This document shows positions 1-64,000 of a stretch of 64,000 nt of DNA, piece after piece. A program made the position numbers and the translations under genes. How positions within the stretch are numbered: the stretch's first letter is position 1; each line of letters begins with the position of its first letter. The notes beneath the pieces were generated by a model. The model made no database searches. It was given only the letters and a program-made list of their open reading frames with translations, and was not told where the DNA came from. The DNA is taken from assembly GCA_024734495.1 (NCBI GenBank), contig JALMQS010000326.1, forward strand, positions 1 through 64,000, written 5' to 3'. This stretch comes from Forficula auricularia. Lineage: Eukaryota; Arthropoda; Insecta; Dermaptera; Forficulidae.

Positions 1-1059
1 GCATGCCCACTTTTTTCATTTTTTTTTATTAATTAATTAGTCAGCAAAATTAGTATTTTAATTAATTATTTTATAAGAGTAAAAGCAGTATTCTTGATTC
101 AAATGACGGATAAATATTCAAATTTGAATATAATTCAAATTATGGAATGTAGGTGACACTGATTGATCAGTCATTGATTGGTGCTGCCATCTGAATGGCT
201 GGAGAAGGAATGGCTAGCGGAAATCAGGTCGAGTGGAAGGAAGGTCATTGATATATGGGCCATGAGGTCACGGACATCCATCTTAGGGAGAACACCTGTT
301 TTGTTTTGAATAATCCCCATTCATCCGGAGTTATACTAAAGTTTTAACTTTAAAGCATTATTCAAAGTGTTTATGAAACTCCATGTGAAGTTTTCAAGAA
401 CGGATTTGCAAAAAACCTCGGTGATTATTCGGATTGGACAAAGGACGCTATTCATAAGTGAAGCCACGCGCTGATACAATCGCAGCACGTGTCCCTGAAT
501 GAAACGCGGTGACCAGCGTTTAACACCTTGTATCTTGATAAGTACAAAACGAAACATTATATCAAATAACAAAATACACTAACTATTTAGTATTTAATAT
601 GTGTGGGTGTTAGCCTAAAGTTCTTATATGATAAGAATTACTACCCGGCTGTTCAGTGTTCTCCTAATGGCGACAACGCTATTTAATCCTAAGCTCTTGT
701 ATTAATTCTGCTATAATGTTAACTGTAATTTGAAAATAATTAATAAAATTAAAATAAAAATAATTGAATTATCTAATTAAGATAATGATTAAAAATTAAT
801 TGAAATTTGAGTTAATAGTAATATGTTGAAGTAAAATATTGAAATAAGAGGACGGATCATATGTTTGGAATAATCATTAACAATTATTTAAAGTATAAAA
901 TTAACAAAAGTAATAATAGAATAGTAAATGATTTAAAAAATTTCATAAGTTATTAGTAATAGGGCATTTCCTAGAAATCTTTAATGAAGGCTATTGAGTT
1001 AATTAATAAATTGATTAATATTAATAAAATAGTAGTAGAATTAAAAATTATTAACGTGT

Positions 1060-1160
1060 TGATCAATGGTCGTCAGGGAGTATAGACGGATTTGAACCGG
1101 GCACCTGACTTGTCTGTAAGTTTGTTTCACCTGTAGAAGCCGGGGCTCTGTTGCCACGTA
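1060..1160 (-). repeat. tRNA-like segment inside the LTR
   Basis: On the minus strand the segment reads through a GTGGC...AGCCCCGG region and then CCCGGTTCAAATCCG, a good pol III B box (GGTTCRANNCC). It is repeated at about 7029-7129 in the 3' LTR. It may be a captured tRNA-derived SINE fragment that helped to enlarge the LTR. The A box is weak, so transcription by pol III is uncertain. Confidence 0.4.
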
Positions 1161-2192
1161 GTTAAAGTAGAAATTAAAAGAAAAATAAATAAAAGGGAGG
1201 AGGTTTTAGTTGTTCGTGGTCCGAGAGAAAGGATAAAAAAATACAGAGTATCCCAAGGGGCTGAAACGGAGGACAATCAAATTGAATGGTCGAGAGACGC
1301 CGGTTCGTTCTAGGAAACGCCTGACGCCATTCGTTTCAAACACACTTTGTTTTGTTTTGAACGGGATTCGGAGAAATATAAAAAAAAAGAAATAATAAAA
1401 TTGGAAAGAAATTAAAAATTAAAGTAATAAATAAAGAGTTTTAAAATGTAAACAAAGCAAGTTAGATAAGGAGAAAATTATTAAAATTAAAAGGAATTTA
1501 ATATGTCAAGCCTATTTGAAGATTAAGGAAATGTTTTGTTTTTGTTTTTATATTATTAATTTGAAGTAGAGAATATAATTGAAAACTCAAGTTATTTAAT
1601 AAATACTAAATAAAATTGATAAACAATTGAAATCAAATTGATAAATAAATAGAATAATAAATAGTTGAAATGTTATTTAAACATATGATCAAACGTCAAA
1701 GGAAATAAAAAAAAAAAGATTGTTAAAAGCAGATAAATAAATAATACTTGTAATTTAAATTGTAATTTGAAAATAGAAAATTTAATTTGTTTGATTTTAA
1801 AAAGAAACGTTTCATAAAATATTTCAAAAAAAGGAAATATTGAATTAAGAGCTTAGATTAAAGAATTGAAAATAATTAAATATAAACGAAATAATTAACT
1901 AATAATAAATGATTAACAAGGCCTATACAAAATAAGTCAGGTACCTGCATGAACATATAAAATAATAAACAATTAATTGATTAATTAATCAACAATATAA
2001 CTTGTAACAATACTGATATTGTCAATAATAGAATTTAATATGAAATTATTTTAAAACCAAAGAATAATGATAACTGAATTATAGAAGGTTTGGAATATTC
2101 TATTAATAAATCAATTTTAAAATAAAGTTTAAATAAAACTTATTAAAACGATTATTAAAAATCAAAGTTTAAAATTCAAAAGTCTATTAGGG

Positions 2193-2982
2193 CTATTTAT
2201 AGAAAACCAATTATTAAAAAGAAAATTAATTTTAAAAAATTATTTGAAAATAAATCAAAGATATTTATCGAGAGTTTGTGACAATATAATTTAAAAAAAT
2301 AAATTTTAAAAATATAAAAATAGAATATTAATTTATTTATAGAAAGCTATTAATAACCTTAAGTTAAAAATAACTAAAAACTATTTATAAAATCTATAAA
2401 TAGAAATTTTTAAAAATTCAAAATAAAATTTTAATCTCAAAGGAGAACAATATCCCTCCATAGTTATAAATCTATTTTTAATTAAAATTTATAAATAAAT
2501 TTTACAACAATTAGATAATTCTAATAATAGAATTTACAACAATAGAATTTTAATTTTCAACAATGAAAACAAAATTACAACAATTGAAATAAAAATCTAT
2601 AAATAGAATTTAATTGATAAAAATAGATTGTTGCTATAATTAGATTTTATATTAGGGGATTATATAACAACCAATAAAATTTGGATTATCAGTAGAATAT
2701 TTTAAACTTTCTATAATTAGACAATTATTAATAGCTTTATTCTATAAATAGAATCTAAAAATAGATTACCTATAAATAGAATCTATAAATGGATTATTTA
2801 TAAATAAATCGTAAAATTTATCTAAAATTAAATCAAATAAATGTCTTCGAAATATCTAATAAATAATAACAATAAACCGATATTTTGATAAATACACCTT
2901 ATAAAAGGATTTTTCTATAAATAGTTTTTTTAAATTGATACTGTGATAAATACGTCATTATATTTGAAATTTCTATAAATAG
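2193..2982. promoter_or_regulatory. Cluster of CTATAAATAG (MEF2-type) sites in the LTR
   Basis: The perfect 10-mer CTATAAATAG or its complement occurs at 2193, 2394, 2597, 2742, 2770, 2915 and 2973. It fits the MEF2 consensus YTAWWWWTAR. Seven exact copies in under 800 bases exceed what even this AT-rich composition would readily give. Most are repeated in the 3' LTR at about +5967. They could be enhancer sites, or remains of a degenerate tandem repeat around the unit TCTATAAATAGAA. Confidence 0.35.
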
Positions 2983-3400
2983 AAATTATAATTGATATTG
3001 TTGAATATTGTTACTTAATAACTATAACTTATAAACGATCTGTTTATAAGTAAGATTACGATTTTATAAGAGTATTGTTACAAATAGATCATAAGTTTAT
3101 AAACAATCTGTTTATAAAAGAATAATTGAATTTTGTTGTTTTTATAAAATTATTGTATTGTTGCTTATATCAAATTGATTCAGTGCTGAATCAAACATTC
3201 ATCATTAAAATCTTGAATACTGCTAAAATCAGTTATCTAAAACCTAAATAAATTGTGTTCTTTTTACTGACCCAAAAACCTTATCCAACTCTCCTATCTC
3301 ATCGTTACCATAATAATTCACAGAGGACTCCAGGATCGTCTATTAATCTTGATCAACAAGCGAAATTCGACTATATCTATCGAATTTATTCGATAGCCTT

Positions 3401-3545
3401 ATCAGTAACCCTATCCGCATATAGTGTAAGCGCACACCCCCACGGTTACTGATATATTAAACATCTTAAATAGGGCGGATAGACAACCACCAAACTTGGC
3501 CGGACTGATCGAGACTTTCAATAGCACACTTCGTGAGCTATTGGA
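3401..3545 (+). other. Stem-loops in the presumed R-U5 region
   Basis: ATCAGTAACC (3401-3410) is exactly complementary to GGTTACTGAT (3444-3453). CTATCCGC (3411-3418) can pair with GCGGATAG (about 3474-3481), and AATAGC can pair with GCTATT across a short loop near 3518-3543. These could be RNA structures of the retrotransposon leader (packaging, poly(A) control). The stems are seen in the sequence; the function is inference. Confidence 0.4.
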
Positions 3546-3585
3546 GTGTCAGTAAGTCGAAGGTTAAGTTTGGGCAGGTTACATC

Positions 3586-3608
3586 TGGTGGAGGTGCCAG
3601 GGATTTCG
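3586..3608 (+). promoter_or_regulatory. Primer binding site, tRNA-Ala-like
   Basis: Two bases after the LTR end comes TGGTGGAGGTGCCAGGGAT, closely resembling the complement of a eukaryotic tRNA-Ala 3' end (TGGTGGAG...CC-GGGAT). Position directly after the LTR and the leading TGG are diagnostic of minus-strand priming. The tRNA identity is from memory of tRNA-Ala sequences. Confidence 0.65.
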
Positions 3609-3670
3609 CTGTTGATCGGGAGAGAGGGCCTGGAGTAATTCCTTGAAAAAGTGACATAAACAACAACAAA

Positions 3671-5227
3671 ATGTCACAACATGGTGATGATGAGAGTGGA
3701 GAGAGGGAGATGGGGGAGAGTCAGTACAGGGAGTATAGGGACCAGCAGGAGACATCGACTGAGGAAAACGCAGACAGCGTTATACAGTCTGAACTCTCGG
3801 TCGATGCTCTGCTAAATAATACAATGGGCGAATTGGGGGATGATGAGCAACTACAACAGCAATTAGCTCAAGTGCACATCACTCCGCCAGTTGAACAGGG
3901 TGCAGACCAACCACTATCAAACCCTAACCCAACATCAGAACTAGGGCCAAACCCGCAGCGTCCCATCCCAAGCCCAACCCCTATCCCACCACAAGACCCA
4001 AATGCACTGATGTTGCAACAAATTCAAGCAATGATGCAACAAACAATGATGCAACAAATGCAAGAAATAGACCACAGATTTCAGAAACAGGGAATAGTAA
4101 GTCAACAAACTCAAGAACAAATTCAAACAGCAAGCCAACAATCTCAAGAACAATTTAAAGCAATAGATCACAGATTTCAGAAACAAGAAATAGCAAGCCA
4201 ACAAACTCAGGAACAATTTCAAAAACAAGATATAACGATGAACCAAATATGTCAAAAGCAAGAAAACATGACACAAGACATCAAAAATCTCGGAAATGAG
4301 GCCAAAAAAATGGCACAGGATTTAACGAACGATACAAAAAGAATAATGTCAAGAACAGGGCTGCGCCAAAGTACATCCGTCTCTGGTTCACATTACAATC
4401 TAAAAAGCATTGTTGAAAGTGTCAATACTTTTATTATAGCTGAAAAAGAATTTTCTACCAGAGATGAAATACTTACACTACCTACTATACTGGCAGAAAA
4501 AGAAACAGACAATAAACCTGAATTACTTGACGAGTCTATCGATCAACCAAAACAATCAGTAGATGCCGCCAAAACTGAACAACAATCTGAACAGAAACCA
4601 GAAAGAGTGTTGACTGACAAAAGGGAGCGATTCTCTAGTGCTCTCGAGAAAAGAACGTTAGCTGATCTCAGAATACTGAGTAGGCTAACGTCCATAAGAA
4701 ATTCACAATCCAATTCGGTGGAGAGAATAATGAGAGAGCTATCTGGTTTGTTTCCTCCCTTCAGTTATGGTCAACACAATTCCTGTGATGAAAGTAGCAA
4801 TTTGGTGGTATACCTGTTTAATATCAATTTGCATGCGGGAAAGGGAATGACCCCTTACATGCTAAACAACGGTCAACCCAAACCGAAACCGACTCAACCC
4901 AAGTTTCAAGAATCAAATACGAATCCTGAATTGACTCTCGATACCCTAGTGGTAGAGAGGGCCAGAAGGATGAAACGAAAATACCAAGGCCGCAATAAAT
5001 TCAAAATGAAGTCCAAATACAAGAACGTGGACAAAGTTCCATACAAAGAACAAGAAGTTCCGAGGCCGGGAAGAGGAGGCCTAGGATTCTTTTTGTTTGG
5101 TAGAGGACCTTGCAGGGTTGCAGGAGGAGTAGGAAACAAGGCCTGTAGTATTAGAGGCATACGACAAGAAGTATTAGGGACATATAATATCAGACAGTTA
5201 AAAACTTATAATCCGCCTAGTCGTTAA
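3671..5227 (+). CDS. Gag-like / integrase-tail fusion protein of the LTR element
   Basis: 518 codons starting at an ATG 88 bases after the LTR. Residues 1-60 are acidic; 78-110 are rich in Pro and Asn. Residues 111-225 are Gln-rich with predicted coiled coil and two copies of IDHRFQKQ (133-140, 165-172), as expected of a self-assembling Gag. Residues 235-340 are unrecognised. From about 343 the sequence matches the end of a Gypsy-type integrase: NSVERIMREL (348-357) corresponds to the NPxER block holding the last catalytic Glu (E351), then GMTPYML (392-398), a basic linker (433-455), and a C-terminal domain ending GTYNIRQLKTYNPP (503-516). The zinc-binding HHCC domain and both catalytic Asp are absent, so it cannot be an active integrase. 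The frame is intact with no stops, suggesting selection or youth. It most likely arose by internal deletion of a full gag-pol. Confidence 0.75.
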   Translation: MSQHGDDESGEREMGESQYREYRDQQETSTEENADSVIQSELSVDALLNNTMGELGDDEQLQQQLAQVHITPPVEQGADQPLSNPNPTSELGPNPQRPIPSPTPIPPQDPNALMLQQIQAMMQQTMMQQMQEIDHRFQKQGIVSQQTQEQIQTASQQSQEQFKAIDHRFQKQEIASQQTQEQFQKQDITMNQICQKQENMTQDIKNLGNEAKKMAQDLTNDTKRIMSRTGLRQSTSVSGSHYNLKSIVESVNTFIIAEKEFSTRDEILTLPTILAEKETDNKPELLDESIDQPKQSVDAAKTEQQSEQKPERVLTDKRERFSSALEKRTLADLRILSRLTSIRNSQSNSVERIMRELSGLFPPFSYGQHNSCDESSNLVVYLFNINLHAGKGMTPYMLNNGQPKPKPTQPKFQESNTNPELTLDTLVVERARRMKRKYQGRNKFKMKSKYKNVDKVPYKEQEVPRPGRGGLGFFLFGRGPCRVAGGVGNKACSIRGIRQEVLGTYNIRQLKTYNPPSR

Positions 5228-5864
5228 CAGTTGAGGGTCTAGGTTTCTTTTAGAAACCGAGTAAGAAACAGGCTGAGATTTCACTTGACCCTCCAAAACG
5301 AGCCAATTAATATTTCCACCCCTTTTAGAGGACTAGGTTAATTTTTTTGACAATGACCTTAATCAAAGTTATGTCCCTAATAGAACAATTTTTTTGACCA
5401 ACGATAGACGACGGACCAGACAGACATTTGACGTTAGGTATTTAGGTTAAGTTTAGGTATTTAGGTATTTAGGTTAGATAATTAGGTTTAGTTTAGTTTT
5501 CGTTTAGTTTAGATAGTTAGTAAGAAATTAGTGTAAGTTAGAAACCCAGGGACTACTCAAATAAGTAGCCCTGAGGTAATAAGTTAGGAATAAGTGTTTT
5601 AGTTATTTAGAAAATATAGTTAGGTAGGATTAAGTTTAGTTTTAGGCATTAGTTTAGTTTAGAAGTAGGAATTAATAGATTAAGGAAATTTAGTAAATAG
5701 GAACCAAGACGGTTCGAACAATTCAGAAGAAAGAATCTGAAGCAACAACTTGTATTGGGCAAAAAGCCAATCAAGTTGAATGAGGTGTTTGTTTTTGTTT
5801 TGAAATTGAAAATCATTGAGTTGCATACATTATCCTACATCCATCCGACAACACCCAACTACCC

Positions 5865-5896
<32 letters not shown>

Positions 5897-5965
5897 TTGG
5901 TTGAAGGTAGATAGGGAAGTTCGACTGAAATAACGGTGTTGTTTCATCCAAACTTCGGGGGGATA
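5228..5965 (+). other. 3' internal non-coding region and polypurine tract
   Basis: No ORF. It contains repeated TTTAGGT/TTTAGTT motifs (about 5437-5520), a run of A (about 5862-5887), and a G-run followed by GATA directly before the 3' LTR (about 5957-5965). The last is the likely polypurine tract that primes plus-strand DNA. Confidence 0.6.
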
Positions 5966-8900
5966 TGTTGCATGCCCACTTTTTTCATTTTTTTTATTAA
6001 TTAATTAGTCAGCAAAATTAGTATTTTAATTAATTATTTTATAAGAGTAAAAGCAGTATTCTTGATTCAAATGACGGATAAATATTCAAATTTGAATATA
6101 ATTCAAATTATGGAATGTAGATGACACTGATTGATCAGTCATTGATTTGTGCTGCCATCTGAATGGCTGGAGAAGGAATGGCTAGCGGAAATCAGGTCGA
6201 GTGGAAGGAAGGTCATTGATATATGGGCCATGAGGTCACGGACATCCATCTTAGGGAGAACACCTGTTTTGTTTTGAATAATCCCCATTCATCCGGAGTT
6301 ATACTAAAGTTTTAACTTTAAAACATTATTCAAAGTGTTTATGAAACTCCATGTGAAGTTTTCAAGAACGGATTTGCAAAAAACCTCGGTGATTATTCGG
6401 ATTGGACAAAGGACGCTATTCATAAGTGAAGCCACGCGCTGATACAATCGCAGCACGTGTCCCTGAATGAAACGCGGTGACCGGCGTTTAACACCTTGTA
6501 TCTTGATAAGTACAAAACGAAACATTATATCAAATAACAAAATACATTAACTATTTAGTATTTAATATGTGTGGGTGTTAGCCTAAAGTTCTTATATGAT
6601 AAGAATTACTACCCGGCTGTTCAGTGTTCTCCTAATGGCGACAACGCTATTTAATCCTAAGCTCTTGTATTAATTCTGCTATAATGTTAACTGTAATTTG
6701 AAAATAATTAATAAAATTAAAATAAAAATAATTGAATTATCTAATTAAGATAATGATTAAAAATTAATTGAAATTTGAGTTAATAGTAATATGTTGAAGT
6801 AAAATATTGAAATAAGAGGACGGATCATATGTTTGGAATAATCATTAACAATTATTTAAAGTATAAAATTAACAAAAGTAATAATAGAATAGTAAATGAT
6901 TTAAAAAATTTCATAAGTTATTAGTAATAGGGCATTTCCTAGAAATCTTTAATGAAGGCTATTGAGTTAATTAATAAATTGATTAATATTAATAAAATAG
7001 TAGTAGAATTAAAAATTATTAACGTGTTGATCAATGGTCGTCAGGGAGTATAGACGGATTTGAACCGGGCACCTGACTTGTCTGTAAGTTTGTTTCACCT
7101 GTAGAAGCCGGGGCTCTGTTGCCACGTAGTTAAAGTAGAAATTAAAAGAAAAATAAATAAAAGGGAGGAGGTTTTAGTTGTTCGTGGTCCGAGAGAAAGG
7201 ATAAAAAAATACAGAGTATCCCAAGGGGCTGAAACGGAGGACAATCAAATTGAATGGTCGAGAGACGCCGGTTCGTTCTAGGAAACGCCTGACGCCATTC
7301 GTTTCAAACACACTTTGTTTTGTTTTGAACGGGATTCGGAGAAATATAAAAAAAAAAGAAATAATAAAATTGGAAAGAAATTAAAAATTAAAGTAATAAA
7401 TAAAGAGTTTTAAAATGTAAACAAAGCAAGTTAGATAAGGAGAAAATTATTAAAATTAAAAGGAATTTAATATGTCAAGCCTATTTGAAGATTAAGGAAA
7501 TGTTTTGTTTTTGTTTTTATATTATTAATTTGAAGTAGAGAATATAATTGAAAACTCAAGTTATTTAATAAATACTAAATAAAATTGATAAACAATTGAA
7601 ATCAAATTGATAAATAAATAGAATAATAAATAGTTGAAATGTTATTTAAACATATGATCAAACGTCAAAGGAAATAAAAAAAAAAAGATTGTTAAAAGCA
7701 GATAAATAAATAATACTTGTAATTTAAATTGTAATTTGAAAATAGAAAATTTAATTTGTTTGATTTTAAAAAGAAACGTTTCATAAAATATTTCAAAAAA
7801 GGAAATATTGAATTAAGAGCTTAGATTAAAGAATTGAAAATAATTAAATATAAACGAAATAATTAACTAATAATAAATGATTAACAAGGCCTATACAAAA
7901 TAAGTCAGGTACCTGCATGAACATATAAAATAATAAACAATTAATTGATTAATTAATCAACAATATAATTGTAACAATACTGATATTGTCAATAATAGAA
8001 TTTAATATGAAATTATTTTAAAACCAAAGAATAATGATAACTGAATTATAGAAGGTTTGGAATATTCTATTAATAAATCAATTTTAAAATAAAGTTTAAA
8101 TAAAACTTATTAAAACGATTATTAAAAATCAAAGTTTAAAATTCAAAAGTCTATTAGGGCTATTTATAGAAAACCAATTATTAAAAAGAAAATTAATTTT
8201 AAAAAATTATTTGAAAATAAATCAAAGATATTTATCGAGAGTTTGTGACAATATAATTTAAAAAATAAATTTTAAAAATATAAAAATAGAATATTAATTT
8301 ATTTATAGAAAGCTATTAATAACCTTAAGTTAAAAATAACTAAAAACTATTTATAAAATCTATAAATAGAAATTTTTAAAAATTCAAAATAAAATTTTAA
8401 TCTCAAAGGAGAACAATATCCCTCCATAGTTATAAATCTATTTTTAATTAAAATTTATAAATAAATTTTACAACAATTAGATAATTCTAATAATAGAATT
8501 TACAACAATAGAATTTTAATTTTCAACAATGAAAACAAAATTACAACAATTGAAATAAAAATCTATAAATAGAATTTAATTGATAAAAATAGATTGTTGC
8601 TATAATTAGATTTTATATTAGGGGATTATATAACAACCAATAAAATTTGGATTATCAGTAGAATATTTTAAACTTTCTATAATTAGACAATTATTAATAG
8701 CTTTATTCTATAAATAGAATCTAAAAATAGATTACCTATAAATAGAATCTATAAATGGATTATTTATAAATAAATCGTAAAATTTATCTAAAATTAAATC
8801 AAATAAATGTCTTCGAAATATCTAATAAATAATAACAATAAACCGATATTTTGATAAATACACCTTATAAAAGGATTTTTCTATAAATAGTTTTTTTTAA

Positions 8901-9547
8901 TTGATACTGTGATAAATACGACATATATTTGAAATTTTCTATAAATAGAAATTATAATTGATATTGTTGAATATTGTTACTTAAGTAGCTATAACTTATA
9001 AACGATCTGTTTATAAGTAAGATTACGATTTTATAAGAGTATTGTTACAAATAGATCATAAGTTTATAAACAATCTGTTTATAAAAGAATAATTGAATTT
9101 TGTTGTTTTTATAAAATTATTGTATTGTTGCTTATATCAAATTGATTCAGTGCTGAATCAAACATTCATCATTAAAATCTTGAATACTGCTAAAATCAGT
9201 TATCTAAAACCTAAATAAATTGTGTTCTTTTTACTGACCCAAAAACCTTATCCAACTCTCCTATCTCATCGTTACCATAATAATTCACAGAGGACTCCAG
9301 GATCGTCTATTAATCTTGATCAACAAGCGAAATTCGACTATATCTATCGAATTTATTCGATAGCCTTATCAGTAACCCTATCCGCATATAGTGTAAGCGC
9401 ACACCCCCACGGTTACTGATATATTAAACATCTTAAATAGGGCGGATAGACAACCACCAAACTTGGCCGGACTGATCGAGACTTTCAATAGCACACTTCG
9501 TGAGCTATTGGAGTGTCAGTAAGTCGAAGGTTAAGTTTGGGCAGGTT

Positions 9548-9550
<3 letters not shown>
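5966..9550 (+). repeat. 3' LTR, complete
   Basis: 3585 bases from TGTTGCATGC to GGTTACA. Differences from the 5' LTR are a few substitutions (for example near 6120, 6149 and 6483) and length changes in A or T runs. After it the sequence changes abruptly to (AT)n, marking the element end. Confidence 0.9.
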
Positions 9551-9593
<43 letters not shown>

Positions 9594-9597
9594 TACA
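9551..9597. repeat. (AT)n microsatellite
   Basis: An alternating AT run directly next to the 3' LTR. It is probably the target into which the LTR element inserted, which hides any target duplication. Confidence 0.9.
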
Positions 9598-10210
9598 TAT
9601 TTATATTTGGTATAAGTATGTGTTTATTTGCATCAAAATGATTGTTTTCTCTTTATTATAATTATTCCCCGTAACATTTGAGGCTTGACTCAGTTGAGTC
9701 GGTCAATTATAATGCAGTGAAAGACTGTAGAGAGTGAAGTCTCTTCTAGCCCTGAAGGACCATTTGACATAAAGTATCTCCGCTTAGGCCGTACTAATAA
9801 TTTACATGGAAGTAATCGATCCTGGAATCGGGTAGACTGTTATATAACCCAACAGCTTATAAGGTTCTTGGACGGCCACCCATGGGACTATGGCACTATG
9901 GAACTAAGTGTACCACATTTGAGATCATAAATGTTCAGGTAATTTATGTATCTGTAGACTGTTGGCTAAGGCAAACAATGTATGCGATAAGGTTCGGCGC
10001 TGAGGATTATCAGAAATATTTGGGATTGGAATATTTCTTAAAAATATAGAGAATATAATGAAAACTAAGAGATAATTTTTTTCGGATTAATTTTGTTTTT
10101 CAATAATTTTATTAGCTAATAAATAAAAATATCTAGTCTGCAGAATATTTCCAATTAGTAACTACTGGTATGTTGAAAATTCTTTGATTCTTAATAATGA
10201 TGTAAAGAAA
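9598..10210. other. No gene recognised
   Basis: Bases 9660-9930 are more balanced in composition than the surroundings but contain stops in all frames and match nothing I recognise. The rest is AT-rich. Confidence 0.5.
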
Positions 10211-12275
10211 TAAACTGCAACGGATCGTTGCTAAACTTTATCCAAATTCATTTGAAATATTAATATGTTTGTTCCTTTATTATTAATCAGATATCACTTG
10301 CAATTTGTAGTTCATATTGACATTAATTCAAAAATAATTCTCATTTAATAGTTGAGGAATAACCATTCTACATTTGATTTTTGACATTTCGGTTATTATT
10401 GTAACCATTGCTGAAGACATGGAGGAATCGACTTAAAATCAAAAATAGCCATCGATTCTCATCTAATACTTGAGGAATAACAATTCTACATTAGGTTTTT
10501 GACGTTTCGATTATTATTGGTAACCATTGCTGAAGGCATGGAGGAATCGACTTAAAATCAAAAATAACGATCGATTCTTTCTGAATACTAAAGCGACTAA
10601 CCTGTATGCATTCACAGTATTCTTGATGTCAGAATCTCAAGCTTGAGTTGTTTACCAAAAAAGATTTTAGTCTTTTTGATTTTAAGTCTATTCTTCCACG
10701 TTTTCAGTAGAGGTTGCCATTAATAGTCAAAACATCAAAAATGGAATGCAATAAGGTTATTCCTCTAGTATTAGATAAGAATCGATCATTATTTTTGATT
10801 TTAAGTCGATTCCTCCATGTCTTCAGCAATGGTTACCAATAATAATCGAAATGTCAAAAACCTAATGTAGAATTGTTATTCCTCAAGTATTAGATGAGAA
10901 TCGATGGCTATTTTTGATTTTAAGTCGATTCCTCCATGTCTTCAGCAATGGTTACCAATAAAAACCGAAACGTCAAAAATCCAATATAGAATGGTTATTC
11001 CTCAAGTACTAGATGAGAATCAATCGCTATTTTTGATTTTAACTCGATTCTTCCATGTATTCAGCAATGGTTACCAATAAAAACCGAAACGTCAAAAATC
11101 CAATATAGAATGGTTATTCCTCAAGTATTTGATGAGAATCAATCGCTATTTTTGGTTTAAAGTCGATTCCTCTATGTCTTCAGCAATGGTCACCAATAAA
11201 AACCGAAACGTCAAAAATCCAATATAGAATGGTTATTCCTCAAGTATTTGATGAGAATCAATCGCTATTTTTGGTTTAAAGTCGATTCCTCTATGTCTTC
11301 AGAAATGGTCACCAATAAAAACCGAAACGTCAAAAATCCAATATAGAATGGTTATTCCTCAAGTACTAGATGAGAATCAATCGCTATTTTTGGTTTAAAG
11401 TCGATTCCTCTATGTCTTCAGCAATGGTCACCAATAAAAACCGAAACGTCAAAAATCCAATATAGAATGGTTATTCCTCAAGTATTTGATGAGAATCAAT
11501 CGCTATTTTTGGTTTAAAGTCGATTCATCTATGTCTTCTGCAAAGGTAAGGGATAAGAAAACAACGCAGTTGCTATGGTTACTTATAAAATTTCCTCCCA
11601 AATTTTTAGCATTTCACAGAGAGAAGCCTATCCATTCTTATTTAAGCAAGGCTAAATGAGCTATATTAAAAGGTTCAAATGAATAAATTTTAAAGAATTT
11701 AAAAAATTAAAAAAGTACTCTCTTACTCTAGAGTAAAGTACTTTAAAATATAATTTTACTAAAAACTTTATTTATCCTTTTTTGTGGTCCCCAAGGTACT
11801 TAATTAGGATATTAAATTTCATCAAAATTGGTTAAGTCATTTTCAAGATATTTAGAAAAAACTAAAAAAGTACTGAAATAAAGTACTAATGTTTGTGGGT
11901 CGATATGTACCAAAAACTAATCAGCGCTTCATTTTGTTCAAAGAATGCTAGGTTTTCAATTTCATTTCAATCGGTGCAACGGTGTGGAAAAAATCGTGGG
12001 CCAAAAAAACGATAACATACATACATCCATCCATCCATCCATACATCCATCCGCACGCACTAAATGAAAAAATCGCACTTTTTGGCCTCTCGACGAGACC
12101 CCATGTAATTTTTGGCAAAACCGTCACGTGCTAAAATTCAACCTAATTGAATACTACAATTTGTGACTTTAATTGAGTCCATGGGTTCCGTAGTCTTTAC
12201 CTGAGGACCCTTTGAAGCCACGCTTGCCCCGAGAGCGATTGCAATACTTTACCCATGCTTTGCATTGGATAAAGT
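10211..12275 (+). mobile_element. Helentron-like non-autonomous element with inverted satellite arrays
   Basis: Shares its left end (AAACTGCAACGGATCGTT, then ACTTTATCCA) and its right end with the element at 39648-40362. The right end is a hairpin, ACTTTACCCA-loop-TGGATAAAGT (12246-12275), whose second arm is the inverted repeat of ACTTTATCCA at the left end. A left subterminal sequence, its inverted copy at the right and a terminal hairpin are the hallmark of Helentron/DINE-type rolling-circle elements. Inside are two forward 119-bp satellite units, a spacer, about seven reverse units, a (CATC)n run near 12011-12057 and a tail (11555-12240). There is no coding capacity. Exact termini are not proven. 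Confidence 0.5.
10330..11550. repeat. 119-bp satellite, two forward and about seven reverse units
   Basis: Forward units lie at about 10330-10440 and 10441-10560. Reverse units begin with CGATTCCTCCATGTCTTCAG or close variants at 10807, 10926, 11044, 11164, 11283, 11402 and 11521, that is every 118-120 bases, with a diverged one before. Each unit read in the reverse-array sense contains GGTT-loop-AACC-GAAACGTC, discussed under the hammerhead motifs. The same satellite occurs at 39775-40270 and about 40605-40710. Confidence 0.85.
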
Positions 12276-12599
12276 AAAAAAATACGAGACTCGAGCGAAA
12301 TCTGAACCCTATCAATTTCACAATGAATTTTAACTAGGATAGTACTACTAGACTTATTTTAAAATTCACCAATCTTTTTCCGAATTGCTCAACAATTGTC
12401 TCGTCTTATATTTTTTGTACATCATCATTATTTTTTATTGTTTTTCGAGAGAGGTGATTTCTCTCTGTCAGTTTATTGCCTCATTCATATGAGAGACAAT
12501 ATTTGTAGTCCCACTTTATGACGAATTTACGAGTAACATCCGAGCTATAATTTCTAATAACTGCGCTTGAAGTAATACCAGAGATATTCATTTTTCTAT

Positions 12600-12700
12600 T
12601 GAATGAAAATAAATAAATAAATAAACTGATGTGGCCATCCATATTAATTTATCATACCCTTGCACCCTCTCTTATATTTAATAAAATAATTTAGAATTAT
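12600..12700 (+). repeat. Dispersed repeat, family shared with 38790-38890
   Basis: AAATAAACTGATGTGGCCATCC followed about 40 bases later by CTCTCTTATATTTAATA is also found, on the opposite strand, at 38790-38890. Family unknown. Confidence 0.6.
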
Positions 12701-12992
12701 TCACAAAAGAACCCCCCTCTTAATTTAGTGAAATAGATGTTATTTGTTTCTATTGTGACCACAAAGAAGTGTTGCTTGTTTTTAATTTTTTGTTACGCGG
12801 ATTTAGAGGAAATCATTCATTCTATTCTCTTAATGTTATCATTATAAATAAAATTATTTAATATACTAGAATAAATTTTCTTTTTGGAGAGGAATGGACT
12901 TGTAGAAATTTTAATTGAGAGGGAAAAAATTCTATTGATGACTTTGTTGAGAAAGGACAAATTTGAGCACTGCTGAAGGAGAGAAGAGGGAA

Positions 12993-13848
12993 CCCTAGTA
13001 ACACAATGTTTCAAACTATATAGTAACTATATAGCGCCTATATAGATTTCGAGAATCTATATTGGCACTATGTAGTTACTATATATGAAAGATATTAATT
13101 TGCCGATGGTAATAGATTCAAATTTACTAGAAAATCATAGATCAAAGATGGTGTCATCTATTAATTCCGATGGAGTGGAATATTTTTAATTATATGTCAG
13201 AGGGGTTGTTTTTCACCCCTCGGGAATCGAACCACGAGTGCCAGTAACAGCAATCCGGGCCACCTGGCTCACCTGCGGGATACGAACCTCTCTGACATAT
13301 GCAAACGCGTAAAATATTTTACTCAAAGATTGTTATCTTAATTTGTAAAATTTCGCGATATAGTGATTCTAAATTTAAACATATAGCCATGCCATATAAT
13401 TTAAATAAAGGTGGTTGAGTGTTTCGAATTTTGAAGAAATTCCAAAATTCGAGCAATGGAATGACTTTTCCTAATTTAATATGAAAGATATTAATTAGGA
13501 AAAGTCATTCCGTGGCCTATCGAAGTGCAATTTCTTCAAAATTCGAACACTCAACCACCTTATTTAAATTATATGGCATGGTATATGTTTAAATTTAGAA
13601 TCACTATATCGCGAAATTTTACAAATTAAGATAACAATCTTTGAGTAAAATATTTTACGCGTTTGCATATGTCAGAGAGGTTCGTATCCACTAGATGGAT
13701 TGCGATGTTGTTACTATCGATTCGATTCGAGAAGAACAACCTCTTGTATATAATTAAATATATCCACTCCATCGAAATTAATAGATGACACCATCTTGAT
13801 CTATGATTTTCTAGTTACTATATAGTTTGAAACATTGTGCTACTAGGG
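12993..13848. mobile_element. Palindromic (foldback) element with a tRNA-like insert
   Basis: The ends are inverted repeats: CCCTAGTAACACAATGTTTC at 12993 and its near complement ending at 13848. Both arms continue inward for several hundred bases and meet near 13480. The left arm contains a tRNA-like segment (13195-13310) bounded by TATGTCAGAGGGGTT and AACCTCTCTGACATA, with CGGGAATCGAACCACGAG as an inverted B box; the right arm keeps only its edges (about 13665-13745). No transposase and no clear target duplication. A 65-codon minus-strand frame across the left tip is not coding. Confidence 0.7.
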
Positions 13849-13883
13849 AAGTATCTTATATGTTTCCCTCATTGACCCCTTTT

Positions 13884-13925
13884 AAACCCTGAAGAAGGAA
13901 AGAAAATTCTCCGAAACGTCGGTTT
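13884..13925 (+). ncRNA. Hammerhead-ribozyme-like motif, most complete copy
   Basis: In order: AAACC (13884-13888), CTGAAGA (13889-13895), a GG...CC stem-loop (13896-13912), GAAAC (13913-13917), GTC (13918-13920) and GGTTT (13921-13925). AAACC and GGTTT pair as helix I. CTGANGA and GAAA are the invariant hammerhead core, and GUC is the preferred cleavage triplet. Helix III would be the two-base-pair minimal form, A-C/G-U, without a loop. One extra A separates the core from stem II, and stem II is imperfect, so activity is uncertain. A CCAATAAATC follows about 30 bases later. Confidence 0.45.
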
Positions 13926-16113
13926 TTGAGTGGGAAAAAATGACTGTCCAATAAATCTATTTTTTTCAAGACCGGGTGTAGAAGTTAAATTTCTATGACA
14001 TCAAAGTAGGGATAGAAATGTTACATTATTTCCTACGGGAGCTAATATACATTATTTCCGTGGGAAATAATTATGTTAATACAAATGAAAAGCAAAATTT
14101 TAAAGTTACTTATTTATTTATATTAATTACAATCATTAAAAGTCATTTTTGGCAGTAAATTTCTTCATTCGCCAGCTCACTAGAGCTCACTTCTTCTTTT
14201 TCACCCAAGTTTCTTGACCTTGCTGTATCATTTATTGGTCAAACTATAATTTAATTTGTATGTGAAAAATTAATGTGTCATTATTTTATTTGAATATTCG
14301 TTTTAAATATGAGGCAGTGAAAAAAATAATATATACACCTCAGTAGAGAATGCTATTTATTTATTTTGAAGCTTCGCCCTCTGGCTTAAAATTGCACCTC
14401 GAGAAAAATAATGCATTTCTCTCCCTTGATGTATAATATACTATTATTCGAGAGAATTTTTTTCATTATCCTCGGGCTGCCTTCCTTCACTTTTCAATTA
14501 ACATTATTTAATATTAAAATTGTTATAATTACAAAAAGAAAACATCAAGGAAAGCTTAATTTATAATTTTTTAATTAAAAAAAAGGAATAAAAATGGCAA
14601 TATCAATGTTTATAATATAACTTTATTAGATAAATTTTAATAAGCTATAAAAATGATACTAAAATAAAAAAGAAGTAAGATATATCAAAAATGCCAAAAT
14701 TTATGATCAAAGTATAGTTTAAAAGGCAACCATCGAATTTCCTCTGTGATATCATGTTGCAATAATTTAACGTAGGTGGTTTTATTTTTACAACAATTTA
14801 TCTGAAGATCGATCGTGGAAGGGACGAGCGGCTACCGGGGGAATGGCTTCGCTTGTTTTCATCTGGCGGAAGTCAATCTCTCCCGTGTGACTTGATTCTG
14901 CTTTTTCATCCCTTAAAAAACCTCCCTTTACTCCCCCATTCTACAGGGATATAAGAAATGAATGGGTTTGTTATTCGCCCATATTCATCTCAACGAGCGG
15001 GTCTAGAATGAAAAGAACAGTTAATTAAAGTGAAAACATGGAAGGATTAAATTCATCTCTTTTAACTCATCCGCCTTTATTAGTAAATATTATGATAATT
15101 ACTAGATTAAAAAAAAATGGAGAATATAAATTACATTATTTTAACGAGTGAAAATAGGAATTTCACTAGCTATTTAAATAATGGAATTCCCTTAACATCT
15201 AATATATTATTATATGTTAAAGCAGTCGTTCTTAACCATTTTAAGCCGTCACCCAAATTAGAGAAATATGTTCATGTCACGACCTAAAGCATAAACTCAT
15301 ATAATTTTTTTTTACCAATTAAGGGGGTTCGTGACTGTTTATCATTTTTATAAGAAAATTCTCAAATTTTTACCATCGAATCATTGATGTATTAAATATT
15401 TATTCCCGAAATTTGAAGTTGATCGTCTGTCTCATTACCGAGAAATAAATTATTGAAAATTGTCCTTTTAACATGGAAGTAAATCGACCGATCTATTAAA
15501 AGGGCTATAACTTCTATACAAATTATACCATTTTCAACAAATTTATATAGATCAATAATTCAACTTTTATAAATTGAATGATACATTTTTAAATAGATTT
15601 GACTGACTAGTTAATTAGTTATTCATAAATGTAAAAACAAAAAGTTATTTGCAGCCAACAGAAAATAATAAAAGCACTAGTGTAGAATTCCATATCTATT
15701 TCTTGAAATAGTTTGTGTTAAATAAATGTTTTTATAATGAGAAAAAATTTATGTCAATATTCTTTTTATTAATATTATCAAAATAAAGATTTGTATTCGA
15801 AATTAACCTCATTATTAACAATTTTTTTTTATTATAAAATTTAGTAGGCAGAAGTTGTCACTTTGCAGAAATACAAAAGATTTTTTCGTAGATCAAGCAG
15901 ATTGAGCTGCTGTCCGGAACCTCCTTAAGATAAACAAAGGAACTTTTCGATCGAAGGAAAATTTTATGAAAAAATAATTTTTTACTTTTAATAGTATTAA
16001 ATTAAATTATTAAAAAGGGCTCGAATATAATGATCTCTCTTCCTTTAGAGCTAGGCATTGATTACCAGGATGCAAATTTCCAGTTCAGACCTGTTTTAGA
16101 GATTAATTTCTTA
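13926..16113. other. AT-rich stretch, mostly unrecognised
   Basis: No credible ORF. At 15225 the sequence CAGTCGTTCTTAACCATTTT resembles the left tip of a hAT element (compare 41650-41698), followed by GTCACGACCTAAAG. No matching right end was found. The rest holds nothing I recognise. Confidence 0.5.
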
Positions 16114-16171
16114 GATTAAAAATTCAGTTTATTGTACAAAGTTTTTTTATTGAAGCTCTTCTTCAATTTTC

Positions 16172-16208
16172 GTACAACGTTTCGTCTCTCTCGAGACCCT
16201 TTCAAGCA
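16172..16208 (-). ncRNA. Hammerhead-like motif, GTAC family, left copy
   Basis: On the minus strand: GTGC, then TTGAAAG (degenerate core), a GTCTC/GAGAC stem, GAAAC, GTT and GTAC. GTGC and GTAC can pair (one G-U) as helix I. The core has lost C3 and G8, so it is probably inactive. Confidence 0.3.
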
Positions 16209-16369
16209 CTCAATTGGTTAGAACAACATTGGTTGAATGTTTATATCTATGACCTGTCAAATACATCTATACTTATATTGTTTTATGGTATCAATCTAGA
16301 AAGAAAAAATTCTACTATGTCTCAGTTATTTTTATCTTTATTTCAACCAATGTTGTTCTAACCAATTGA

Positions 16370-16407
16370 GTACTTGAAAAAGTCTCGAGAGAGACGAAAC
16401 GTTGTAC
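16370..16407 (+). ncRNA. Hammerhead-like motif, GTAC family, right copy
   Basis: GTAC (16370-16373), TTGAAAA, stem-loop GTCTC-GAGA-GAGAC, GAAAC (16396-16400), GTT, GTAC (16404-16407). Stem II is a perfect 5-bp hairpin and the flanking GTAC pair forms helix I. The core is degenerate (TTGAAAA for CTGANGA). Confidence 0.33.
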
Positions 16408-16465
16408 AAAAATTGAAGAAGAGCTTCAATAAAAAAACTTAGTCCAATAAACTGAATTTTTAATC

Positions 16466-17691
16466 TACTAATTATAATGGACATTAATCAACATAATTTA
16501 TTAATTTCTTAATTTCTATTATTCTAGGAACGATCTTTTTTACTTTAAGTAAGAAAATATTAAATTGAAATTATTAATTCACGAAAACTGCAAACAGTCT
16601 ACCGAGTCTTGAAAAAGTTTCACTTTTTCCTCCAATTATTGTAAATTATTTTTTCTAGAGTGAATAAAATATATAGGTATAGGTATTCATCATATCTTCG
16701 TAAAAAGCTATGAAACCTAATAATCATAGTCATACATTATTATACTAATTATATTATTGCATTTTTATGTAGAAATAATTACATAAAAGTTTTTTTTATT
16801 TTCTCAAAAACAGCTCTAACAATTTTTTTTAAATCGGTGTACTTATCAAGTGTCATAAGTTATTAGTCGTGTATAAATTTTAATCCAATTCAAATAAAGG
16901 AAGAGAGTGTAAATTAGGAGTGCTAAAAATAAATATTTTAATCGTTCATATCTCGTCTACGGTAAGTCGCAGAGCTTAAGCTATTTAGAGGCTAGAAGAA
17001 GTACCTCAAGATTTTGGCTAAAATCGAAGAATCGGAAGAATATTCTAACCTTGAAGATTTCTGATATTTTACAATTCGTTTTTTTCGTTTTTTTCAAAAC
17101 GGCTTGGGGGAAATCTAAATTGAACTAATTTGAAAGAAGGAAATTGCTATGGTGATTTCAAATAAGGGAGAATCTAATGTGAAAGTTGTGTGGTGCTCAA
17201 ACCTGTTGATTTCATTTCTTGTTAAGGTCTTTGGTGCTCTCAAAGATTTTTCTCGGTAATGTAGTCAGACATTTGGTGTTAAATTAAATTTTTTTTTCTC
17301 TACAATTATAAAATTTCAAACCAAACCAATGCTTTGAATCAAATGGCTTTTTTTTAAATTGGCATTTTTTATTTTACTATTATTTTGTATTGGCACCAAA
17401 TTTTACTAAAATATCCAGATTAAAATTATTCAATTCTGGCTGCAAATAAAATTCGACCTTTTTTCCTGAATTCAAAGTCTAAATAATATTAATATAATTC
17501 TTTTAAATAAAGCCGGTACTTCATAAGGAATTGTCCATGAAAGTTGTCCGCCTGTATCTATGCAACCAAAAGACGCCTCTGGATCGAACTAGCCTATCAT
17601 ACAGGCGTCCTTGTTAAATGAATGTTTTTTAAAATATTTAAAATTTGACGGCCATCTCCCATTAGCTCATTTTCTAATTAGCAGTGGCAGT
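16466..17691. other. No gene recognised
   Basis: AT-rich, stops in all frames. 17546-17605 has a short inverted pair (CCGCCTGTAT / ATACAGGCG) of unknown meaning. Confidence 0.5.
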
Positions 17692-18998
17692 ACCGGGGGT
17701 GAGTTGGGCGAGCGTCCTACCTGAATTCTTCTCTCCCAACCACTCGCCCAACCTGATAAATTGAGTATTTAAGCCAAAAATGTTGATAAACCGAGTTTAT
17801 ATAATTTTTATAAAAAAAAAATAAAACCGACTTCAAAAAACTTAAATGCAACAAATAAAATAATAATAACTTAAAAATAAAATAAAATCCACTAAAAGGT
17901 ATAAAATAATAATCTTATTTAGTTACAACTAAACGACGAAATATTAACATGAAATTACTTTTTGAATTCAGTGCCAAACAAACTATATCTATAAGCGAGC
18001 GTACCCGCCAAACGTACTAAGTAAGATCCGTCAAGTACCATTCATAAAATGTATATGTTTGGCACCGACTTCAAAAAGTAATTTGATGTTAATATTTCGT
18101 CGTTTAGTTGTAAGTAAATAAGATAATTATTTTATACCTTTTCGTGAATTTTATTTTATTTTTAAGTTATTATTATTTTATTTGTTGCATTTAAGTTTTT
18201 TGAAGTCGGTTTTATTTTTTTGTTATAAACATTATTTTCATTTTTCTCTTTTTAGTGATGTTATTAATAGTGACTTAATATAATACCTTGCATGCATCTC
18301 GTAAGAGAGGCGAATGAATCAGAAAATTATGATAAAATTCAATTCATAAATATAGAAATTCTCTCGAAACGTTTGCGGGTTTTAAATTAATGTTTTAAGA
18401 TTTTTTTATAAAAGATTTTATTTATCATAATTTCGATTATTTGCTCATAAGAATTGGAGATTTACGTTATTTCGTCGTTGATCATATCATCAGAACTTGA
18501 CCAAATTACTATGGCACCATCCCTAAGATACCCCCTTATAAAAAAGAATCATCGAAATAGGTTCATAAACAAAGAAGTTAGGCCTGAACAAACCTGACGA
18601 AAAAGGTCTAATACCAATGAAAAAAACGGAACCAATCGGAAGCTAGACTGAACCCAGTGCAAAAAAAATCATCAAAATTTGTTCACAATTGGCGGAGATA
18701 TGAGGTAACATAGACACACAAAAAAAAAAAATTCAGTCGAATAGAGAACCTCCTCCTTTTTTGAAGTCGGTTAAAAATAAAGAGAAGATAAACCACCGCT
18801 TTCAATATTATAGACTTTATATAATAAAAATATATTAATAATTATACATTTTAAGTACCTTAGTTATCAATAAAAAAAAATATCTAAATTATTCAAAAAT
18901 CTGAAGTATCCGAAATAATCCACATTTTTGCTGCCCACCTAAATAAATTTTTCGCCGTGTGTCGTCCAACCGAAAAGAAAAAGCTGGCACCGCCACTG
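17692..18998. mobile_element. hAT-like composite with CAGTGGC termini
   Basis: Starts CAGTGGCAGTACCGGGGG and ends GCTGGCACCGCCACTG, inverted hAT-type tips. The 8 bases on each side do not match, so target duplication is not shown. Contents: a fragment with TGGGCGAGTGG (minus strand, 17700-17760), related to the SINE at 41165-41285; a foldback (17815-18230); and a repeat (about 18490-18780) ending CCTCCTCCTTTTTTGAAGTC. No transposase seen. Confidence 0.45.
17815..18230. repeat. Foldback repeat with AAAACCGACTTC tips
   Basis: The left arm from AAAACCGACTTCAAAAAA is complementary to the right arm ending TTTTTTGAAGTCGGTTTT, each about 170 bases, with the TAACATGAAATTACTTTTTG / AAAAAGTAATTTGATGTTA blocks inside. 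The same tip recurs at about 18755-18775. Confidence 0.7.
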
Positions 18999-19624
18999 TT
19001 CAAGTACCTAGCAATTATTAATCAGAATTTTAAAGAAAAATGAACATGAACCATATTATAGATTTTAAATAAAGTTATTTTATTAATAGAAATGATAATA
19101 ATTAATAACTGTACAGTGTACAGCGTACATACTAGAAAAAGAAAACTTTAAACATATTTTATACCTCTATTATGTTTGGAGGTTTTCCAATTAACGGCAT
19201 GCGTGTGGTATTTATACCACAATTTTCAATATTTTATTGGAAAATCTTTTCAAATAGTTTTTCCGAACTTTAGAAACAATTTATTGTTCAAATATTTTTC
19301 TAACTATTTATGAAAAATATATTTTCATATATATTGTATATTTTTTCCCCGAAAATATATATTTGATTTTTTTTCCTTTTATCCGAGTGCTTCATCTTCA
19401 TGACATCTTCTCAACTCAGCCTTTGTATTGTAATAAAAAGAAATCCAAGACAAGTCTTTTCAACTTTTTTCCAAACTCTTTTTCTCCCTTTGAACCCCTT
19501 TAATAGGATTATTTATCGTAGTAAATCAGTTTTGTTCATTTTAGAATCCGAAGGCTTAAATATGCCGTAAAAAATAGTTTTTTCTTTAGGAAAATTAAAA
19601 AAAATAATAAAAATAAATTATATT
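18999..19624. other. No gene recognised
   Basis: AT-rich DNA, no ORF or repeat recognised. Confidence 0.5.
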
Positions 19625-19747
19625 ATATATTAAGACTTATAACGAGGTGCTTGAAGCCCAATGAACTGGTTTTCGGTTCAGGAAAAAAATTTGATACCTT
19701 TTTCTTTTGGAAAAATATATATATTCTTTATTATTTCTTTAGATGTT

Positions 19748-19786
19748 GAGACATGTTTCGGTTCGACTCAAAACCATCTTCAGTCT
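19748..19786 (-). ncRNA. Hammerhead-like motif, GAAACATGTC family, left copy
   Basis: Minus strand: CTGAAGA, then a T, a GGTT...AACC stem, GAAAC, AT, GTC. The layout GAAAC-AT-GTC is a minimal helix III followed by a GUC triplet. Helix I pairs over only about two bases. Confidence 0.38.
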
Positions 19787-20696
19787 GCAAATGAAAATAT
19801 AATAATATTTTAATTTATTAGTTTATTTTATTGTATATTGTATTTTATTTTATTGTATATTGAGAATAATACTGATTGAGCTGTTATTAACTTATGTTTT
19901 CTCGCATTAATGAGAGAAGAAATATATAGTACATTTTAAAAGAAAGCACTCAATATGAGTGAATGCAATGTTATATTTGTGAATCAAAACCAAACACATA
20001 TATATTTTATACTTTGCAATTTGCCATTTTATATAAGGAGTTTGACAAGAGACAATCAGATTTCTGATTGATTCTGATGTTTGGTGGGCGAGGTTGGTAT
20101 TGGCAACCTTATTATCAATGAATTTATATATCAATGAGAATTGTTTCGACCGCGCTTATTTGAAAAAGATATTTTTGCTAATGTAGCTAAGTGGATCACA
20201 TCTTTTTTCTCTCTTGGTCCAGACTTAAGACTCCACAGATTTCAATAGCATAATCCGCAGTGGTCTCGTGATAAAATATCTTTTTCAAATAAGCGCGGTC
20301 GAAACAATTCTCATTGATATATAAATTTATTTAAAATCATTATTTCAAGTTAGAAATATATAAGTTCAAATATTATTTTCACTCAATATTTGACAAAAAT
20401 TCTCTACAGTTGATTCGTGATCGAATCAAATGTAGAAAACATTCCGTTTATTATCAATGAATTGTGTTGTATTGAATTTATTGTAACCTCGAAGGACAAT
20501 GTTTTGTTTGCAGTTTTTGTGGAGAGAGATTAGCAAATTTGGAGTTTTTCTTGTATGGGCAATTTGTTTGTCTAGGTGCCATGTGTTTCTCTATTTTGTA
20601 AATTTTATATACATGCTTGAATTTGGGATTACCATTCATTTGAGATGTTTAAGAAATGTTAATATTTGACACCATGTCTACTCACTTTCATTTGCA

Positions 20697-20735
20697 GACT
20701 GAAGATGGTTTTGAGTCGAAACCGAAACATGTCTC
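20697..20735 (+). ncRNA. Hammerhead-like motif, GAAACATGTC family, right copy
   Basis: CTGAAGA (20699-20705), T, GGTTT-loop-AAACC, GAAAC (20724-20728), AT, GTC (20731-20733). Stem II is a perfect 5-bp hairpin; the left copy has a shorter stem in which one A is missing. One extra T separates core and stem II. Confidence 0.4.
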
Positions 20736-20858
20736 AAGATCTAAAGAAATAATAAAGAATATATATATTTTTCCAAAAGAAAAAGGTATAAAAATTTTTT
20801 CCTGAACCGAAAACCAGTTCATTGGGCTTCAAGCATCTCGTTATAAGTCTTAATATAT

Positions 20859-21514
20859 TGATTGCCATTCAAGCATTGAAATCGATTAAAAAATAAATTA
20901 AATTATCCTGAAAATGTGTGTCCCCCTTGAAACTTGAAATGAAACAACATGTTTTTAGAGATGGTTTGATTCGTCCTTCTACAGTCAAACTGCTGGATTT
21001 ACAGTATTCGACTGTTAGCTCAATCATCTAAGTGTTAGATATTTGAATTACAAGCTTAAGTTAGAGCCGAAGATGACCATTTCATTTATTCTTTCTAGGG
21101 CAATAGATTTACAATTAAAAGCATTAGAACAGAGATGGGGCATTAATAACTAAAAAACAAACATTCAAGAACTAACGATAAATTCCCAGATCATTATGTT
21201 TGTATACTTTCAACTTAACAAGTATTTTAGTACTTTTCAGATATATTTCGGACAATCGGCTAGAAAATCCGTTGGGAAATCACTTAAAAATTTTCATTTA
21301 TTTTATTTTTTGCCTATTAGAGTTTATGAACCGTAGAGAAAAATTATTTTCATGCATGATTTTTTTGCCTTGGGTCGATCTCTATTTGGGCGAATTCCAA
21401 TACACACGATAACTTAAGTATGGAAAATAGTAGAGTTCGTCCTGAGGCCAAAATGCTTATATTATCAAAACAAAGGGTTCTGATTAGGTTTTGGACTTTC
21501 TAATCTAACAGCTT
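20859..21514. other. No gene recognised
   Basis: AT-rich; a 70-codon frame at 21200-21412 has no recognisable domain and lies among repeats. Confidence 0.5.
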
Positions 21515-21850
21515 CCATATAAAAGACAAATACCGATATTAGTAGCTTTGTGAAATGACTATACAAATTCAAGAGAAATTGTCTACTACGTAATAGATCT
21601 GAGATGTTATGGATGAATTTTATTATGTCAGAAGGGTGGTTTTATTCCTTCGGAAATCGAACCCGTATGCCAAAATAATGCAATCCGGGTACTTGGCTTG
21701 ACATCCGAGGTGAACTCCATCCGAAACAACCCTTAACCCTTTTGACTTAATAAAAATAATCCATAACATCTCGAATCTGGTAGTAGACTATCTATTTTGA
21801 ATATCTATAGTAATTTCTTAAAGCTACTAATATCGGTTTTTTCTTTTATG
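21515..21850. mobile_element. Palindromic element with a tRNA-like apex
   Basis: The arms (CATATAAAAGACAAATACCG ... and its complement ending at 21850) enclose a tRNA-like segment at 21628-21745, bounded by TATGTCAGAAGGGTGG and its degraded complement. The segment contains GGAAATCGAACCC, an inverted B box. Confidence 0.6.
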
Positions 21851-22257
21851 TTGTTGTTGAAAATAATGGTTGTGATGATTTAAATTAAATTGATTTAATA
21901 ATGATGAGAATGATATTTACTAATGTTAACAACGATTTATACATTTCTGTAGCCGAATAACCGAAGTTAGCCCAATAAAATTTAGACCGAAACGTTTTAC
22001 TCTGGGAATTCTATTGTACCCAGTACATCCCTACTTTGGCTGATAGAACCTTCAACCCACTGAATTTTCTTTTATATTCCAATCACGAATAGTCGTTCCA
22101 TTGTCATTCAACTTTTAAAAATCTTTAAAAATTGAAATTTCGAAATCAAAATTTATGGCTCGGCTGTAGGTTAAGATTTAGAATCAAGCGACAGTGAAAT
22201 TTTTTAATGATGAAGATCGATTATTTAAATAAAAAAATTTTCCCCATGTATTACATA

Positions 22258-22440
22258 TTATATGTCAGATGTGGTTCACCACGGAAGCAAAGCCAAGTGC
22301 CCGGATCGCACTATTTTGGTATTCAGGTTCGATTCCCGAAGGGGTGAAACATCCCTTCTGACATATTAAAAAAAAACACGGATCTAGTAGTAGACCATCT
22401 CTCTTGAATTTCTATAGCAAGAGTTTCCAGTTGAAAAATG
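22258..22440 (+). repeat. tRNA-derived repeat bounded by TATGTCAGA inverted repeats
   Basis: From TATGTCAGATGTGGTTCACC to CATCCCTTCTGACATA. The middle contains CAGGTTCGATTCCCGAAG, an excellent B box, after a tRNA-like region rich in GCC/CCGG. The following 22375-22440 resembles the right arm of the palindrome at 21515-21850, so this is a partial copy of that element. Confidence 0.6.
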
Positions 22441-22679
22441 CAGAAAATCAGAAAAAATCGAATTGTTAGGATGTGTCTCAAACGGATCGAGCTAATTATC
22501 TATTTTGTTATAAAAAACTGTATTATAGTAATAACCAGCAACCTTCTGCGAAATTTTAAATAAATACCTCAAACTGTTTCCAGATTGGCAAGACACCAAG
22601 ATTTGTTAGAATGTACCGAGCCTTGTTAAATCACGTTTTGACTCGAATTTGCTTTTTTCATGATCATTTTGAAAATATA

Positions 22680-22895
22680 CAGTGCCATAGGCAGGTGCAA
22701 ACGGTACACCCGCACAGAGGTCAGCCTGTTGAGGCCCTGAAAAAGGCTCCTACTCAAAAAACCCCACATAGTTTAAAATGGTAAAAAATTAAAATACTGA
22801 ATAGTGAATACTATCAAAAGTAAAATAAAATTCTTATGAAAAAAATTACATTACAAAAGCTAGCAGAGGGCCCTTAATGATTAGTCACGGCAGTG
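22680..22895. mobile_element. hAT-type MITE, 216 bp
   Basis: Begins CAGTGCCATAGGC and ends GTCACGGCAGTG. The flanks AAAATATA (22672-22679) and ATAATATA (22896-22903) match 7 of 8, as expected for a hAT target duplication. No ORF. Confidence 0.6.
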
Positions 22896-22903
22896 ATAAT
22901 ATA

Positions 22904-23616
22904 CATATGGTGTTCAGTTAAGATATTGGATCATTTGTAATATAATTGTAATTATGGATATGCAAATTTAACTCGACATCTTCTCTATTTTATCTCTTCA
23001 TCGAAAATAATTCCAAAATATTTTATTGAACCCGCCTACGACTCTTACATTTTCAAGCTGACAGCGTCTAATGGTTCGGAGTTTATTCAACTTTGAACTT
23101 GGCATCAAACCATTTGGGATAATCTTGGCTGGCATCTATTTTTCTCCTTTCTCCTGTTCAACTTGAAGCAATTATGAAGATAAAAATATATTCGAGAGGT
23201 TTCAGAATACTCGTATTATTATTATTTGAAACAATTTATAAAGACATTTTCATAACAATTTTTAAAGACATTTTCATATTCTTTAAAGCTTGCTAGTTTA
23301 TTTAATTTAATGTCAATACATTAGAAAATAAACTAGAATAATTCGATAGAACTGTCTGAATGTTTTGTTTTAACGAATTTGATATTGATTTCCAAATATC
23401 AATTTTCTTATTTTTATTTTTATATTCTTTATGCATCTTCTTACAAAGTGAATGAGAACATTTTCGCTGAAGAAATTTATAATCATATCATCATCCATTG
23501 ATTCGAAAACACACATGAAAATGTCGGTAGACGGACGGTCGGAACAAAAGATGTAACTTCGAAGGTTCATAATGGGAATTAAGAACAAGTTTTTTTTGTG
23601 TGATTTTTTTATTTTT
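22904..23616. other. No gene recognised
   Basis: AT-rich; the 72-codon minus-strand frame at 23370-23588 has no recognisable domain. Confidence 0.5.
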
Positions 23617-23658
23617 CAACTAACGTTTCGTCGACTTTGCCGACTTCTTCAGGGTTTC
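23617..23658 (-). ncRNA. Hammerhead-like motif, single copy
   Basis: Minus strand: GAAACC, CTGAAGA, A, GTCG-loop-CGAC (perfect 4 bp), GAAAC, GTT, AGTT. Helix I would start with a mismatch and then pair AAC with GTT. The triplet GUU is a weaker cleavage site than GUC. Confidence 0.38.
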
Positions 23659-23772
23659 AAATAGTTACACCACACATTCGTCTAAAATACATTATTTTTC
23701 TTTATCTACGTTACCAATGAAGAACCATCAGAAACTTAAAAATTCAAAAAATTCGACACATTCATATAAACG

Positions 23773-23779
<7 letters not shown>

Positions 23780-23811
<32 letters not shown>

Positions 23812-23979
23812 GCTTTTCGGCCCTTCTAGCCATAAGCCTAATTACGATACTAGATATATTTTTTAAAATTTGTCTCTACCCCCGGGGGTCAGATTTTGGC
23901 TGGCTGCCTCGAGTCGGATTCGAACCGGGTCTCCTGGTTAGCTCGCTGTCACGCTACCGACTAGCCTATCGACCCCCCC
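23780..23979 (-). mobile_element. tRNA-derived SINE with poly(A) tail and target duplication
   Basis: On the minus strand it starts near 23979 with GTCGATAGGCTAGTCGGTAG (A box TAGGCTAGTCGG) and has the B box GGTTCGAATCC about 40 bases on. A unique body follows, then a poly(A) tail, seen as about 30 T at 23780-23810. AAACGAATTTTT occurs on both sides (23768-23779 and 23980-23991), a classic LINE-mobilised insertion. The near-perfect boxes and long tail suggest a young copy. Confidence 0.85.
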
Positions 23980-24169
23980 AAACGAATTTTTCTCTTTTCT
24001 TTCTTTTTACTAACAATTACATTAGATAAACAGTTTTAGAAACAATATAAACAGAATCAGACAACACAGTTTTAAAACAATAGAACGGATCGAATCCTTT
24101 TATTTATCCTCATCTTCACACATAGAAATATCAAATTTAAATTAATGCATCGTAGTAATGGAGTTTCGA

Positions 24170-24315
24170 TTTTTCTAAGGGAGGGGGGGAGCTGTACCCC
24201 ATTTGCCCCCCTTAACTATGCCCATGAGAATGGCCCGTAGGGAAATTTTTGTCGTGATCGGAGCTTGAACTCTGGTCTTCTAGTCCGTATGCAAAGAGGT
24301 TAGCCCTATGGGCAT
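24170..24315. repeat. hAT-like fragment and adjacent tRNA-like sequence
   Basis: 24180-24232 has GGGGGGAGCTGTACCCCATT and GCCCCCCTTAACTATGCCCATG, resembling the inner TIR region of hAT MITEs. 24240-24312 on the minus strand reads as tRNA-like, with AGAGTTCAAGCTCCGATCA near a B box. Both are fragments. Confidence 0.35.
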
Positions 24316-24562
24316 CTTAATCATATTTATTATCGTGAAAAAAGTTTAGATTTTCACAGATCTTCACATTTCAAGATCTTCAGGGACCTAAAAAGTGGTT
24401 TTTTAAAAATATTTGACTATATATAAATTAAAAAAAAAAAACGTTTACCAATTACTTAAAGTAAAGAAAATTTTGAAATATTTTTTAGAAACTTTTTAAA
24501 ATTTAAAATATAAAATACTAGTTAGGTTTCACGTAAATAAAAGATCAGATGCCTGTTTAGCA

Positions 24563-24613
24563 CGATTCTATATATATATATATATTTCGGGGTATAAGCC
24601 CCTCTTCAGGAGA
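24563..24613 (-). ncRNA. Hammerhead-like motif, AUA family, left arm
   Basis: Minus strand: CTGAAGA (24603-24609) joins GGGG-CTTATA-CCCC directly, then GAAA (24585-24588) and an alternating TA run. This has the canonical G-C closing pair and the best stem II in the window. Helix I is worn (ATCTC against GAATC). Confidence 0.42.
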
Positions 24614-24975
24614 TCACAAAGGACACTGAATACAAAAATACAAAAATGTTTTAGAAGTAAATTTCTTAATTTTAACAATAAGGGAAGGGGGAGATAAGGT
24701 GAGAAGGGGAAGGATTTAAGTTCAAAGAAGGTTTTGTTTGTCTAAATTTAAGATTAAAAAAGGAGTGTTTAAAGCTTGGAAAGTACCTGGAATTTCATAC
24801 TATTAAATATCTTTCCAAGCTTCCAAAACCCTTTCTTAATCTTAAATTTAAATAAAAAAATCTCTTGTACTCTAATCCTTCCGTCTCTCATCTTATCTCC
24901 CCTTTCCTTATTGTTAAAATTAAGAAATTTACTTCTAAAACATTTTTGTATTTTTGTATTCAGTGTCCTTTGTGA

Positions 24976-25016
24976 ACTCCTGAAGAGGAGCTATACTTCC
25001 GAAATATATATAGAGT
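24976..25016 (+). ncRNA. Hammerhead-like motif, AUA family, right arm
   Basis: ACTC (24976-24979), CTGAAGA (24980-24986), a GGAG/CTTCC stem-loop (24987-25000), GAAA (25001-25004), TATATA, then ATA and GAGT (25013-25016). ACTC and GAGT pair as helix I. AUA fits the NUH cleavage rule. Helix III would be a short A-U hairpin. There is no extra base between core and stem II. Confidence 0.5.
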
Positions 25017-25282
25017 CGTGCTAAAGAAGCATCTGATCTTTTATTTATGTGAAACCTACCTAGTATTTTATATTTTAAATTTTAAAATGTTTCTAAAATT
25101 TTTTCAAATTTTCTTTAGTTTATTTAAAATGTTTCACCAAGAACCCACACCATTTTCCCTTAACAAAAAAGCTTACCAATTGTTTTGAAATCTTGAATTA
25201 AGAAATTATGTCATGTAATAAATGTAAGAAAAGGTTCCAAAAATTTTAATTATCACGAAGCTACATGATCTACAAACATAAA

Positions 25283-25810
25283 CTAGCTGCGATTTCCGCC
25301 TTCGGCAGCCCTTTTCTCTTGCTATCAGGAGGCTTTGCTCCCTGAACCCATACGACGCACATTATACTGTTTCGCGATTTCTTGCTTCCTTAGAGTAGAC
25401 ATTCTTTCAGCATTGTCTTGAAGTCTTGGTTCAAGATTTTCAATAGTTTCTCGATGTCTTTGAGGAATCCTTCTTTGAAGCTTCTCATTGCATTCCACTT
25501 CTGATTCATTTGATCTTTGAGATTTCATTCTTTTAGTGGTAGAAGACATTTCAAAGGACGGGCGTTTCTTAGGTGGCATTATTACATATTTTGTATGATT
25601 ATATAAAAAATTAATAATAATCTTGTATATATATAGATATATAATATGTTAAATAATATATGTGAGATAAGAATAAAATAACTAAATAATGAATGTTTTA
25701 AAACACATTTCCATTTAAATTTAATGCCATGTTTACCTATTTCTCTGTTAGATGCCGAGGCGCTCAAGATTTACTTTTGACGCAGCTTTTGAAGTTGTCG
25801 CCCCCCTGGT
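25283..25810 (-). mobile_element. Helitron 3' end with upstream ORF
   Basis: On the minus strand the element ends GGGCTGCCGAAGGCGGAAAT, a GCC-GAA-GGC hairpin, then CGCAG and CTAG before a T. Helitrons end in CTRR after a short hairpin and insert between A and T. The same end occurs at 50723. The 84-codon ORF lies just inside. The 5' end (TC) could not be placed; the right limit given is approximate. Confidence 0.5.
25325..25579 (-). CDS. Short basic ORF of a Helitron-like element
   Basis: 84 codons from an ATG at 25579, beginning MPPKKRPSF and rich in Arg, Lys, Glu and Gln (theoretical charge about neutral to basic). It is helical in character with no zinc, replicase or helicase motif. The MPPKKR start and Arg/Glu repeats resemble the N-terminal leader of insect Helitron replicase-helicase proteins, from memory and without alignment. 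It ends about 40 bases before the Helitron 3' hairpin, so it is likely a remnant kept in a deleted copy. A further open stretch upstream (25582-25767) is AT-rich noise. Confidence 0.35.
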   Translation of the reverse strand: MPPKKRPSFEMSSTTKRMKSQRSNESEVECNEKLQRRIPQRHRETIENLEPRLQDNAERMSTLRKQEIAKQYNVRRMGSGSKAS

Positions 25811-26120
25811 CTTCATTCGTACATTTTAGATAGTTGATTTTTGCATCAATACTTATTCCGCGTCACAAAGTGTAACTGTACAAAATTTGGTTTAGATCTG
25901 TCAGGGGCCTAGGAGTGTAAATAGAACTTCTCTGAAACTTCCAAGATAACGTAAAAGTTAATTTTATTTTTTAATATAGTTATTTTTAATCAAAAGTTAT
26001 TATATTATACATAAGTTAAAGAAATTAAGATGAAATAACCTCTAAAATTCTTTCTGTAGTAGAAATTTGTTCCTTGTTAGACTATCTTTTTTATCCGACA
26101 TCTTCGTTGAATGAATGGGT
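25811..26120. other. No gene recognised
   Basis: Unrecognised AT-rich sequence; 25860-25930 is more balanced but open in no frame. Confidence 0.5.
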
Positions 26121-26127
26121 ACCTATA

Positions 26128-26200
26128 GGAGCACGGAAGTTAAGTAATGATGGGCGAGGTTGTGCTTGAGTAATTACTTGACAAAAATGTACTGGGTGAT
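26128..26200 (+). pseudogene. 5S rRNA-like fragment
   Basis: GCACGGAAGTTAAGTAATGA, then TGGGCGAGGTTGTGCTTG and TACTGGGTGATC, follow the internal control region and 3' half of eukaryotic 5S rRNA (GAAGTTAAGCAACG...GGGC...GGTT...TGGGTGA). An insertion of about 15 bases separates the last two blocks and the 5' third is unrecognisable. It could be a 5S pseudogene or the head of a 5S-derived SINE. Confidence 0.5.
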
Positions 26201-26879
26201 CTAATCCAAGTCAATTATCCGTGCTAAAATTTTCAGCCCTACAAGCGATGTAGCTATATTTGATTTACTTAAAAGTTTTCATTTCTTTTTTTTGCTTATT
26301 TAGGTATAGAATCCTTGAAAAGTATAGAAACATGTATCATTTTTTATGCTTGTTTGCTAAGTTTGTTGGATGGAAAAGGGTAGTTGATGATAGTAGGTAT
26401 TTTATCTGAATTTGGCAAGATTTTGATGTTGTTTTTTTTTAACGTGGAGCCAACTCAACGGGATTTACCTAAGACACGATTATTCTAAAACCATTATCAC
26501 CTCTGATAATTGAAGTAGTGATATTTCGTTTAGAGTATTCGTATTAAGAAACGGATAGACCAGAGATATCAGTCTGCTGACGTGGGAAAGTTCTAGAGTT
26601 TAGTTTTCACTGGTATCTTTACTTGTTTATTCATTAACATTAGAAAATTCAATAAATAAATAAATAATTTATTATTGAAACCTGAAGTTAATTGATGTGG
26701 TTCAACTAGTTCGCTTCACTTTCTGGCCCGTTTGAAAAAGTTTTTTTTGCCCTTTACCTTTCATGGCATGAGATCTAATAGGATAAAATCTATAATTTTC
26801 CCAAAAATATATTTGCACAATTTTTTAAATTCATTCACTTTTTTATTATTTTTTTTCGAATTCTAGAACCTTAACTTTC
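26201..26879. other. No gene recognised
   Basis: AT-rich sequence without ORF. Confidence 0.5.
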
Positions 26880-27930
26880 TCAGATTGTACAGTCAAATTG
26901 TGTTCAAATGGGCCCCTATGGGGAATGTTTTGGGGTAGTTCTGATTTTCGCATATATATATTAGGGCGCTGAATCCAAATCTGAAGTCTCCCACCAAAAT
27001 TTCGTGACGCAACATTGTAGAAAATGCAAAAAAAGGTGAAAATTTTCATTTTTTGGCGGTTTTTCGCTTATAACTCGGAAACTACCAGCTTTTCGTAAAT
27101 AATTTCAATTTGTAAAATGAAAGTTCATAAAATTTCGTACAGATTTCATTATTTAGGTTTTTCTCCGACCAACTGTTTGGACTCAACCGCATAATCTAAG
27201 TTTTCGACCTCGGCAGCCCCCCAGATCACCCAAAAACTCGCACTTTTTTCGATATTTTCCCATTTTGACCATGAAGGAGCACGTTTTCGACAAAGACCAC
27301 TCTATACATTTTTAAACTAGATTAAATTTGCTACAATTTAAACAAAGTTTCATCTTAATTGGATAAATGGTAATCCGTGCCGCAATGAGGTTGAAGTTTT
27401 GAAAAACTGAAATTTTTTGCAAAAAATCGCAATTTTTCCATCATAAAATGAAAGCCACTCATCCTAGAAACTTGATTCCTGTCTCATTCTCTAGAAAATT
27501 TTATTGACTTGATCGTTTACTTGGACTACTTTTTTGATAAAACTCTTAGATTGTTGACGTACGAGTTTTTGGGTGATCCGGGGGGCTGCCGAGGTCGAAA
27601 ACTTTGATTTTGCGCTTGAGCCCGAACGGTTTGTCGGAGAAAAAACTTGAATAATGAACTTTGTAGAAAATTTTATGAACTTTAATTTTAAATAGGAAGG
27701 TTATTTACGAAAAGTTGATAGTTTTCGAGTTATAAGCGAAAAACCGCCAAAAAATGGAAATTTTCACCTTTTTTGCATTTTCTACAATGTTGCGTTACGA
27801 AATTTTGGTGGGAGACCTCAGATTTGGATTCAACGCCCAAAAAACATATATATATACAAAAAATCATAAATACCCCATAACTTTCAAGATAAATACACAA
27901 TTTGACTGGACTAAGAATACAAGTTCAAAA
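26880..27930. mobile_element. About 1-kb palindromic element, family A
   Basis: The arms of 400-plus bases are complementary around a centre near 27405: TTTTTGGCGGTTTTTCGCTT / AAGCGAAAAACCGCCAAAAA, and TCGGCAGCCCCCCAGATCAC / GTGATCCGGGGGGCTGCCGA. The small frames at the two tips (26846-27049 and 27754-27969) are mirror images of each other. No transposase; likely a large foldback MITE. Confidence 0.75.
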
Positions 27931-28919
27931 ATCATCTTCATTTTCATTCCAAACTCTGAAGTTTGTTAACTAAGAAGTCTATCTAGTTTAATTATTTCCT
28001 TATATCCTTATCATTAAAAAATACAAATTTATATTAATATCGTATTTTTAAAATTGTATGCAATTATACCAAAATTAGATGACACAATTTCAAAACCAAA
28101 TTTAATAAAAAATGTTTATTAAAAATGAGAGAAGTGAGAATTCAAGAGCGTTAAACTATCGTGGGAAGTTTGAAGGGTCAATGCCTTGTACATTTGTATA
28201 GCATGCCCTTCAAATTCCTTTTACAGAATCATGTTATGTTAATCTAATTCTTCCTAGCTTGTCAGCGTACACAGTTTTGGATAAATATGAAATTATCAAA
28301 CCTTTCCTATATTGAACATAGTCATTGTTATTATTTGTGTCTTTGATTAAATCATTATTGACTGGTTATGTGCCCAAGGAATAACATTAAGTAGATAAAG
28401 CGATTTATTTGCTTGAACGTCAACTGAAGTGTATTTCAATATTGGATTTTAATGATTCAGGAATGGTAATAAGAAATCTAAACGATCTCCGAGCCAAAAG
28501 ATCACCTGACCGGACAAAAGAACATCCATACAAATGAACAGTGTACGCAAAACCATTCTCTGTCATTTGAAAATAGTTTGTCTCTACTCACGTAGTCTCT
28601 TAAAAGATATCAACTCGGAATATTAAATGGAAATTATAATTAGAGTAACGATGAACCACGCATCTGTACACTCGACATGCCAAATTCAGGGACAAACAGC
28701 GAATTGTTAGTTCCGAAAACAATCATTATAATGGAGTACCTGATTAAGTACTTCCTTGACTTTGTCTGCTATTATCATATTATTATGTTTTTATAGATAA
28801 ATTTTCAAGATTGTAAGTAATTTGTTATGCAATTTTGGTGAGGTTCAGTTTAATATATATATGTAGAGTTATTTTTATTGTATACAAAATATATGATTAA
28901 TTCAAGAAGCGAAGCAAAA
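27931..28919. other. No gene recognised
   Basis: AT-rich, unrecognised. Confidence 0.5.
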
Positions 28920-30200
28920 ATACTCTGGTTAGATATTATATAAGGTACTTTTTTATATATAATTAACATAAAACAATCGATTACTTATAGTTATATACCT
29001 CAACAAATGTGTAATTCGTAAAATTTTTAAAAAGTCTTATGGTAGATATTATATAGGTAAAAGGCATTCCACGCCAAATCTGACGGTTTGAAAAATTTCA
29101 ATTTCCGATTTCCTTCATTTTTGGACATTGTTAGTACCCATCAAAAAAAGTCTTCCTGGTAAATTTTGAAATTTTTTTAATCAAAAGATATCGAATTTTG
29201 GTTTTTCGCTCATAACTTCTTCAAAAATGATCGAAATTCAAAACTTTTTTAAAAATTTTTTTACATTCTTTTTAGAAAAAAAAAACAAAACAAAAAATAT
29301 TTAAAGTGTTTTTATATGCGATTTTTGAGTTTGAAAAGTTTAATCTTGTTTTTGAAACTGTATGTATTACATACTCTTCGATTTTTTTGATAATTTTTTA
29401 TTTTAAACTTCTATTCATTCTACAAATTTTAAGACCAGGTTGATAATGGTTCTATGATAATTAGTATTTTTTTCGATTTTTGAAAATTAAAAAAAAAATA
29501 TTGCTATTAACCATTATTAAAACCACTTTTTGGTATTAAGTTGTCCTTTTTTAGTTATTTTGAATTTATTTTTGTTCTTGACAGGTGTTTAGTATTTTAG
29601 TTTGTCGAAAGAAAATCAAAATCAAAAATCGAAAAAATAGTATTTATCATAGGACCACTATCAACCCGATCTTAAAATTTGTAGAATAAGTAGATGTTTA
29701 AAATAAAAAATTATCAAAAAAATCGAAGAGTACATACGTTTCAAAAACAAGATTAAAATTTTCAAACTCAAAAATCACATATAAAAACAATTTAAATAAT
29801 TTTTTGTAATTTTTTCTAAAAAGTATGTAAAAAAACCAAAAATTTCAAAAAAAAAAAAAATTGAATTTGGACAATTTTTGATGAATTTATGAACGAAAAA
29901 CCGAAATTCGATATCTTTTTAAACCGGTGATCAAAAAAATTTCAAAATTTACCATGAAGAGTTTTTTAATGATCACTAAAAAATGTCAAAAAATGAATGA
30001 AATTAAAAATTAAAATTTTTCAAACCGTCCGATTTGCCTTAGAATGCCCCTCTATTTTAAAAAAGTACTTATGGGTCTTTTTTTATATAGAAAAAATTAA
30101 AACAATCGATTACTTATAGTTATGTATCCCAACAAATGGGCAATTTGGAAAATTTTTAAAACGGCTCAGGGTATAATTTATATAAGGTACTTTTTTGCAA
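28920..30200. mobile_element. About 1-kb palindromic element, family B, between direct repeats
   Basis: Arms from 29055 (GGCATTCCACGCCAAATCTG...) to 30055 (...CGATTTGCCTTAGAATGCC) are complementary around 29555. Outside them, 28935-29050 and 30065-30180 are direct repeats sharing AAAACAATCGATTACTTATA and then GGTAC or TAGATATTATATA blocks. The palindrome thus sits between two copies of a flanking repeat of about 120 bases. Confidence 0.7.
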
Positions 30201-31409
30201 TTGGAAAATTTTTTAAATTACTAATATGAATACTCTAGTAGAAAGTATTTTAAATGGATTGATTTGTCAACATGAATTTATGACTTCATTCAAACCAGAA
30301 CAATTACTAACATTCCAAACTAAACTGATTACAATGATATTTATACTTTGATCGATTCTAAAAAGAATAATAGAGAATAAAAATATTTATATAATTTTTA
30401 AATGAATTTGAAATAAGTATCTCTAATGGTTATGACTTAATATGGTAGTTTGACTAAAGAAATACTCCATCGGAATGGCTTCAAATAAATACAGACATTA
30501 AATACCTCCAGGATGAACAATGTCTTGCGCCCTGAACAAATAAGTAAGTAAAGTTTATGGAAATTAAAATTATGCAATTTCTATTAGTTCCTATTTAAAC
30601 TTATTAGTTTATTCAAATTGAATGGAAACAGCAACCTTGATAGAGTATTATTCTCATTTTCAAGTTTTAAGATGTGTATTGATATTCATTACCAAAGTTG
30701 AAGGAGTCAATTTATTTCATATTGAGTTAGTAATTAACAAATCCAACAATCTAATTATAAGAAAGTTTTATCTTTTATTAGCAAGTGAACCTTTCTTCTT
30801 CTTTTTGGAAACTTTGCGAATTAACGATAGCTCATCAAGTCATCAAAAGAAGCTTGTTATTAATTGTTTTTGTTTAAAGAATATGTATAAATCTCGTTAC
30901 TGTCAAGTATAAAAGAAATGATGTTCAAAAATTTAAATTAACTGAGTTTGAAATTCACCTTGTAATCAATATGTAAATGTAATTTTAACTGAACCATCAA
31001 TGTTATTGAACCTGAAATATTTTGTCAACCAAATAAAGTGAGCTTTACTGATGAAGAGGTGAATTTTCTTAAAGGTAGTTTTTTAGGGGTATTAAGTCTT
31101 GGGAAAAGTTAAATCCAGAGAATAAATTACAGACCTAAACGTAATACAATAGATACAAAGCAATTGATAAAAGTACTGGTATCTATTAAGATCTCGAATG
31201 TTTGTTGAATTCGCTCGAATGAGACTTTTAGGGAGATTACCTATTGATTTTTTTAAGCAAAAAGTGGCACCCCAAGTAGATACAGCACCGTTAGATATTG
31301 ACGGACTCTCATATTAGCGAAAAGAAAATGACCAATTAATAAAGAGAAAGAGTGTGGTCGAAGGTGGTTATGAACATGAATCTTGAAGTACATACCTACT
31401 GAAGATTCT
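30201..31409. other. No gene recognised
   Basis: A 96-codon frame at 30622-30912 shows no domain, signal peptide or splice context; AT-rich and unrecognised. Confidence 0.45.
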
Positions 31410-31579
31410 AAGGGCCGGTTGCATGACGCAAAGTAAATGCTAACCAAGGTAGATGGTAAATGAAGGGGCTGGGATGGCCAATCAGATGACAAGAACTTTC
31501 AGTGCCTGTCATCTGATTGGCCATTTCACTCCATTACCATCTACCTTGGTTAGCATTTACGTCGATGCAACCGGCCCTT
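31410..31579. mobile_element. 170-bp palindromic MITE, AAGGGCCGGTTGCAT tips
   Basis: Nearly perfect hairpin from AAGGGCCGGTTGCAT (31410) to ATGCAACCGGCCCTT (31579), with inner arms GTAAATGCTAACCAAGGTAG / CTACCTTGGTTAGCATTTAC and a short loop near 31495. Flanks show no clear target duplication. Confidence 0.75.
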
Positions 31580-31691
31580 GATCTGGAAAGAAGGAAGTAG
31601 ACAAAGCGTTCCAGTCCATAGAAGTTACGCCAATAAAGGTATTGGGAAATTATCTAACCACTAGTTTAATTTTATTATTTAAGTATATATA

Positions 31692-32212
31692 GGGTTGGCT
31701 TATTTAGAAATTCAATTAAGAAAAAAGTAACACAGATATATATTTAATTCTTTGAACAACATCAAGTACAACGTTTACATTTTAATGTTTATACAGTTTT
31801 AAAGATAATATCAGGCAGATGGCATCCATTATTTTCAATATAGTGTATCATCTCCTTGAGGGGCGATCTGCACTGGCCAGCACGGTGTGACTATTTTTTA
31901 TGGGGATTTCTAAAATTTCTAAAATCACTTGTCTATACCGATCCTCCTAGGATCCTGGCTCACCTAAAAAACAACATTCGTCAAGCATACTCGTCGATAT
32001 GCGGCAAAGAGTTGAAAGAAACTTCCGAGTTCGATTTACGCAGTGTATTGAGAATAATGGACGGAATCTGCCTGACAAAATTTTCATCTTTAAAACTGTG
32101 TAAACATACAATTTAAACGTTATACTTGATGCTGTTCAAAGATTTAAATATATATCTGCTTTACTTTTTTCTTAATTTAATTTCTAAAAAAGCAAATTGC
32201 TCTGCCCCAACC
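31692..32212 (+). mobile_element. Mariner-like element relic with long TIRs
   Basis: The ends GGGTTGGC... (31692) and ...CCCCAACC (32212) are inverted and flanked by TA on both sides, the target of the mariner/Tc1 superfamily. The inverted repeats extend about 120 bases (TTAAGAAAAAAGTAAC / CTTTTTTCTTAA and further). Between them lies a transposase remnant. At 521 bases it is heavily deleted. Confidence 0.65.
31856..32116 (+). pseudogene. Transposase C-terminal remnant, mariner-like
   Basis: The frame contains LHWPARCDYFLWGFLK (about residues 5-20), matching the WPARSPDLTPLDFFLWG block around the last catalytic acid of mariner-type DDE/D transposases. The segment SPDLT, which would hold that acid, is deleted. 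It is followed by VYTDPPRILAHLKNNIRQ (26-43), like the usual VY..P.TIEELK.NI. region. The N-terminal two thirds of the enzyme are gone, so it is inactive. The frame is not an independent gene. Confidence 0.65.
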
Positions 32213-32984
32213 TATACCATGCTAATATGGAAAGACATTATTTCTGATACAAACCGAATATTTCTTTTAAACACTATTTAAAAATGCTTCATTCAATTCA
32301 ATTCAGGATTTTTAAAGAATAGAATATTTTTGATAAATTTGACAATGTTGGAATTCTATAACTTGCGACAGTGATAGGAAGAACCGTAGTAGAATTGCTC
32401 TTCTCTTTACCTTTTTTAAAAGTGGACCTTTGTTATTCTATAAATTTGTTTTTCATATTTAAGAATCCGAATCGGCAAGTTCAATCAAATCACGAAGATA
32501 ATCGAAATTCGGAAATTGAAGTATTTTGCACATGTGATAAGGAACTCTAAAGGAAAAGATTTGTATAAATGAAGGAGGAGACGTTCAATATCCTGAGCTG
32601 GAACATTATTTATTTGTTAAGTACCTACTGCAGTAAATAAAATTCCCGATAGTGATTGCCAAAGTTGGTGGAGCGGATATGACTTACTAAGAAGAAGAAT
32701 GCATTTTTCCTGTTCTGCTTCTCTTCTCTTATTTCCTTTATTTTATTTTCACCACTTGACAAATAGAATTGATTTCTATTCTATTTTTCTATTCATAGTA
32801 ATGAAAATCTTGTTTTTAAATATTTACTATAAAAATGATATTTTCAGAAATATTAATATTGTATATTTTGGAAAAAATGTGGCCTTAAAAGGGAAGAATT
32901 TTCTTGAGAATTTTAGTAATAAATCAAATTATATAGTATGGAATATTTTATTTTTTATTTTGCCATTCAGGATATAGTCGTAGA
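32213..32984. other. No gene recognised
   Basis: AT-rich; the 92-codon frame at 32699-32977 is hydrophobic and without recognised motif. Confidence 0.5.
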
Positions 32985-33275
32985 AGTATTGTAATCGTGC
33001 ATGAAAAAAGTGATTTGTTTTTGTTTCGATTTTTTGAAATTTCTCAAAAACGACTAAAAATTTTTGAATAGAAAAAATTGAGCAAAACCATGGCGTTTTT
33101 GTCTATAAGAAAGCCTTATAGAGTGAGTATTGGAAAAATTATATTTTACGAAATATTAATTATTTTGTCAAAATGTCTGTCAGCACGTTAAGTAGGTACG
33201 TTACCAAATTTTGTTTCCGCTATAGCTCACAAACTAGGGTGAATATCAAAACGTTGTTTGTTTTTAGAATTAATA
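32985..33275 (+). repeat. Dispersed repeat, family shared with 38105-38365
   Basis: GTATTGTAATCGTGCATG..., AAAAATTATATTTT, TATTAATTATTTT and GTCAAAATGTCTGT occur in the same order and spacing in both places. Family unknown. Confidence 0.7.
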
Positions 33276-33309
33276 TCTGATTAGATTTTCGTTGAAAAAA
33301 ATGTAATAT

Positions 33310-33670
33310 AATCAGGAAACGTTTTCAGATAAAAAGGTAAAATTTGGTGCAATGTAATGCAAAATACATAGTTGGGTACCATTTTCAGGTCATTAACTAA
33401 AACCTTTCAAGATTGACATTTTGTACTCTCATAAAACGTTTTAAGGTAAAAAGCTAAATTTTTGTCCATTGTTATATATTTGTGTACCAATTTTCAGGTT
33501 ATTAACTAAAACCTTACAAGATTGGCATTTTGTAGCTTAGGAAAGTGTTTTATGTAAAAAGCTAAAATTTGATGCATTGTAAGATATTTGCGTACCAATT
33601 TTCAGCTCATTAACTAAAACCTTTCAAGATTGGCATTTTTACTCTCAAGAAACATTTTCAAGTAAAAGCA
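33310..33670 (+). repeat. Tandem repeat, about 109-bp period, three-plus units
   Basis: GTACCATTTTCAGGTCATTAAC (33376), GTACCAATTTTCAGGTTATTA (33484) and GTACCAATTTTCAGCTCATTA (33592) start successive units, each followed by AAAACCTT(T/A)CAAGATTG. A partial unit precedes them. It directly follows the dispersed repeat and may be part of the same element. Confidence 0.75.
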
Positions 33671-34907
33671 AATGAAAATAATATGTATCTTATAAATCTT
33701 ATTTTTTACGTAATTAATATTTTTTTCATCAGAGAAAATAAATAATTCGAAATATTCGAAAAAAATATTTTTTTGCATACTAATCCGCCAACATGTCTCA
33801 ACTTGTCCATGCGGGTCTCAACTCGTTTGAAATAGTCTCGAATTTTCATCAATAAAAAATCTATTAAATATTTGAAATTGGAAATAAAGCAAAACGGACA
33901 ATTCTAGAGCAATTGAGTACTAATACTATCTAATGCAGGCTTGGCCAACCTGATATCTTTATTTTTGGCTTTTATATGATGTTTTTATATATTTAAGTGA
34001 TTGGTTGTTATTCATCATGTGCAAATTATCTTAGCTACTACCGGATGCTAGTACCGTAGCAACAATGTTCTTAATTAAAAAAAAAATAATAGCCTTACAA
34101 GATTAAATTGATTACATATATTATACCTAATGGTTAATATTAATTGGCGACTATATTGTGTATCTCAGTTTCAAAGGCCAATAATTATAATTACAGGAAG
34201 GAAAGAAGATAAAAACAGAATCAAGCAAGAGAAGAAACAAAGCTGGTCTCAGGACGCTCGCTTGATTAATATATGAAATTTAATTTTCCATCAAATTGTG
34301 AAAAAAGAAGAAGATGAATGAATTTTGTCTTTATTATTTTTTGAAAAGAAAGAATGTTATTTCTAATAAAAAACCTAAGAATTTGAGAAAAAGTGAAAAT
34401 TTTGTTATGCAAAAGGTTCAAGATATAAAAGTGACCCTTGACAAAATGCTTCTGCTTATTGATTCAAAAACATTCATGCCGAATTTCACTTCATTCAGGG
34501 CTGTAGCTGTAGAAGGGCGTATACCCTGTGGTTTGATCTCAACAAATAATGTATAACCTATGCTAGTTTGTTCATTTATATTTTAAATTAAAGTTTCGTC
34601 ATTTATTAAATAGCCCCTTCTCTGTTTATAGCGTATACTTTCTGATTTTTACGGTCCATATAGCGTATATCTTCTGCTAATTTTTTGACTACATCACTGA
34701 CTTCAATATTAGCCACAATCATTCAAGAGCTGCTCATATAAAGATTTGTTTATTCTTCTGATTTTCAGCTTCTTCATTCTGAAATTCGGAAAATAGAAAG
34801 TCCAAAATCAATTCAGTTCAATAATTTGAAAATAGAAATATTGTGACTTCACAGTGGGTTTCACTGACTTTTCATACTTAAGTTTTGTTAAGGGAGAATG
34901 GTCTGGG
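33671..34907. other. No gene recognised
   Basis: The 80-codon frame at 34314-34556 shows no known motif. AT-rich. Confidence 0.45.
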
Positions 34908-35158
34908 TTCTTGGCGAAACATTTTAAAGTAAAGAAAACTTTGAAAATTTTTTGAAACTTTTGTAAAATTTTAAATACTAGGTAGGTTTCACAAAAATAA
35001 GAGATAAGATGCTTGTTTAGCATGACTCTATATACATATATTTCGGAGTATGAGCCCATCTTCAGGAGTTCACAGACGAAACTTTTTATTTTTGTGAAAC
35101 CTACCTAGTATTTTATATTTTAAATTTTAAAAGGTTTCAAAATTTTCTTTATTTCATA
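34908..35158. mobile_element. Palindromic element, AUA hammerhead family, second copy
   Basis: Begins GGTTCTTGGCGAAACATTTT and ends in the complement of its first arm (GTGAAACCTACCTAGTATTT...). The left arm is complete; the right arm lacks the hammerhead segment, as if deleted at about 35080. Confidence 0.65.
35025..35069 (-). ncRNA. Hammerhead-like motif, AUA family
   Basis: Minus strand: ACTC, CTGAAGA, T, GGG...CTCC stem, GAAA, TATATGTATAT (helix III, 4-5 A-U pairs), ATA, GAGT. ACTC/GAGT pairs as helix I. Helix III differs from the 24976 copy yet stays self-complementary. Confidence 0.45.
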
Positions 35159-36109
35159 CTTAAGTTATTGGAATCGTGGTGAATGTAAACATTCGATATT
35201 TTTATCATGATTTTTCGCATTTTTATCTAAAATTTCTGGAACTGGTAAACCCAAAATTTATTCAATTTTTAGTTTTGGAAATAGAAACATTTTCGGATCA
35301 GAAAAAACTTGGTTCTTGTGTAATTATGATTACCGGATTCCATCCAGAAAATATACGGACAGACAAAAATCGTTTTTCAAAATAAAATTTATCAGCATAA
35401 TACAGATATCGGGAGACTTCTAAAAATGTTGAGTAATAATTATTCGTATTATTCTCTCTGTTTTTATTATCTATTATCTTGTGGTAATATATAATATATA
35501 TATGCACTAAAAAAACTTTCTCTTGAATGGAATTAAAACTAATGGAATTTTACAGAGAAAATACCAAAATTCCTGCCTCAGTAAGCAACGAATTGTGACA
35601 GGCTTTGTGCTACCCTAAGCAGGGATGGCTACCATATAGAAAACTCTATAAATTATTTTTTAATTATTAATTAAACTTCCCCATTACATTTAATTAAATT
35701 TTATTTTAGGGAAAGATATAAATCAAAAAAGGAATACAAATGTTTCTCTTTCTGCTTTAATTTCGCTTCATCAAAAAAAAAAATAAAAATAAATAAAATA
35801 AAGTAAAAAACAAACAAACAAATAAATCATAATTGTAGAACAAGTAAATAATTATTCTTATATGCATCGCTCTGACATGATCATATAAGCAATCATAAAT
35901 CAAAAATTGAAAATAATTACTCTATCTATGGCTTCAACTTGTTTTTGATATTATTTTGGAATCAATCAATAAACCGGAAATGTAGTTTTTATTAACACAA
36001 ATTATTTATTTATATTTTCTTCTCGTTTTTCATATTGGAATCGATTTTCAATTTTTAATTTTTTTTTTTAATTTAAAGAGGATGTGATGAATTCATGATG
36101 AACTAGAAT
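35159..36109. other. No gene recognised
   Basis: The overlapping frames at 35176-35507 are on opposite strands and look random. Confidence 0.5.
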
Positions 36110-36200
36110 TATGAGATTATGACTAACTGCCATGCAAGGAGGTTAGTGATGCTCGGGTTCAACTCCCGGGGGGATGAAGCCCTCTGACATGCAATATAAA
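36110..36200 (+). repeat. tRNA-derived repeat, TATGTCAGA family fragment
   Basis: TGCTCGGGTTCAACTCCCGG is a strong B-box stem-loop and is followed by GATGAAGCCCTCTGACATG, the right edge seen at 13195, 21628 and 22258. Confidence 0.55.
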
Positions 36201-36244
36201 AAATATTTTCTACGAAAATCTTGGATATTGTGACCATAGAATTG

Positions 36245-36275
<31 letters not shown>

Positions 36276-36589
36276 ATGATTCTTTGAATCATGAAAAATG
36301 TATGATGTAATTTGAAAATTTCCATATGTCGAAAAATTTTAATTTCTAGTTTTATGCATAGTGATATGCCCCCTCTCGTCAAGGTGACATTAAATAAAAT
36401 AAAAAATCTAATAAATAAATATCTTGGAAAATTCAATTTAATATAACTTTTATTACAATATTTTAATTTTAATAAATAAAAAATAATGTTTTATAAAATT
36501 TTTGACCTCCCCTTCTAGAAAAAATTCCAAGTACGAGGCTTGATAGACAATGATTAGGTAACTAAAAGTGAATTAAATTAAATGCAAGG

Positions 36590-36765
36590 TAGATTTCACA
36601 TAAATAAAACAAATATATGTCATGAGTTTTATCTTGATAAATACTATTTCGGGCTATTGACCTATCTTTAGGAGCAACTAGAAGCAACTGAGCAATCTAC
36701 CTTGGATATTAATTTAATTCAGTTTTATTTCAAATGTTTCACCTAGAACCGACATCTAATTCTTT
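36590..36765 (-). repeat. Diverged member of the AUA hammerhead family
   Basis: AGGTAGATTTCACATAAATA at the left and TTTCACCTAGAACC at the right match the arms at 24441 and 34908. In between, on the minus strand, CTAAAGA, a GG...CC stem and GAAATAG (36640-36675) are a decayed hammerhead-like core. Confidence 0.5.
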
Positions 36766-37875
36766 AAAATTTAAGGATATTTAACTGCTGAAAAGGGCAA
36801 AATGTTGTAGATTAAAAAATAAAAATAAAGTGAATAGAGTAGGTTATGAAAATAAAAGTATAGGTAAGTATAGAGATATTTGTCAAATCTTAATTTGTGG
36901 CTTATTTGAACACTCAATGGGATCTTCATAGTTTGATATTTTAAACAAACACATCTAAAGATTTGTTATCCTACTTTGAAAAGTAGATGTTATTATAATA
37001 ATATTAAAAGAGTTATATACAGTTAAACATAGATTAAAAATATTAATATTAATAATTTAATAAGTCTTATTAATTATAATCATTATTTCATTGTATAATA
37101 AAAAATATCGGTAAATTTGGTAAATACAATGAGAATTTTCCTTAAATAAATTAATATTATGTATATATATAGGAATGTAGGTTATAATTAGCAGCTGTTC
37201 CACTTCCATTCATGTGACTTGCAACTCAGGGAAACGGTGGAATCTATTCAGATTGAGAACACTCTTTGTCTAGAATCGCTAGGGCTTTAATAATATTTAC
37301 AATGGAAAATGCTGGTTGACTAGCTGGGTAATTCCTAAATTAAATCTTCAAAAGAATCTACTCTTTTGAAGCAAATGTTGTATTTCAAATACCATCATCC
37401 TTTATAAAATCCATCCCAGTCATAACCTTTATTCAGTTGACTTGGTTTTTATTTTTTTCACCTCTGGGGTGTTTGATATCTTCATTAATTTAGAAAACTT
37501 TAAAGTCAATATTAAAACAATAATTGTATCAATTCAAGTGTAAAAATCATCCTTTGAAAATTGAATATTTAAATTATTTCCAGTATGTAAAGAATCGTAA
37601 AAATTTAAAAAAATAAAGTAAAAAATGCAAAAGTTTCAAGTAGTTTAGTAATTTGATGCTTTGGACGTTGAGTTGTTTATCGATAGACATGACGGGTTTT
37701 TCTCAATTTTTTCTGTTTACTAAAATAAAGACTCAAGAAAAAATATGTATTTTATAAATTTTTAAAAAAAGACATTCGAGCCTCGAGATTGAAGTATTTG
37801 AAATTATTAAACATTTTTTTTTTTTTTGAAATTTTTAATGGTTAAAGGTTTTTATTTAATATAATTAATTTAAGA
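36766..37875. other. No gene recognised
   Basis: AT-rich, unrecognised. Confidence 0.5.
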
Positions 37876-38070
37876 ATTTATCGATAGAGAAGTTTCAGCT
37901 GAAGTCACTTAGGGCCAGTTATATGTCGGTTGAAAACTCTATTTAAACGTTGACAAGGAGTTTACCAACCGACATACACCTGGCCCTAAGTGACTTCAGC
38001 TGAAACTTCTCTATCGATAAACTCTTTGTCAACGTTTAAAAAGAGTTTACCAACCGACATACAACTGGCC
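37876..38070. mobile_element. Rearranged palindromic MITE, GGGCCAGTTATATGTCGG tips
   Basis: 37879-38022 is a near-perfect hairpin (TATCGATAGAGAAGTTTCAG / CTGAAACTTCTCTATCGATA). 38022-38070 then repeats the inner arm (GAGTTTACCAACCGACATAC, AACTGGCC). Three arms of one TIR thus occur in 195 bases. Tips recall the GGGCCGGTTGCA MITE at 31410. Confidence 0.65.
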
Positions 38071-38104
38071 ATTAGATTGCATATTTTTACTTTACCATAC
38101 AGAG

Positions 38105-38365
38105 TATGGTCAAGTATTGTAATCGTGCATGGAAAAAGTCTTTTTTTCGAAATATTTCAAAAACGACTGGAACTATATTGATTAAAAAAATTGGCATTTC
38201 GGTCTACAAAAAAGCCCTAATAAGTGAACATAGAAAAATTATATTTTTCGCGATATTAATTATTTTTGTCAAAATGTCTGTTGGTAAGTTAGTATGTTAT
38301 CAAATTTTTGTGGACGCACTAGCTCTAAAACTAGTGATAATATCAAAACGAAATTTCACTTGTAG
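38105..38365 (+). repeat. Dispersed repeat, family shared with 32985-33275
   Basis: Same block order as the other copy. The 100-codon frame at 38106-38408 lies in it and is not supported as coding. Confidence 0.65.
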
Positions 38366-38407
38366 TTTTAGTGCATTGAGATCAAGAGCAAATAGAACCC
38401 AAAATTA

Positions 38408-38675
38408 AGGGGGGGGGGGGGTAAATATAAAAATTATAAGATTTTCAAACTAAAAAAAAAAAACAAGAAAAATGAAATGAACTTATAATAACAAAGAAAG
38501 TTATTTGGGGGGGGGGAGGTTCAAAAAAATAAAACTATCAATATAAGTTGTACACCCTTCAATCGATTTGTACGAAATTTCGCATCTGCACCCTATATAA
38601 CCTTATGAAAATGACTCACTATGTGAAATTGATAGTGACCAAAAAAAAGCGGGGAGAGGGGGGGGGGGTTAAAAA
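38408..38675. repeat. Three G-runs of nine or more G
   Basis: G-runs at about 38409, 38507 and 38658 stand out in AT-rich DNA. They could form quadruplex-type structures, or be slippage or assembly artefacts. Confidence 0.6.
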
Positions 38676-38789
38676 TATTTTCAAACAAAAATCAAAGAAA
38701 GCTGATATTTCTAATAAAATAGTTTCATAATTAAAAGGAGATAATTTTAATTGATAATGGACCTAAAATTAAGAGGGGGTATCTTTCGT

Positions 38790-38890
38790 AAATAATTATA
38801 AATTATTTAAATTTAATATTAAATATAAGAGAGGACCTAGGTGTATGGTAAAGTCATGTGGATGGCCACATCAGTTTATTTTTGAGAAAA
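38790..38890 (-). repeat. Dispersed repeat, family shared with 12600-12700
   Basis: GGATGGCCACATCAGTTTATTT and TAAATATAAGAGAGG mirror the copy at 12600-12700. Confidence 0.6.
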
Positions 38891-39647
38891 ATTATCTAGA
38901 ATGCATAGATATAGATTTTTTAATATTTAATTTTCTTGTCATTTCTTTAACTATAATTAAAAAAAATATGTGCATTGATAAAATGAATTGATCCAGGGGC
39001 TTAGTAATAAATTTTAAAATACATATAATCAAAAGAAGGAAATTTGATAGATAACTTACTGAATTTTAGAAGCGGAGGGAGTGTGAAACAAACCGAAAGC
39101 GATCTTTCCTTTTAGAGATGGTCTCTTCATGAAAGAACTCTGAAGACTGACTAAATTTTTCTACGAGGTGAATCACAAATAAAGATAAAGAATGAACGGT
39201 AATGACCAGCTGCTGAGAGATCCCTTTATTAAGAAGAACTAATTGACCACGGAAGGCCCGAGTGACCCCAAAGACGGGTTAATTTGATTAACTTAGCTAC
39301 TTTTTCTTCATGAAAAAAATGAGCTAGTTAAGAACAATCTTCAAAGTATTAATAGAAGATGAATATGGGGCTATATGTTTGAATCATAAAAGGATATTAA
39401 GTAACCTAAAATTCTGAAAATTTATTTTTATCCTTAAATAATAGATTTATTTAAATTATAAGAATCTTAAAAAATTAATTACCAATAAATTATGAAAGTG
39501 TATAGGATCAGTGAAAACTACATGAGAAAATATATAACGCGACTAATTAAAGATTATTATCATTTATTTACAATAAGCCAATATAAAGTTTATTTTTATT
39601 TAATAGTCATGGGATAATTTTTATTTTGCATTTAAATAAATAAAAAA
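38891..39647. other. No gene recognised
   Basis: AT-rich, unrecognised. Confidence 0.5.
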
Positions 39648-40362
39648 TAAACTGCAACGGATCGTTTCTAAACTTTATCCAAAGTCATTTGAAATATTAA
39701 TATACGTTTATTCCTTTATTATTAATCAGATATCACTTGCTATTTGCAGTCCATGTTGACTTAAATTCAAAAATAATGATCGGCGATTCTCATCTAATAC
39801 TCGAAGAATAACCATTCTATATTGGATTTTTGACGTTTCGGCTATTATTGGTAACCATTGCTGAAGACATGGAGGAATCGACTTAAAATCAAAAATAGCC
39901 ATCGATTCTCATCTAATACTTGAGGACAGGCACGGCGCGGCGGAACGATCTTAGGCCAGGGGTCAAAACTTGGAAAGTGATGTAGGCCTACCGGGGGTTT
40001 GGGGGTATAGAATACGTTAACAAATTCCCATGGGGGACAGGTGACTCCCTGACCCTACGGTTCCGCCGTCCCTGCTTGAGGAATAACAATTCTACATTTT
40101 TTTTTTTACGTTTCGATTATTATTGGAAACCATTGCTGAAGACATGGAGGAATCGGCTTAAAATAAAAAATAACGATCGATTCTTATCTAATACTAGAGT
40201 AATAACTTTATTGAATTCCATTTTTGATGTTTTGACTATTAATGGTAACCTCTAATGAAAACGTAGAACAATCGACTTAAAATTAAAAAGACTGAATTCT
40301 TTTATGGTAAACAACTCAAGCGATTACAATACTTTACCCATACTTCTCGCAGTGGATAAAGT
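39648..40362 (+). mobile_element. Second Helentron-like element with 119-bp satellite
   Basis: Left end TAAACTGCAACGGATCGTTT with ACTTTATCCA as at 10211. The right end is the hairpin ACTTTACCCA-loop-TGGATAAAGT (40331-40362); its stem equals that of the first element while the loop differs. It holds about three forward satellite units, the second interrupted by a hAT MITE. A further partial unit after a second ACTTTATCCA (40592-40710) suggests a tandem or nested copy. Confidence 0.5.
39927..40074. mobile_element. 148-bp hAT-type MITE with perfect 8-bp target duplication
   Basis: CTTGAGGA occurs on both sides (39919-39926, 40075-40082). Removing the insert and one copy restores the satellite unit exactly as at 10460. 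Tips CAGGCACGGCG / CCGCCGTCCCTG are inverted. It is GC-rich against AT-rich surroundings. Confidence 0.85.
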
Positions 40363-40710
40363 AAAAAAATGTTATATCCCTTATATTCATTTATACAAGT
40401 TTTAGAAAAAATTAATATGTAGGTACAATTTTCATGATCAGCAGTGTCGACGAAGTTATCTCTCACACGATAAGTACGATAAGTACGTAACTATCATTAA
40501 ATTAGCTCAAATATTTTCACTGATTTTCCTTAATTGTGTTCAGAAAGCCATGAATCGTATGAAAATATCATTTTCCCATATTTTTTTTTACTTTATCCAT
40601 AACGAAACATTTCATTTGACGTTTTGATCATTAGTGGTAGCTATTCCTGAAGACATGGAGGAATCTACTTAAAATCAAAAAACCCAAATTCTTTCTAGGT
40701 AAATAACTCA

Positions 40711-41160
40711 AGCACCAAAGCAAGCAACTAATCTACAAAAATACTAGTGAAGAATAAAATAAAATACCAAAATCTTAATTTATAAGTAAGCTATAGTGTT
40801 TTGAAATGAATGAAAAAGTGAGAAAACATTGAAAATTTCAGACTGTCTCAAAAAACTGGGATGTGATAAAATTTCATTAGATAATTTACTACTTTATTCA
40901 CATGTAGGAATCAGAATATTACTCAATATTAGAAACAACTTTTCAAGAATTAGTGAGTTTTAAAATTAAAAAAAAAAAAACGTCGGCGTCGTCGAGCAAG
41001 TCGATTAAAATACCGTAAGTATAGAAATAAGTATAGATGAATTATGAAGCAAATCTTAAGATCTTCTTCTTCAAGCTCTATACTCGATTCCGAACATCGA
41101 CGATTACTATTGAGAGTCTCCTCTCCATTGTCATTTTCCTGGAGAAATTTTTCACATGGG
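40711..41160. other. No gene recognised
   Basis: The opposing frames at 40950-41237 overlap each other and a SINE; not coding. Confidence 0.5.
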
Positions 41161-41164
41161 TGGT

Positions 41165-41285
41165 TTCCCATGGCCTTCCCCTGAAGGGATTAGGTTATAG
41201 CCGGTCAAATATTTGCGAGTCGGGTTTGAAGCTGTAGCTTGATTAGAAGACATGCTCTATAACCACTCGTCCAACCTGACCTTAA
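41165..41285 (-). repeat. tRNA-derived SINE fragment
   Basis: The minus strand reads TCAGGTTGGACGAGTGGTTA, resembling a class II tRNA A box, then CTTCAAACCCGAC at B-box distance. A related head (TTGGGCGAGTGGTTGG) is at 17700-17760. Confidence 0.5.
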
Positions 41286-41589
41286 ACTTAAGTGTAAACA
41301 TATCTATTATAATATTTTCATCATTTATTAAAACTAGGTATATAATTACAATAAATCTAGATATTAATGAGATGGATCTTTTGTTTCTTATTAGATAAAG
41401 AATTAAACAGGACTTGGTCAACATTTTTCAAATTTAAATCTGTAGGTATTTTGATTTTATAATCGCCATTGCCGAGGACGACACTTCAAATAAATAAATA
41501 TCTAATACAAAATGCCCAAATTTCACAAATTATTGTAAGTTCAATTACAGATATATCTCACTGCACTTAATTTTTTTGAATTAATTCTG

Positions 41590-41698
41590 TATTATAAATT
41601 TTTCATTGTTCATTGGTCTATTGTTGCCTTATATTTCGCGACCCCAAAATTCAGTTACTCAACCCATAACGGGGTCGCGACCCATAGTTTAAGAAGCA
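41590..41698. repeat. hAT right-end fragment
   Basis: GGGGTCGCGACCCATAGTTTAAGAAGCACTG is split over 41669-41698 and matches the common Charlie-type hAT end (CAGTGCTTCTTAAAC). No left tip was found. Confidence 0.45.
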
Positions 41699-42359
41699 CT
41701 GGTCAAAAGTAAACTTACAAAGATGGGAGAATACCCTCTAAAATATTGAGGTTTTCAAAGTTGTGTTTATTTTTTTAACTGTGAAACTCGGCAAAAACCT
41801 TTAACCCTCTTTAATATAAATATAGATAATTATTTACATTATGGAGAAGACATCCTGAGATTTATGCAAATATTTTGCAAACTTAAGTTCTATTTAATTA
41901 AAAGCAACTAGAAATCACGTCTTAAGAGAATTATCAGGTGTCGATTGATAATTTTAAGCCAGAGAATATCTACTAATAAAACCAACGAAGAACGGCAGGT
42001 CACGTTTTATACTCATCCTTTCCTATTTTGCTACCCTATGAATAATGTAAAGAGATTAAAAAATATAACAAAATAAATCGAATTTATCAAACGAAGTAAT
42101 CCAAATAAATTGAAATGTTAATATCTTGGATTTAAAATACAATTTGATATATCATTTTTTCTCAGTCACGATCGTTTTATTAAATTAAAATTAATCAACT
42201 ATTTTTACGTAGAAATAAAATATTAATAAATAATATCTGTATTGTTGTAGCCTATATGTAGTTACCTATTATTCTAACTTATTTGCATTTTGAAAGTCCC
42301 GATTCTGGAAGAACATTGTAAAAGTAAAACATTTAGCCTGGCTAGTTCATAGTTGTGTA
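41699..42359. other. No gene recognised
   Basis: AT-rich, unrecognised. Confidence 0.5.
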
Positions 42360-42367
42360 GCTGTATA

Positions 42368-42596
42368 CAGAGGCGTAACAGTTTTTCCTAGGCCCCCTCC
42401 CGCAAGAATCCTCATGGGCCCCCTATATATTTTTAAGAAATATTTAATTACAAAAAACATAGCATTATTATGGTATTACATTATTTAAAACTTTTTTAGA
42501 TCTTTTTATTATTTTTTATGCACATTTTCCTTGGCTCACTATAGCCCCACGCCCTTGGTTTGTGGACCCCCCAGCACTGTGGGCCTTGCTCCTCTG
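42368..42596. mobile_element. 229-bp hAT MITE with perfect 8-bp target duplication
   Basis: GCTGTATA flanks it at 42360-42367 and 42597-42604. Tips CAGAGGCGTAAC... and ...CTTGCTCCTCTG are inverted. The 64-codon frame overlapping it (42539-42733) is incidental. Confidence 0.85.
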
Positions 42597-42919
42597 GCTG
42601 TATATCGAACTTTTGGAGACCCTCTCCATAAATGCGTGTCATATTCGAGACATAGGGGAATTTGAGCTCTATTTAAGGCAAGAAGTTGAGTGATCGTGAA
42701 AAAGAGTCTGGTTCGAAATAGAAAGCCAATCATATTTTGCTACGGAAGCATACATTTTAATATTGGCAAGATAAAAATTTTACACTTTTATTTTTTAAAG
42801 CAAAATTAACAGAAATCATAAACATTCAATTTTTTTTCATCCATTCGATTGGAAGAACAAGAGCACCTATAGGTAGGTAAACCCTTGCATTACCAAAGAG
42901 AAGAGGAGAGACTGATCAG

Positions 42920-43695
42920 CAGTGGCGTAACCGAGGGGTGAACCGCAACTTAATATCGTGTACACCTACTTTCACTTCCACTCTAATGAATTCCAAAATA
43001 ATTCCACATAATTCCAAAGACGCGGACACCTAATTCCAATCGCCATTCACCCCTCGGGCGTAAAAATGAGGTGGCATGTCGGGCAAAATGTCACTGGCCC
43101 CCAGCCTCAGGGGGCACAGGAGGTTCCTATTTATTATTACAAAATTCGTGTCTCGTTTGTCAAGAAAATTCTCCCTTTTAGACAGGAAATAGAAAAGTCA
43201 TCTTCTATAAGAGAACTTGCTGATTTATTAATCATAAAGAATCATGTTATGTCTTCAAGCTTTCCTGAAGGGTGCACTGCATTTCTGTTATTTCTAATCA
43301 TTCCTGTGACTACGGCGAACATTTTCAAAATTAAAATTGTAAAAAACTTATTTAAGAAGTTCTATGGGACAAGTAAGGTCGTACGCAACTTGGCTATTCT
43401 ATCCATCGAACATTCCATGACCAGGAATTTGAACTTTGATGCCGAAAAAAGGAATTTTAATAATTAAAATTTTGAATAAAAATCAAATTATTATTTCAAT
43501 CCAATATGGTCTTTAAATTAAAAGTTACTAGAAAATCAACGGAAAATGTAACAATAATTATAATAGCGTTTGTACGTACTTTACGTAGTGTTTTATTAAA
43601 AAGAAACTACAATGTTGGTTTAGCTTCTTTACAGTGAGGGAGGGCCATATCCGACGAATTTGTCACGGGCCTCAACGTTAATAGTTACGCCACTG
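42920..43695. mobile_element. 776-bp hAT element relic with perfect 8-bp target duplication
   Basis: CTGATCAG flanks it at 42912-42919 and 43696-43703; the tips CAGTGGCGTAAC / GTTACGCCACTG are perfect 12-bp inverted repeats. It contains the end of a hAT transposase (next entry). Confidence 0.9.
43066..43467 (+). pseudogene. hAT transposase C-terminal (dimerisation domain) remnant
   Basis: The 133-codon frame is recognisable from about residue 64. FLLFLIIPVTTANIFKIKIV and, further on, VVRNLAILSIEH match the hATC dimerisation block of ZMYM1-like/hAT transposases (usual pattern: ...L.IPVTVAS.ERSFSKLKLIKN...RL..LA.LSIE). The SGERSFS motif has been lost, and the BED finger, the catalytic Asp/Asp/Glu regions and most of the enzyme are absent. 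It is inactive but fixes the identity of the enclosing element. Confidence 0.7.
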
Positions 43696-43703
43696 CTGAT
43701 CAG

Positions 43704-44221
43704 GGTGGGATTTTGGGTGGAGGCGAAGGTGTCTGTGCAACCGAGTCTTCAAGGATTGAAAAGTATAAGAGCCGGGAAAGAAAGAGACAGTAAGAGAATT
43801 CCAGTTTCTAGAAGTCATGGGAAAAACGTGTTGCCAAATGAAGTGCTTCGTGGCTTTGGTCGTGAAAAGGTGATATCAGAAGGGAAATCGCTTAGTATAT
43901 ATTCGCACGAAGCAATTTGGAGGAAGGGGGTATTGATTTTAGATTATCAGAAAATATGCCTGGATACTAGGATAATATCTAAATAGAACAAGCGAGGAAA
44001 CGCTTCTTCGATAGGCCAGTGAGAGGGTAAGCGCAAGGTAACCTTCGTCTACCAAATATTTCTTCAAACAAATTATTATACTTATTTTTTAATGCTAAAA
44101 TTTAAAAAAGTTAAATAGTGAAAGTGGCTTAAAAACCAGGATCAGTGTAAGCTATGTCAGTGTCGTTTGTCATATTTACAGACGAACCAATACTAATCGT
44201 GATGCATGCATTCAATTAGAG
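43704..44221. other. Unrecognised, with an open stretch
   Basis: A frame of 108 codons (43660-43986) starts inside the hAT tip and runs on through 43986. Its sequence is charged but matches nothing I know, and composition is more balanced than nearby. Possible remnant of a coding sequence interrupted by the hAT insertion. Confidence 0.25.
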
Positions 44222-44548
44222 CAGTGTTCTTCAAACTTTGCCATCCGGGGAACTCTTTTTTGCGATAATTTTTTTTCTGGAACCCTTCGTTCAATAGCAC
44301 AGCCAGATTTTATTTTAGGGATGGGAAGGGGGTGGGGGTGGGGGGTGTCGCATTACATATTACATGTTATGAACAAGGACCGTCCCTTCATTTGTTATAA
44401 AAACTTTATATAAGATATAAATTTGCATTTATTCAAACAAAAAAATAAATATTCCATATCAAATATCAAATATTTGTATTATACATCGAATTTTAGCATT
44501 GAGTCGCGGAGTCGCTTTGAGTGGAGCCCTACGGTTGAAGAACACTTG
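44222..44548. mobile_element. 327-bp hAT MITE
   Basis: Inverted tips CAGTGTTCTTCAAAC and GTTGAAGAACACTTG; the direct repeat ATTAGAG flanks it at 44215-44221 and 44549-44555. A G-rich run (44320-44350) lies inside. Confidence 0.75.
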
Positions 44549-46180
44549 ATTAGAGGAATAAGGATGAGAAGCTCAAAGGAGAATTACCGGGATTTGCTAT
44601 CCTGTGGAGAATATATTCTATCCTAATGAAAGATTCTTGTCCTTTGTTGGACATTAAATTTATTTTTAATCATTTGATTCTTATGGTGTCGAATCGGAAT
44701 TTTTTTTATTGGGGAAAATCAGATGCTCTAGTTAACGGGGAAGTAAGAGTAGAATAATAAGAATATATTTTTTTAGCACTCATAAAAAGAAGTACCTACA
44801 TTGTATAAAAAATGAATCTTAATGTACAATTAAAAAGAATAACATATTCAAATTTAATAATTTATACAACACCCTTCATTAAGAAAAGATTGTGTGGAGG
44901 GGTGGTCTGACATCACAGGGTCTGTTCATTTTAATTCATATACACATAAACACACACTAAAACCTCCAAAACTAAAGTACATGTATTGTTCTTGTGGAAA
45001 AATAAAAAGTTCACCAGACAAATCTCTGTCACCAGATGCCAGTAAGGATGAATTCACTAATCCATTATTACTTGTAAATATATAACTTAAAGAGTTCTTC
45101 TTATCATGATTTTCGCCAATTGTTGATGAAGTAATTTTTCTTTGGAGTGATATGTGTTAATTAAATTATCATTCTCCATTTTTCATTAAAGTAAAGTAAA
45201 ACTCTCTCACGACACATATTTAATGAATAGATAAGTTATCGAAAAGTGTAGTATTGAAATGGTGTTGTAGTTAGTTTAGTTAATATTCTTTTATTTTTTT
45301 TAATTTTCTTCTAGAATTATGTCAAATTTGCTTATCAATTAAAAAAATCAACTAATACAGGCGAGTAGTAGTTTTCGTTTACTCCCAGTACGCCCAAGTA
45401 CAGTGCAAATGCATTAAGTTGAAAACGATGTTATTTATTTACCTGTATTACACATTTCATATGTAAACTTGTTCTCCAAATAATACAGAGGCAAAACTTG
45501 ACGTGTGAATCCTTTTATATCAATTATTTAGTAATTCACGTGATTTTAAACAACACTTCACATTTATTTTATAATTATCCTAACTTTTAATTTTTTCAAA
45601 AAATTTATAAAAAAAACAACACTTGACCGTTTTTCTCAAAATTATCTATAGGGACAAAACATTGATATATGGGTCCCCATTTTTTTTCATAAATATTCTA
45701 ATATATTTTTGTTCAAAAACCAAAATTATAAAAATCAACATTTTATAGTATTTATTATGAAATAACAAAATAAAAAATTATATATATATATATACACGCA
45801 CTCTTTTCTGGAAAATCATTTATTTTATTGCCCCTTGAAACTATGCAACATTTTATTTCATTTTGAGAACCAATATACATACTTTTCAAAACAAAAAAAA
45901 TGTTTTTTTTAGAATTATTTGAAATAACGGATAATAATTTGAAAATTTAAAGATCCTCCTGAAATTGTGAAGTCGATATTTATGAAAATACTCTAAATGT
46001 TTGCCGGATCCACAGAATCCATGCACTGATCGCCACTGGTAGTAGGTATGTATATATCAAAATACTATGTATATATTGGCATTATTATTACATTTTACAT
46101 GATCCTATAACATATTCACTTCGAAGCTATTATAAAAACTATCAAATATAACGAACTAATTACAGTTAAACACTTACCAT
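44549..46180. other. Mostly unrecognised AT-rich DNA
   Basis: A 63-codon frame (44894-45085) has less biased composition than its surroundings and a CSCG motif. With no splice or homology evidence I do not call it a gene. Confidence 0.4.
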
Positions 46181-46217
46181 GCGCCTTTAAACCCGCAATA
46201 ATAATAATAATAATAAC
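46181..46217 (+). repeat. 3' tip of an I-type LINE with (AAT)n tail
   Basis: GCGCCTTTAAACCCGC followed by (AAT)n equals the 3' end of the full LINE at 60254-60285. This is a severely 5'-truncated copy. Confidence 0.6.
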
Positions 46218-47385
46218 ACTTACCTTTCAAACTTTTAAACAGGAACAAAACGTGTACCAATAACAACCACTCGATATTACAACTTAGGTTGAGGGCTTTA
46301 AGCAAACTATTTCTAATTATAGTTGTCTAACTACCTTTTATTCATTCTTAACAAACATATATAAGCAACATAAATATGTTCGTAAAAGCAAGCATTAATA
46401 GATTTTTTAATAGCTATTAGTGTTGTTTTAATTTTTTTTATTATCATTTTTTTTTGATTAATATTATTTTTAAATGATGGGAATTATTTTCATGGCGTTT
46501 TAGATGCTAGAAATCGAATTTTAATGGTCGCTTTCAAATGCCGTTAATCGTCTTTTGTTCTCCTTGTTGAGCATCACTTGTCTAAAGGTTTTTTGCCCTG
46601 GTCAACTAATCAACGAGGAAACAAGGCGAGTTTCCTCATTCGTCATACATCCTATTCATCTCTAGTTACCCAAGCACAGATGGGGTGAATAAGTTATCTA
46701 TTTATCTAAAATTACCCAGTTAATGTTATTTCTGTTAATGATATTCAAACTAGCAATCCTATCATAAAAAATATTTAATTTAAACAATTGTTTTAACAAT
46801 CTATTAATCAATCTCTTTAATTCGATAACTTTAAAAGGAAAAAGTATCTGGCCCTGAAATGGACTTTAAATCCCATCACAAGCTTGTGGCAGGAAACGAA
46901 TTAAATAAAAAGAAATTAGCCACATTTAATATAAACCACAATCCATCTCAATTAAATTACACAGATCAAGTCATTTTTGGCTAATAGTCGCTCTATTGGA
47001 AGATAAAACTTAAAATCCTTCTTATTTAGGGTTCATAAATGGAGAATAAACGATTGTATCAAATTTTTTCACTATTTTAGTACAAGCCATTTCTTACGCT
47101 GACAGATACAACTATCATCTCTAATTACAATTTTGAGGCATTTACACATTGTTATTTTAATAAAAAAAAATCATTCATTTAATGCATCGGCGGCCTAGTT
47201 TCTTGTACCACTTGCACCCCCGGATGGACGGCCCTGGAGCAATATGTTTTTCAAGTTTTAATTTATGTGGAGTAATTCCCGAAAAATTACGTAAAATATT
47301 AGTAAATCTCTATTTTTTTACTTTCACTAACCCATATATAGAATATATAGTAAAAGGAAGGAGGTATTGTGATCGACCATAAATT
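46218..47385. other. No gene recognised
   Basis: AT-rich, unrecognised. 47185-47245 is GC-richer (CGGCGGCCTAG, CGGATGGACGGCCCTGG) and may be a hAT fragment. Confidence 0.4.
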
Positions 47386-47620
47386 CGAATTCAAGTTTTC
47401 AAGGGAAATTAACGTTTTAAGGCTCCCTGAGTCCGAAAAAGTCGGTTTCTCATAATGTTCAGTGTGTGTGTACCTATGTGTGCGGTCACTATAACTCAAG
47501 AACGAAAAATCGTGGGAAATTAAAATTTTAAATTTAACGTAGGTACCAGCCGTATATGTGACATCAAGGTTTTGGATAAAATCGACTTTTCGAAAGTGGA
47601 AATTTCGTTCTGGTACATGT
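47386..47620 (+). repeat. Dispersed repeat, family shared with 54290-54490
   Basis: GTCCGAAAA-GTCGGTTTC, TTCAGTGTGTGTG and ATAACTCAAGAACGAA recur with the same order at 54369-54450 (GTCCGAAAACATCGGTTTCC ... AGCTCAAGAGCGAACGA). Family unknown. Confidence 0.55.
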
Positions 47621-48983
47621 TTTTAAGATTTTCTAGAAAATGCCCGTAACGATTTTGATAAAACTTGCTGGAATTATGTAAAAATAGATGGTCTTTAATA
47701 TGGATGTGCTTCCCCGGAGAAAAATTGGTTCGAGCCTCATAAATGGTGATTTTCCAAAATGGGCCCCTTTACTGGTTACATAAGAAATAATAAATAAGAC
47801 TAGATTGTAAGTGAAGATCGTGTGGCGCATACTATAGTTTTGTAAACCCAAATTTATTGTTTAAAGTAGAGAGAAACACAATAAGATTTATTTAAAGCGA
47901 ATATATTTGTACCAAAGATTCAAAGCCGTTTCTGCAAAAAATTAAATAAATAAATAAAACGAGAAAACAAAGCTAACCTAATTCTAATTTTTTTTCCTGA
48001 GAAAAAATAAAAAGTTGAAAGCCTTCTTACTGTTGAAGCGTAAAAGACGCCTCATAGCTGTTTTTTGGAATCTAATTCAGAACTTTTAAAACTTCTAAGA
48101 CTCTCGACTCCAGGGAATATTTGTATACGAGTAAACTCACCTTAATGACAACCACATTTCTTGCTTTTAATGTCAATTTGAAATGAAATACAATGGAATT
48201 GTTAATGCAGGCAACTTAATGATGAGTTGAATTGTTAAATTTTACTTGCTCTTGCAAATTCTTAAGAAATCTTGGACATGACCTTGAGGAAATCTGGTTG
48301 CGATTTGCTGATATAAATAATTGGGTAAGTCCGATTATGGGTTCTTCCGTAAGTTGCCTTAGTATGGTTCTCAGATTTGATTTAATAACTATTATAATAA
48401 TTTAAAGGAGACAATAAAAGAGTATGTCTTCTTCTGGAAAAATACATTTTTTAATAATAATAGTAAATTATTGAAGCTGAGGCTAACTATTGCAATTAAC
48501 TTGACACACTAAATCGTACTTGTAAAACATCACGTTTTCTTAAAGTTCCTAAGTAAAAATCCACTCTGGTGATACAAGGTGCGAGTGATCCTCTAATGAT
48601 TCGACCCATGCAGTGATGACACAGAATAAACCAAGCCAAGGACAGAATCTATTATTATTATTGATCGATTTAGATGTTATACGTATATCTAACAGTTATG
48701 TTTCATTTAGTTTGTTTGATTTTATTGTTTTTAATCCTCAAATTACAAAAAATATTAGATTTCTTCCAGTATGGCAGTTCCCGAAGATTTTTTCAATCTC
48801 GGGAATTGGAATTGAAAGTTCGTAAAATCCCAGGATTTCTCGGTAAATTTTATTTAAATATCAAACATTTGATAATATAAGCAAAATTTAATTATTTTTA
48901 TTGAAAAAATAAAAAACTCTCTAGAAAAAAATGCATATTTTTTTTAATGAAAACATTATACAAAAATAAATTCAATTAAACAG
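47621..48983. other. No gene recognised
   Basis: AT-rich; the two overlapping frames at 48613-48880 show no domain. Confidence 0.5.
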
Positions 48984-49255
48984 AGAAAGTTAAATAATAT
49001 AATCAATAATTTCTTATGTTGATTCTACATATTTAGAAAATTATTTTATTACTTTTTTGAAAAGGAAAAATGAATTGAACACGCGGGAGGACTTGAACCC
49101 CGTTCTTTCTTATAGCCGAAGAGCTATAGCCTTACCAACTAGGCCAAGGGTGTCCCGCCAGGAATTTTTCCTTTTCAAAAAATAATAAAATAATTTTCTA
49201 AATATGTAGAATTAGAATTAGAATAAGAAATTATTGATTATATTATTTAACTTTC
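48984..49255. mobile_element. Palindromic element with a tRNA-like apex
   Basis: The arms (GAGAAAGTTAAATAATATAA... and its complement to 49255) are about 90 bases each and enclose a tRNA-like sequence. Confidence 0.75.
49080..49160 (-). repeat. tRNA-like sequence at palindrome apex
   Basis: The minus strand reads GGCGGGACACCC, A box TTGGCCTAGTTGGTAAGGC, a potential anticodon hairpin GCTATAGC-TCTTC-GGCTATA, and B box GGGGTTCAAGTCCTCCC. Its anticodon arm is irregular and the acceptor ends (GCGGGAC/...CCCGCG) pair imperfectly, so a SINE-type derivative is likelier than a working tRNA. Confidence 0.5.
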
Positions 49256-49629
49256 GTTGTTCATTTGTCTTAAATAACGAAATAAAACTAATGTTTAAAA
49301 CTTAATTTGTCTAAAAAAATAAATTTATTTTTTAAGTACAATAAATAAATATTTTATTTATACGTCATGTTGATTTTTAAAAAACAGGATATTAACAGAA
49401 TAATGTTCAGATAGATCAATTCTTTTTTTGTGACGATTGTAACAGAAAGTGAAAAAAAACGCTTATTGATTCAGTCGATGTTCTAGTGTCTACCTAGTTT
49501 CCAGTCAACAAATCCCGTATTTCGTCTCTTTAAATACTCTTGTATTACAATCGATAAAAATATTGTAGGAATTAATACTTTATTTTCAATGAAAATCAAA
49601 AATTTAGACCACAGAAGGGGACACTTTAT

Positions 49630-49845
49630 ATACATTTCAGTTTTTTCAAGGGTGTCAAAGTTAAATTTTTTCGGTTAGTGTATATCTAAACGTAAGTAAG
49701 AGATAAAAATGAATAATAAATAAATTTTTACCTTCTCACTTTGTTTTTTGTGTAGTTAAGCCAAATGTCTTGATTTAATTATTTATTTATTAAATTTCGC
49801 GGCGCACCTGTGAAGAGGCCGCGGCACACAGTTTGGGAACCTCTG
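49630..49845. mobile_element. hAT MITE, degraded left end
   Basis: Ends GGCCGCGGCACACAGTTTGG-GAACCTCTG and shares AAGAGATAAAAATGAATAA-type inner sequence with the complete copy at 52288-52525. Confidence 0.6.
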
Positions 49846-50722
49846 CCATAGAGAATAACGATCGCTGGGCTTTTACATTTTTTTATAATTTTACTTTCAG
49901 TGCAGTAGAATTAAAAAAAATGCTATCCACATATTGGAAAATCGTCATTCTGTCAGCAAAGGTTTCACCTGAATAAAAATTTACCCATCAGAAATATAAC
50001 TTCTTGTACTATTATATATTATAATAATATAATATGACAATAACAAAATTTAATATTGAAATATTTCATATTTTGAAGCAACTGATGGAGTTTTTTTTTC
50101 AGTTTATAAATGAAAAAGATAAATAACAGAATAAAATGGCCTACATATTTACTAAATTCATCTGATCATTTGCTATATTTTTTCTCTTAGTAACACAAGG
50201 GAAAAAATCATCAACATTGATAATCTCATCTCTGATTCAAAATTCTTTTTCCGAATAATTTTGCATCTTAAATGATTCTTGACGTTTAAATTAAAGCAAA
50301 TTGAGACATATTTGTTAAAATATTCACCAATAGTGAAATTTCATTATTGTCTTTTCGCTGGAAAATATGATCTCCCTTTGTTCTTTGAAAGGCTTTTGAA
50401 GAACAAAATGCCATCTAATAAATCATTTAAGCTGTCCGACGAAATTTGCTATGAAAATACTAGGAAAATATATATAATAGTGACCGAATAGCCTTAGCGA
50501 AAAGATTAAAAAGGCTTGACTTTGCAAAATAATTGGTTACATGAATGAAATAGCGCGTTGTCATATATCTAATGAAATTGAACGATAATTCATTTGAAGA
50601 GAAAGGAAGTTTGACAAGCTTCCATTCATCGCTTTCAAATGGATTTTTCTAATTAATAAAATTAGTCTTTGGAGATGAAAAACAGTTCAAACAAATAAAA
50701 CATTTCTACTTTTATTTATATA
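49846..50722. other. No gene recognised
   Basis: AT-rich; the 70-codon frame at 50279-50491 shows no known motif. Confidence 0.5.
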
Positions 50723-51315
50723 CTAGCTGGAAGGCCCGCCTTCGGCGGCCCACTTGCTAGCCAAGGAGCTCGCCCCCTCCCCCCGAACCCCATTCTCCCT
50801 CAGAAACCCACCCAGCACTCCCACCTACACCTCCACTCCAATGTACAGACAAAACCTTAATTTTATATACAATACACAGGCAGGCACAAATGCCTTTTAG
50901 TAGTATGTAATATAGGTAGGTACAGATACATTGAGAAATGCCCTTTAGTACCTCTGGACCCCCACATCCCTGACTCCCTACGCCCTGGACCCCACCTTCA
51001 AACCCCCGCCTCTATACCCCAACCCCACCCCCTGGGGGAGGGACAAACATAGTTATATATACAGGCACATATACCCTTTAGTTGCCCCCTGGATATAGGT
51101 ACAAACACAGAAAGAAATACCCTTTAGTACCTGCCAACCACCCACCCCTGGACCCCACCTCCCATCCTCTGATGGGGGGCATAGGTACATAGGTAGGTAC
51201 ATAGGTAGGTACAGAGGCAGGCACAAATGCGCTTTAGTAGTATAGAATATGTATATAATTGGTAAATGCCAATATTGCGATAGGTTAACAAATACAGTAG
51301 AAATACACATTTTGG
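50723..51315 (-). mobile_element. Helitron 3' end with C-rich repeats
   Basis: On the minus strand it ends in the strong hairpin GGGCCGCCGAAGGCGGGCC, six bases, then CTAG before T, as at 25283. The body is unusually C-rich on the plus strand, with degenerate repeats of CAGGCACAAATGC(C/G)(T/C)TTTAGTA (50880, 51224) and ACCCTTTAGT (50941, 51069, 51120). The 5' end is unknown. Confidence 0.5.
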
Positions 51316-51529
51316 ACTCCCCTATAAATGTGATTGTATTAGCGATAATTAAAAAATAATAAATTCAAGATCAATAAAATTTAAATTAAGTACTTTAGGT
51401 ATCGACTGAAAATGACTCAGCAAGTTTGATATTGGAATTATGACTTTGTTTCAAGTGTTTTTAAAAATTTACCCATTAAGGTTCTTTGTCAATTACCAAA
51501 TAATTGTATAGCATTTAATGTATATACCT

Positions 51530-51675
51530 AACTGCAGTTGCTATGGTTACTTATAAAGTTCCTCCCAAATTTAGCATTTTACAGAAAGAAGCCTAACCAT
51601 TCTTACTTAAATCAAGGTCAAATGAGCTATATTAAATAGAACAAATAAATAAATTTTAATGAATTTAAGGAAGTA
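51530..51675 (+). repeat. Repeat shared with the tail of the first Helentron-like element
   Basis: GCAGTTGCTATGGTTACTTA, CCTCCCAAATTT, AGAAGCCTA(A/T)CCATTCTTA and AAATGAGCTATATTAAA follow as at 11555-11680. Confidence 0.7.
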
Positions 51676-52287
51676 ACGATTACTTTCTTTTGATTTTCAT
51701 GGTTTTAAAGATCTTGGTGGCGTTCTATTACTTACAAGTAGCGTTTGTAATTTTTATGGGAAGGATACAAGCTTAAACTATTTACAATCCCTTGCGAAAA
51801 AGACTGTTTAGGGAATTAGTGTTTGGGCAACCCTTGAATGTCTTGAATAACTGAATAATGATAATAATAATAATAATAATAACTCTCATTATGAAAAAGT
51901 TCACATTTATTTAGATTCTATACTGAAAATCCATTTGTATTATATGTATATTCAAATTTAAAGATTTTATTTTCAAATGGACCAGTTTTCACAGTAGGCT
52001 TAGGTTTTTGATCAGAATAGATAGAATTGATATAGTCTATTAAGTTTTGTTATGGTTAATAAGTTTTAGTATACCTAATATATAACAGAAATCAGCTTTA
52101 ATTTGTTTTCGACTAAAACTTGTCAGGACTTGTCTTTTTAATCCTAGATAACAAGAAGGGAGGAGATACGAGGATTCTTCTATCCGCGACCTTTTTATCT
52201 AAAAGATTCTTAATTATATAATAAATATAAATACACAGGTCTGCGAAATTTAGCTTTTGAAAAGTAATTCCAAATGATGAGTTAGAT
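51676..52287. other. No gene recognised; (AAT)n run
   Basis: An (AAT)n run lies at about 51855-51882. Otherwise unrecognised. Confidence 0.5.
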
Positions 52288-52525
52288 CAGGGGTTCCCAA
52301 ACTTTTCCGAGTCGCGGCGCTCTTTTTCATTTAAAATTTTTACATGGCGCCCCACCCTAATTAAAATTATGTCAAATCTTAAGAAAGAGATAAAAATAAA
52401 TAAATTTTTATCTTCTAAATTTTTTTCTAAATAGGTCTTGCTTCAATTAATTATGAACCTTCGCGGCGCACATGAGAAGAGGCCGAGGATCCCGGGGCGC
52501 CGCGGCGCACAGTTTGGAACCTCTG
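52288..52525. mobile_element. 238-bp hAT MITE
   Basis: Tips CAGGGGTTCCCAAACTTTTC / CACAGTTTGGAACCTCTG are inverted and typical of hAT. Flanks AGTTAGAT (52280-52287) and AGTTAATT (52526-52533) match 6 of 8. Confidence 0.75.
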
Positions 52526-53439
52526 AGTTAATTTATTTGTTTTCAAATTATGTAAATTCATGAATAAAAATATTTTAATACAAGTAATTAAAAACCATTT
52601 TAAAAACAAAGATAATTACTTTAAAGGTAATCTCTAAAATGAAATTTATTAATGTGGAAATTATCTCATAATTGTATTTCAATTAGCTAGATAATATACC
52701 TATCTGCCAAGTAGAAAATTGGAATTAAATTACGGAAGTTATTTTAAATGCATTAGGCATGACAGATAATTAAGTTAAAGGAAAAATAATATTTTTATTA
52801 AACTCTCCTTTTTAAAATTTCTATAAATGACCAAAAAATCAAATAACATATAAAGAAAACTAAAAAGAAAATTAAATATGAAACTTAAACTTAGCTCATT
52901 GAAAAATAGATAAATTTTATTTTTAATTTAACTTTAGGAAGTACTCCTTTACTTAAGGAGGTTGTTTTTCATAATTTTCTAAAAAAAAAAACAAAAAAAC
53001 TATAGATATTTATTTAGTTTGGAGATCTGTTACTAAAGGTATATATTCTTGGATTATAAGATTTTTCCCGAAATGAAAACTCTGTAAACAAAAACAACCA
53101 CAAAAGTAGAATTAACTAAAGCCTGTTAAACAGGTTTAATGCATTTATATTCAAATGAATAAACTTTAATGAAAATAAAACAAGTTTCAACGGTCTAATT
53201 TTATCATCTAGCTCAATAGACTATAAAACAGGAGACTTTACTTAATCCCATTTGAATATTTAAATTATATTAAAAATTTCTAAATTCAAATAATAACTAA
53301 AATTACGTATTATTTTTGGACACAAAGGGAGAAAACTTTGTCATTTTATATATTAATATGGTACATGATAATATATACCTACATGTCATTTTAGCTGAAA
53401 AATCTCTTTATCGAATTAATCTTAGAATTTTATAATTAA
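52526..53439. other. No gene recognised
   Basis: AT-rich, unrecognised. Confidence 0.5.
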
Positions 53440-53669
53440 CCCTGGAGCGCTAACCGGGGTAGAGCTCTAACCCAGCCTTGCTCGAAACTTCTGTTATTTT
53501 TCGACAAAGTGCAGCAAAAAATTCTGGTTCCTGATAATCTCTTATTTTCCCACTTCAGTTGATTTTCTACAATGGTTGCAGCGACACGTATTTTACTTTG
53601 ATATAAAATCTCTGTTTGGGGTGCAGGTGTGCCCCTGGGTAGCATTAGTATTTTTGTTAATGGACAATG

Positions 53670-53880
53670 TTGTAGGTTCTTGGTGAAACATATTTTAATA
53701 AAGACAAGAGAATTTAAAAAAATTTAAAAAATATAAAATTCTACTTTTCTCTTTGAACTCCTGTAGATGGGCTCGTACACCGAAATAAATATAGAGTCAT
53801 GCTAATAAGCATCTTGTCTTTTATTTTTGTGAAACCTGCCTAGAATTTTATATTTAAAATTTTTTTTTACTTTATTAGTG
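53670..53880 (+). repeat. AUA hammerhead-family repeat nested in the piggyBac element
   Basis: GGTTCTTGGTGAAACATATT at the left and GTGAAACCTGCCTAGAATTT at the right match 34908-35158. Confidence 0.65.
53757..53797 (+). ncRNA. Hammerhead-like motif, AUA family, mutated core
   Basis: ACTC, CTGTAGA, TGG...CACC stem, GAAA, TAAAT, ATA, GAGT. Helix I is kept, but A6 of the core has become T, which should abolish cleavage. Confidence 0.35.
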
Positions 53881-54284
53881 TGACAAGTTTATAATTTACA
53901 AATACCTACTTTATCCGCAGAACTCCGAGCCGTTATTGAGAGAATATTAAATTTGGAGCCAGAACCCAATATTCCAAAACATAAACTACCATAGTTTGGC
54001 AGATGTTCATTCTGCCCCAGAAAAAAGATCGCAAAACGTAGATTTCATGTAAAAAGTGTAATAAGTTCATATGTTTTAGATTTTTAGAACATCTAACCAA
54101 AGTTTGTCCTGAGTCCTCAAAGTGACTCAAAATTGGTAACATAGAGTCAAAGTTTGTCACAAGATATGTTTTTATTTATAATAAAAATTAAAAGTTTATT
54201 TCCTATGACTTTTTTATTGGGGTACACCTCTATCTCAGAGTATTAAAATAAAATATTTTTTGATAGGTAGCGTTCCAGGGTTAA

Positions 54285-54550
54285 TATAAAATTATTAAAT
54301 TCCCCGTTGTGCTCAGCAGAGCAGAGATTTGAATTTTCAATTTTTGATTTCCTTGTTTGAATTTTGAAATGTCCGAAAACATCGGTTTCCTTAATTTGAT
54401 TTTAGTCTGTCCAATACCCACGTAGCTCAAGAGCGAACGAACACTCATAGAAAGCTCATTTGGTTTCAAAATATTTGCATTTCTAAAACAAAAAACTTAT
54501 TAGAATTTAGACTTTCATACTTCTGAACATCCAGGTGAAAAATCTAGAAA
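54285..54550. repeat. Dispersed repeat, family shared with 47386-47620
   Basis: GTCCGAAAACATCGGTTTCC and CTCAAGAGCGAACGA correspond to blocks at 47430 and 47500. The minus-strand frame here is not coding. Confidence 0.5.
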
Positions 54551-54804
54551 ATCAAAAAAAAAAATTCATTCGTGAGTGAGTGCTTCTAGAGGACGGTCGA
54601 CTCTGCGCAGCGCTTTTAAGATAACACTTTTGTTTATATTTTCTTTATCTTTTAATATTTTTCGATTTCTTTAGTTTTGTTTTGCTTTTTTACATAAATA
54701 GTTTTTTTAGTTTTTATTATTTAGTTAGCTTTAGTTTGTAAATATTTCTAAATAATAGTTTTTATTTGTTTATGAGGTTATAGCAGTCCGCGTAACCTCT
54801 CCCA

Positions 54805-56043
54805 ATGGGACAAGAACGAAGTTTCCCCTTCCAATTCGCTGGCTTCAAGGTCGGATCAGCTAAACGTTTTTAGAACCATTTAGTGATTTATCTGATGATT
54901 CACTAAATAATGAAAACAATTTAATTAAAAAATCTCTGCCACGTTTTCTCGTTTTCACTCACGGTGAAAACGGAAAAAATTTATCTAAAATTTCCCCTTT
55001 TTTAATTAATAAAGTTATTACAAATTCCGCTGGAAAGGTAAATAACATTAAGAAACTTAGAAATGGAACAGTTTTGGTTGAAACAGCAAATGATAAACAA
55101 ACTGAATCTCTTTTTAAAATTAAACAATTTTTACCGGAAATCCCGGTAACAGTTCAGCCTCACTTAAAACTTAACTCATCAAAGGGTGTGATATTTTGTC
55201 CCGATCTTGTTGACATCTCGAAAGAGGAGATTCTTTCTGAACTTCAAAATCAAAACGTAACAGATCTCCATAAAATTACTCGAAAAGCTCAGGACCAAAT
55301 TACTACAACCCCCTTGATTGTCCTCACATTCGGCACCCCTACCATTCCTTCAACAATTAATATTGGATTTTATAGGCTTTCCGTAAGAAAATATGTACCA
55401 CCCCCTATGCCGTTTGTTTTCCTGCCAGTTATGCGGGCATACCAAGGAGTAGATGTTCCAAAACAACTATTTGTGGTTTCTGCAGGCTTGAACTCCACCC
55501 TGGCACCCCGTGCTCAAGGACTTTTGCACCCCTTGTAACAATGATTCTCATCCTGGCTTCTCTCATTACATGCCCCAAGTTTGTTGAAGAAAAAGAAATT
55601 ATTAATTTGTCAGTTGATAAAAATATTTCATACTTTGCTGCCAAAGCCCAATTCGAAAAAACAAAAACTATCGAAGAAAACTTCCTTTGCGTCTGTAGTA
55701 CAGACTAATTCAAGTTGCACTTCTTGCGAGGAGCTCAAACAAACAGTTAAAGTCACTTACTGAACAAATAGTAGCCCTCCGAGTAAAATTGAATCCCTCA
55801 CTGCAGCCACAACCAAATTAAATGAAAAAAAACAAACAGTAATTATTCCAATAAAACCAACTCCTTCGTCAGGACCTATCGCGGCCCTATCGTTAGTGCA
55901 TCTCCTTTAACACCAACTACCAATGGCCAAGTCCTTCTTAGCCTGCCAACCTCAAGTGAAAGATGAAACCCCTTTATCTCAACGAACTTCCGCAAGGAAA
56001 AAATAAGAAACCAAAGGGGCAGAATCAAAACGCTGTCTCTTAG
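54805..56043 (+). pseudogene. LINE ORF1 (Gag-like RNA-binding protein), frameshifted
   Basis: An ATG at 54805 is followed after about 17 codons by a stop. A second frame, open from about 54880 to 55430, encodes an RRM-like region with the motifs KKLRNGTVLVE, IPVTVQPHLKLNSSKGVI and VTDLHKITR, as in ORF1 of I-type LINEs. After a frame change come CCHC-type zinc knuckles: TGCCAGTTATGCGGGCAT encodes CQLCGH (about 55429), and CGFCRLELHPGTPC (about 55470-55512) is CX2CX4HX4C. A third, degraded knuckle follows, then a low-complexity tail. ORF1p binds and carries the element RNA. Several indels and stops make it non-functional. The stop at 56041 is the likely original end. Confidence 0.7.
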
Positions 56044-56170
56044 TATATGTTTATTTTTATCTCTGTAAAAATGCGCATTTTTATTATCATCGCTAATCTT
56101 ATTTATTATATTATTTTTCCTTTCTTCTTGGAATCTTCTAATAATTTATCTATTTGCTTTTTATCTAAAT

Positions 56171-57064
56171 ATGGATAGTAATTTTATTATTCAATGGAAT
56201 TTGAATGGTATTTTTAATAATTTGGAAGAACTTAGATTATTAATTAAAGAATACAACCCATCGAGTAATCTGCTTGCAAAAACCCATTTGAATAATAATA
56301 AATTTTTCTATTAGAGGTTTTAACGAGATATTTTAAAAATAACGATATAGGACAAAGAGCGAAGGGCGGGGTAGCAATCCTGGTTAAATCTGCTATATTT
56401 TCGCAATCCTTGTCCATTGATACAAACCTTCAAGCCATCACGATCCGTATTTCATCCTTTATCTTTAAGCCTATGCAGTGTATATATCCCTCAAGATCAC
56501 CGTTTTTCTAGATCTGATTTGGAAGATTTGGTTATTCAACTGCCCCCTCCATTTCTTCTTCTGGGCGATTTTAACGCCAGAAGTTGCCTTTTCGAAAACA
56601 TTCCATCATCCCCCAGGGGAAAAATAATCGAGTCTTTTCTTAATTCCAACAACGTGTCGGTTTTGAATAACGATTCTCCAACCCATTTTAGCACGGCATA
56701 TGGTACCTATTCAATCATAGATCTTGTTTTTGCATCGCCGTCTATCCAAGATAGGTTTTCCTTCAAGGTACATCCTGATCTATGTAGTTCGGACCACTTT
56801 CCTATTGTTTTATCAGACAACAGAAAAATTCCTGTTACCCGAACACATGCGAGGTGGCTGGTCCGAAACGCGAATTGGCCTCTTTTCGAAAGACTATCCT
56901 TTTTTAACCAAAGCGATGATAATGAAAGCGACATTATTTTAAAGCTAGAAAATTTTAATAAAAAAATAATTAAAGCAGCCGAAATATCTATTCCAAGGTC
57001 GAAAACTAACCCTAAACGCCGTTCAGTCCCTTGGTGGTCAAAAAGAAATTCAAAATGCAATTAG
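56171..57064 (+). pseudogene. LINE ORF2, apurinic-type endonuclease segment
   Basis: ORF2 likely starts at the ATG at 56171 (MDSNFIIQWNLNG, the usual N-terminal strand with the metal-binding Asn). A stop at about 56312 and a frame change near 56455 interrupt it. The frame 56417-57064 carries GDFNA (residues 50-54), IDLVFAS (101-107) and SDHFPI (125-130), the conserved metal-binding and catalytic blocks of the EEP nuclease that nicks the target for target-primed reverse transcription. The ETH motif region falls in the damaged part: THLNNNK is seen where ETH would be, with the Glu changed. A one-base shift near 57045 separates it from the RT frame. Confidence 0.8.
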
Positions 57065-58715
57065 GGACAGGAAAAAGTCTCTTAGGCTTTTCAATGCTTC
57101 TCCTAATACACAAAACTTGATAAATTTTAAAAAACATAGGGCTCGGGCAAAATATTTGATAAAACAAGCAAAAAAGCGTTCATGGGAAGAATATATTTCG
57201 ACCATTTCGTATTCTACTCCCAGTAAGGAGGTTTGGGGTAAGATAAACAAAATAAAAGGGTCCCAGAATTTCTCGGTTAGACCTCTTCATTTTAATAACA
57301 ACCCCGTGTCTAACCCATATGAATTATCGAATATATTTGCTCGACATTTTTCCAACATTTCATCCTCACAAAATTTTAATCCTCGTTTTCTTAACATTAA
57401 AAATGCATCGGAACAAATTACTTTTAATTTCAATTCGGACAATTCCGAAATTTATAATAAGCCTTTTGGCTTATGGGAATTCGAATCAGCATTAAACTCC
57501 TCCAAAAATACCTCTCCAGGGCCGGATGGTGTTCATAATTTAATGTTGAAACATTTGCATCCGAATTCAAAATTGATTCTTTTAAATATCTTAAATGAAA
57601 TTTGGAAAAATGATTTGTTCCCTAGTCAATGGAGAAAATCAATCCTGATCCCTATCCTCAAGGCGAATAAAGATTATAAAGACGTTACGAATTATCGGCC
57701 CATTTGCATGACGAGCGTCTTATGTAAATTAATCGAACGAATGGTGAATAAGCGTTTATGGTGGCTGCTAGAGAATAAACGCCTTATTTCTAAGTATCAG
57801 TGTGGCTTTCGCCAAAATCGTTCCTGCCTCGACCACCTGGTACGTCTTGAGGATTATGTATTAAAGGGTTTTGCAAACAAACAGCACACAGTTGCCGTTT
57901 TTTTCGACCTTGAACATGCTTATGACACAACGTGGCGTCACCAGATTCTCCAAAAACTTAATAATTGGAAAATTAAGGGCCATCTTGCACTATTTATTCG
58001 TAATTTCCTCTCAGACCGTCTTTTTCAGGTTCGGGTAGGAAATACCCTATCTCGAGTAAATACCCAAGAAAATGGTTTGCCTCAGGGAAGTGTCTTAAGC
58101 ACCACTTTATTCGCTATAGCTATTGATGACATTTTGGCCAAAATCAAATACCCAATCCAAAAGTCTCTTTTTGTTGATGATTTATGTATTTATTATAAAT
58201 CTAATAATATAAATAACGTAAAAATTAAACTGCAAACGGCAATAAATGATATTGACAATTGGGCATTTGAACACGGCTTCAAAATTTCAAAAATAAAGTC
58301 TTCCTGTCTGCATTTCTGTAGACTTCGTTCCCTTCATGATGATCCTGTTTTGACACTCGACGGGAATTCGCTTACCTACTATGATCAAGTAAAATTTTTA
58401 GGCCTAATATTTGACAAAAAGATGAACTGGAGAACGCATGTTGATTATCTTATAATAAAGTGCCTTAAATCTATGAGTCTCTTGAAAGTCCTTGCTGGTT
58501 CTCATTGGGGGGCGGATTCCACCGCACTCCTGAGAGTTCACAGGGCTATAATAAGGAGCAAAATTGACTATGCTTCTCCAGTTTACGCATCGGCTCGTGA
58601 CAATGTCTTAAAAAAGCTTGACTCGATTCATAACATGGGTATTCGGATCGCATTAGGAGCCTTTAGGACTAGCCCTATAGTTAGTTTGCTAGCCGAAGCG
58701 GGTGAACCCCATTAA
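57049..58715 (+). pseudogene. LINE ORF2, reverse transcriptase segment
   Basis: 532 codons are open from 57117 and the frame extends upstream to about 57049. In order: SPGPDG (residues 133-138), NYRPI (192-196), GFR (230-232), FFDLEHAYD (262-270, first catalytic Asp), GLPQGSVLS (320-328), FVDD (352-355, the catalytic YXDD box), and KFLGLIFD. All palm residues are present, so this segment looks recently active. It copies the element RNA from the nicked target end. It ends at a frameshift near 58705, after which the reading continues in the next segment's frame. Confidence 0.85.
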
Positions 58716-59857
58716 GAATACGAAGGGACACTTTATCTTTAAATTACTTATTAAAAATCTATTCACTGCCAAATCACCCGTCATACAAAATTTTATTTGC
58801 AGTCACAAACCCGAACAAATTCTCAAAACCTAGATCTACCAAACCACTAGCTGTAAGAATGAAACATTATATTGATACCTTTGATGACACTTGTAAACAC
58901 CAGGTCGCTTTTATTAATGCCCCCAAACCCCCTTGGCTTATAAAAAAGCCTGCAGTCATATGGGACCTGCATAAATTTAACAAACAAAATACAAGCAGCG
59001 ACATCTTCCAAACGGTTTTTCAAGATGTCATCAAGAAATACCCTAATTTTTCGCTTATTTTTACTGATGGGTCGAAATCAGACAATAAAGTAGGTTGCGC
59101 TTTTAAACTCGATAGCATAGAAAGGAAATTCAAGCTGCCCGCCATCTCCAGCATTTTCACTGGGGAATTAAAAGCTATCGAGTTAGCGCTCTCCTTCATT
59201 AAACGCCATGGGTTAAATAAAAGTATAATCATTAGTGACTCTCTAAGCGCCCTCCTTGCCTTGCAGGGGTTTAATCCTCCCCATCCTTTGGTCCAGAGAA
59301 TTCAATCCCTGTATGGGGAACCGCCGGGGGACGAATGGGAAATTCTTTTAATGTGGGTGCCAGGACATAAGGGTATCGTAGGAAATGAGGCTTCAGACCT
59401 TTTAGCTAGAATGGGAGCCAACAAGTCGTCTGTTGACTTTTCCCAAACCTTTCTGGAGGACTCCTCAAGGTTTTTCAAAAACCTAATCAAGAACACCTGG
59501 ACCAAAGAATGGGAGAGGGAAAATACTCATCTCAAAAGAGTCAAACCTAAAATTAGTCCCCTTCCACTATATGCTAATATGCCTAGAAGGATGCAGACTA
59601 TCATAACACGCCTCCGAATAGGGCATTGCTTCTTCTCTCATGGATATTTGATTCGGAGAGAGGATCCCCCATGGTGTGCTACTTGCAGTTCTAGAGTCAC
59701 AGTGGACCACATCCTAATTGATTGTCCCGTATATAGTCTAGCTAGGACAGAATTTAAAATAAAAAACAAGACTATCCTAAATCTACTAGGAAGTCAAGAA
59801 AATTTTGAGAATTTGTTCGGCTTTTTAAATCGAATCCAACTCCTTAATTTGATTTAG
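58706..59857 (+). pseudogene. LINE ORF2, RNase H and zinc-binding tail
   Basis: Open from the frameshift point; the longest ATG frame (58859-59857, 332 codons) shows FTDGSK (D70), GELKAIELA (E103), SDSLSAL (D127) and VPGHKGIVGNEASD (D180), the four acidic residues and His loop of RNase H, so the domain appears catalytically complete. CATC...DHILIDC (C273, C276, H284, C289) is the C-terminal CCHC motif of LINE ORF2. The stop at 59855-59857 is probably the natural end. RNase H in this position separates I-type elements from Jockey and CR1. Confidence 0.85.
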
Positions 59858-60285
59858 CTTGTATTTTATTCTTTCTAGTCATGGCCTAACTATGGGCAGT
59901 CTTACTATCTGTGATATTATCTATTTTGTTGACTATTCTATTTATTATATATTTGTTATAGAAGCCTCTTTACAGCTTCACTGTCGTATTGTTATTTCTT
60001 ATATAGTTTATCTCTTGTTGAATTTTTTATACATTTATTTTAGTTTTCTGTTTTTCGATATAGTTTATTTCACATATCTATCAGAAGCCCCTTTACAGCT
60101 TCATTATTGTATTGTTATTTCTTATATAGTCTATCTCTCGTTGGATTTTTATACATTTATGTATCGTTAGATATATGGAAGTCCAAAAAAAAAAAAAAAA
60201 AAAATAGAGAATATAATAGAAATCCTAGGCGCTAATGACCTTAGCAGTCGATGTGCCTTTAAACCCCCAAATAATAATAATAATA
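59858..60285 (+). other. LINE 3' UTR with a tandem duplication
   Basis: A unit of about 120 bases is duplicated: GAAGCC(T/C)CTTTACAGCTTCA at 59961 and 60084, both followed by TATTGTTATTTCTTATATAG. Then come an A-run (60185-60204), GACCTTAGCAGTCGATGTGC and (AAT)n (60270-60285). The frame at 59859-60170 is an effect of the duplication. Confidence 0.75.
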
Positions 60286-60300
60286 ATCAAAAAAAATTCA

Positions 60301-61424
60301 AATCTTTACATGAGAAGTCCATGAAGGGTTGTTAAGCCAATGAGCTAAATTTTAGCAAAGAGGTTTCTTTAACTTTTTGATCCAATTTTTAGCTTTCTGT
60401 ATCAAAACATTCGCTGACAAAAAATTGGCAATTACTAAAATTCACAGAGATTTTACCGAATTTTGAAAAAGTTTTGTCTTTCTGTATCTTCACATGCCTT
60501 AATGTTCAAGTAACTATGATGATATCAGATAATTAATATTAAATTTAATCATTTTTAAAAAAGTTTCTTAAAACAATCCACAAAGATAACTATTTAAATC
60601 ATGTTTGTAGAAATGGTATTAAAATATATTTATTTTATCAATATAATGATAACTATAATAGACATAACATAACATCCAAGAGAATGTAATTCTGTTAATT
60701 TAATTTGAAAAACAAACCTCTCATCAAAGGTATGTTTTTGTAAAATAAAACTAACAATCTGTGTGTAAGTGAAGTGAAACTAAGTTCTCGAATTCTAACA
60801 TTCCAAAAGAAACAAGAATTTTATCTAAGAACGTTCTTTTCTTTAGTGTATATCCATAAATTTTGCAGATTACACCGAAATACATTCAAATTAAGTGGAG
60901 TAATAACTTTCGCTATCTCGGGACTATTTATTGCCTGTCCTGGGGGAAACATCCAACTTTCACTTACAAAAAAGATTCATTAACTTAACATGAACGCTTC
61001 TTAACCAGTTTACCATCACCGGTGGTAAAATGATACTCGTGTTTTAATAAGTTTGTCAACCCGGAAGTTGGTGTGGCTTAACGCAGCCATTTACTGGGAA
61101 TTTCAAGCGTTGTAGTTTGTAGTGAAGACATCGGCTACCATGGCATGCACTGGCAACAGAACTCGATTCCATCGAGGTGATTATCGGAGCGTGATTCCTC
61201 AAGAACAGTTATTTAGTCACTCTCGGACGCAACGCTAATGCTAAGCCATCCTGCTGACTCGGCGAATAAATTATTCGGCTGAGATATCAAACGGGGCAAG
61301 ATTCTGTTTTTATGGATGCATTTGCAATTACCTTCCCTTTAATTGTTTTTAGTAAAAACAAAGATGATTCATTCTGTATTTTTTTTATATGAAAAAATAT
61401 CATAAAATAAATGTTGTTTTACAG
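60301..61424. other. No gene recognised; balanced-composition island
   Basis: 60990-61290 is clearly less AT-rich (GTTGGTGTGGCTTAACGCAG, GGCATGCACTGGCAACAG, CGGACGCAACGCTAATG) but has stops in each frame and no repeat partner in the window. The 69-codon frame at 60774-60983 is unrecognised. Confidence 0.4.
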
Positions 61425-62069
61425 TTAAGGTAGTTGTATCACTAAATGCATTTTCTTAGGATTTTTTTGTTGAAATTTAGATACATTATTATTTAAATAA
61501 TTCTGCATTGATTGGTGTAAAACGAAATTTATGAACAATATAGTTCCGGAGATATTACTATAAATTCCAAAGTTAGAGTTTTTCAGACTCTTATAATATA
61601 AATAACTAAACCAACATTAAACAAAAACTAATAAATTTTTTAAGAAAATTTTAATTCATACTAGTTACAACCCAGTTTCTGAGATAATAATTAATAAATA
61701 ATGAAAAATTTATCTCATCCAAGTAGGAGGGGATTACACTAAAAACAAGCTGACAAAAACGCATTTATTTAACCCATTTTAGTACACTTTTTTTGACGTT
61801 TTTTCGCGCTTTCAATCGCTTCTTAAGAATTTTTGTATTATAAATCTCCCTTTATAATTTACTTTATCTGACATTTCTATGATTAAATATATACAAGCTC
61901 GGACAGCGTTGCCAGATTTTTTAAACGAGCAGTTAGTTGTACGGGAGTGACTAGTAGTGGTACATAAACAGCAAAAAGTTTTAGGCTTATGAATTATGAA
62001 TCCAAACTGTTTGTACTATATACTCTAGCATTAACTTTTTCTTCTACTGTCGCTATACAACTACCTTAA
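61425..62069. mobile_element. TIR element, TTAAGGTAGTTGTAT tips
   Basis: TTAAGGTAGTTGTAT (61425) and ATACAACTACCTTAA (ending 62069) are perfect 15-bp inverted repeats 645 bases apart. No ORF and no clear target duplication; superfamily unknown. Confidence 0.55.
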
Positions 62070-62094
62070 ACATCATAATTTATTTGAAATATTT

Positions 62095-62160
62095 GAAATG
62101 GTTAGCGCATCCTCAGCTAAAATGTAAGACGCGGGTTCGAATTCTGCCTGATGCTAAATT
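62095..62160 (+). repeat. tRNA-like sequence
   Basis: AATGGTTAGCGCATCCTCAG resembles a D-arm, and GCGGGTTCGAATTCTGC a T-arm with a good B box. The acceptor arm is not convincing, so a SINE or tRNA pseudogene is likelier than a tRNA. Confidence 0.45.
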
Positions 62161-63594
62161 TCATTTTTCCTTTTCAATGAAAAAATAATAATGAAATGAT
62201 TTATTAAACTGCAGAATTTGCAAGCTAAATCATGCATTTAGTAAGATTTTTTCTAATAAAATCAACAAATACTTTATAAAAATCTGTAAGGATGGAGTAT
62301 TTATTCAACCATAATTCACTCAACAGGTTTCGGTAAAATTCGGTTCATTTGTTTTCTTCGAAATGGCTATTTTATATTGAACTTGTCTTTTTGTTTGCTA
62401 AAGTGAGATAATGATAGAAATGAGTTTTCAATGCTATTTATTTATATTTCCATTAAAAAATACTTATTTGATTGATTGATTTATTTTATTTTTTAATGCA
62501 ATCGAATGTAAGAAGGGGCGAACAAGTAAGATGCAGCTCATTTTATATTAAAAATTGGTCCTACAAATGATTAAATACACGAAAAAAGATTTTTAAAGTA
62601 ATTCGATATTATTCATAGTTGAAGAACCGAAAAGGTAACATTTTCAGACTAAATAGATTTTAGATCAAAAGGGTAAGAAATTAATTGATGTTTGTTTTCG
62701 AGACTAAGTTTTATTAGTATTATTATTGGAGGTTTAAAGGCCATTAGCTGCCTAAAGAGACTAAGTAAGATAGACTTCAAAAAGCTAATAGTTATCTTTT
62801 GTCCAAAGAAAATTCTAAGGAAGCTGAAATTTTGAAGGGTGGGAGAAATCACAGGATTCACTCTTAGCTTACATCTGGTTGCGGTCAATTTAGAGAAGTT
62901 CCGAAGCTATTCATTTGTCATTACTTCTGCCTCCGTGACTTCTAGAGATTTGAACTTTCAATCTGCCTACTTTTTGGACTTTTGCAATCTCCAGCTCTTT
63001 ATGGTAAGATCCGACTGGACAAATATCTTCACACTCACCCTTCTTCTACTGAACACTTTGTTCATTTCAGTGAATGCAAGATTCAATCATCTTGTGATAT
63101 GATTCGATCATATTTTTTCCTTCTTGCATTATAAAGAAGAAACAAAAATCTTAATGAGTAGGAAAATTACGTAAGGTTATTTTAATTTAACCAATTCGTA
63201 ATACATCTCCATTTCAATAGTTTCGAGTTTCGGAGTTAAAAACTATTAGTCTATGCGTCTAAGCTCTAAGGCAACGTTTCTCTAACTATGGTTCTCAGGA
63301 AAAAATAGCGGTCCCAGAAAATATTAGATTGGGCACGTTCAACATAAGGATTTCATAAAAGATTATGGAAATTAATTCCAATAACAAAACGAGTGACTGA
63401 GTCAACTTTTCAAGAGTGAGGGAAGATTGTAAATAATATAAAATCTCGATCAGCATTAAATAGCTGGATCTTTTTCTGAATTGTGCAAAGAAATGGAAAG
63501 TGATTATAAACATCTTCTGATACCTACATTGTGAATCGCGATATCAGTATACCAATTTTAAGCGAACTAAAGAAGATTTATTCATAAAATATAG
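62161..63594. other. Unrecognised; possible short exon or chance frame
   Basis: An 87-codon plus-strand frame (62839-63102) has a hydrophobic segment (IFTLTLLLLNTLFISV) and less biased composition. Without homology or splice signals I cannot call it a gene. Confidence 0.3.
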
Positions 63595-63880
63595 CATCTC
63601 ACGCCAAAATTTCGCCTTTTTGCCCCCCCCCCCCTCGTCACGCTGCGTCATATATTCTGGAACCCCCTAACAAATATAACGTCACAAAAGTTAGACCTTT
63701 CACCTATAAACGATTTGTTGGTGACAAGTTAAGAAAAATATTAAAACGAAATTGATGAACTGCCAACGTCACGTTTTCTTAGATCCCCCTTACCCCTTGT
63801 CACATATTATCACGCTAAGCAATATGCTTCCCTCCCCCTGGTTGCGCATGCATTTTATGAATGGCCCCTTTTCTACTTAT
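63595..63880. repeat. Dispersed repeat with C-runs and TCACG motifs
   Basis: CACGCCAAAATTTCGCC, CCCCCCCCCC, CGTCACGCTGCGTCATATAT, AACGTCACGTTTTCTTAGAT and CCTTGTCACATATTATCACG resemble a widespread insect repeat type built around GTCACG blocks. No second copy in the window. Confidence 0.35.
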
Positions 63881-64000
63881 AGTGCATTTTAATATAAAAT
63901 CGTTTTTTACTTCTCAAGTTTGTTATATATTAGAATGACAAGCGAGTAAGTGGATATAGATGAATGTTTTTATTGAACTTGTCAGAATATGTAAAACATA

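Follow-up and report, generated by a model that had tools for sequence, protein, structure and literature searches.

Why does the order CTGAAGA, stem-loop, GAAA, which recalls a hammerhead ribozyme, recur over 40 kb of a single contig of Forficula auricularia? The window considered here is the whole analysed stretch of 64,000 nucleotides from contig JALMQS010000326.1. Judging from the sequence, its motifs are very probably minimal type I hammerhead motifs of Penelope-like elements (PLEs), many of them worn. They look like leftovers of Penelope-type elements in a genome with many thousands of copies, some of which lie beside intact-looking Penelope genes. Hammerhead motifs of the Penelope type have been described in animals before, and minimal type I hammerheads of PLEs reportedly by Cervera & de la Pena in 2014 and by Lunse et al. 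in 2017.

A preliminary description had listed eleven such places. When these were read, CTGAAGA, a stem-loop and GAAA were found in this order, with the hammerhead core CUGANGA ... GAA, at seven of them, namely 13889 (+), 19783 (-), 20699 (+), 23652 (-), 24609 (-), 24980 (+) and 35065 (-), the minus-strand positions given earlier being about 6 bases off. The core at 53761 is CTGTAGA, a single-base departure from that of a hammerhead. The places 36640 (CTAAAGA), 16172 (TTGAAAG) and 16370 (TTGAAAA) are relics without a hammerhead core; stem II, GAAACGTTG and the flanking GTGC/GTAC...GTAC pairing are retained at 16172 and 16370. Damaged copies are those at 23652, 24609, 36640, 16172, 16370 and 53761. 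The motifs are given below with the E-values of a covariance model (CM) trained on 19 hand-picked units.

13881 to 13928, plus strand: minimal type I hammerhead motif, A-like family; helix I AAACC/GGTTT, core CTGAAGA, extra A, stem II, GAA, helix III ACGT, C at position 17; CM E 3.2e-9 (in training set).
16172 to 16209, minus strand: hammerhead relic, core TTGAAAG; stem II GTCTC/GAGAC, GAAACGTTG and helix I retained; CM, none at E<=1.
16370 to 16407, plus strand: hammerhead relic, core TTGAAAA, head-to-head partner of 16172; CM E 0.1.
19742 to 19791, minus strand: hammerhead-like motif, M family; stem II GGTT/AACC, helix III ACATGT, helix I just 2 bp (GA/TC); CM E 7.9e-6 (outside training set, partner 20699 inside).
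20691 to 20741, plus strand: hammerhead-like motif, M family, head-to-head partner of 19783; CM E 5.9e-7 (in training set).
23612 to 23660, minus strand: hammerhead-like motif, D family, with relatives at loci L007 and L017; stem II GTCG/CGAC, helix III ACGT, core-adjacent helix I pair lost (C-A); CM E 1.3e-10 (outside training set, relative inside).
24571 to 24617, minus strand: hammerhead-like motif, H family; stem II GGGG/CCCC, an (AT) run as helix III region, helix I damaged; CM E 2.1e-6 (outside training set, relatives inside).
24972 to 25020, plus strand: hammerhead motif, H family; helix I ACTC/GAGT, stem II GGAG/TTCC without the extra base, helix III ATATATAT, A at position 17; CM E 1.4e-4 (in training set).
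35021 to 35073, minus strand: hammerhead motif, H family; helix I ACTC/GAGT, helix III ATATATGTATAT (self-pairing needs G-U), A at position 17; CM E 3.1e-7 (in training set).
36641 to 36679, minus strand: strongly degraded H-like relic, CTAAAGA ... CCCGAAATAG; CM, none at E<=1.
53753 to 53799, plus strand: H family motif with the single core change CTGTAGA; flanks CTC and GAGT, matching the H family; CM E 0.0055 (outside training set, relatives inside).

The recurrence of this order in the window is real and exceeds both shuffles and simulations. The pattern CTGANGA N6-30 GAAA occurs 13 times, at 12 distinct cores of which not all are hammerheads, where 3.7 occurrences are expected; none of 100 shuffled windows reached 13. 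A strict descriptor, combining helix I, stem II, a self-complementary helix III (wobble allowed) and a non-G base at the cleavage position, found three places (13889, 24980 and 35065), compared with 0.14 on average, and never more than 2, in 100 simulated sequences. The covariance model found eight places in the window at E<0.01; four of these (23652, 24609, 19783 and 53761) lie outside the training set, with relatives of each inside it.

The preliminary description had proposed an Rfam match above the gathering threshold as a test, and its outcome was against the hammerhead reading: the Rfam hammerhead models gave no match in the window at the gathering threshold or at E<=10. Nor did the models match a hammerhead at E<=10 in 17 loci with intact-looking copies, taken from the first 30 fetched, so the test is blind to this variant, which lies outside the models. 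A search of the earwig's own genome with RF00163 gave no matches, but neither did the control genomes, so this zero is uninformative. The microRNA family matches in Rfam fell on long palindromes, below cut-offs, and were taken as artefacts. The 118/119-bp array at 10337-11547 (repeated CCGAAACGTC) was rejected as a retrozyme candidate, no CTGANGA preceding it on that strand in the units read.

In these motifs, helix I pairs across the cleavage site, and an extra base usually stands before stem II. This base had been held against the hammerhead reading; it is indeed present, but it recurs in most families and therefore does not mark single copies as defective. A short palindrome (ACGT, ACATGT or ATATATAT, elsewhere ACTATAGT) forms helix III and is followed by a non-G base, which is what a dimer of two ribozymes would need. 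Under a looser parse of 116 distinct units, a 4-bp stem II is present in 68 and absent in 48. The palindromic helix III occurs in 106 of the 116, a biased proportion, since loci L001-L030 and L062-L091 were fetched with patterns fixing part of the motif.

A link to PLE genes emerged from 30 loci retrieved through protein matches rather than the RNA motif, these being the best 30 of 150 scored GIY-YIG matches (3,423 candidates). In 25 of the 30, a same-strand motif lies 305-799 bp downstream of GIY-YIG; it is absent from the other five, two of which (L032 and L049) match PLE protein. In 33 of the 34 motif units of these loci, a palindromic helix III with an A...U closing pair is followed by a non-G base at position 17, a count free of motif-pattern fetching bias, to which three families contribute many near-identical units. 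At control CGAAA sites, which lack the core, a palindrome with a non-G base after it was seen in 131 of 890 cases. The tandem locus L061 holds three motifs at a spacing of 2,909 bp, in alternation with frames of 858, 858 and 427 aa, and the 858-aa frame tested contains RVT_1 (E 1.6e-16) and GIY-YIG (E 8e-6). The tandem coding units next to the motif are 99.6% identical. The motif types linked to PLE genes are K and N, both with just a 2-bp helix I, which counts against the reading. Frames with reverse transcriptase and GIY-YIG stand beside the motif elsewhere in the genome and not in the window. Searched by tblastn with one PLE protein as query, neither the window nor the 60 loci of three kb retrieved by motif pattern yielded a PLE protein; what ties the window's own families (A-like, D, H and M) to PLEs is consequently motif, tail, duplication or arrangement, and not a coding copy.

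A strict ACGT-type pattern has 23,718 matches in the 1.06 Gb genome and an H-type pattern 1,446, with none for either reversed control. Among the matches listed (100 from each of the two pattern searches), copies are mostly single or head-to-head rather than in tandem arrays, and neighbours within 1 kb comprise 24 head-to-head, 1 tail-to-tail and 4 tandem cases, an arrangement matching that described for PLEs in PMC3846280. This bears on the rival suggestion that the motifs belong to non-LTR retrozymes. These are short tandem repeats without coding capacity that carry canonical type I hammerheads and spread as circular RNA. Metazoan retrozymes do carry type I hammerheads and coexist with PLEs, as the consulted part of PMC7229834 states, and close direct repeats occur among the listed matches at C4:1022703/1022820/1022940 and C9:2371534/2371748/2372176. 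However, tandem neighbours are few, the K and N type motifs adjoin GIY-YIG genes, and helix III is in most units a palindrome without a hairpin loop, whereas the ribozymes of invertebrate retrozymes are described with a stable helix III in the excerpt of PMC7761336. Arrays of 150-400 bp units that each carry a canonical type I hammerhead were not found among the listed matches, the canonical motif having been sought via Rfam. The retrozyme suggestion is without support here, and we regard it as very unlikely.

The window copies of the Penelope-type motif lie in inverted repeats, which include the following.

12872 to 12920, minus strand: sequence resembling the 3' tail of family A (CAATTAAAATTTCTAC...), compared by eye with family A tails.
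12993 to 13848: palindrome, a head-to-head remnant upstream of the 13889 motif; 13126-13815 is self-complementary at 84%.
16112 to 16467: fold-back element with both relics, 16172 and 16370.
24457 to 25122: head-to-head fold-back element with 24609 and 24980, 84% self-complementary.

In addition, the M-family arms 19625-19796 and 20686-20858 are inverted and 97% identical. The tail-like sequence sits on the arm opposite to the 13889 motif within that element, and no hammerhead was seen on the tail-bearing arm. One strict pattern found no intact-core version of the 16172/16370 family in the genome.

The anatomy of such insertions was measured in family A, whose copies are non-coding with head-to-head arms. 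Exactly one arm bears a tail in seven head-to-head loci, and the tail is 45 nt long in all six measured; the overlapping loci L011 and L012 show two tailed arms and one bare arm. The flanks of six loci share 10, 12, 12, 13, 14 and 14 bp (target duplications of 10-14 bp), whereas flanks paired across loci, in 30 pairings, share 4.0 bp on average and never more than 9. This count omits L008, where the tail end was not measurable; L004, L010, L011, L012, L015, L016, L046 and L074 are not simple pairs and were set aside. The tail on a single arm together with target duplications is the PLE-type insertion anatomy, as described for PLEs.

The same inverted repeats could be attributed to DNA transposons (MITE or fold-back) carrying a chance hammerhead-like string without RNA function. 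The location of window copies in inverted repeats, the 10-14 bp target duplications and the lack of PLE protein in the window and the 60 motif-fetched loci agree with this. But helix I and stem II covary across families, a palindromic helix III is followed by a non-G base, tandem coding PLE units carry the motif, single copies occur as well as pairs, the tail is confined to one arm and the duplication length is variable. Moreover, head-to-head inverted repeats are known of PLEs themselves, according to the excerpt of PMC3846280. Already disfavoured by these data, a DNA transposon origin is highly improbable.

The earlier remark that stem II differs between families while pairing is kept was confirmed by counting. 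In an alignment of 19 units, hand-picked to represent families, 95.7% of 92 stem II cells are paired, and stem II covariation is 0.899 against 0.188 in shuffles (sd 0.049; none of 500 as high), with the caveat that the structure was derived from the same sequences. In 11 ACGT-type units picked likewise, helices I and II together gave 0.842 against 0.225 (sd 0.050), and 88.6% of helix I cells are paired; the K, H, G and M units, whose helix III is of differing length, were for this reason excluded from counting in helix I. The covariation exceeds both shuffles and slid controls. One measure does not surpass its shuffles: stem II pairs changed on both sides numbered 4 in the 19 units against 3.4 in shuffles (263 of 500 as high). 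In a permutation on 10 families, with one hand-entered representative per family, 35 of 40 helix I pairs and all 40 stem II pairs formed, and no permutation was as high. Among G, C and T, the bases counted at position 17 of ACGT-type matches, G occurs in 113 and C or T in 23,718; in 24 H-type units this position is A in 11, C in 9, T in 3 and G in 1. Chance combined with plain conservation of one repeat family, without RNA structure, has a negligible probability: it would account for the much-shared sequence of the ACGT-type families, whose similarity is partly descent, and for the counts of 113 and 23,718, but it is already contradicted by the covariation, as well as by the window excess, the four palindrome kinds at helix III and the mixed position 17 of H-type units. 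Hammerhead-like motifs of the Penelope kind are supported by covariation in both helices, the self-complementary helix III, linkage to reverse transcriptase/GIY-YIG and the PLE-type insertion anatomy.

According to the excerpt of PMC7761336, the minimal type I motif of PLEs is without a proper helix III, lies in pseudo-LTRs, is dispersed by thousands in animal genomes and may cleave as dimers. The minimal motif and the dispersal by thousands are common to the earwig copies, whose helix III, in contrast, varies by family (ACGT, ACATGT, ACTATAGT, ATATATAT and longer) and is self-complementary in most units. In the Penelope families of Adineta vaga, the consulted text of PMC3846280 reports palindromes and pseudo-LTRs inverted head to head, one of the inverted arms bearing a tail of 31 bp, along with partial tandem units, frames of 830-842 aa and target duplications of 8-10 bp. 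Inverted arms, palindromes, one-arm tail, tandem units, frame size and target duplications are all alike here, and tandem units as well as head-to-head inverted pseudo-LTRs were found; copy number is low there, according to that excerpt, and many thousands of motif copies exist here. The word ribozyme does not occur in the main text of PMC3846280. PAc, a Poseidon PLE of Anolis carolinensis, shares with the present elements a single reverse transcriptase and GIY-YIG frame and tandem copies, as well as, according to the excerpt of PMC11167929, a hammerhead at the pseudo-LTR/ORF junction and an optional tail, there of 30-40 bp and matching two reverse transcription starts. Its sequence is different, the family A tail is 45 nt, and the elements here are known from sequence alone. 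Added protein was required for the PAc hammerhead to cleave, insertion persisted in its mutants, and the authors found no RNA reads with an end at the cut site, as the same excerpt reports. Non-LTR retrozymes of animals have in common type I hammerheads in non-coding mobile elements; those in the excerpt of PMC7229834 are short tandem repeats with canonical ribozymes, unlike the mostly single or head-to-head minimal motifs listed here.

A review calls the role of hammerheads in Penelope elements a mystery (PMC7761336). We infer that cleavage would take place in a dimer. Where an intact-looking element is arranged in tandem, copies of the reverse transcriptase/GIY-YIG frame have one motif between them, and two motifs would meet in a transcript spanning two copies, or when two transcripts come together. 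The palindromic helix III strands would then pair with each other, helix I and stem II being supplied by each motif itself, and the cut in each RNA would fall at position 17, the non-G base that precedes the 3' strand of helix I. Such cuts would give unit-length RNAs for the enzyme of the element.

In our opinion, a genome with tandem coding units and many thousands of copies with differing helix III palindromes is a good test bed for selection on helix III dimerisation, and the Rfam hammerhead models miss this variant. It is conceivable, albeit rather doubtful, that PLE hammerheads in this genome have diversified into several dimer classes, in which the palindrome would serve as a family-specific handshake, so that only sister RNAs pair and cut. 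Helix III varies between families in sequence and in length (4 to 10 or more bases) with the palindrome kept. Helix I is 2 bp long in K, M and N units and 4 bp in the best G and H units. A longer palindrome accompanies a 2 bp helix I in K and M, and a 4-base palindrome accompanies a helix I of 4-6 bp in A, B and D; N (4 bases, 2 bp) and H (8 bases, 4 bp) do not fit such a trade-off.

The preliminary description placed the order CTGAAGA, stem-loop, GAAA at 11 positions of the window, and this stands in full at seven of them; the copy at 53761 carries one core change, and the cores at 36640, 16172 and 16370 are broken. In this AT-rich stretch of a 1.06-Gb genome, the pattern CTGANGA N6-30 GAAA matched 13 times (12 cores), where 3.7 were expected from shuffles, none of which reached 13. 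A strict hammerhead descriptor recovered the copies at 13889, 24980 and 35065; 100 simulated sequences gave 0.14 hits on average. Most window copies are worn, which makes it doubtful that they are active; possible exceptions are 13889, 24980 and 35065, which retain their helices.

The clearest copy, 13889, has the order AAACC, CTGAAGA, A, stem II, GAA, ACGT, C and GGTTT, in which AAACC pairs with GGTTT as helix I. Its ACGT is self-complementary and too short for any loop, so that helix III, we infer, can form only with a second copy. The following C stands at the predicted cleavage position (position 17 in hammerhead numbering). In the H family (24980, 35065), helix I is ACTC/GAGT and an AT-rich palindrome is followed by A, and in the M family (19783, 20699) ACATGT is present and helix I is just two pairs long. 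The extra base between the core and stem II, previously held against the motif, is seen in most families and is therefore a family trait.

Helix III varies in sequence and length from family to family with the palindrome retained. In the K and M families, a longer palindrome is accompanied by a shorter helix I, a trade-off from which N and H units depart. Both the variation with retained palindrome and the K/M trade-off, seen in a small number of families, may be new; no report of either was found in the literature searched, which did not extend to the two primary papers on hammerheads of Penelope-like elements (PLEs), so either may already have been published.

Stem II was paired in 95.7% of 92 cells in a hand-picked set of 19 units that represents ten or more families. 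Its covariation score was 0.899 against 0.188 (sd 0.049) after shuffling, a comparison inflated by related rows, and against at most 0.304 for slid structures, which retain the relatedness, yet favour a structure derived from the same sequences. Double-change pairs in stem II of these units (4 against 3.4) were not above the shuffles. Helices I and II jointly scored 0.842 in 11 hand-picked units with helix III ACGT, against 0.225 (sd 0.050) shuffled and at most 0.228 slid, with the same reservations on both controls.

The pattern CCTGAAGANG N8-24 CGAAACGTYG has 12,031 + 11,687 matches in the genome and its reversed form has 0; the H-type pattern has 707 + 739, and its reversed form again 0. 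A version of the first pattern that has G at position 17 gave 113 matches. After the exact 8-base palindrome of 24 H-type units, the base was A in 11, C in 9, T in 3 and G in 1.

A search for the GIY-YIG endonuclease domain (PF01541) gave 150 scored matches among 3,423 candidates, and the best 30 loci were fetched, chosen by protein only. Of these, 27 match a PLE protein from locus L061. A hammerhead-like motif lies on the same strand in 25 loci, all of them within the 27, and the closest such motif is 305-799 bp downstream of the GIY-YIG domain. Among the 34 motif units of the protein-chosen loci, 33 combine a palindromic helix III with a non-G base directly after it, as do 131 of 890 CGAAA sites used as a control; most of the 34 units are nearly identical copies belonging to three families, so that they do not amount to 34 independent events. 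At L061, where the repeats are 99.6% identical, three motifs spaced 2,909 bp lie between frames of 858, 858 and 427 aa, and the one 858-aa frame tested contains reverse transcriptase (RVT_1, E 1.6e-16) and GIY-YIG (E 8e-6) domains. The motif types on the coding PLE copies found are K, K-like and N. A further motif family (CTGAAGA, GATAT/ATGTC, ACGT, C) was noticed at L055, position 843 (+), near a K-type PLE.

Neither the window nor any of the 60 loci retrieved by motif pattern gave a PLE protein match, which counts against the PLE link. What connects the families of the window itself to PLEs is their motif and arrangement and, for family A, also the tail and target duplications. Two pattern searches, taken to the first 100 listed places each, gave 24 head-to-head, 1 tail-to-tail and 4 tandem cases of neighbours within 1 kb; head-to-head fold-back arms in the window are 16172/16370, 19783/20699 and 24609/24980. 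In seven head-to-head loci of family A, exactly one arm bears a tail, 45 nt long in 6/6 measurable loci, and the element at 13889 has a similar tail on its opposite arm. At the six measured family A loci the flanks have 10-14 bp in common, compared with 4.0 bp on average and 9 bp at most when flanks were paired across loci (30 pairings). Penelope elements of Adineta vaga, as described in PMC3846280, have head-to-head inverted pseudo-LTRs with a tail on one arm, the tail being 31 bp and the duplications 8-10 bp long. For the Anolis element PAc, PMC11167929 explains the tail by two reverse transcription starts.

The motif set of this genome is new and rich, and its kind is already known. According to two reviews (PMC7761336, PMC6155905), PLEs carry minimal type I hammerheads without helix III, thousands of them in many animal genomes, possibly acting as dimers, and their role is called unknown there. 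For one coral, PMC7229834 reports over 6,000 type I motifs, which fall into 16 families and are mostly minimal. In PMC11167929, the PAc ribozyme cut only upon protein addition, ribozyme mutants were still able to insert, no RNA reads had ends at the cut site, and earlier self-cleavage of a PLE hammerhead at 3-25 mM magnesium is mentioned.

Other repeats and elements of the window are as follows.
1-3583 and 5970-9550: direct repeats of ~3.6 kb, 99.55% identical, around a 2.4-kb stretch
3647-5227: 526-aa glutamine-rich frame inside that stretch, with no Pfam match
10337-11547: satellite of 118/119 bp in two opposite blocks (10337-10578, 10673-11547), with a further copy near 39831
18470-18493 (-): repeat of CTGATGA/CTGAAGA ... 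ACGAAATAACG
54864-59857: LINE with an endonuclease-like frame, reverse transcriptase (E 3.9e-38) and RNase H (E 4.4e-9), over several frames

On one strand, the satellite units contain strings similar to CCGAAACGTC and TCTTCAG; the satellite resembles pieces of a hammerhead, with no core in order. The ACGAAATAACG repeat, also present at L003 2967 (-) and L033 2157 (-), is probably not a hammerhead because a palindromic helix III is absent from it. The 3.6-kb repeats, together with the 2.4-kb stretch, may represent a non-autonomous LTR element whose LTRs are very long.
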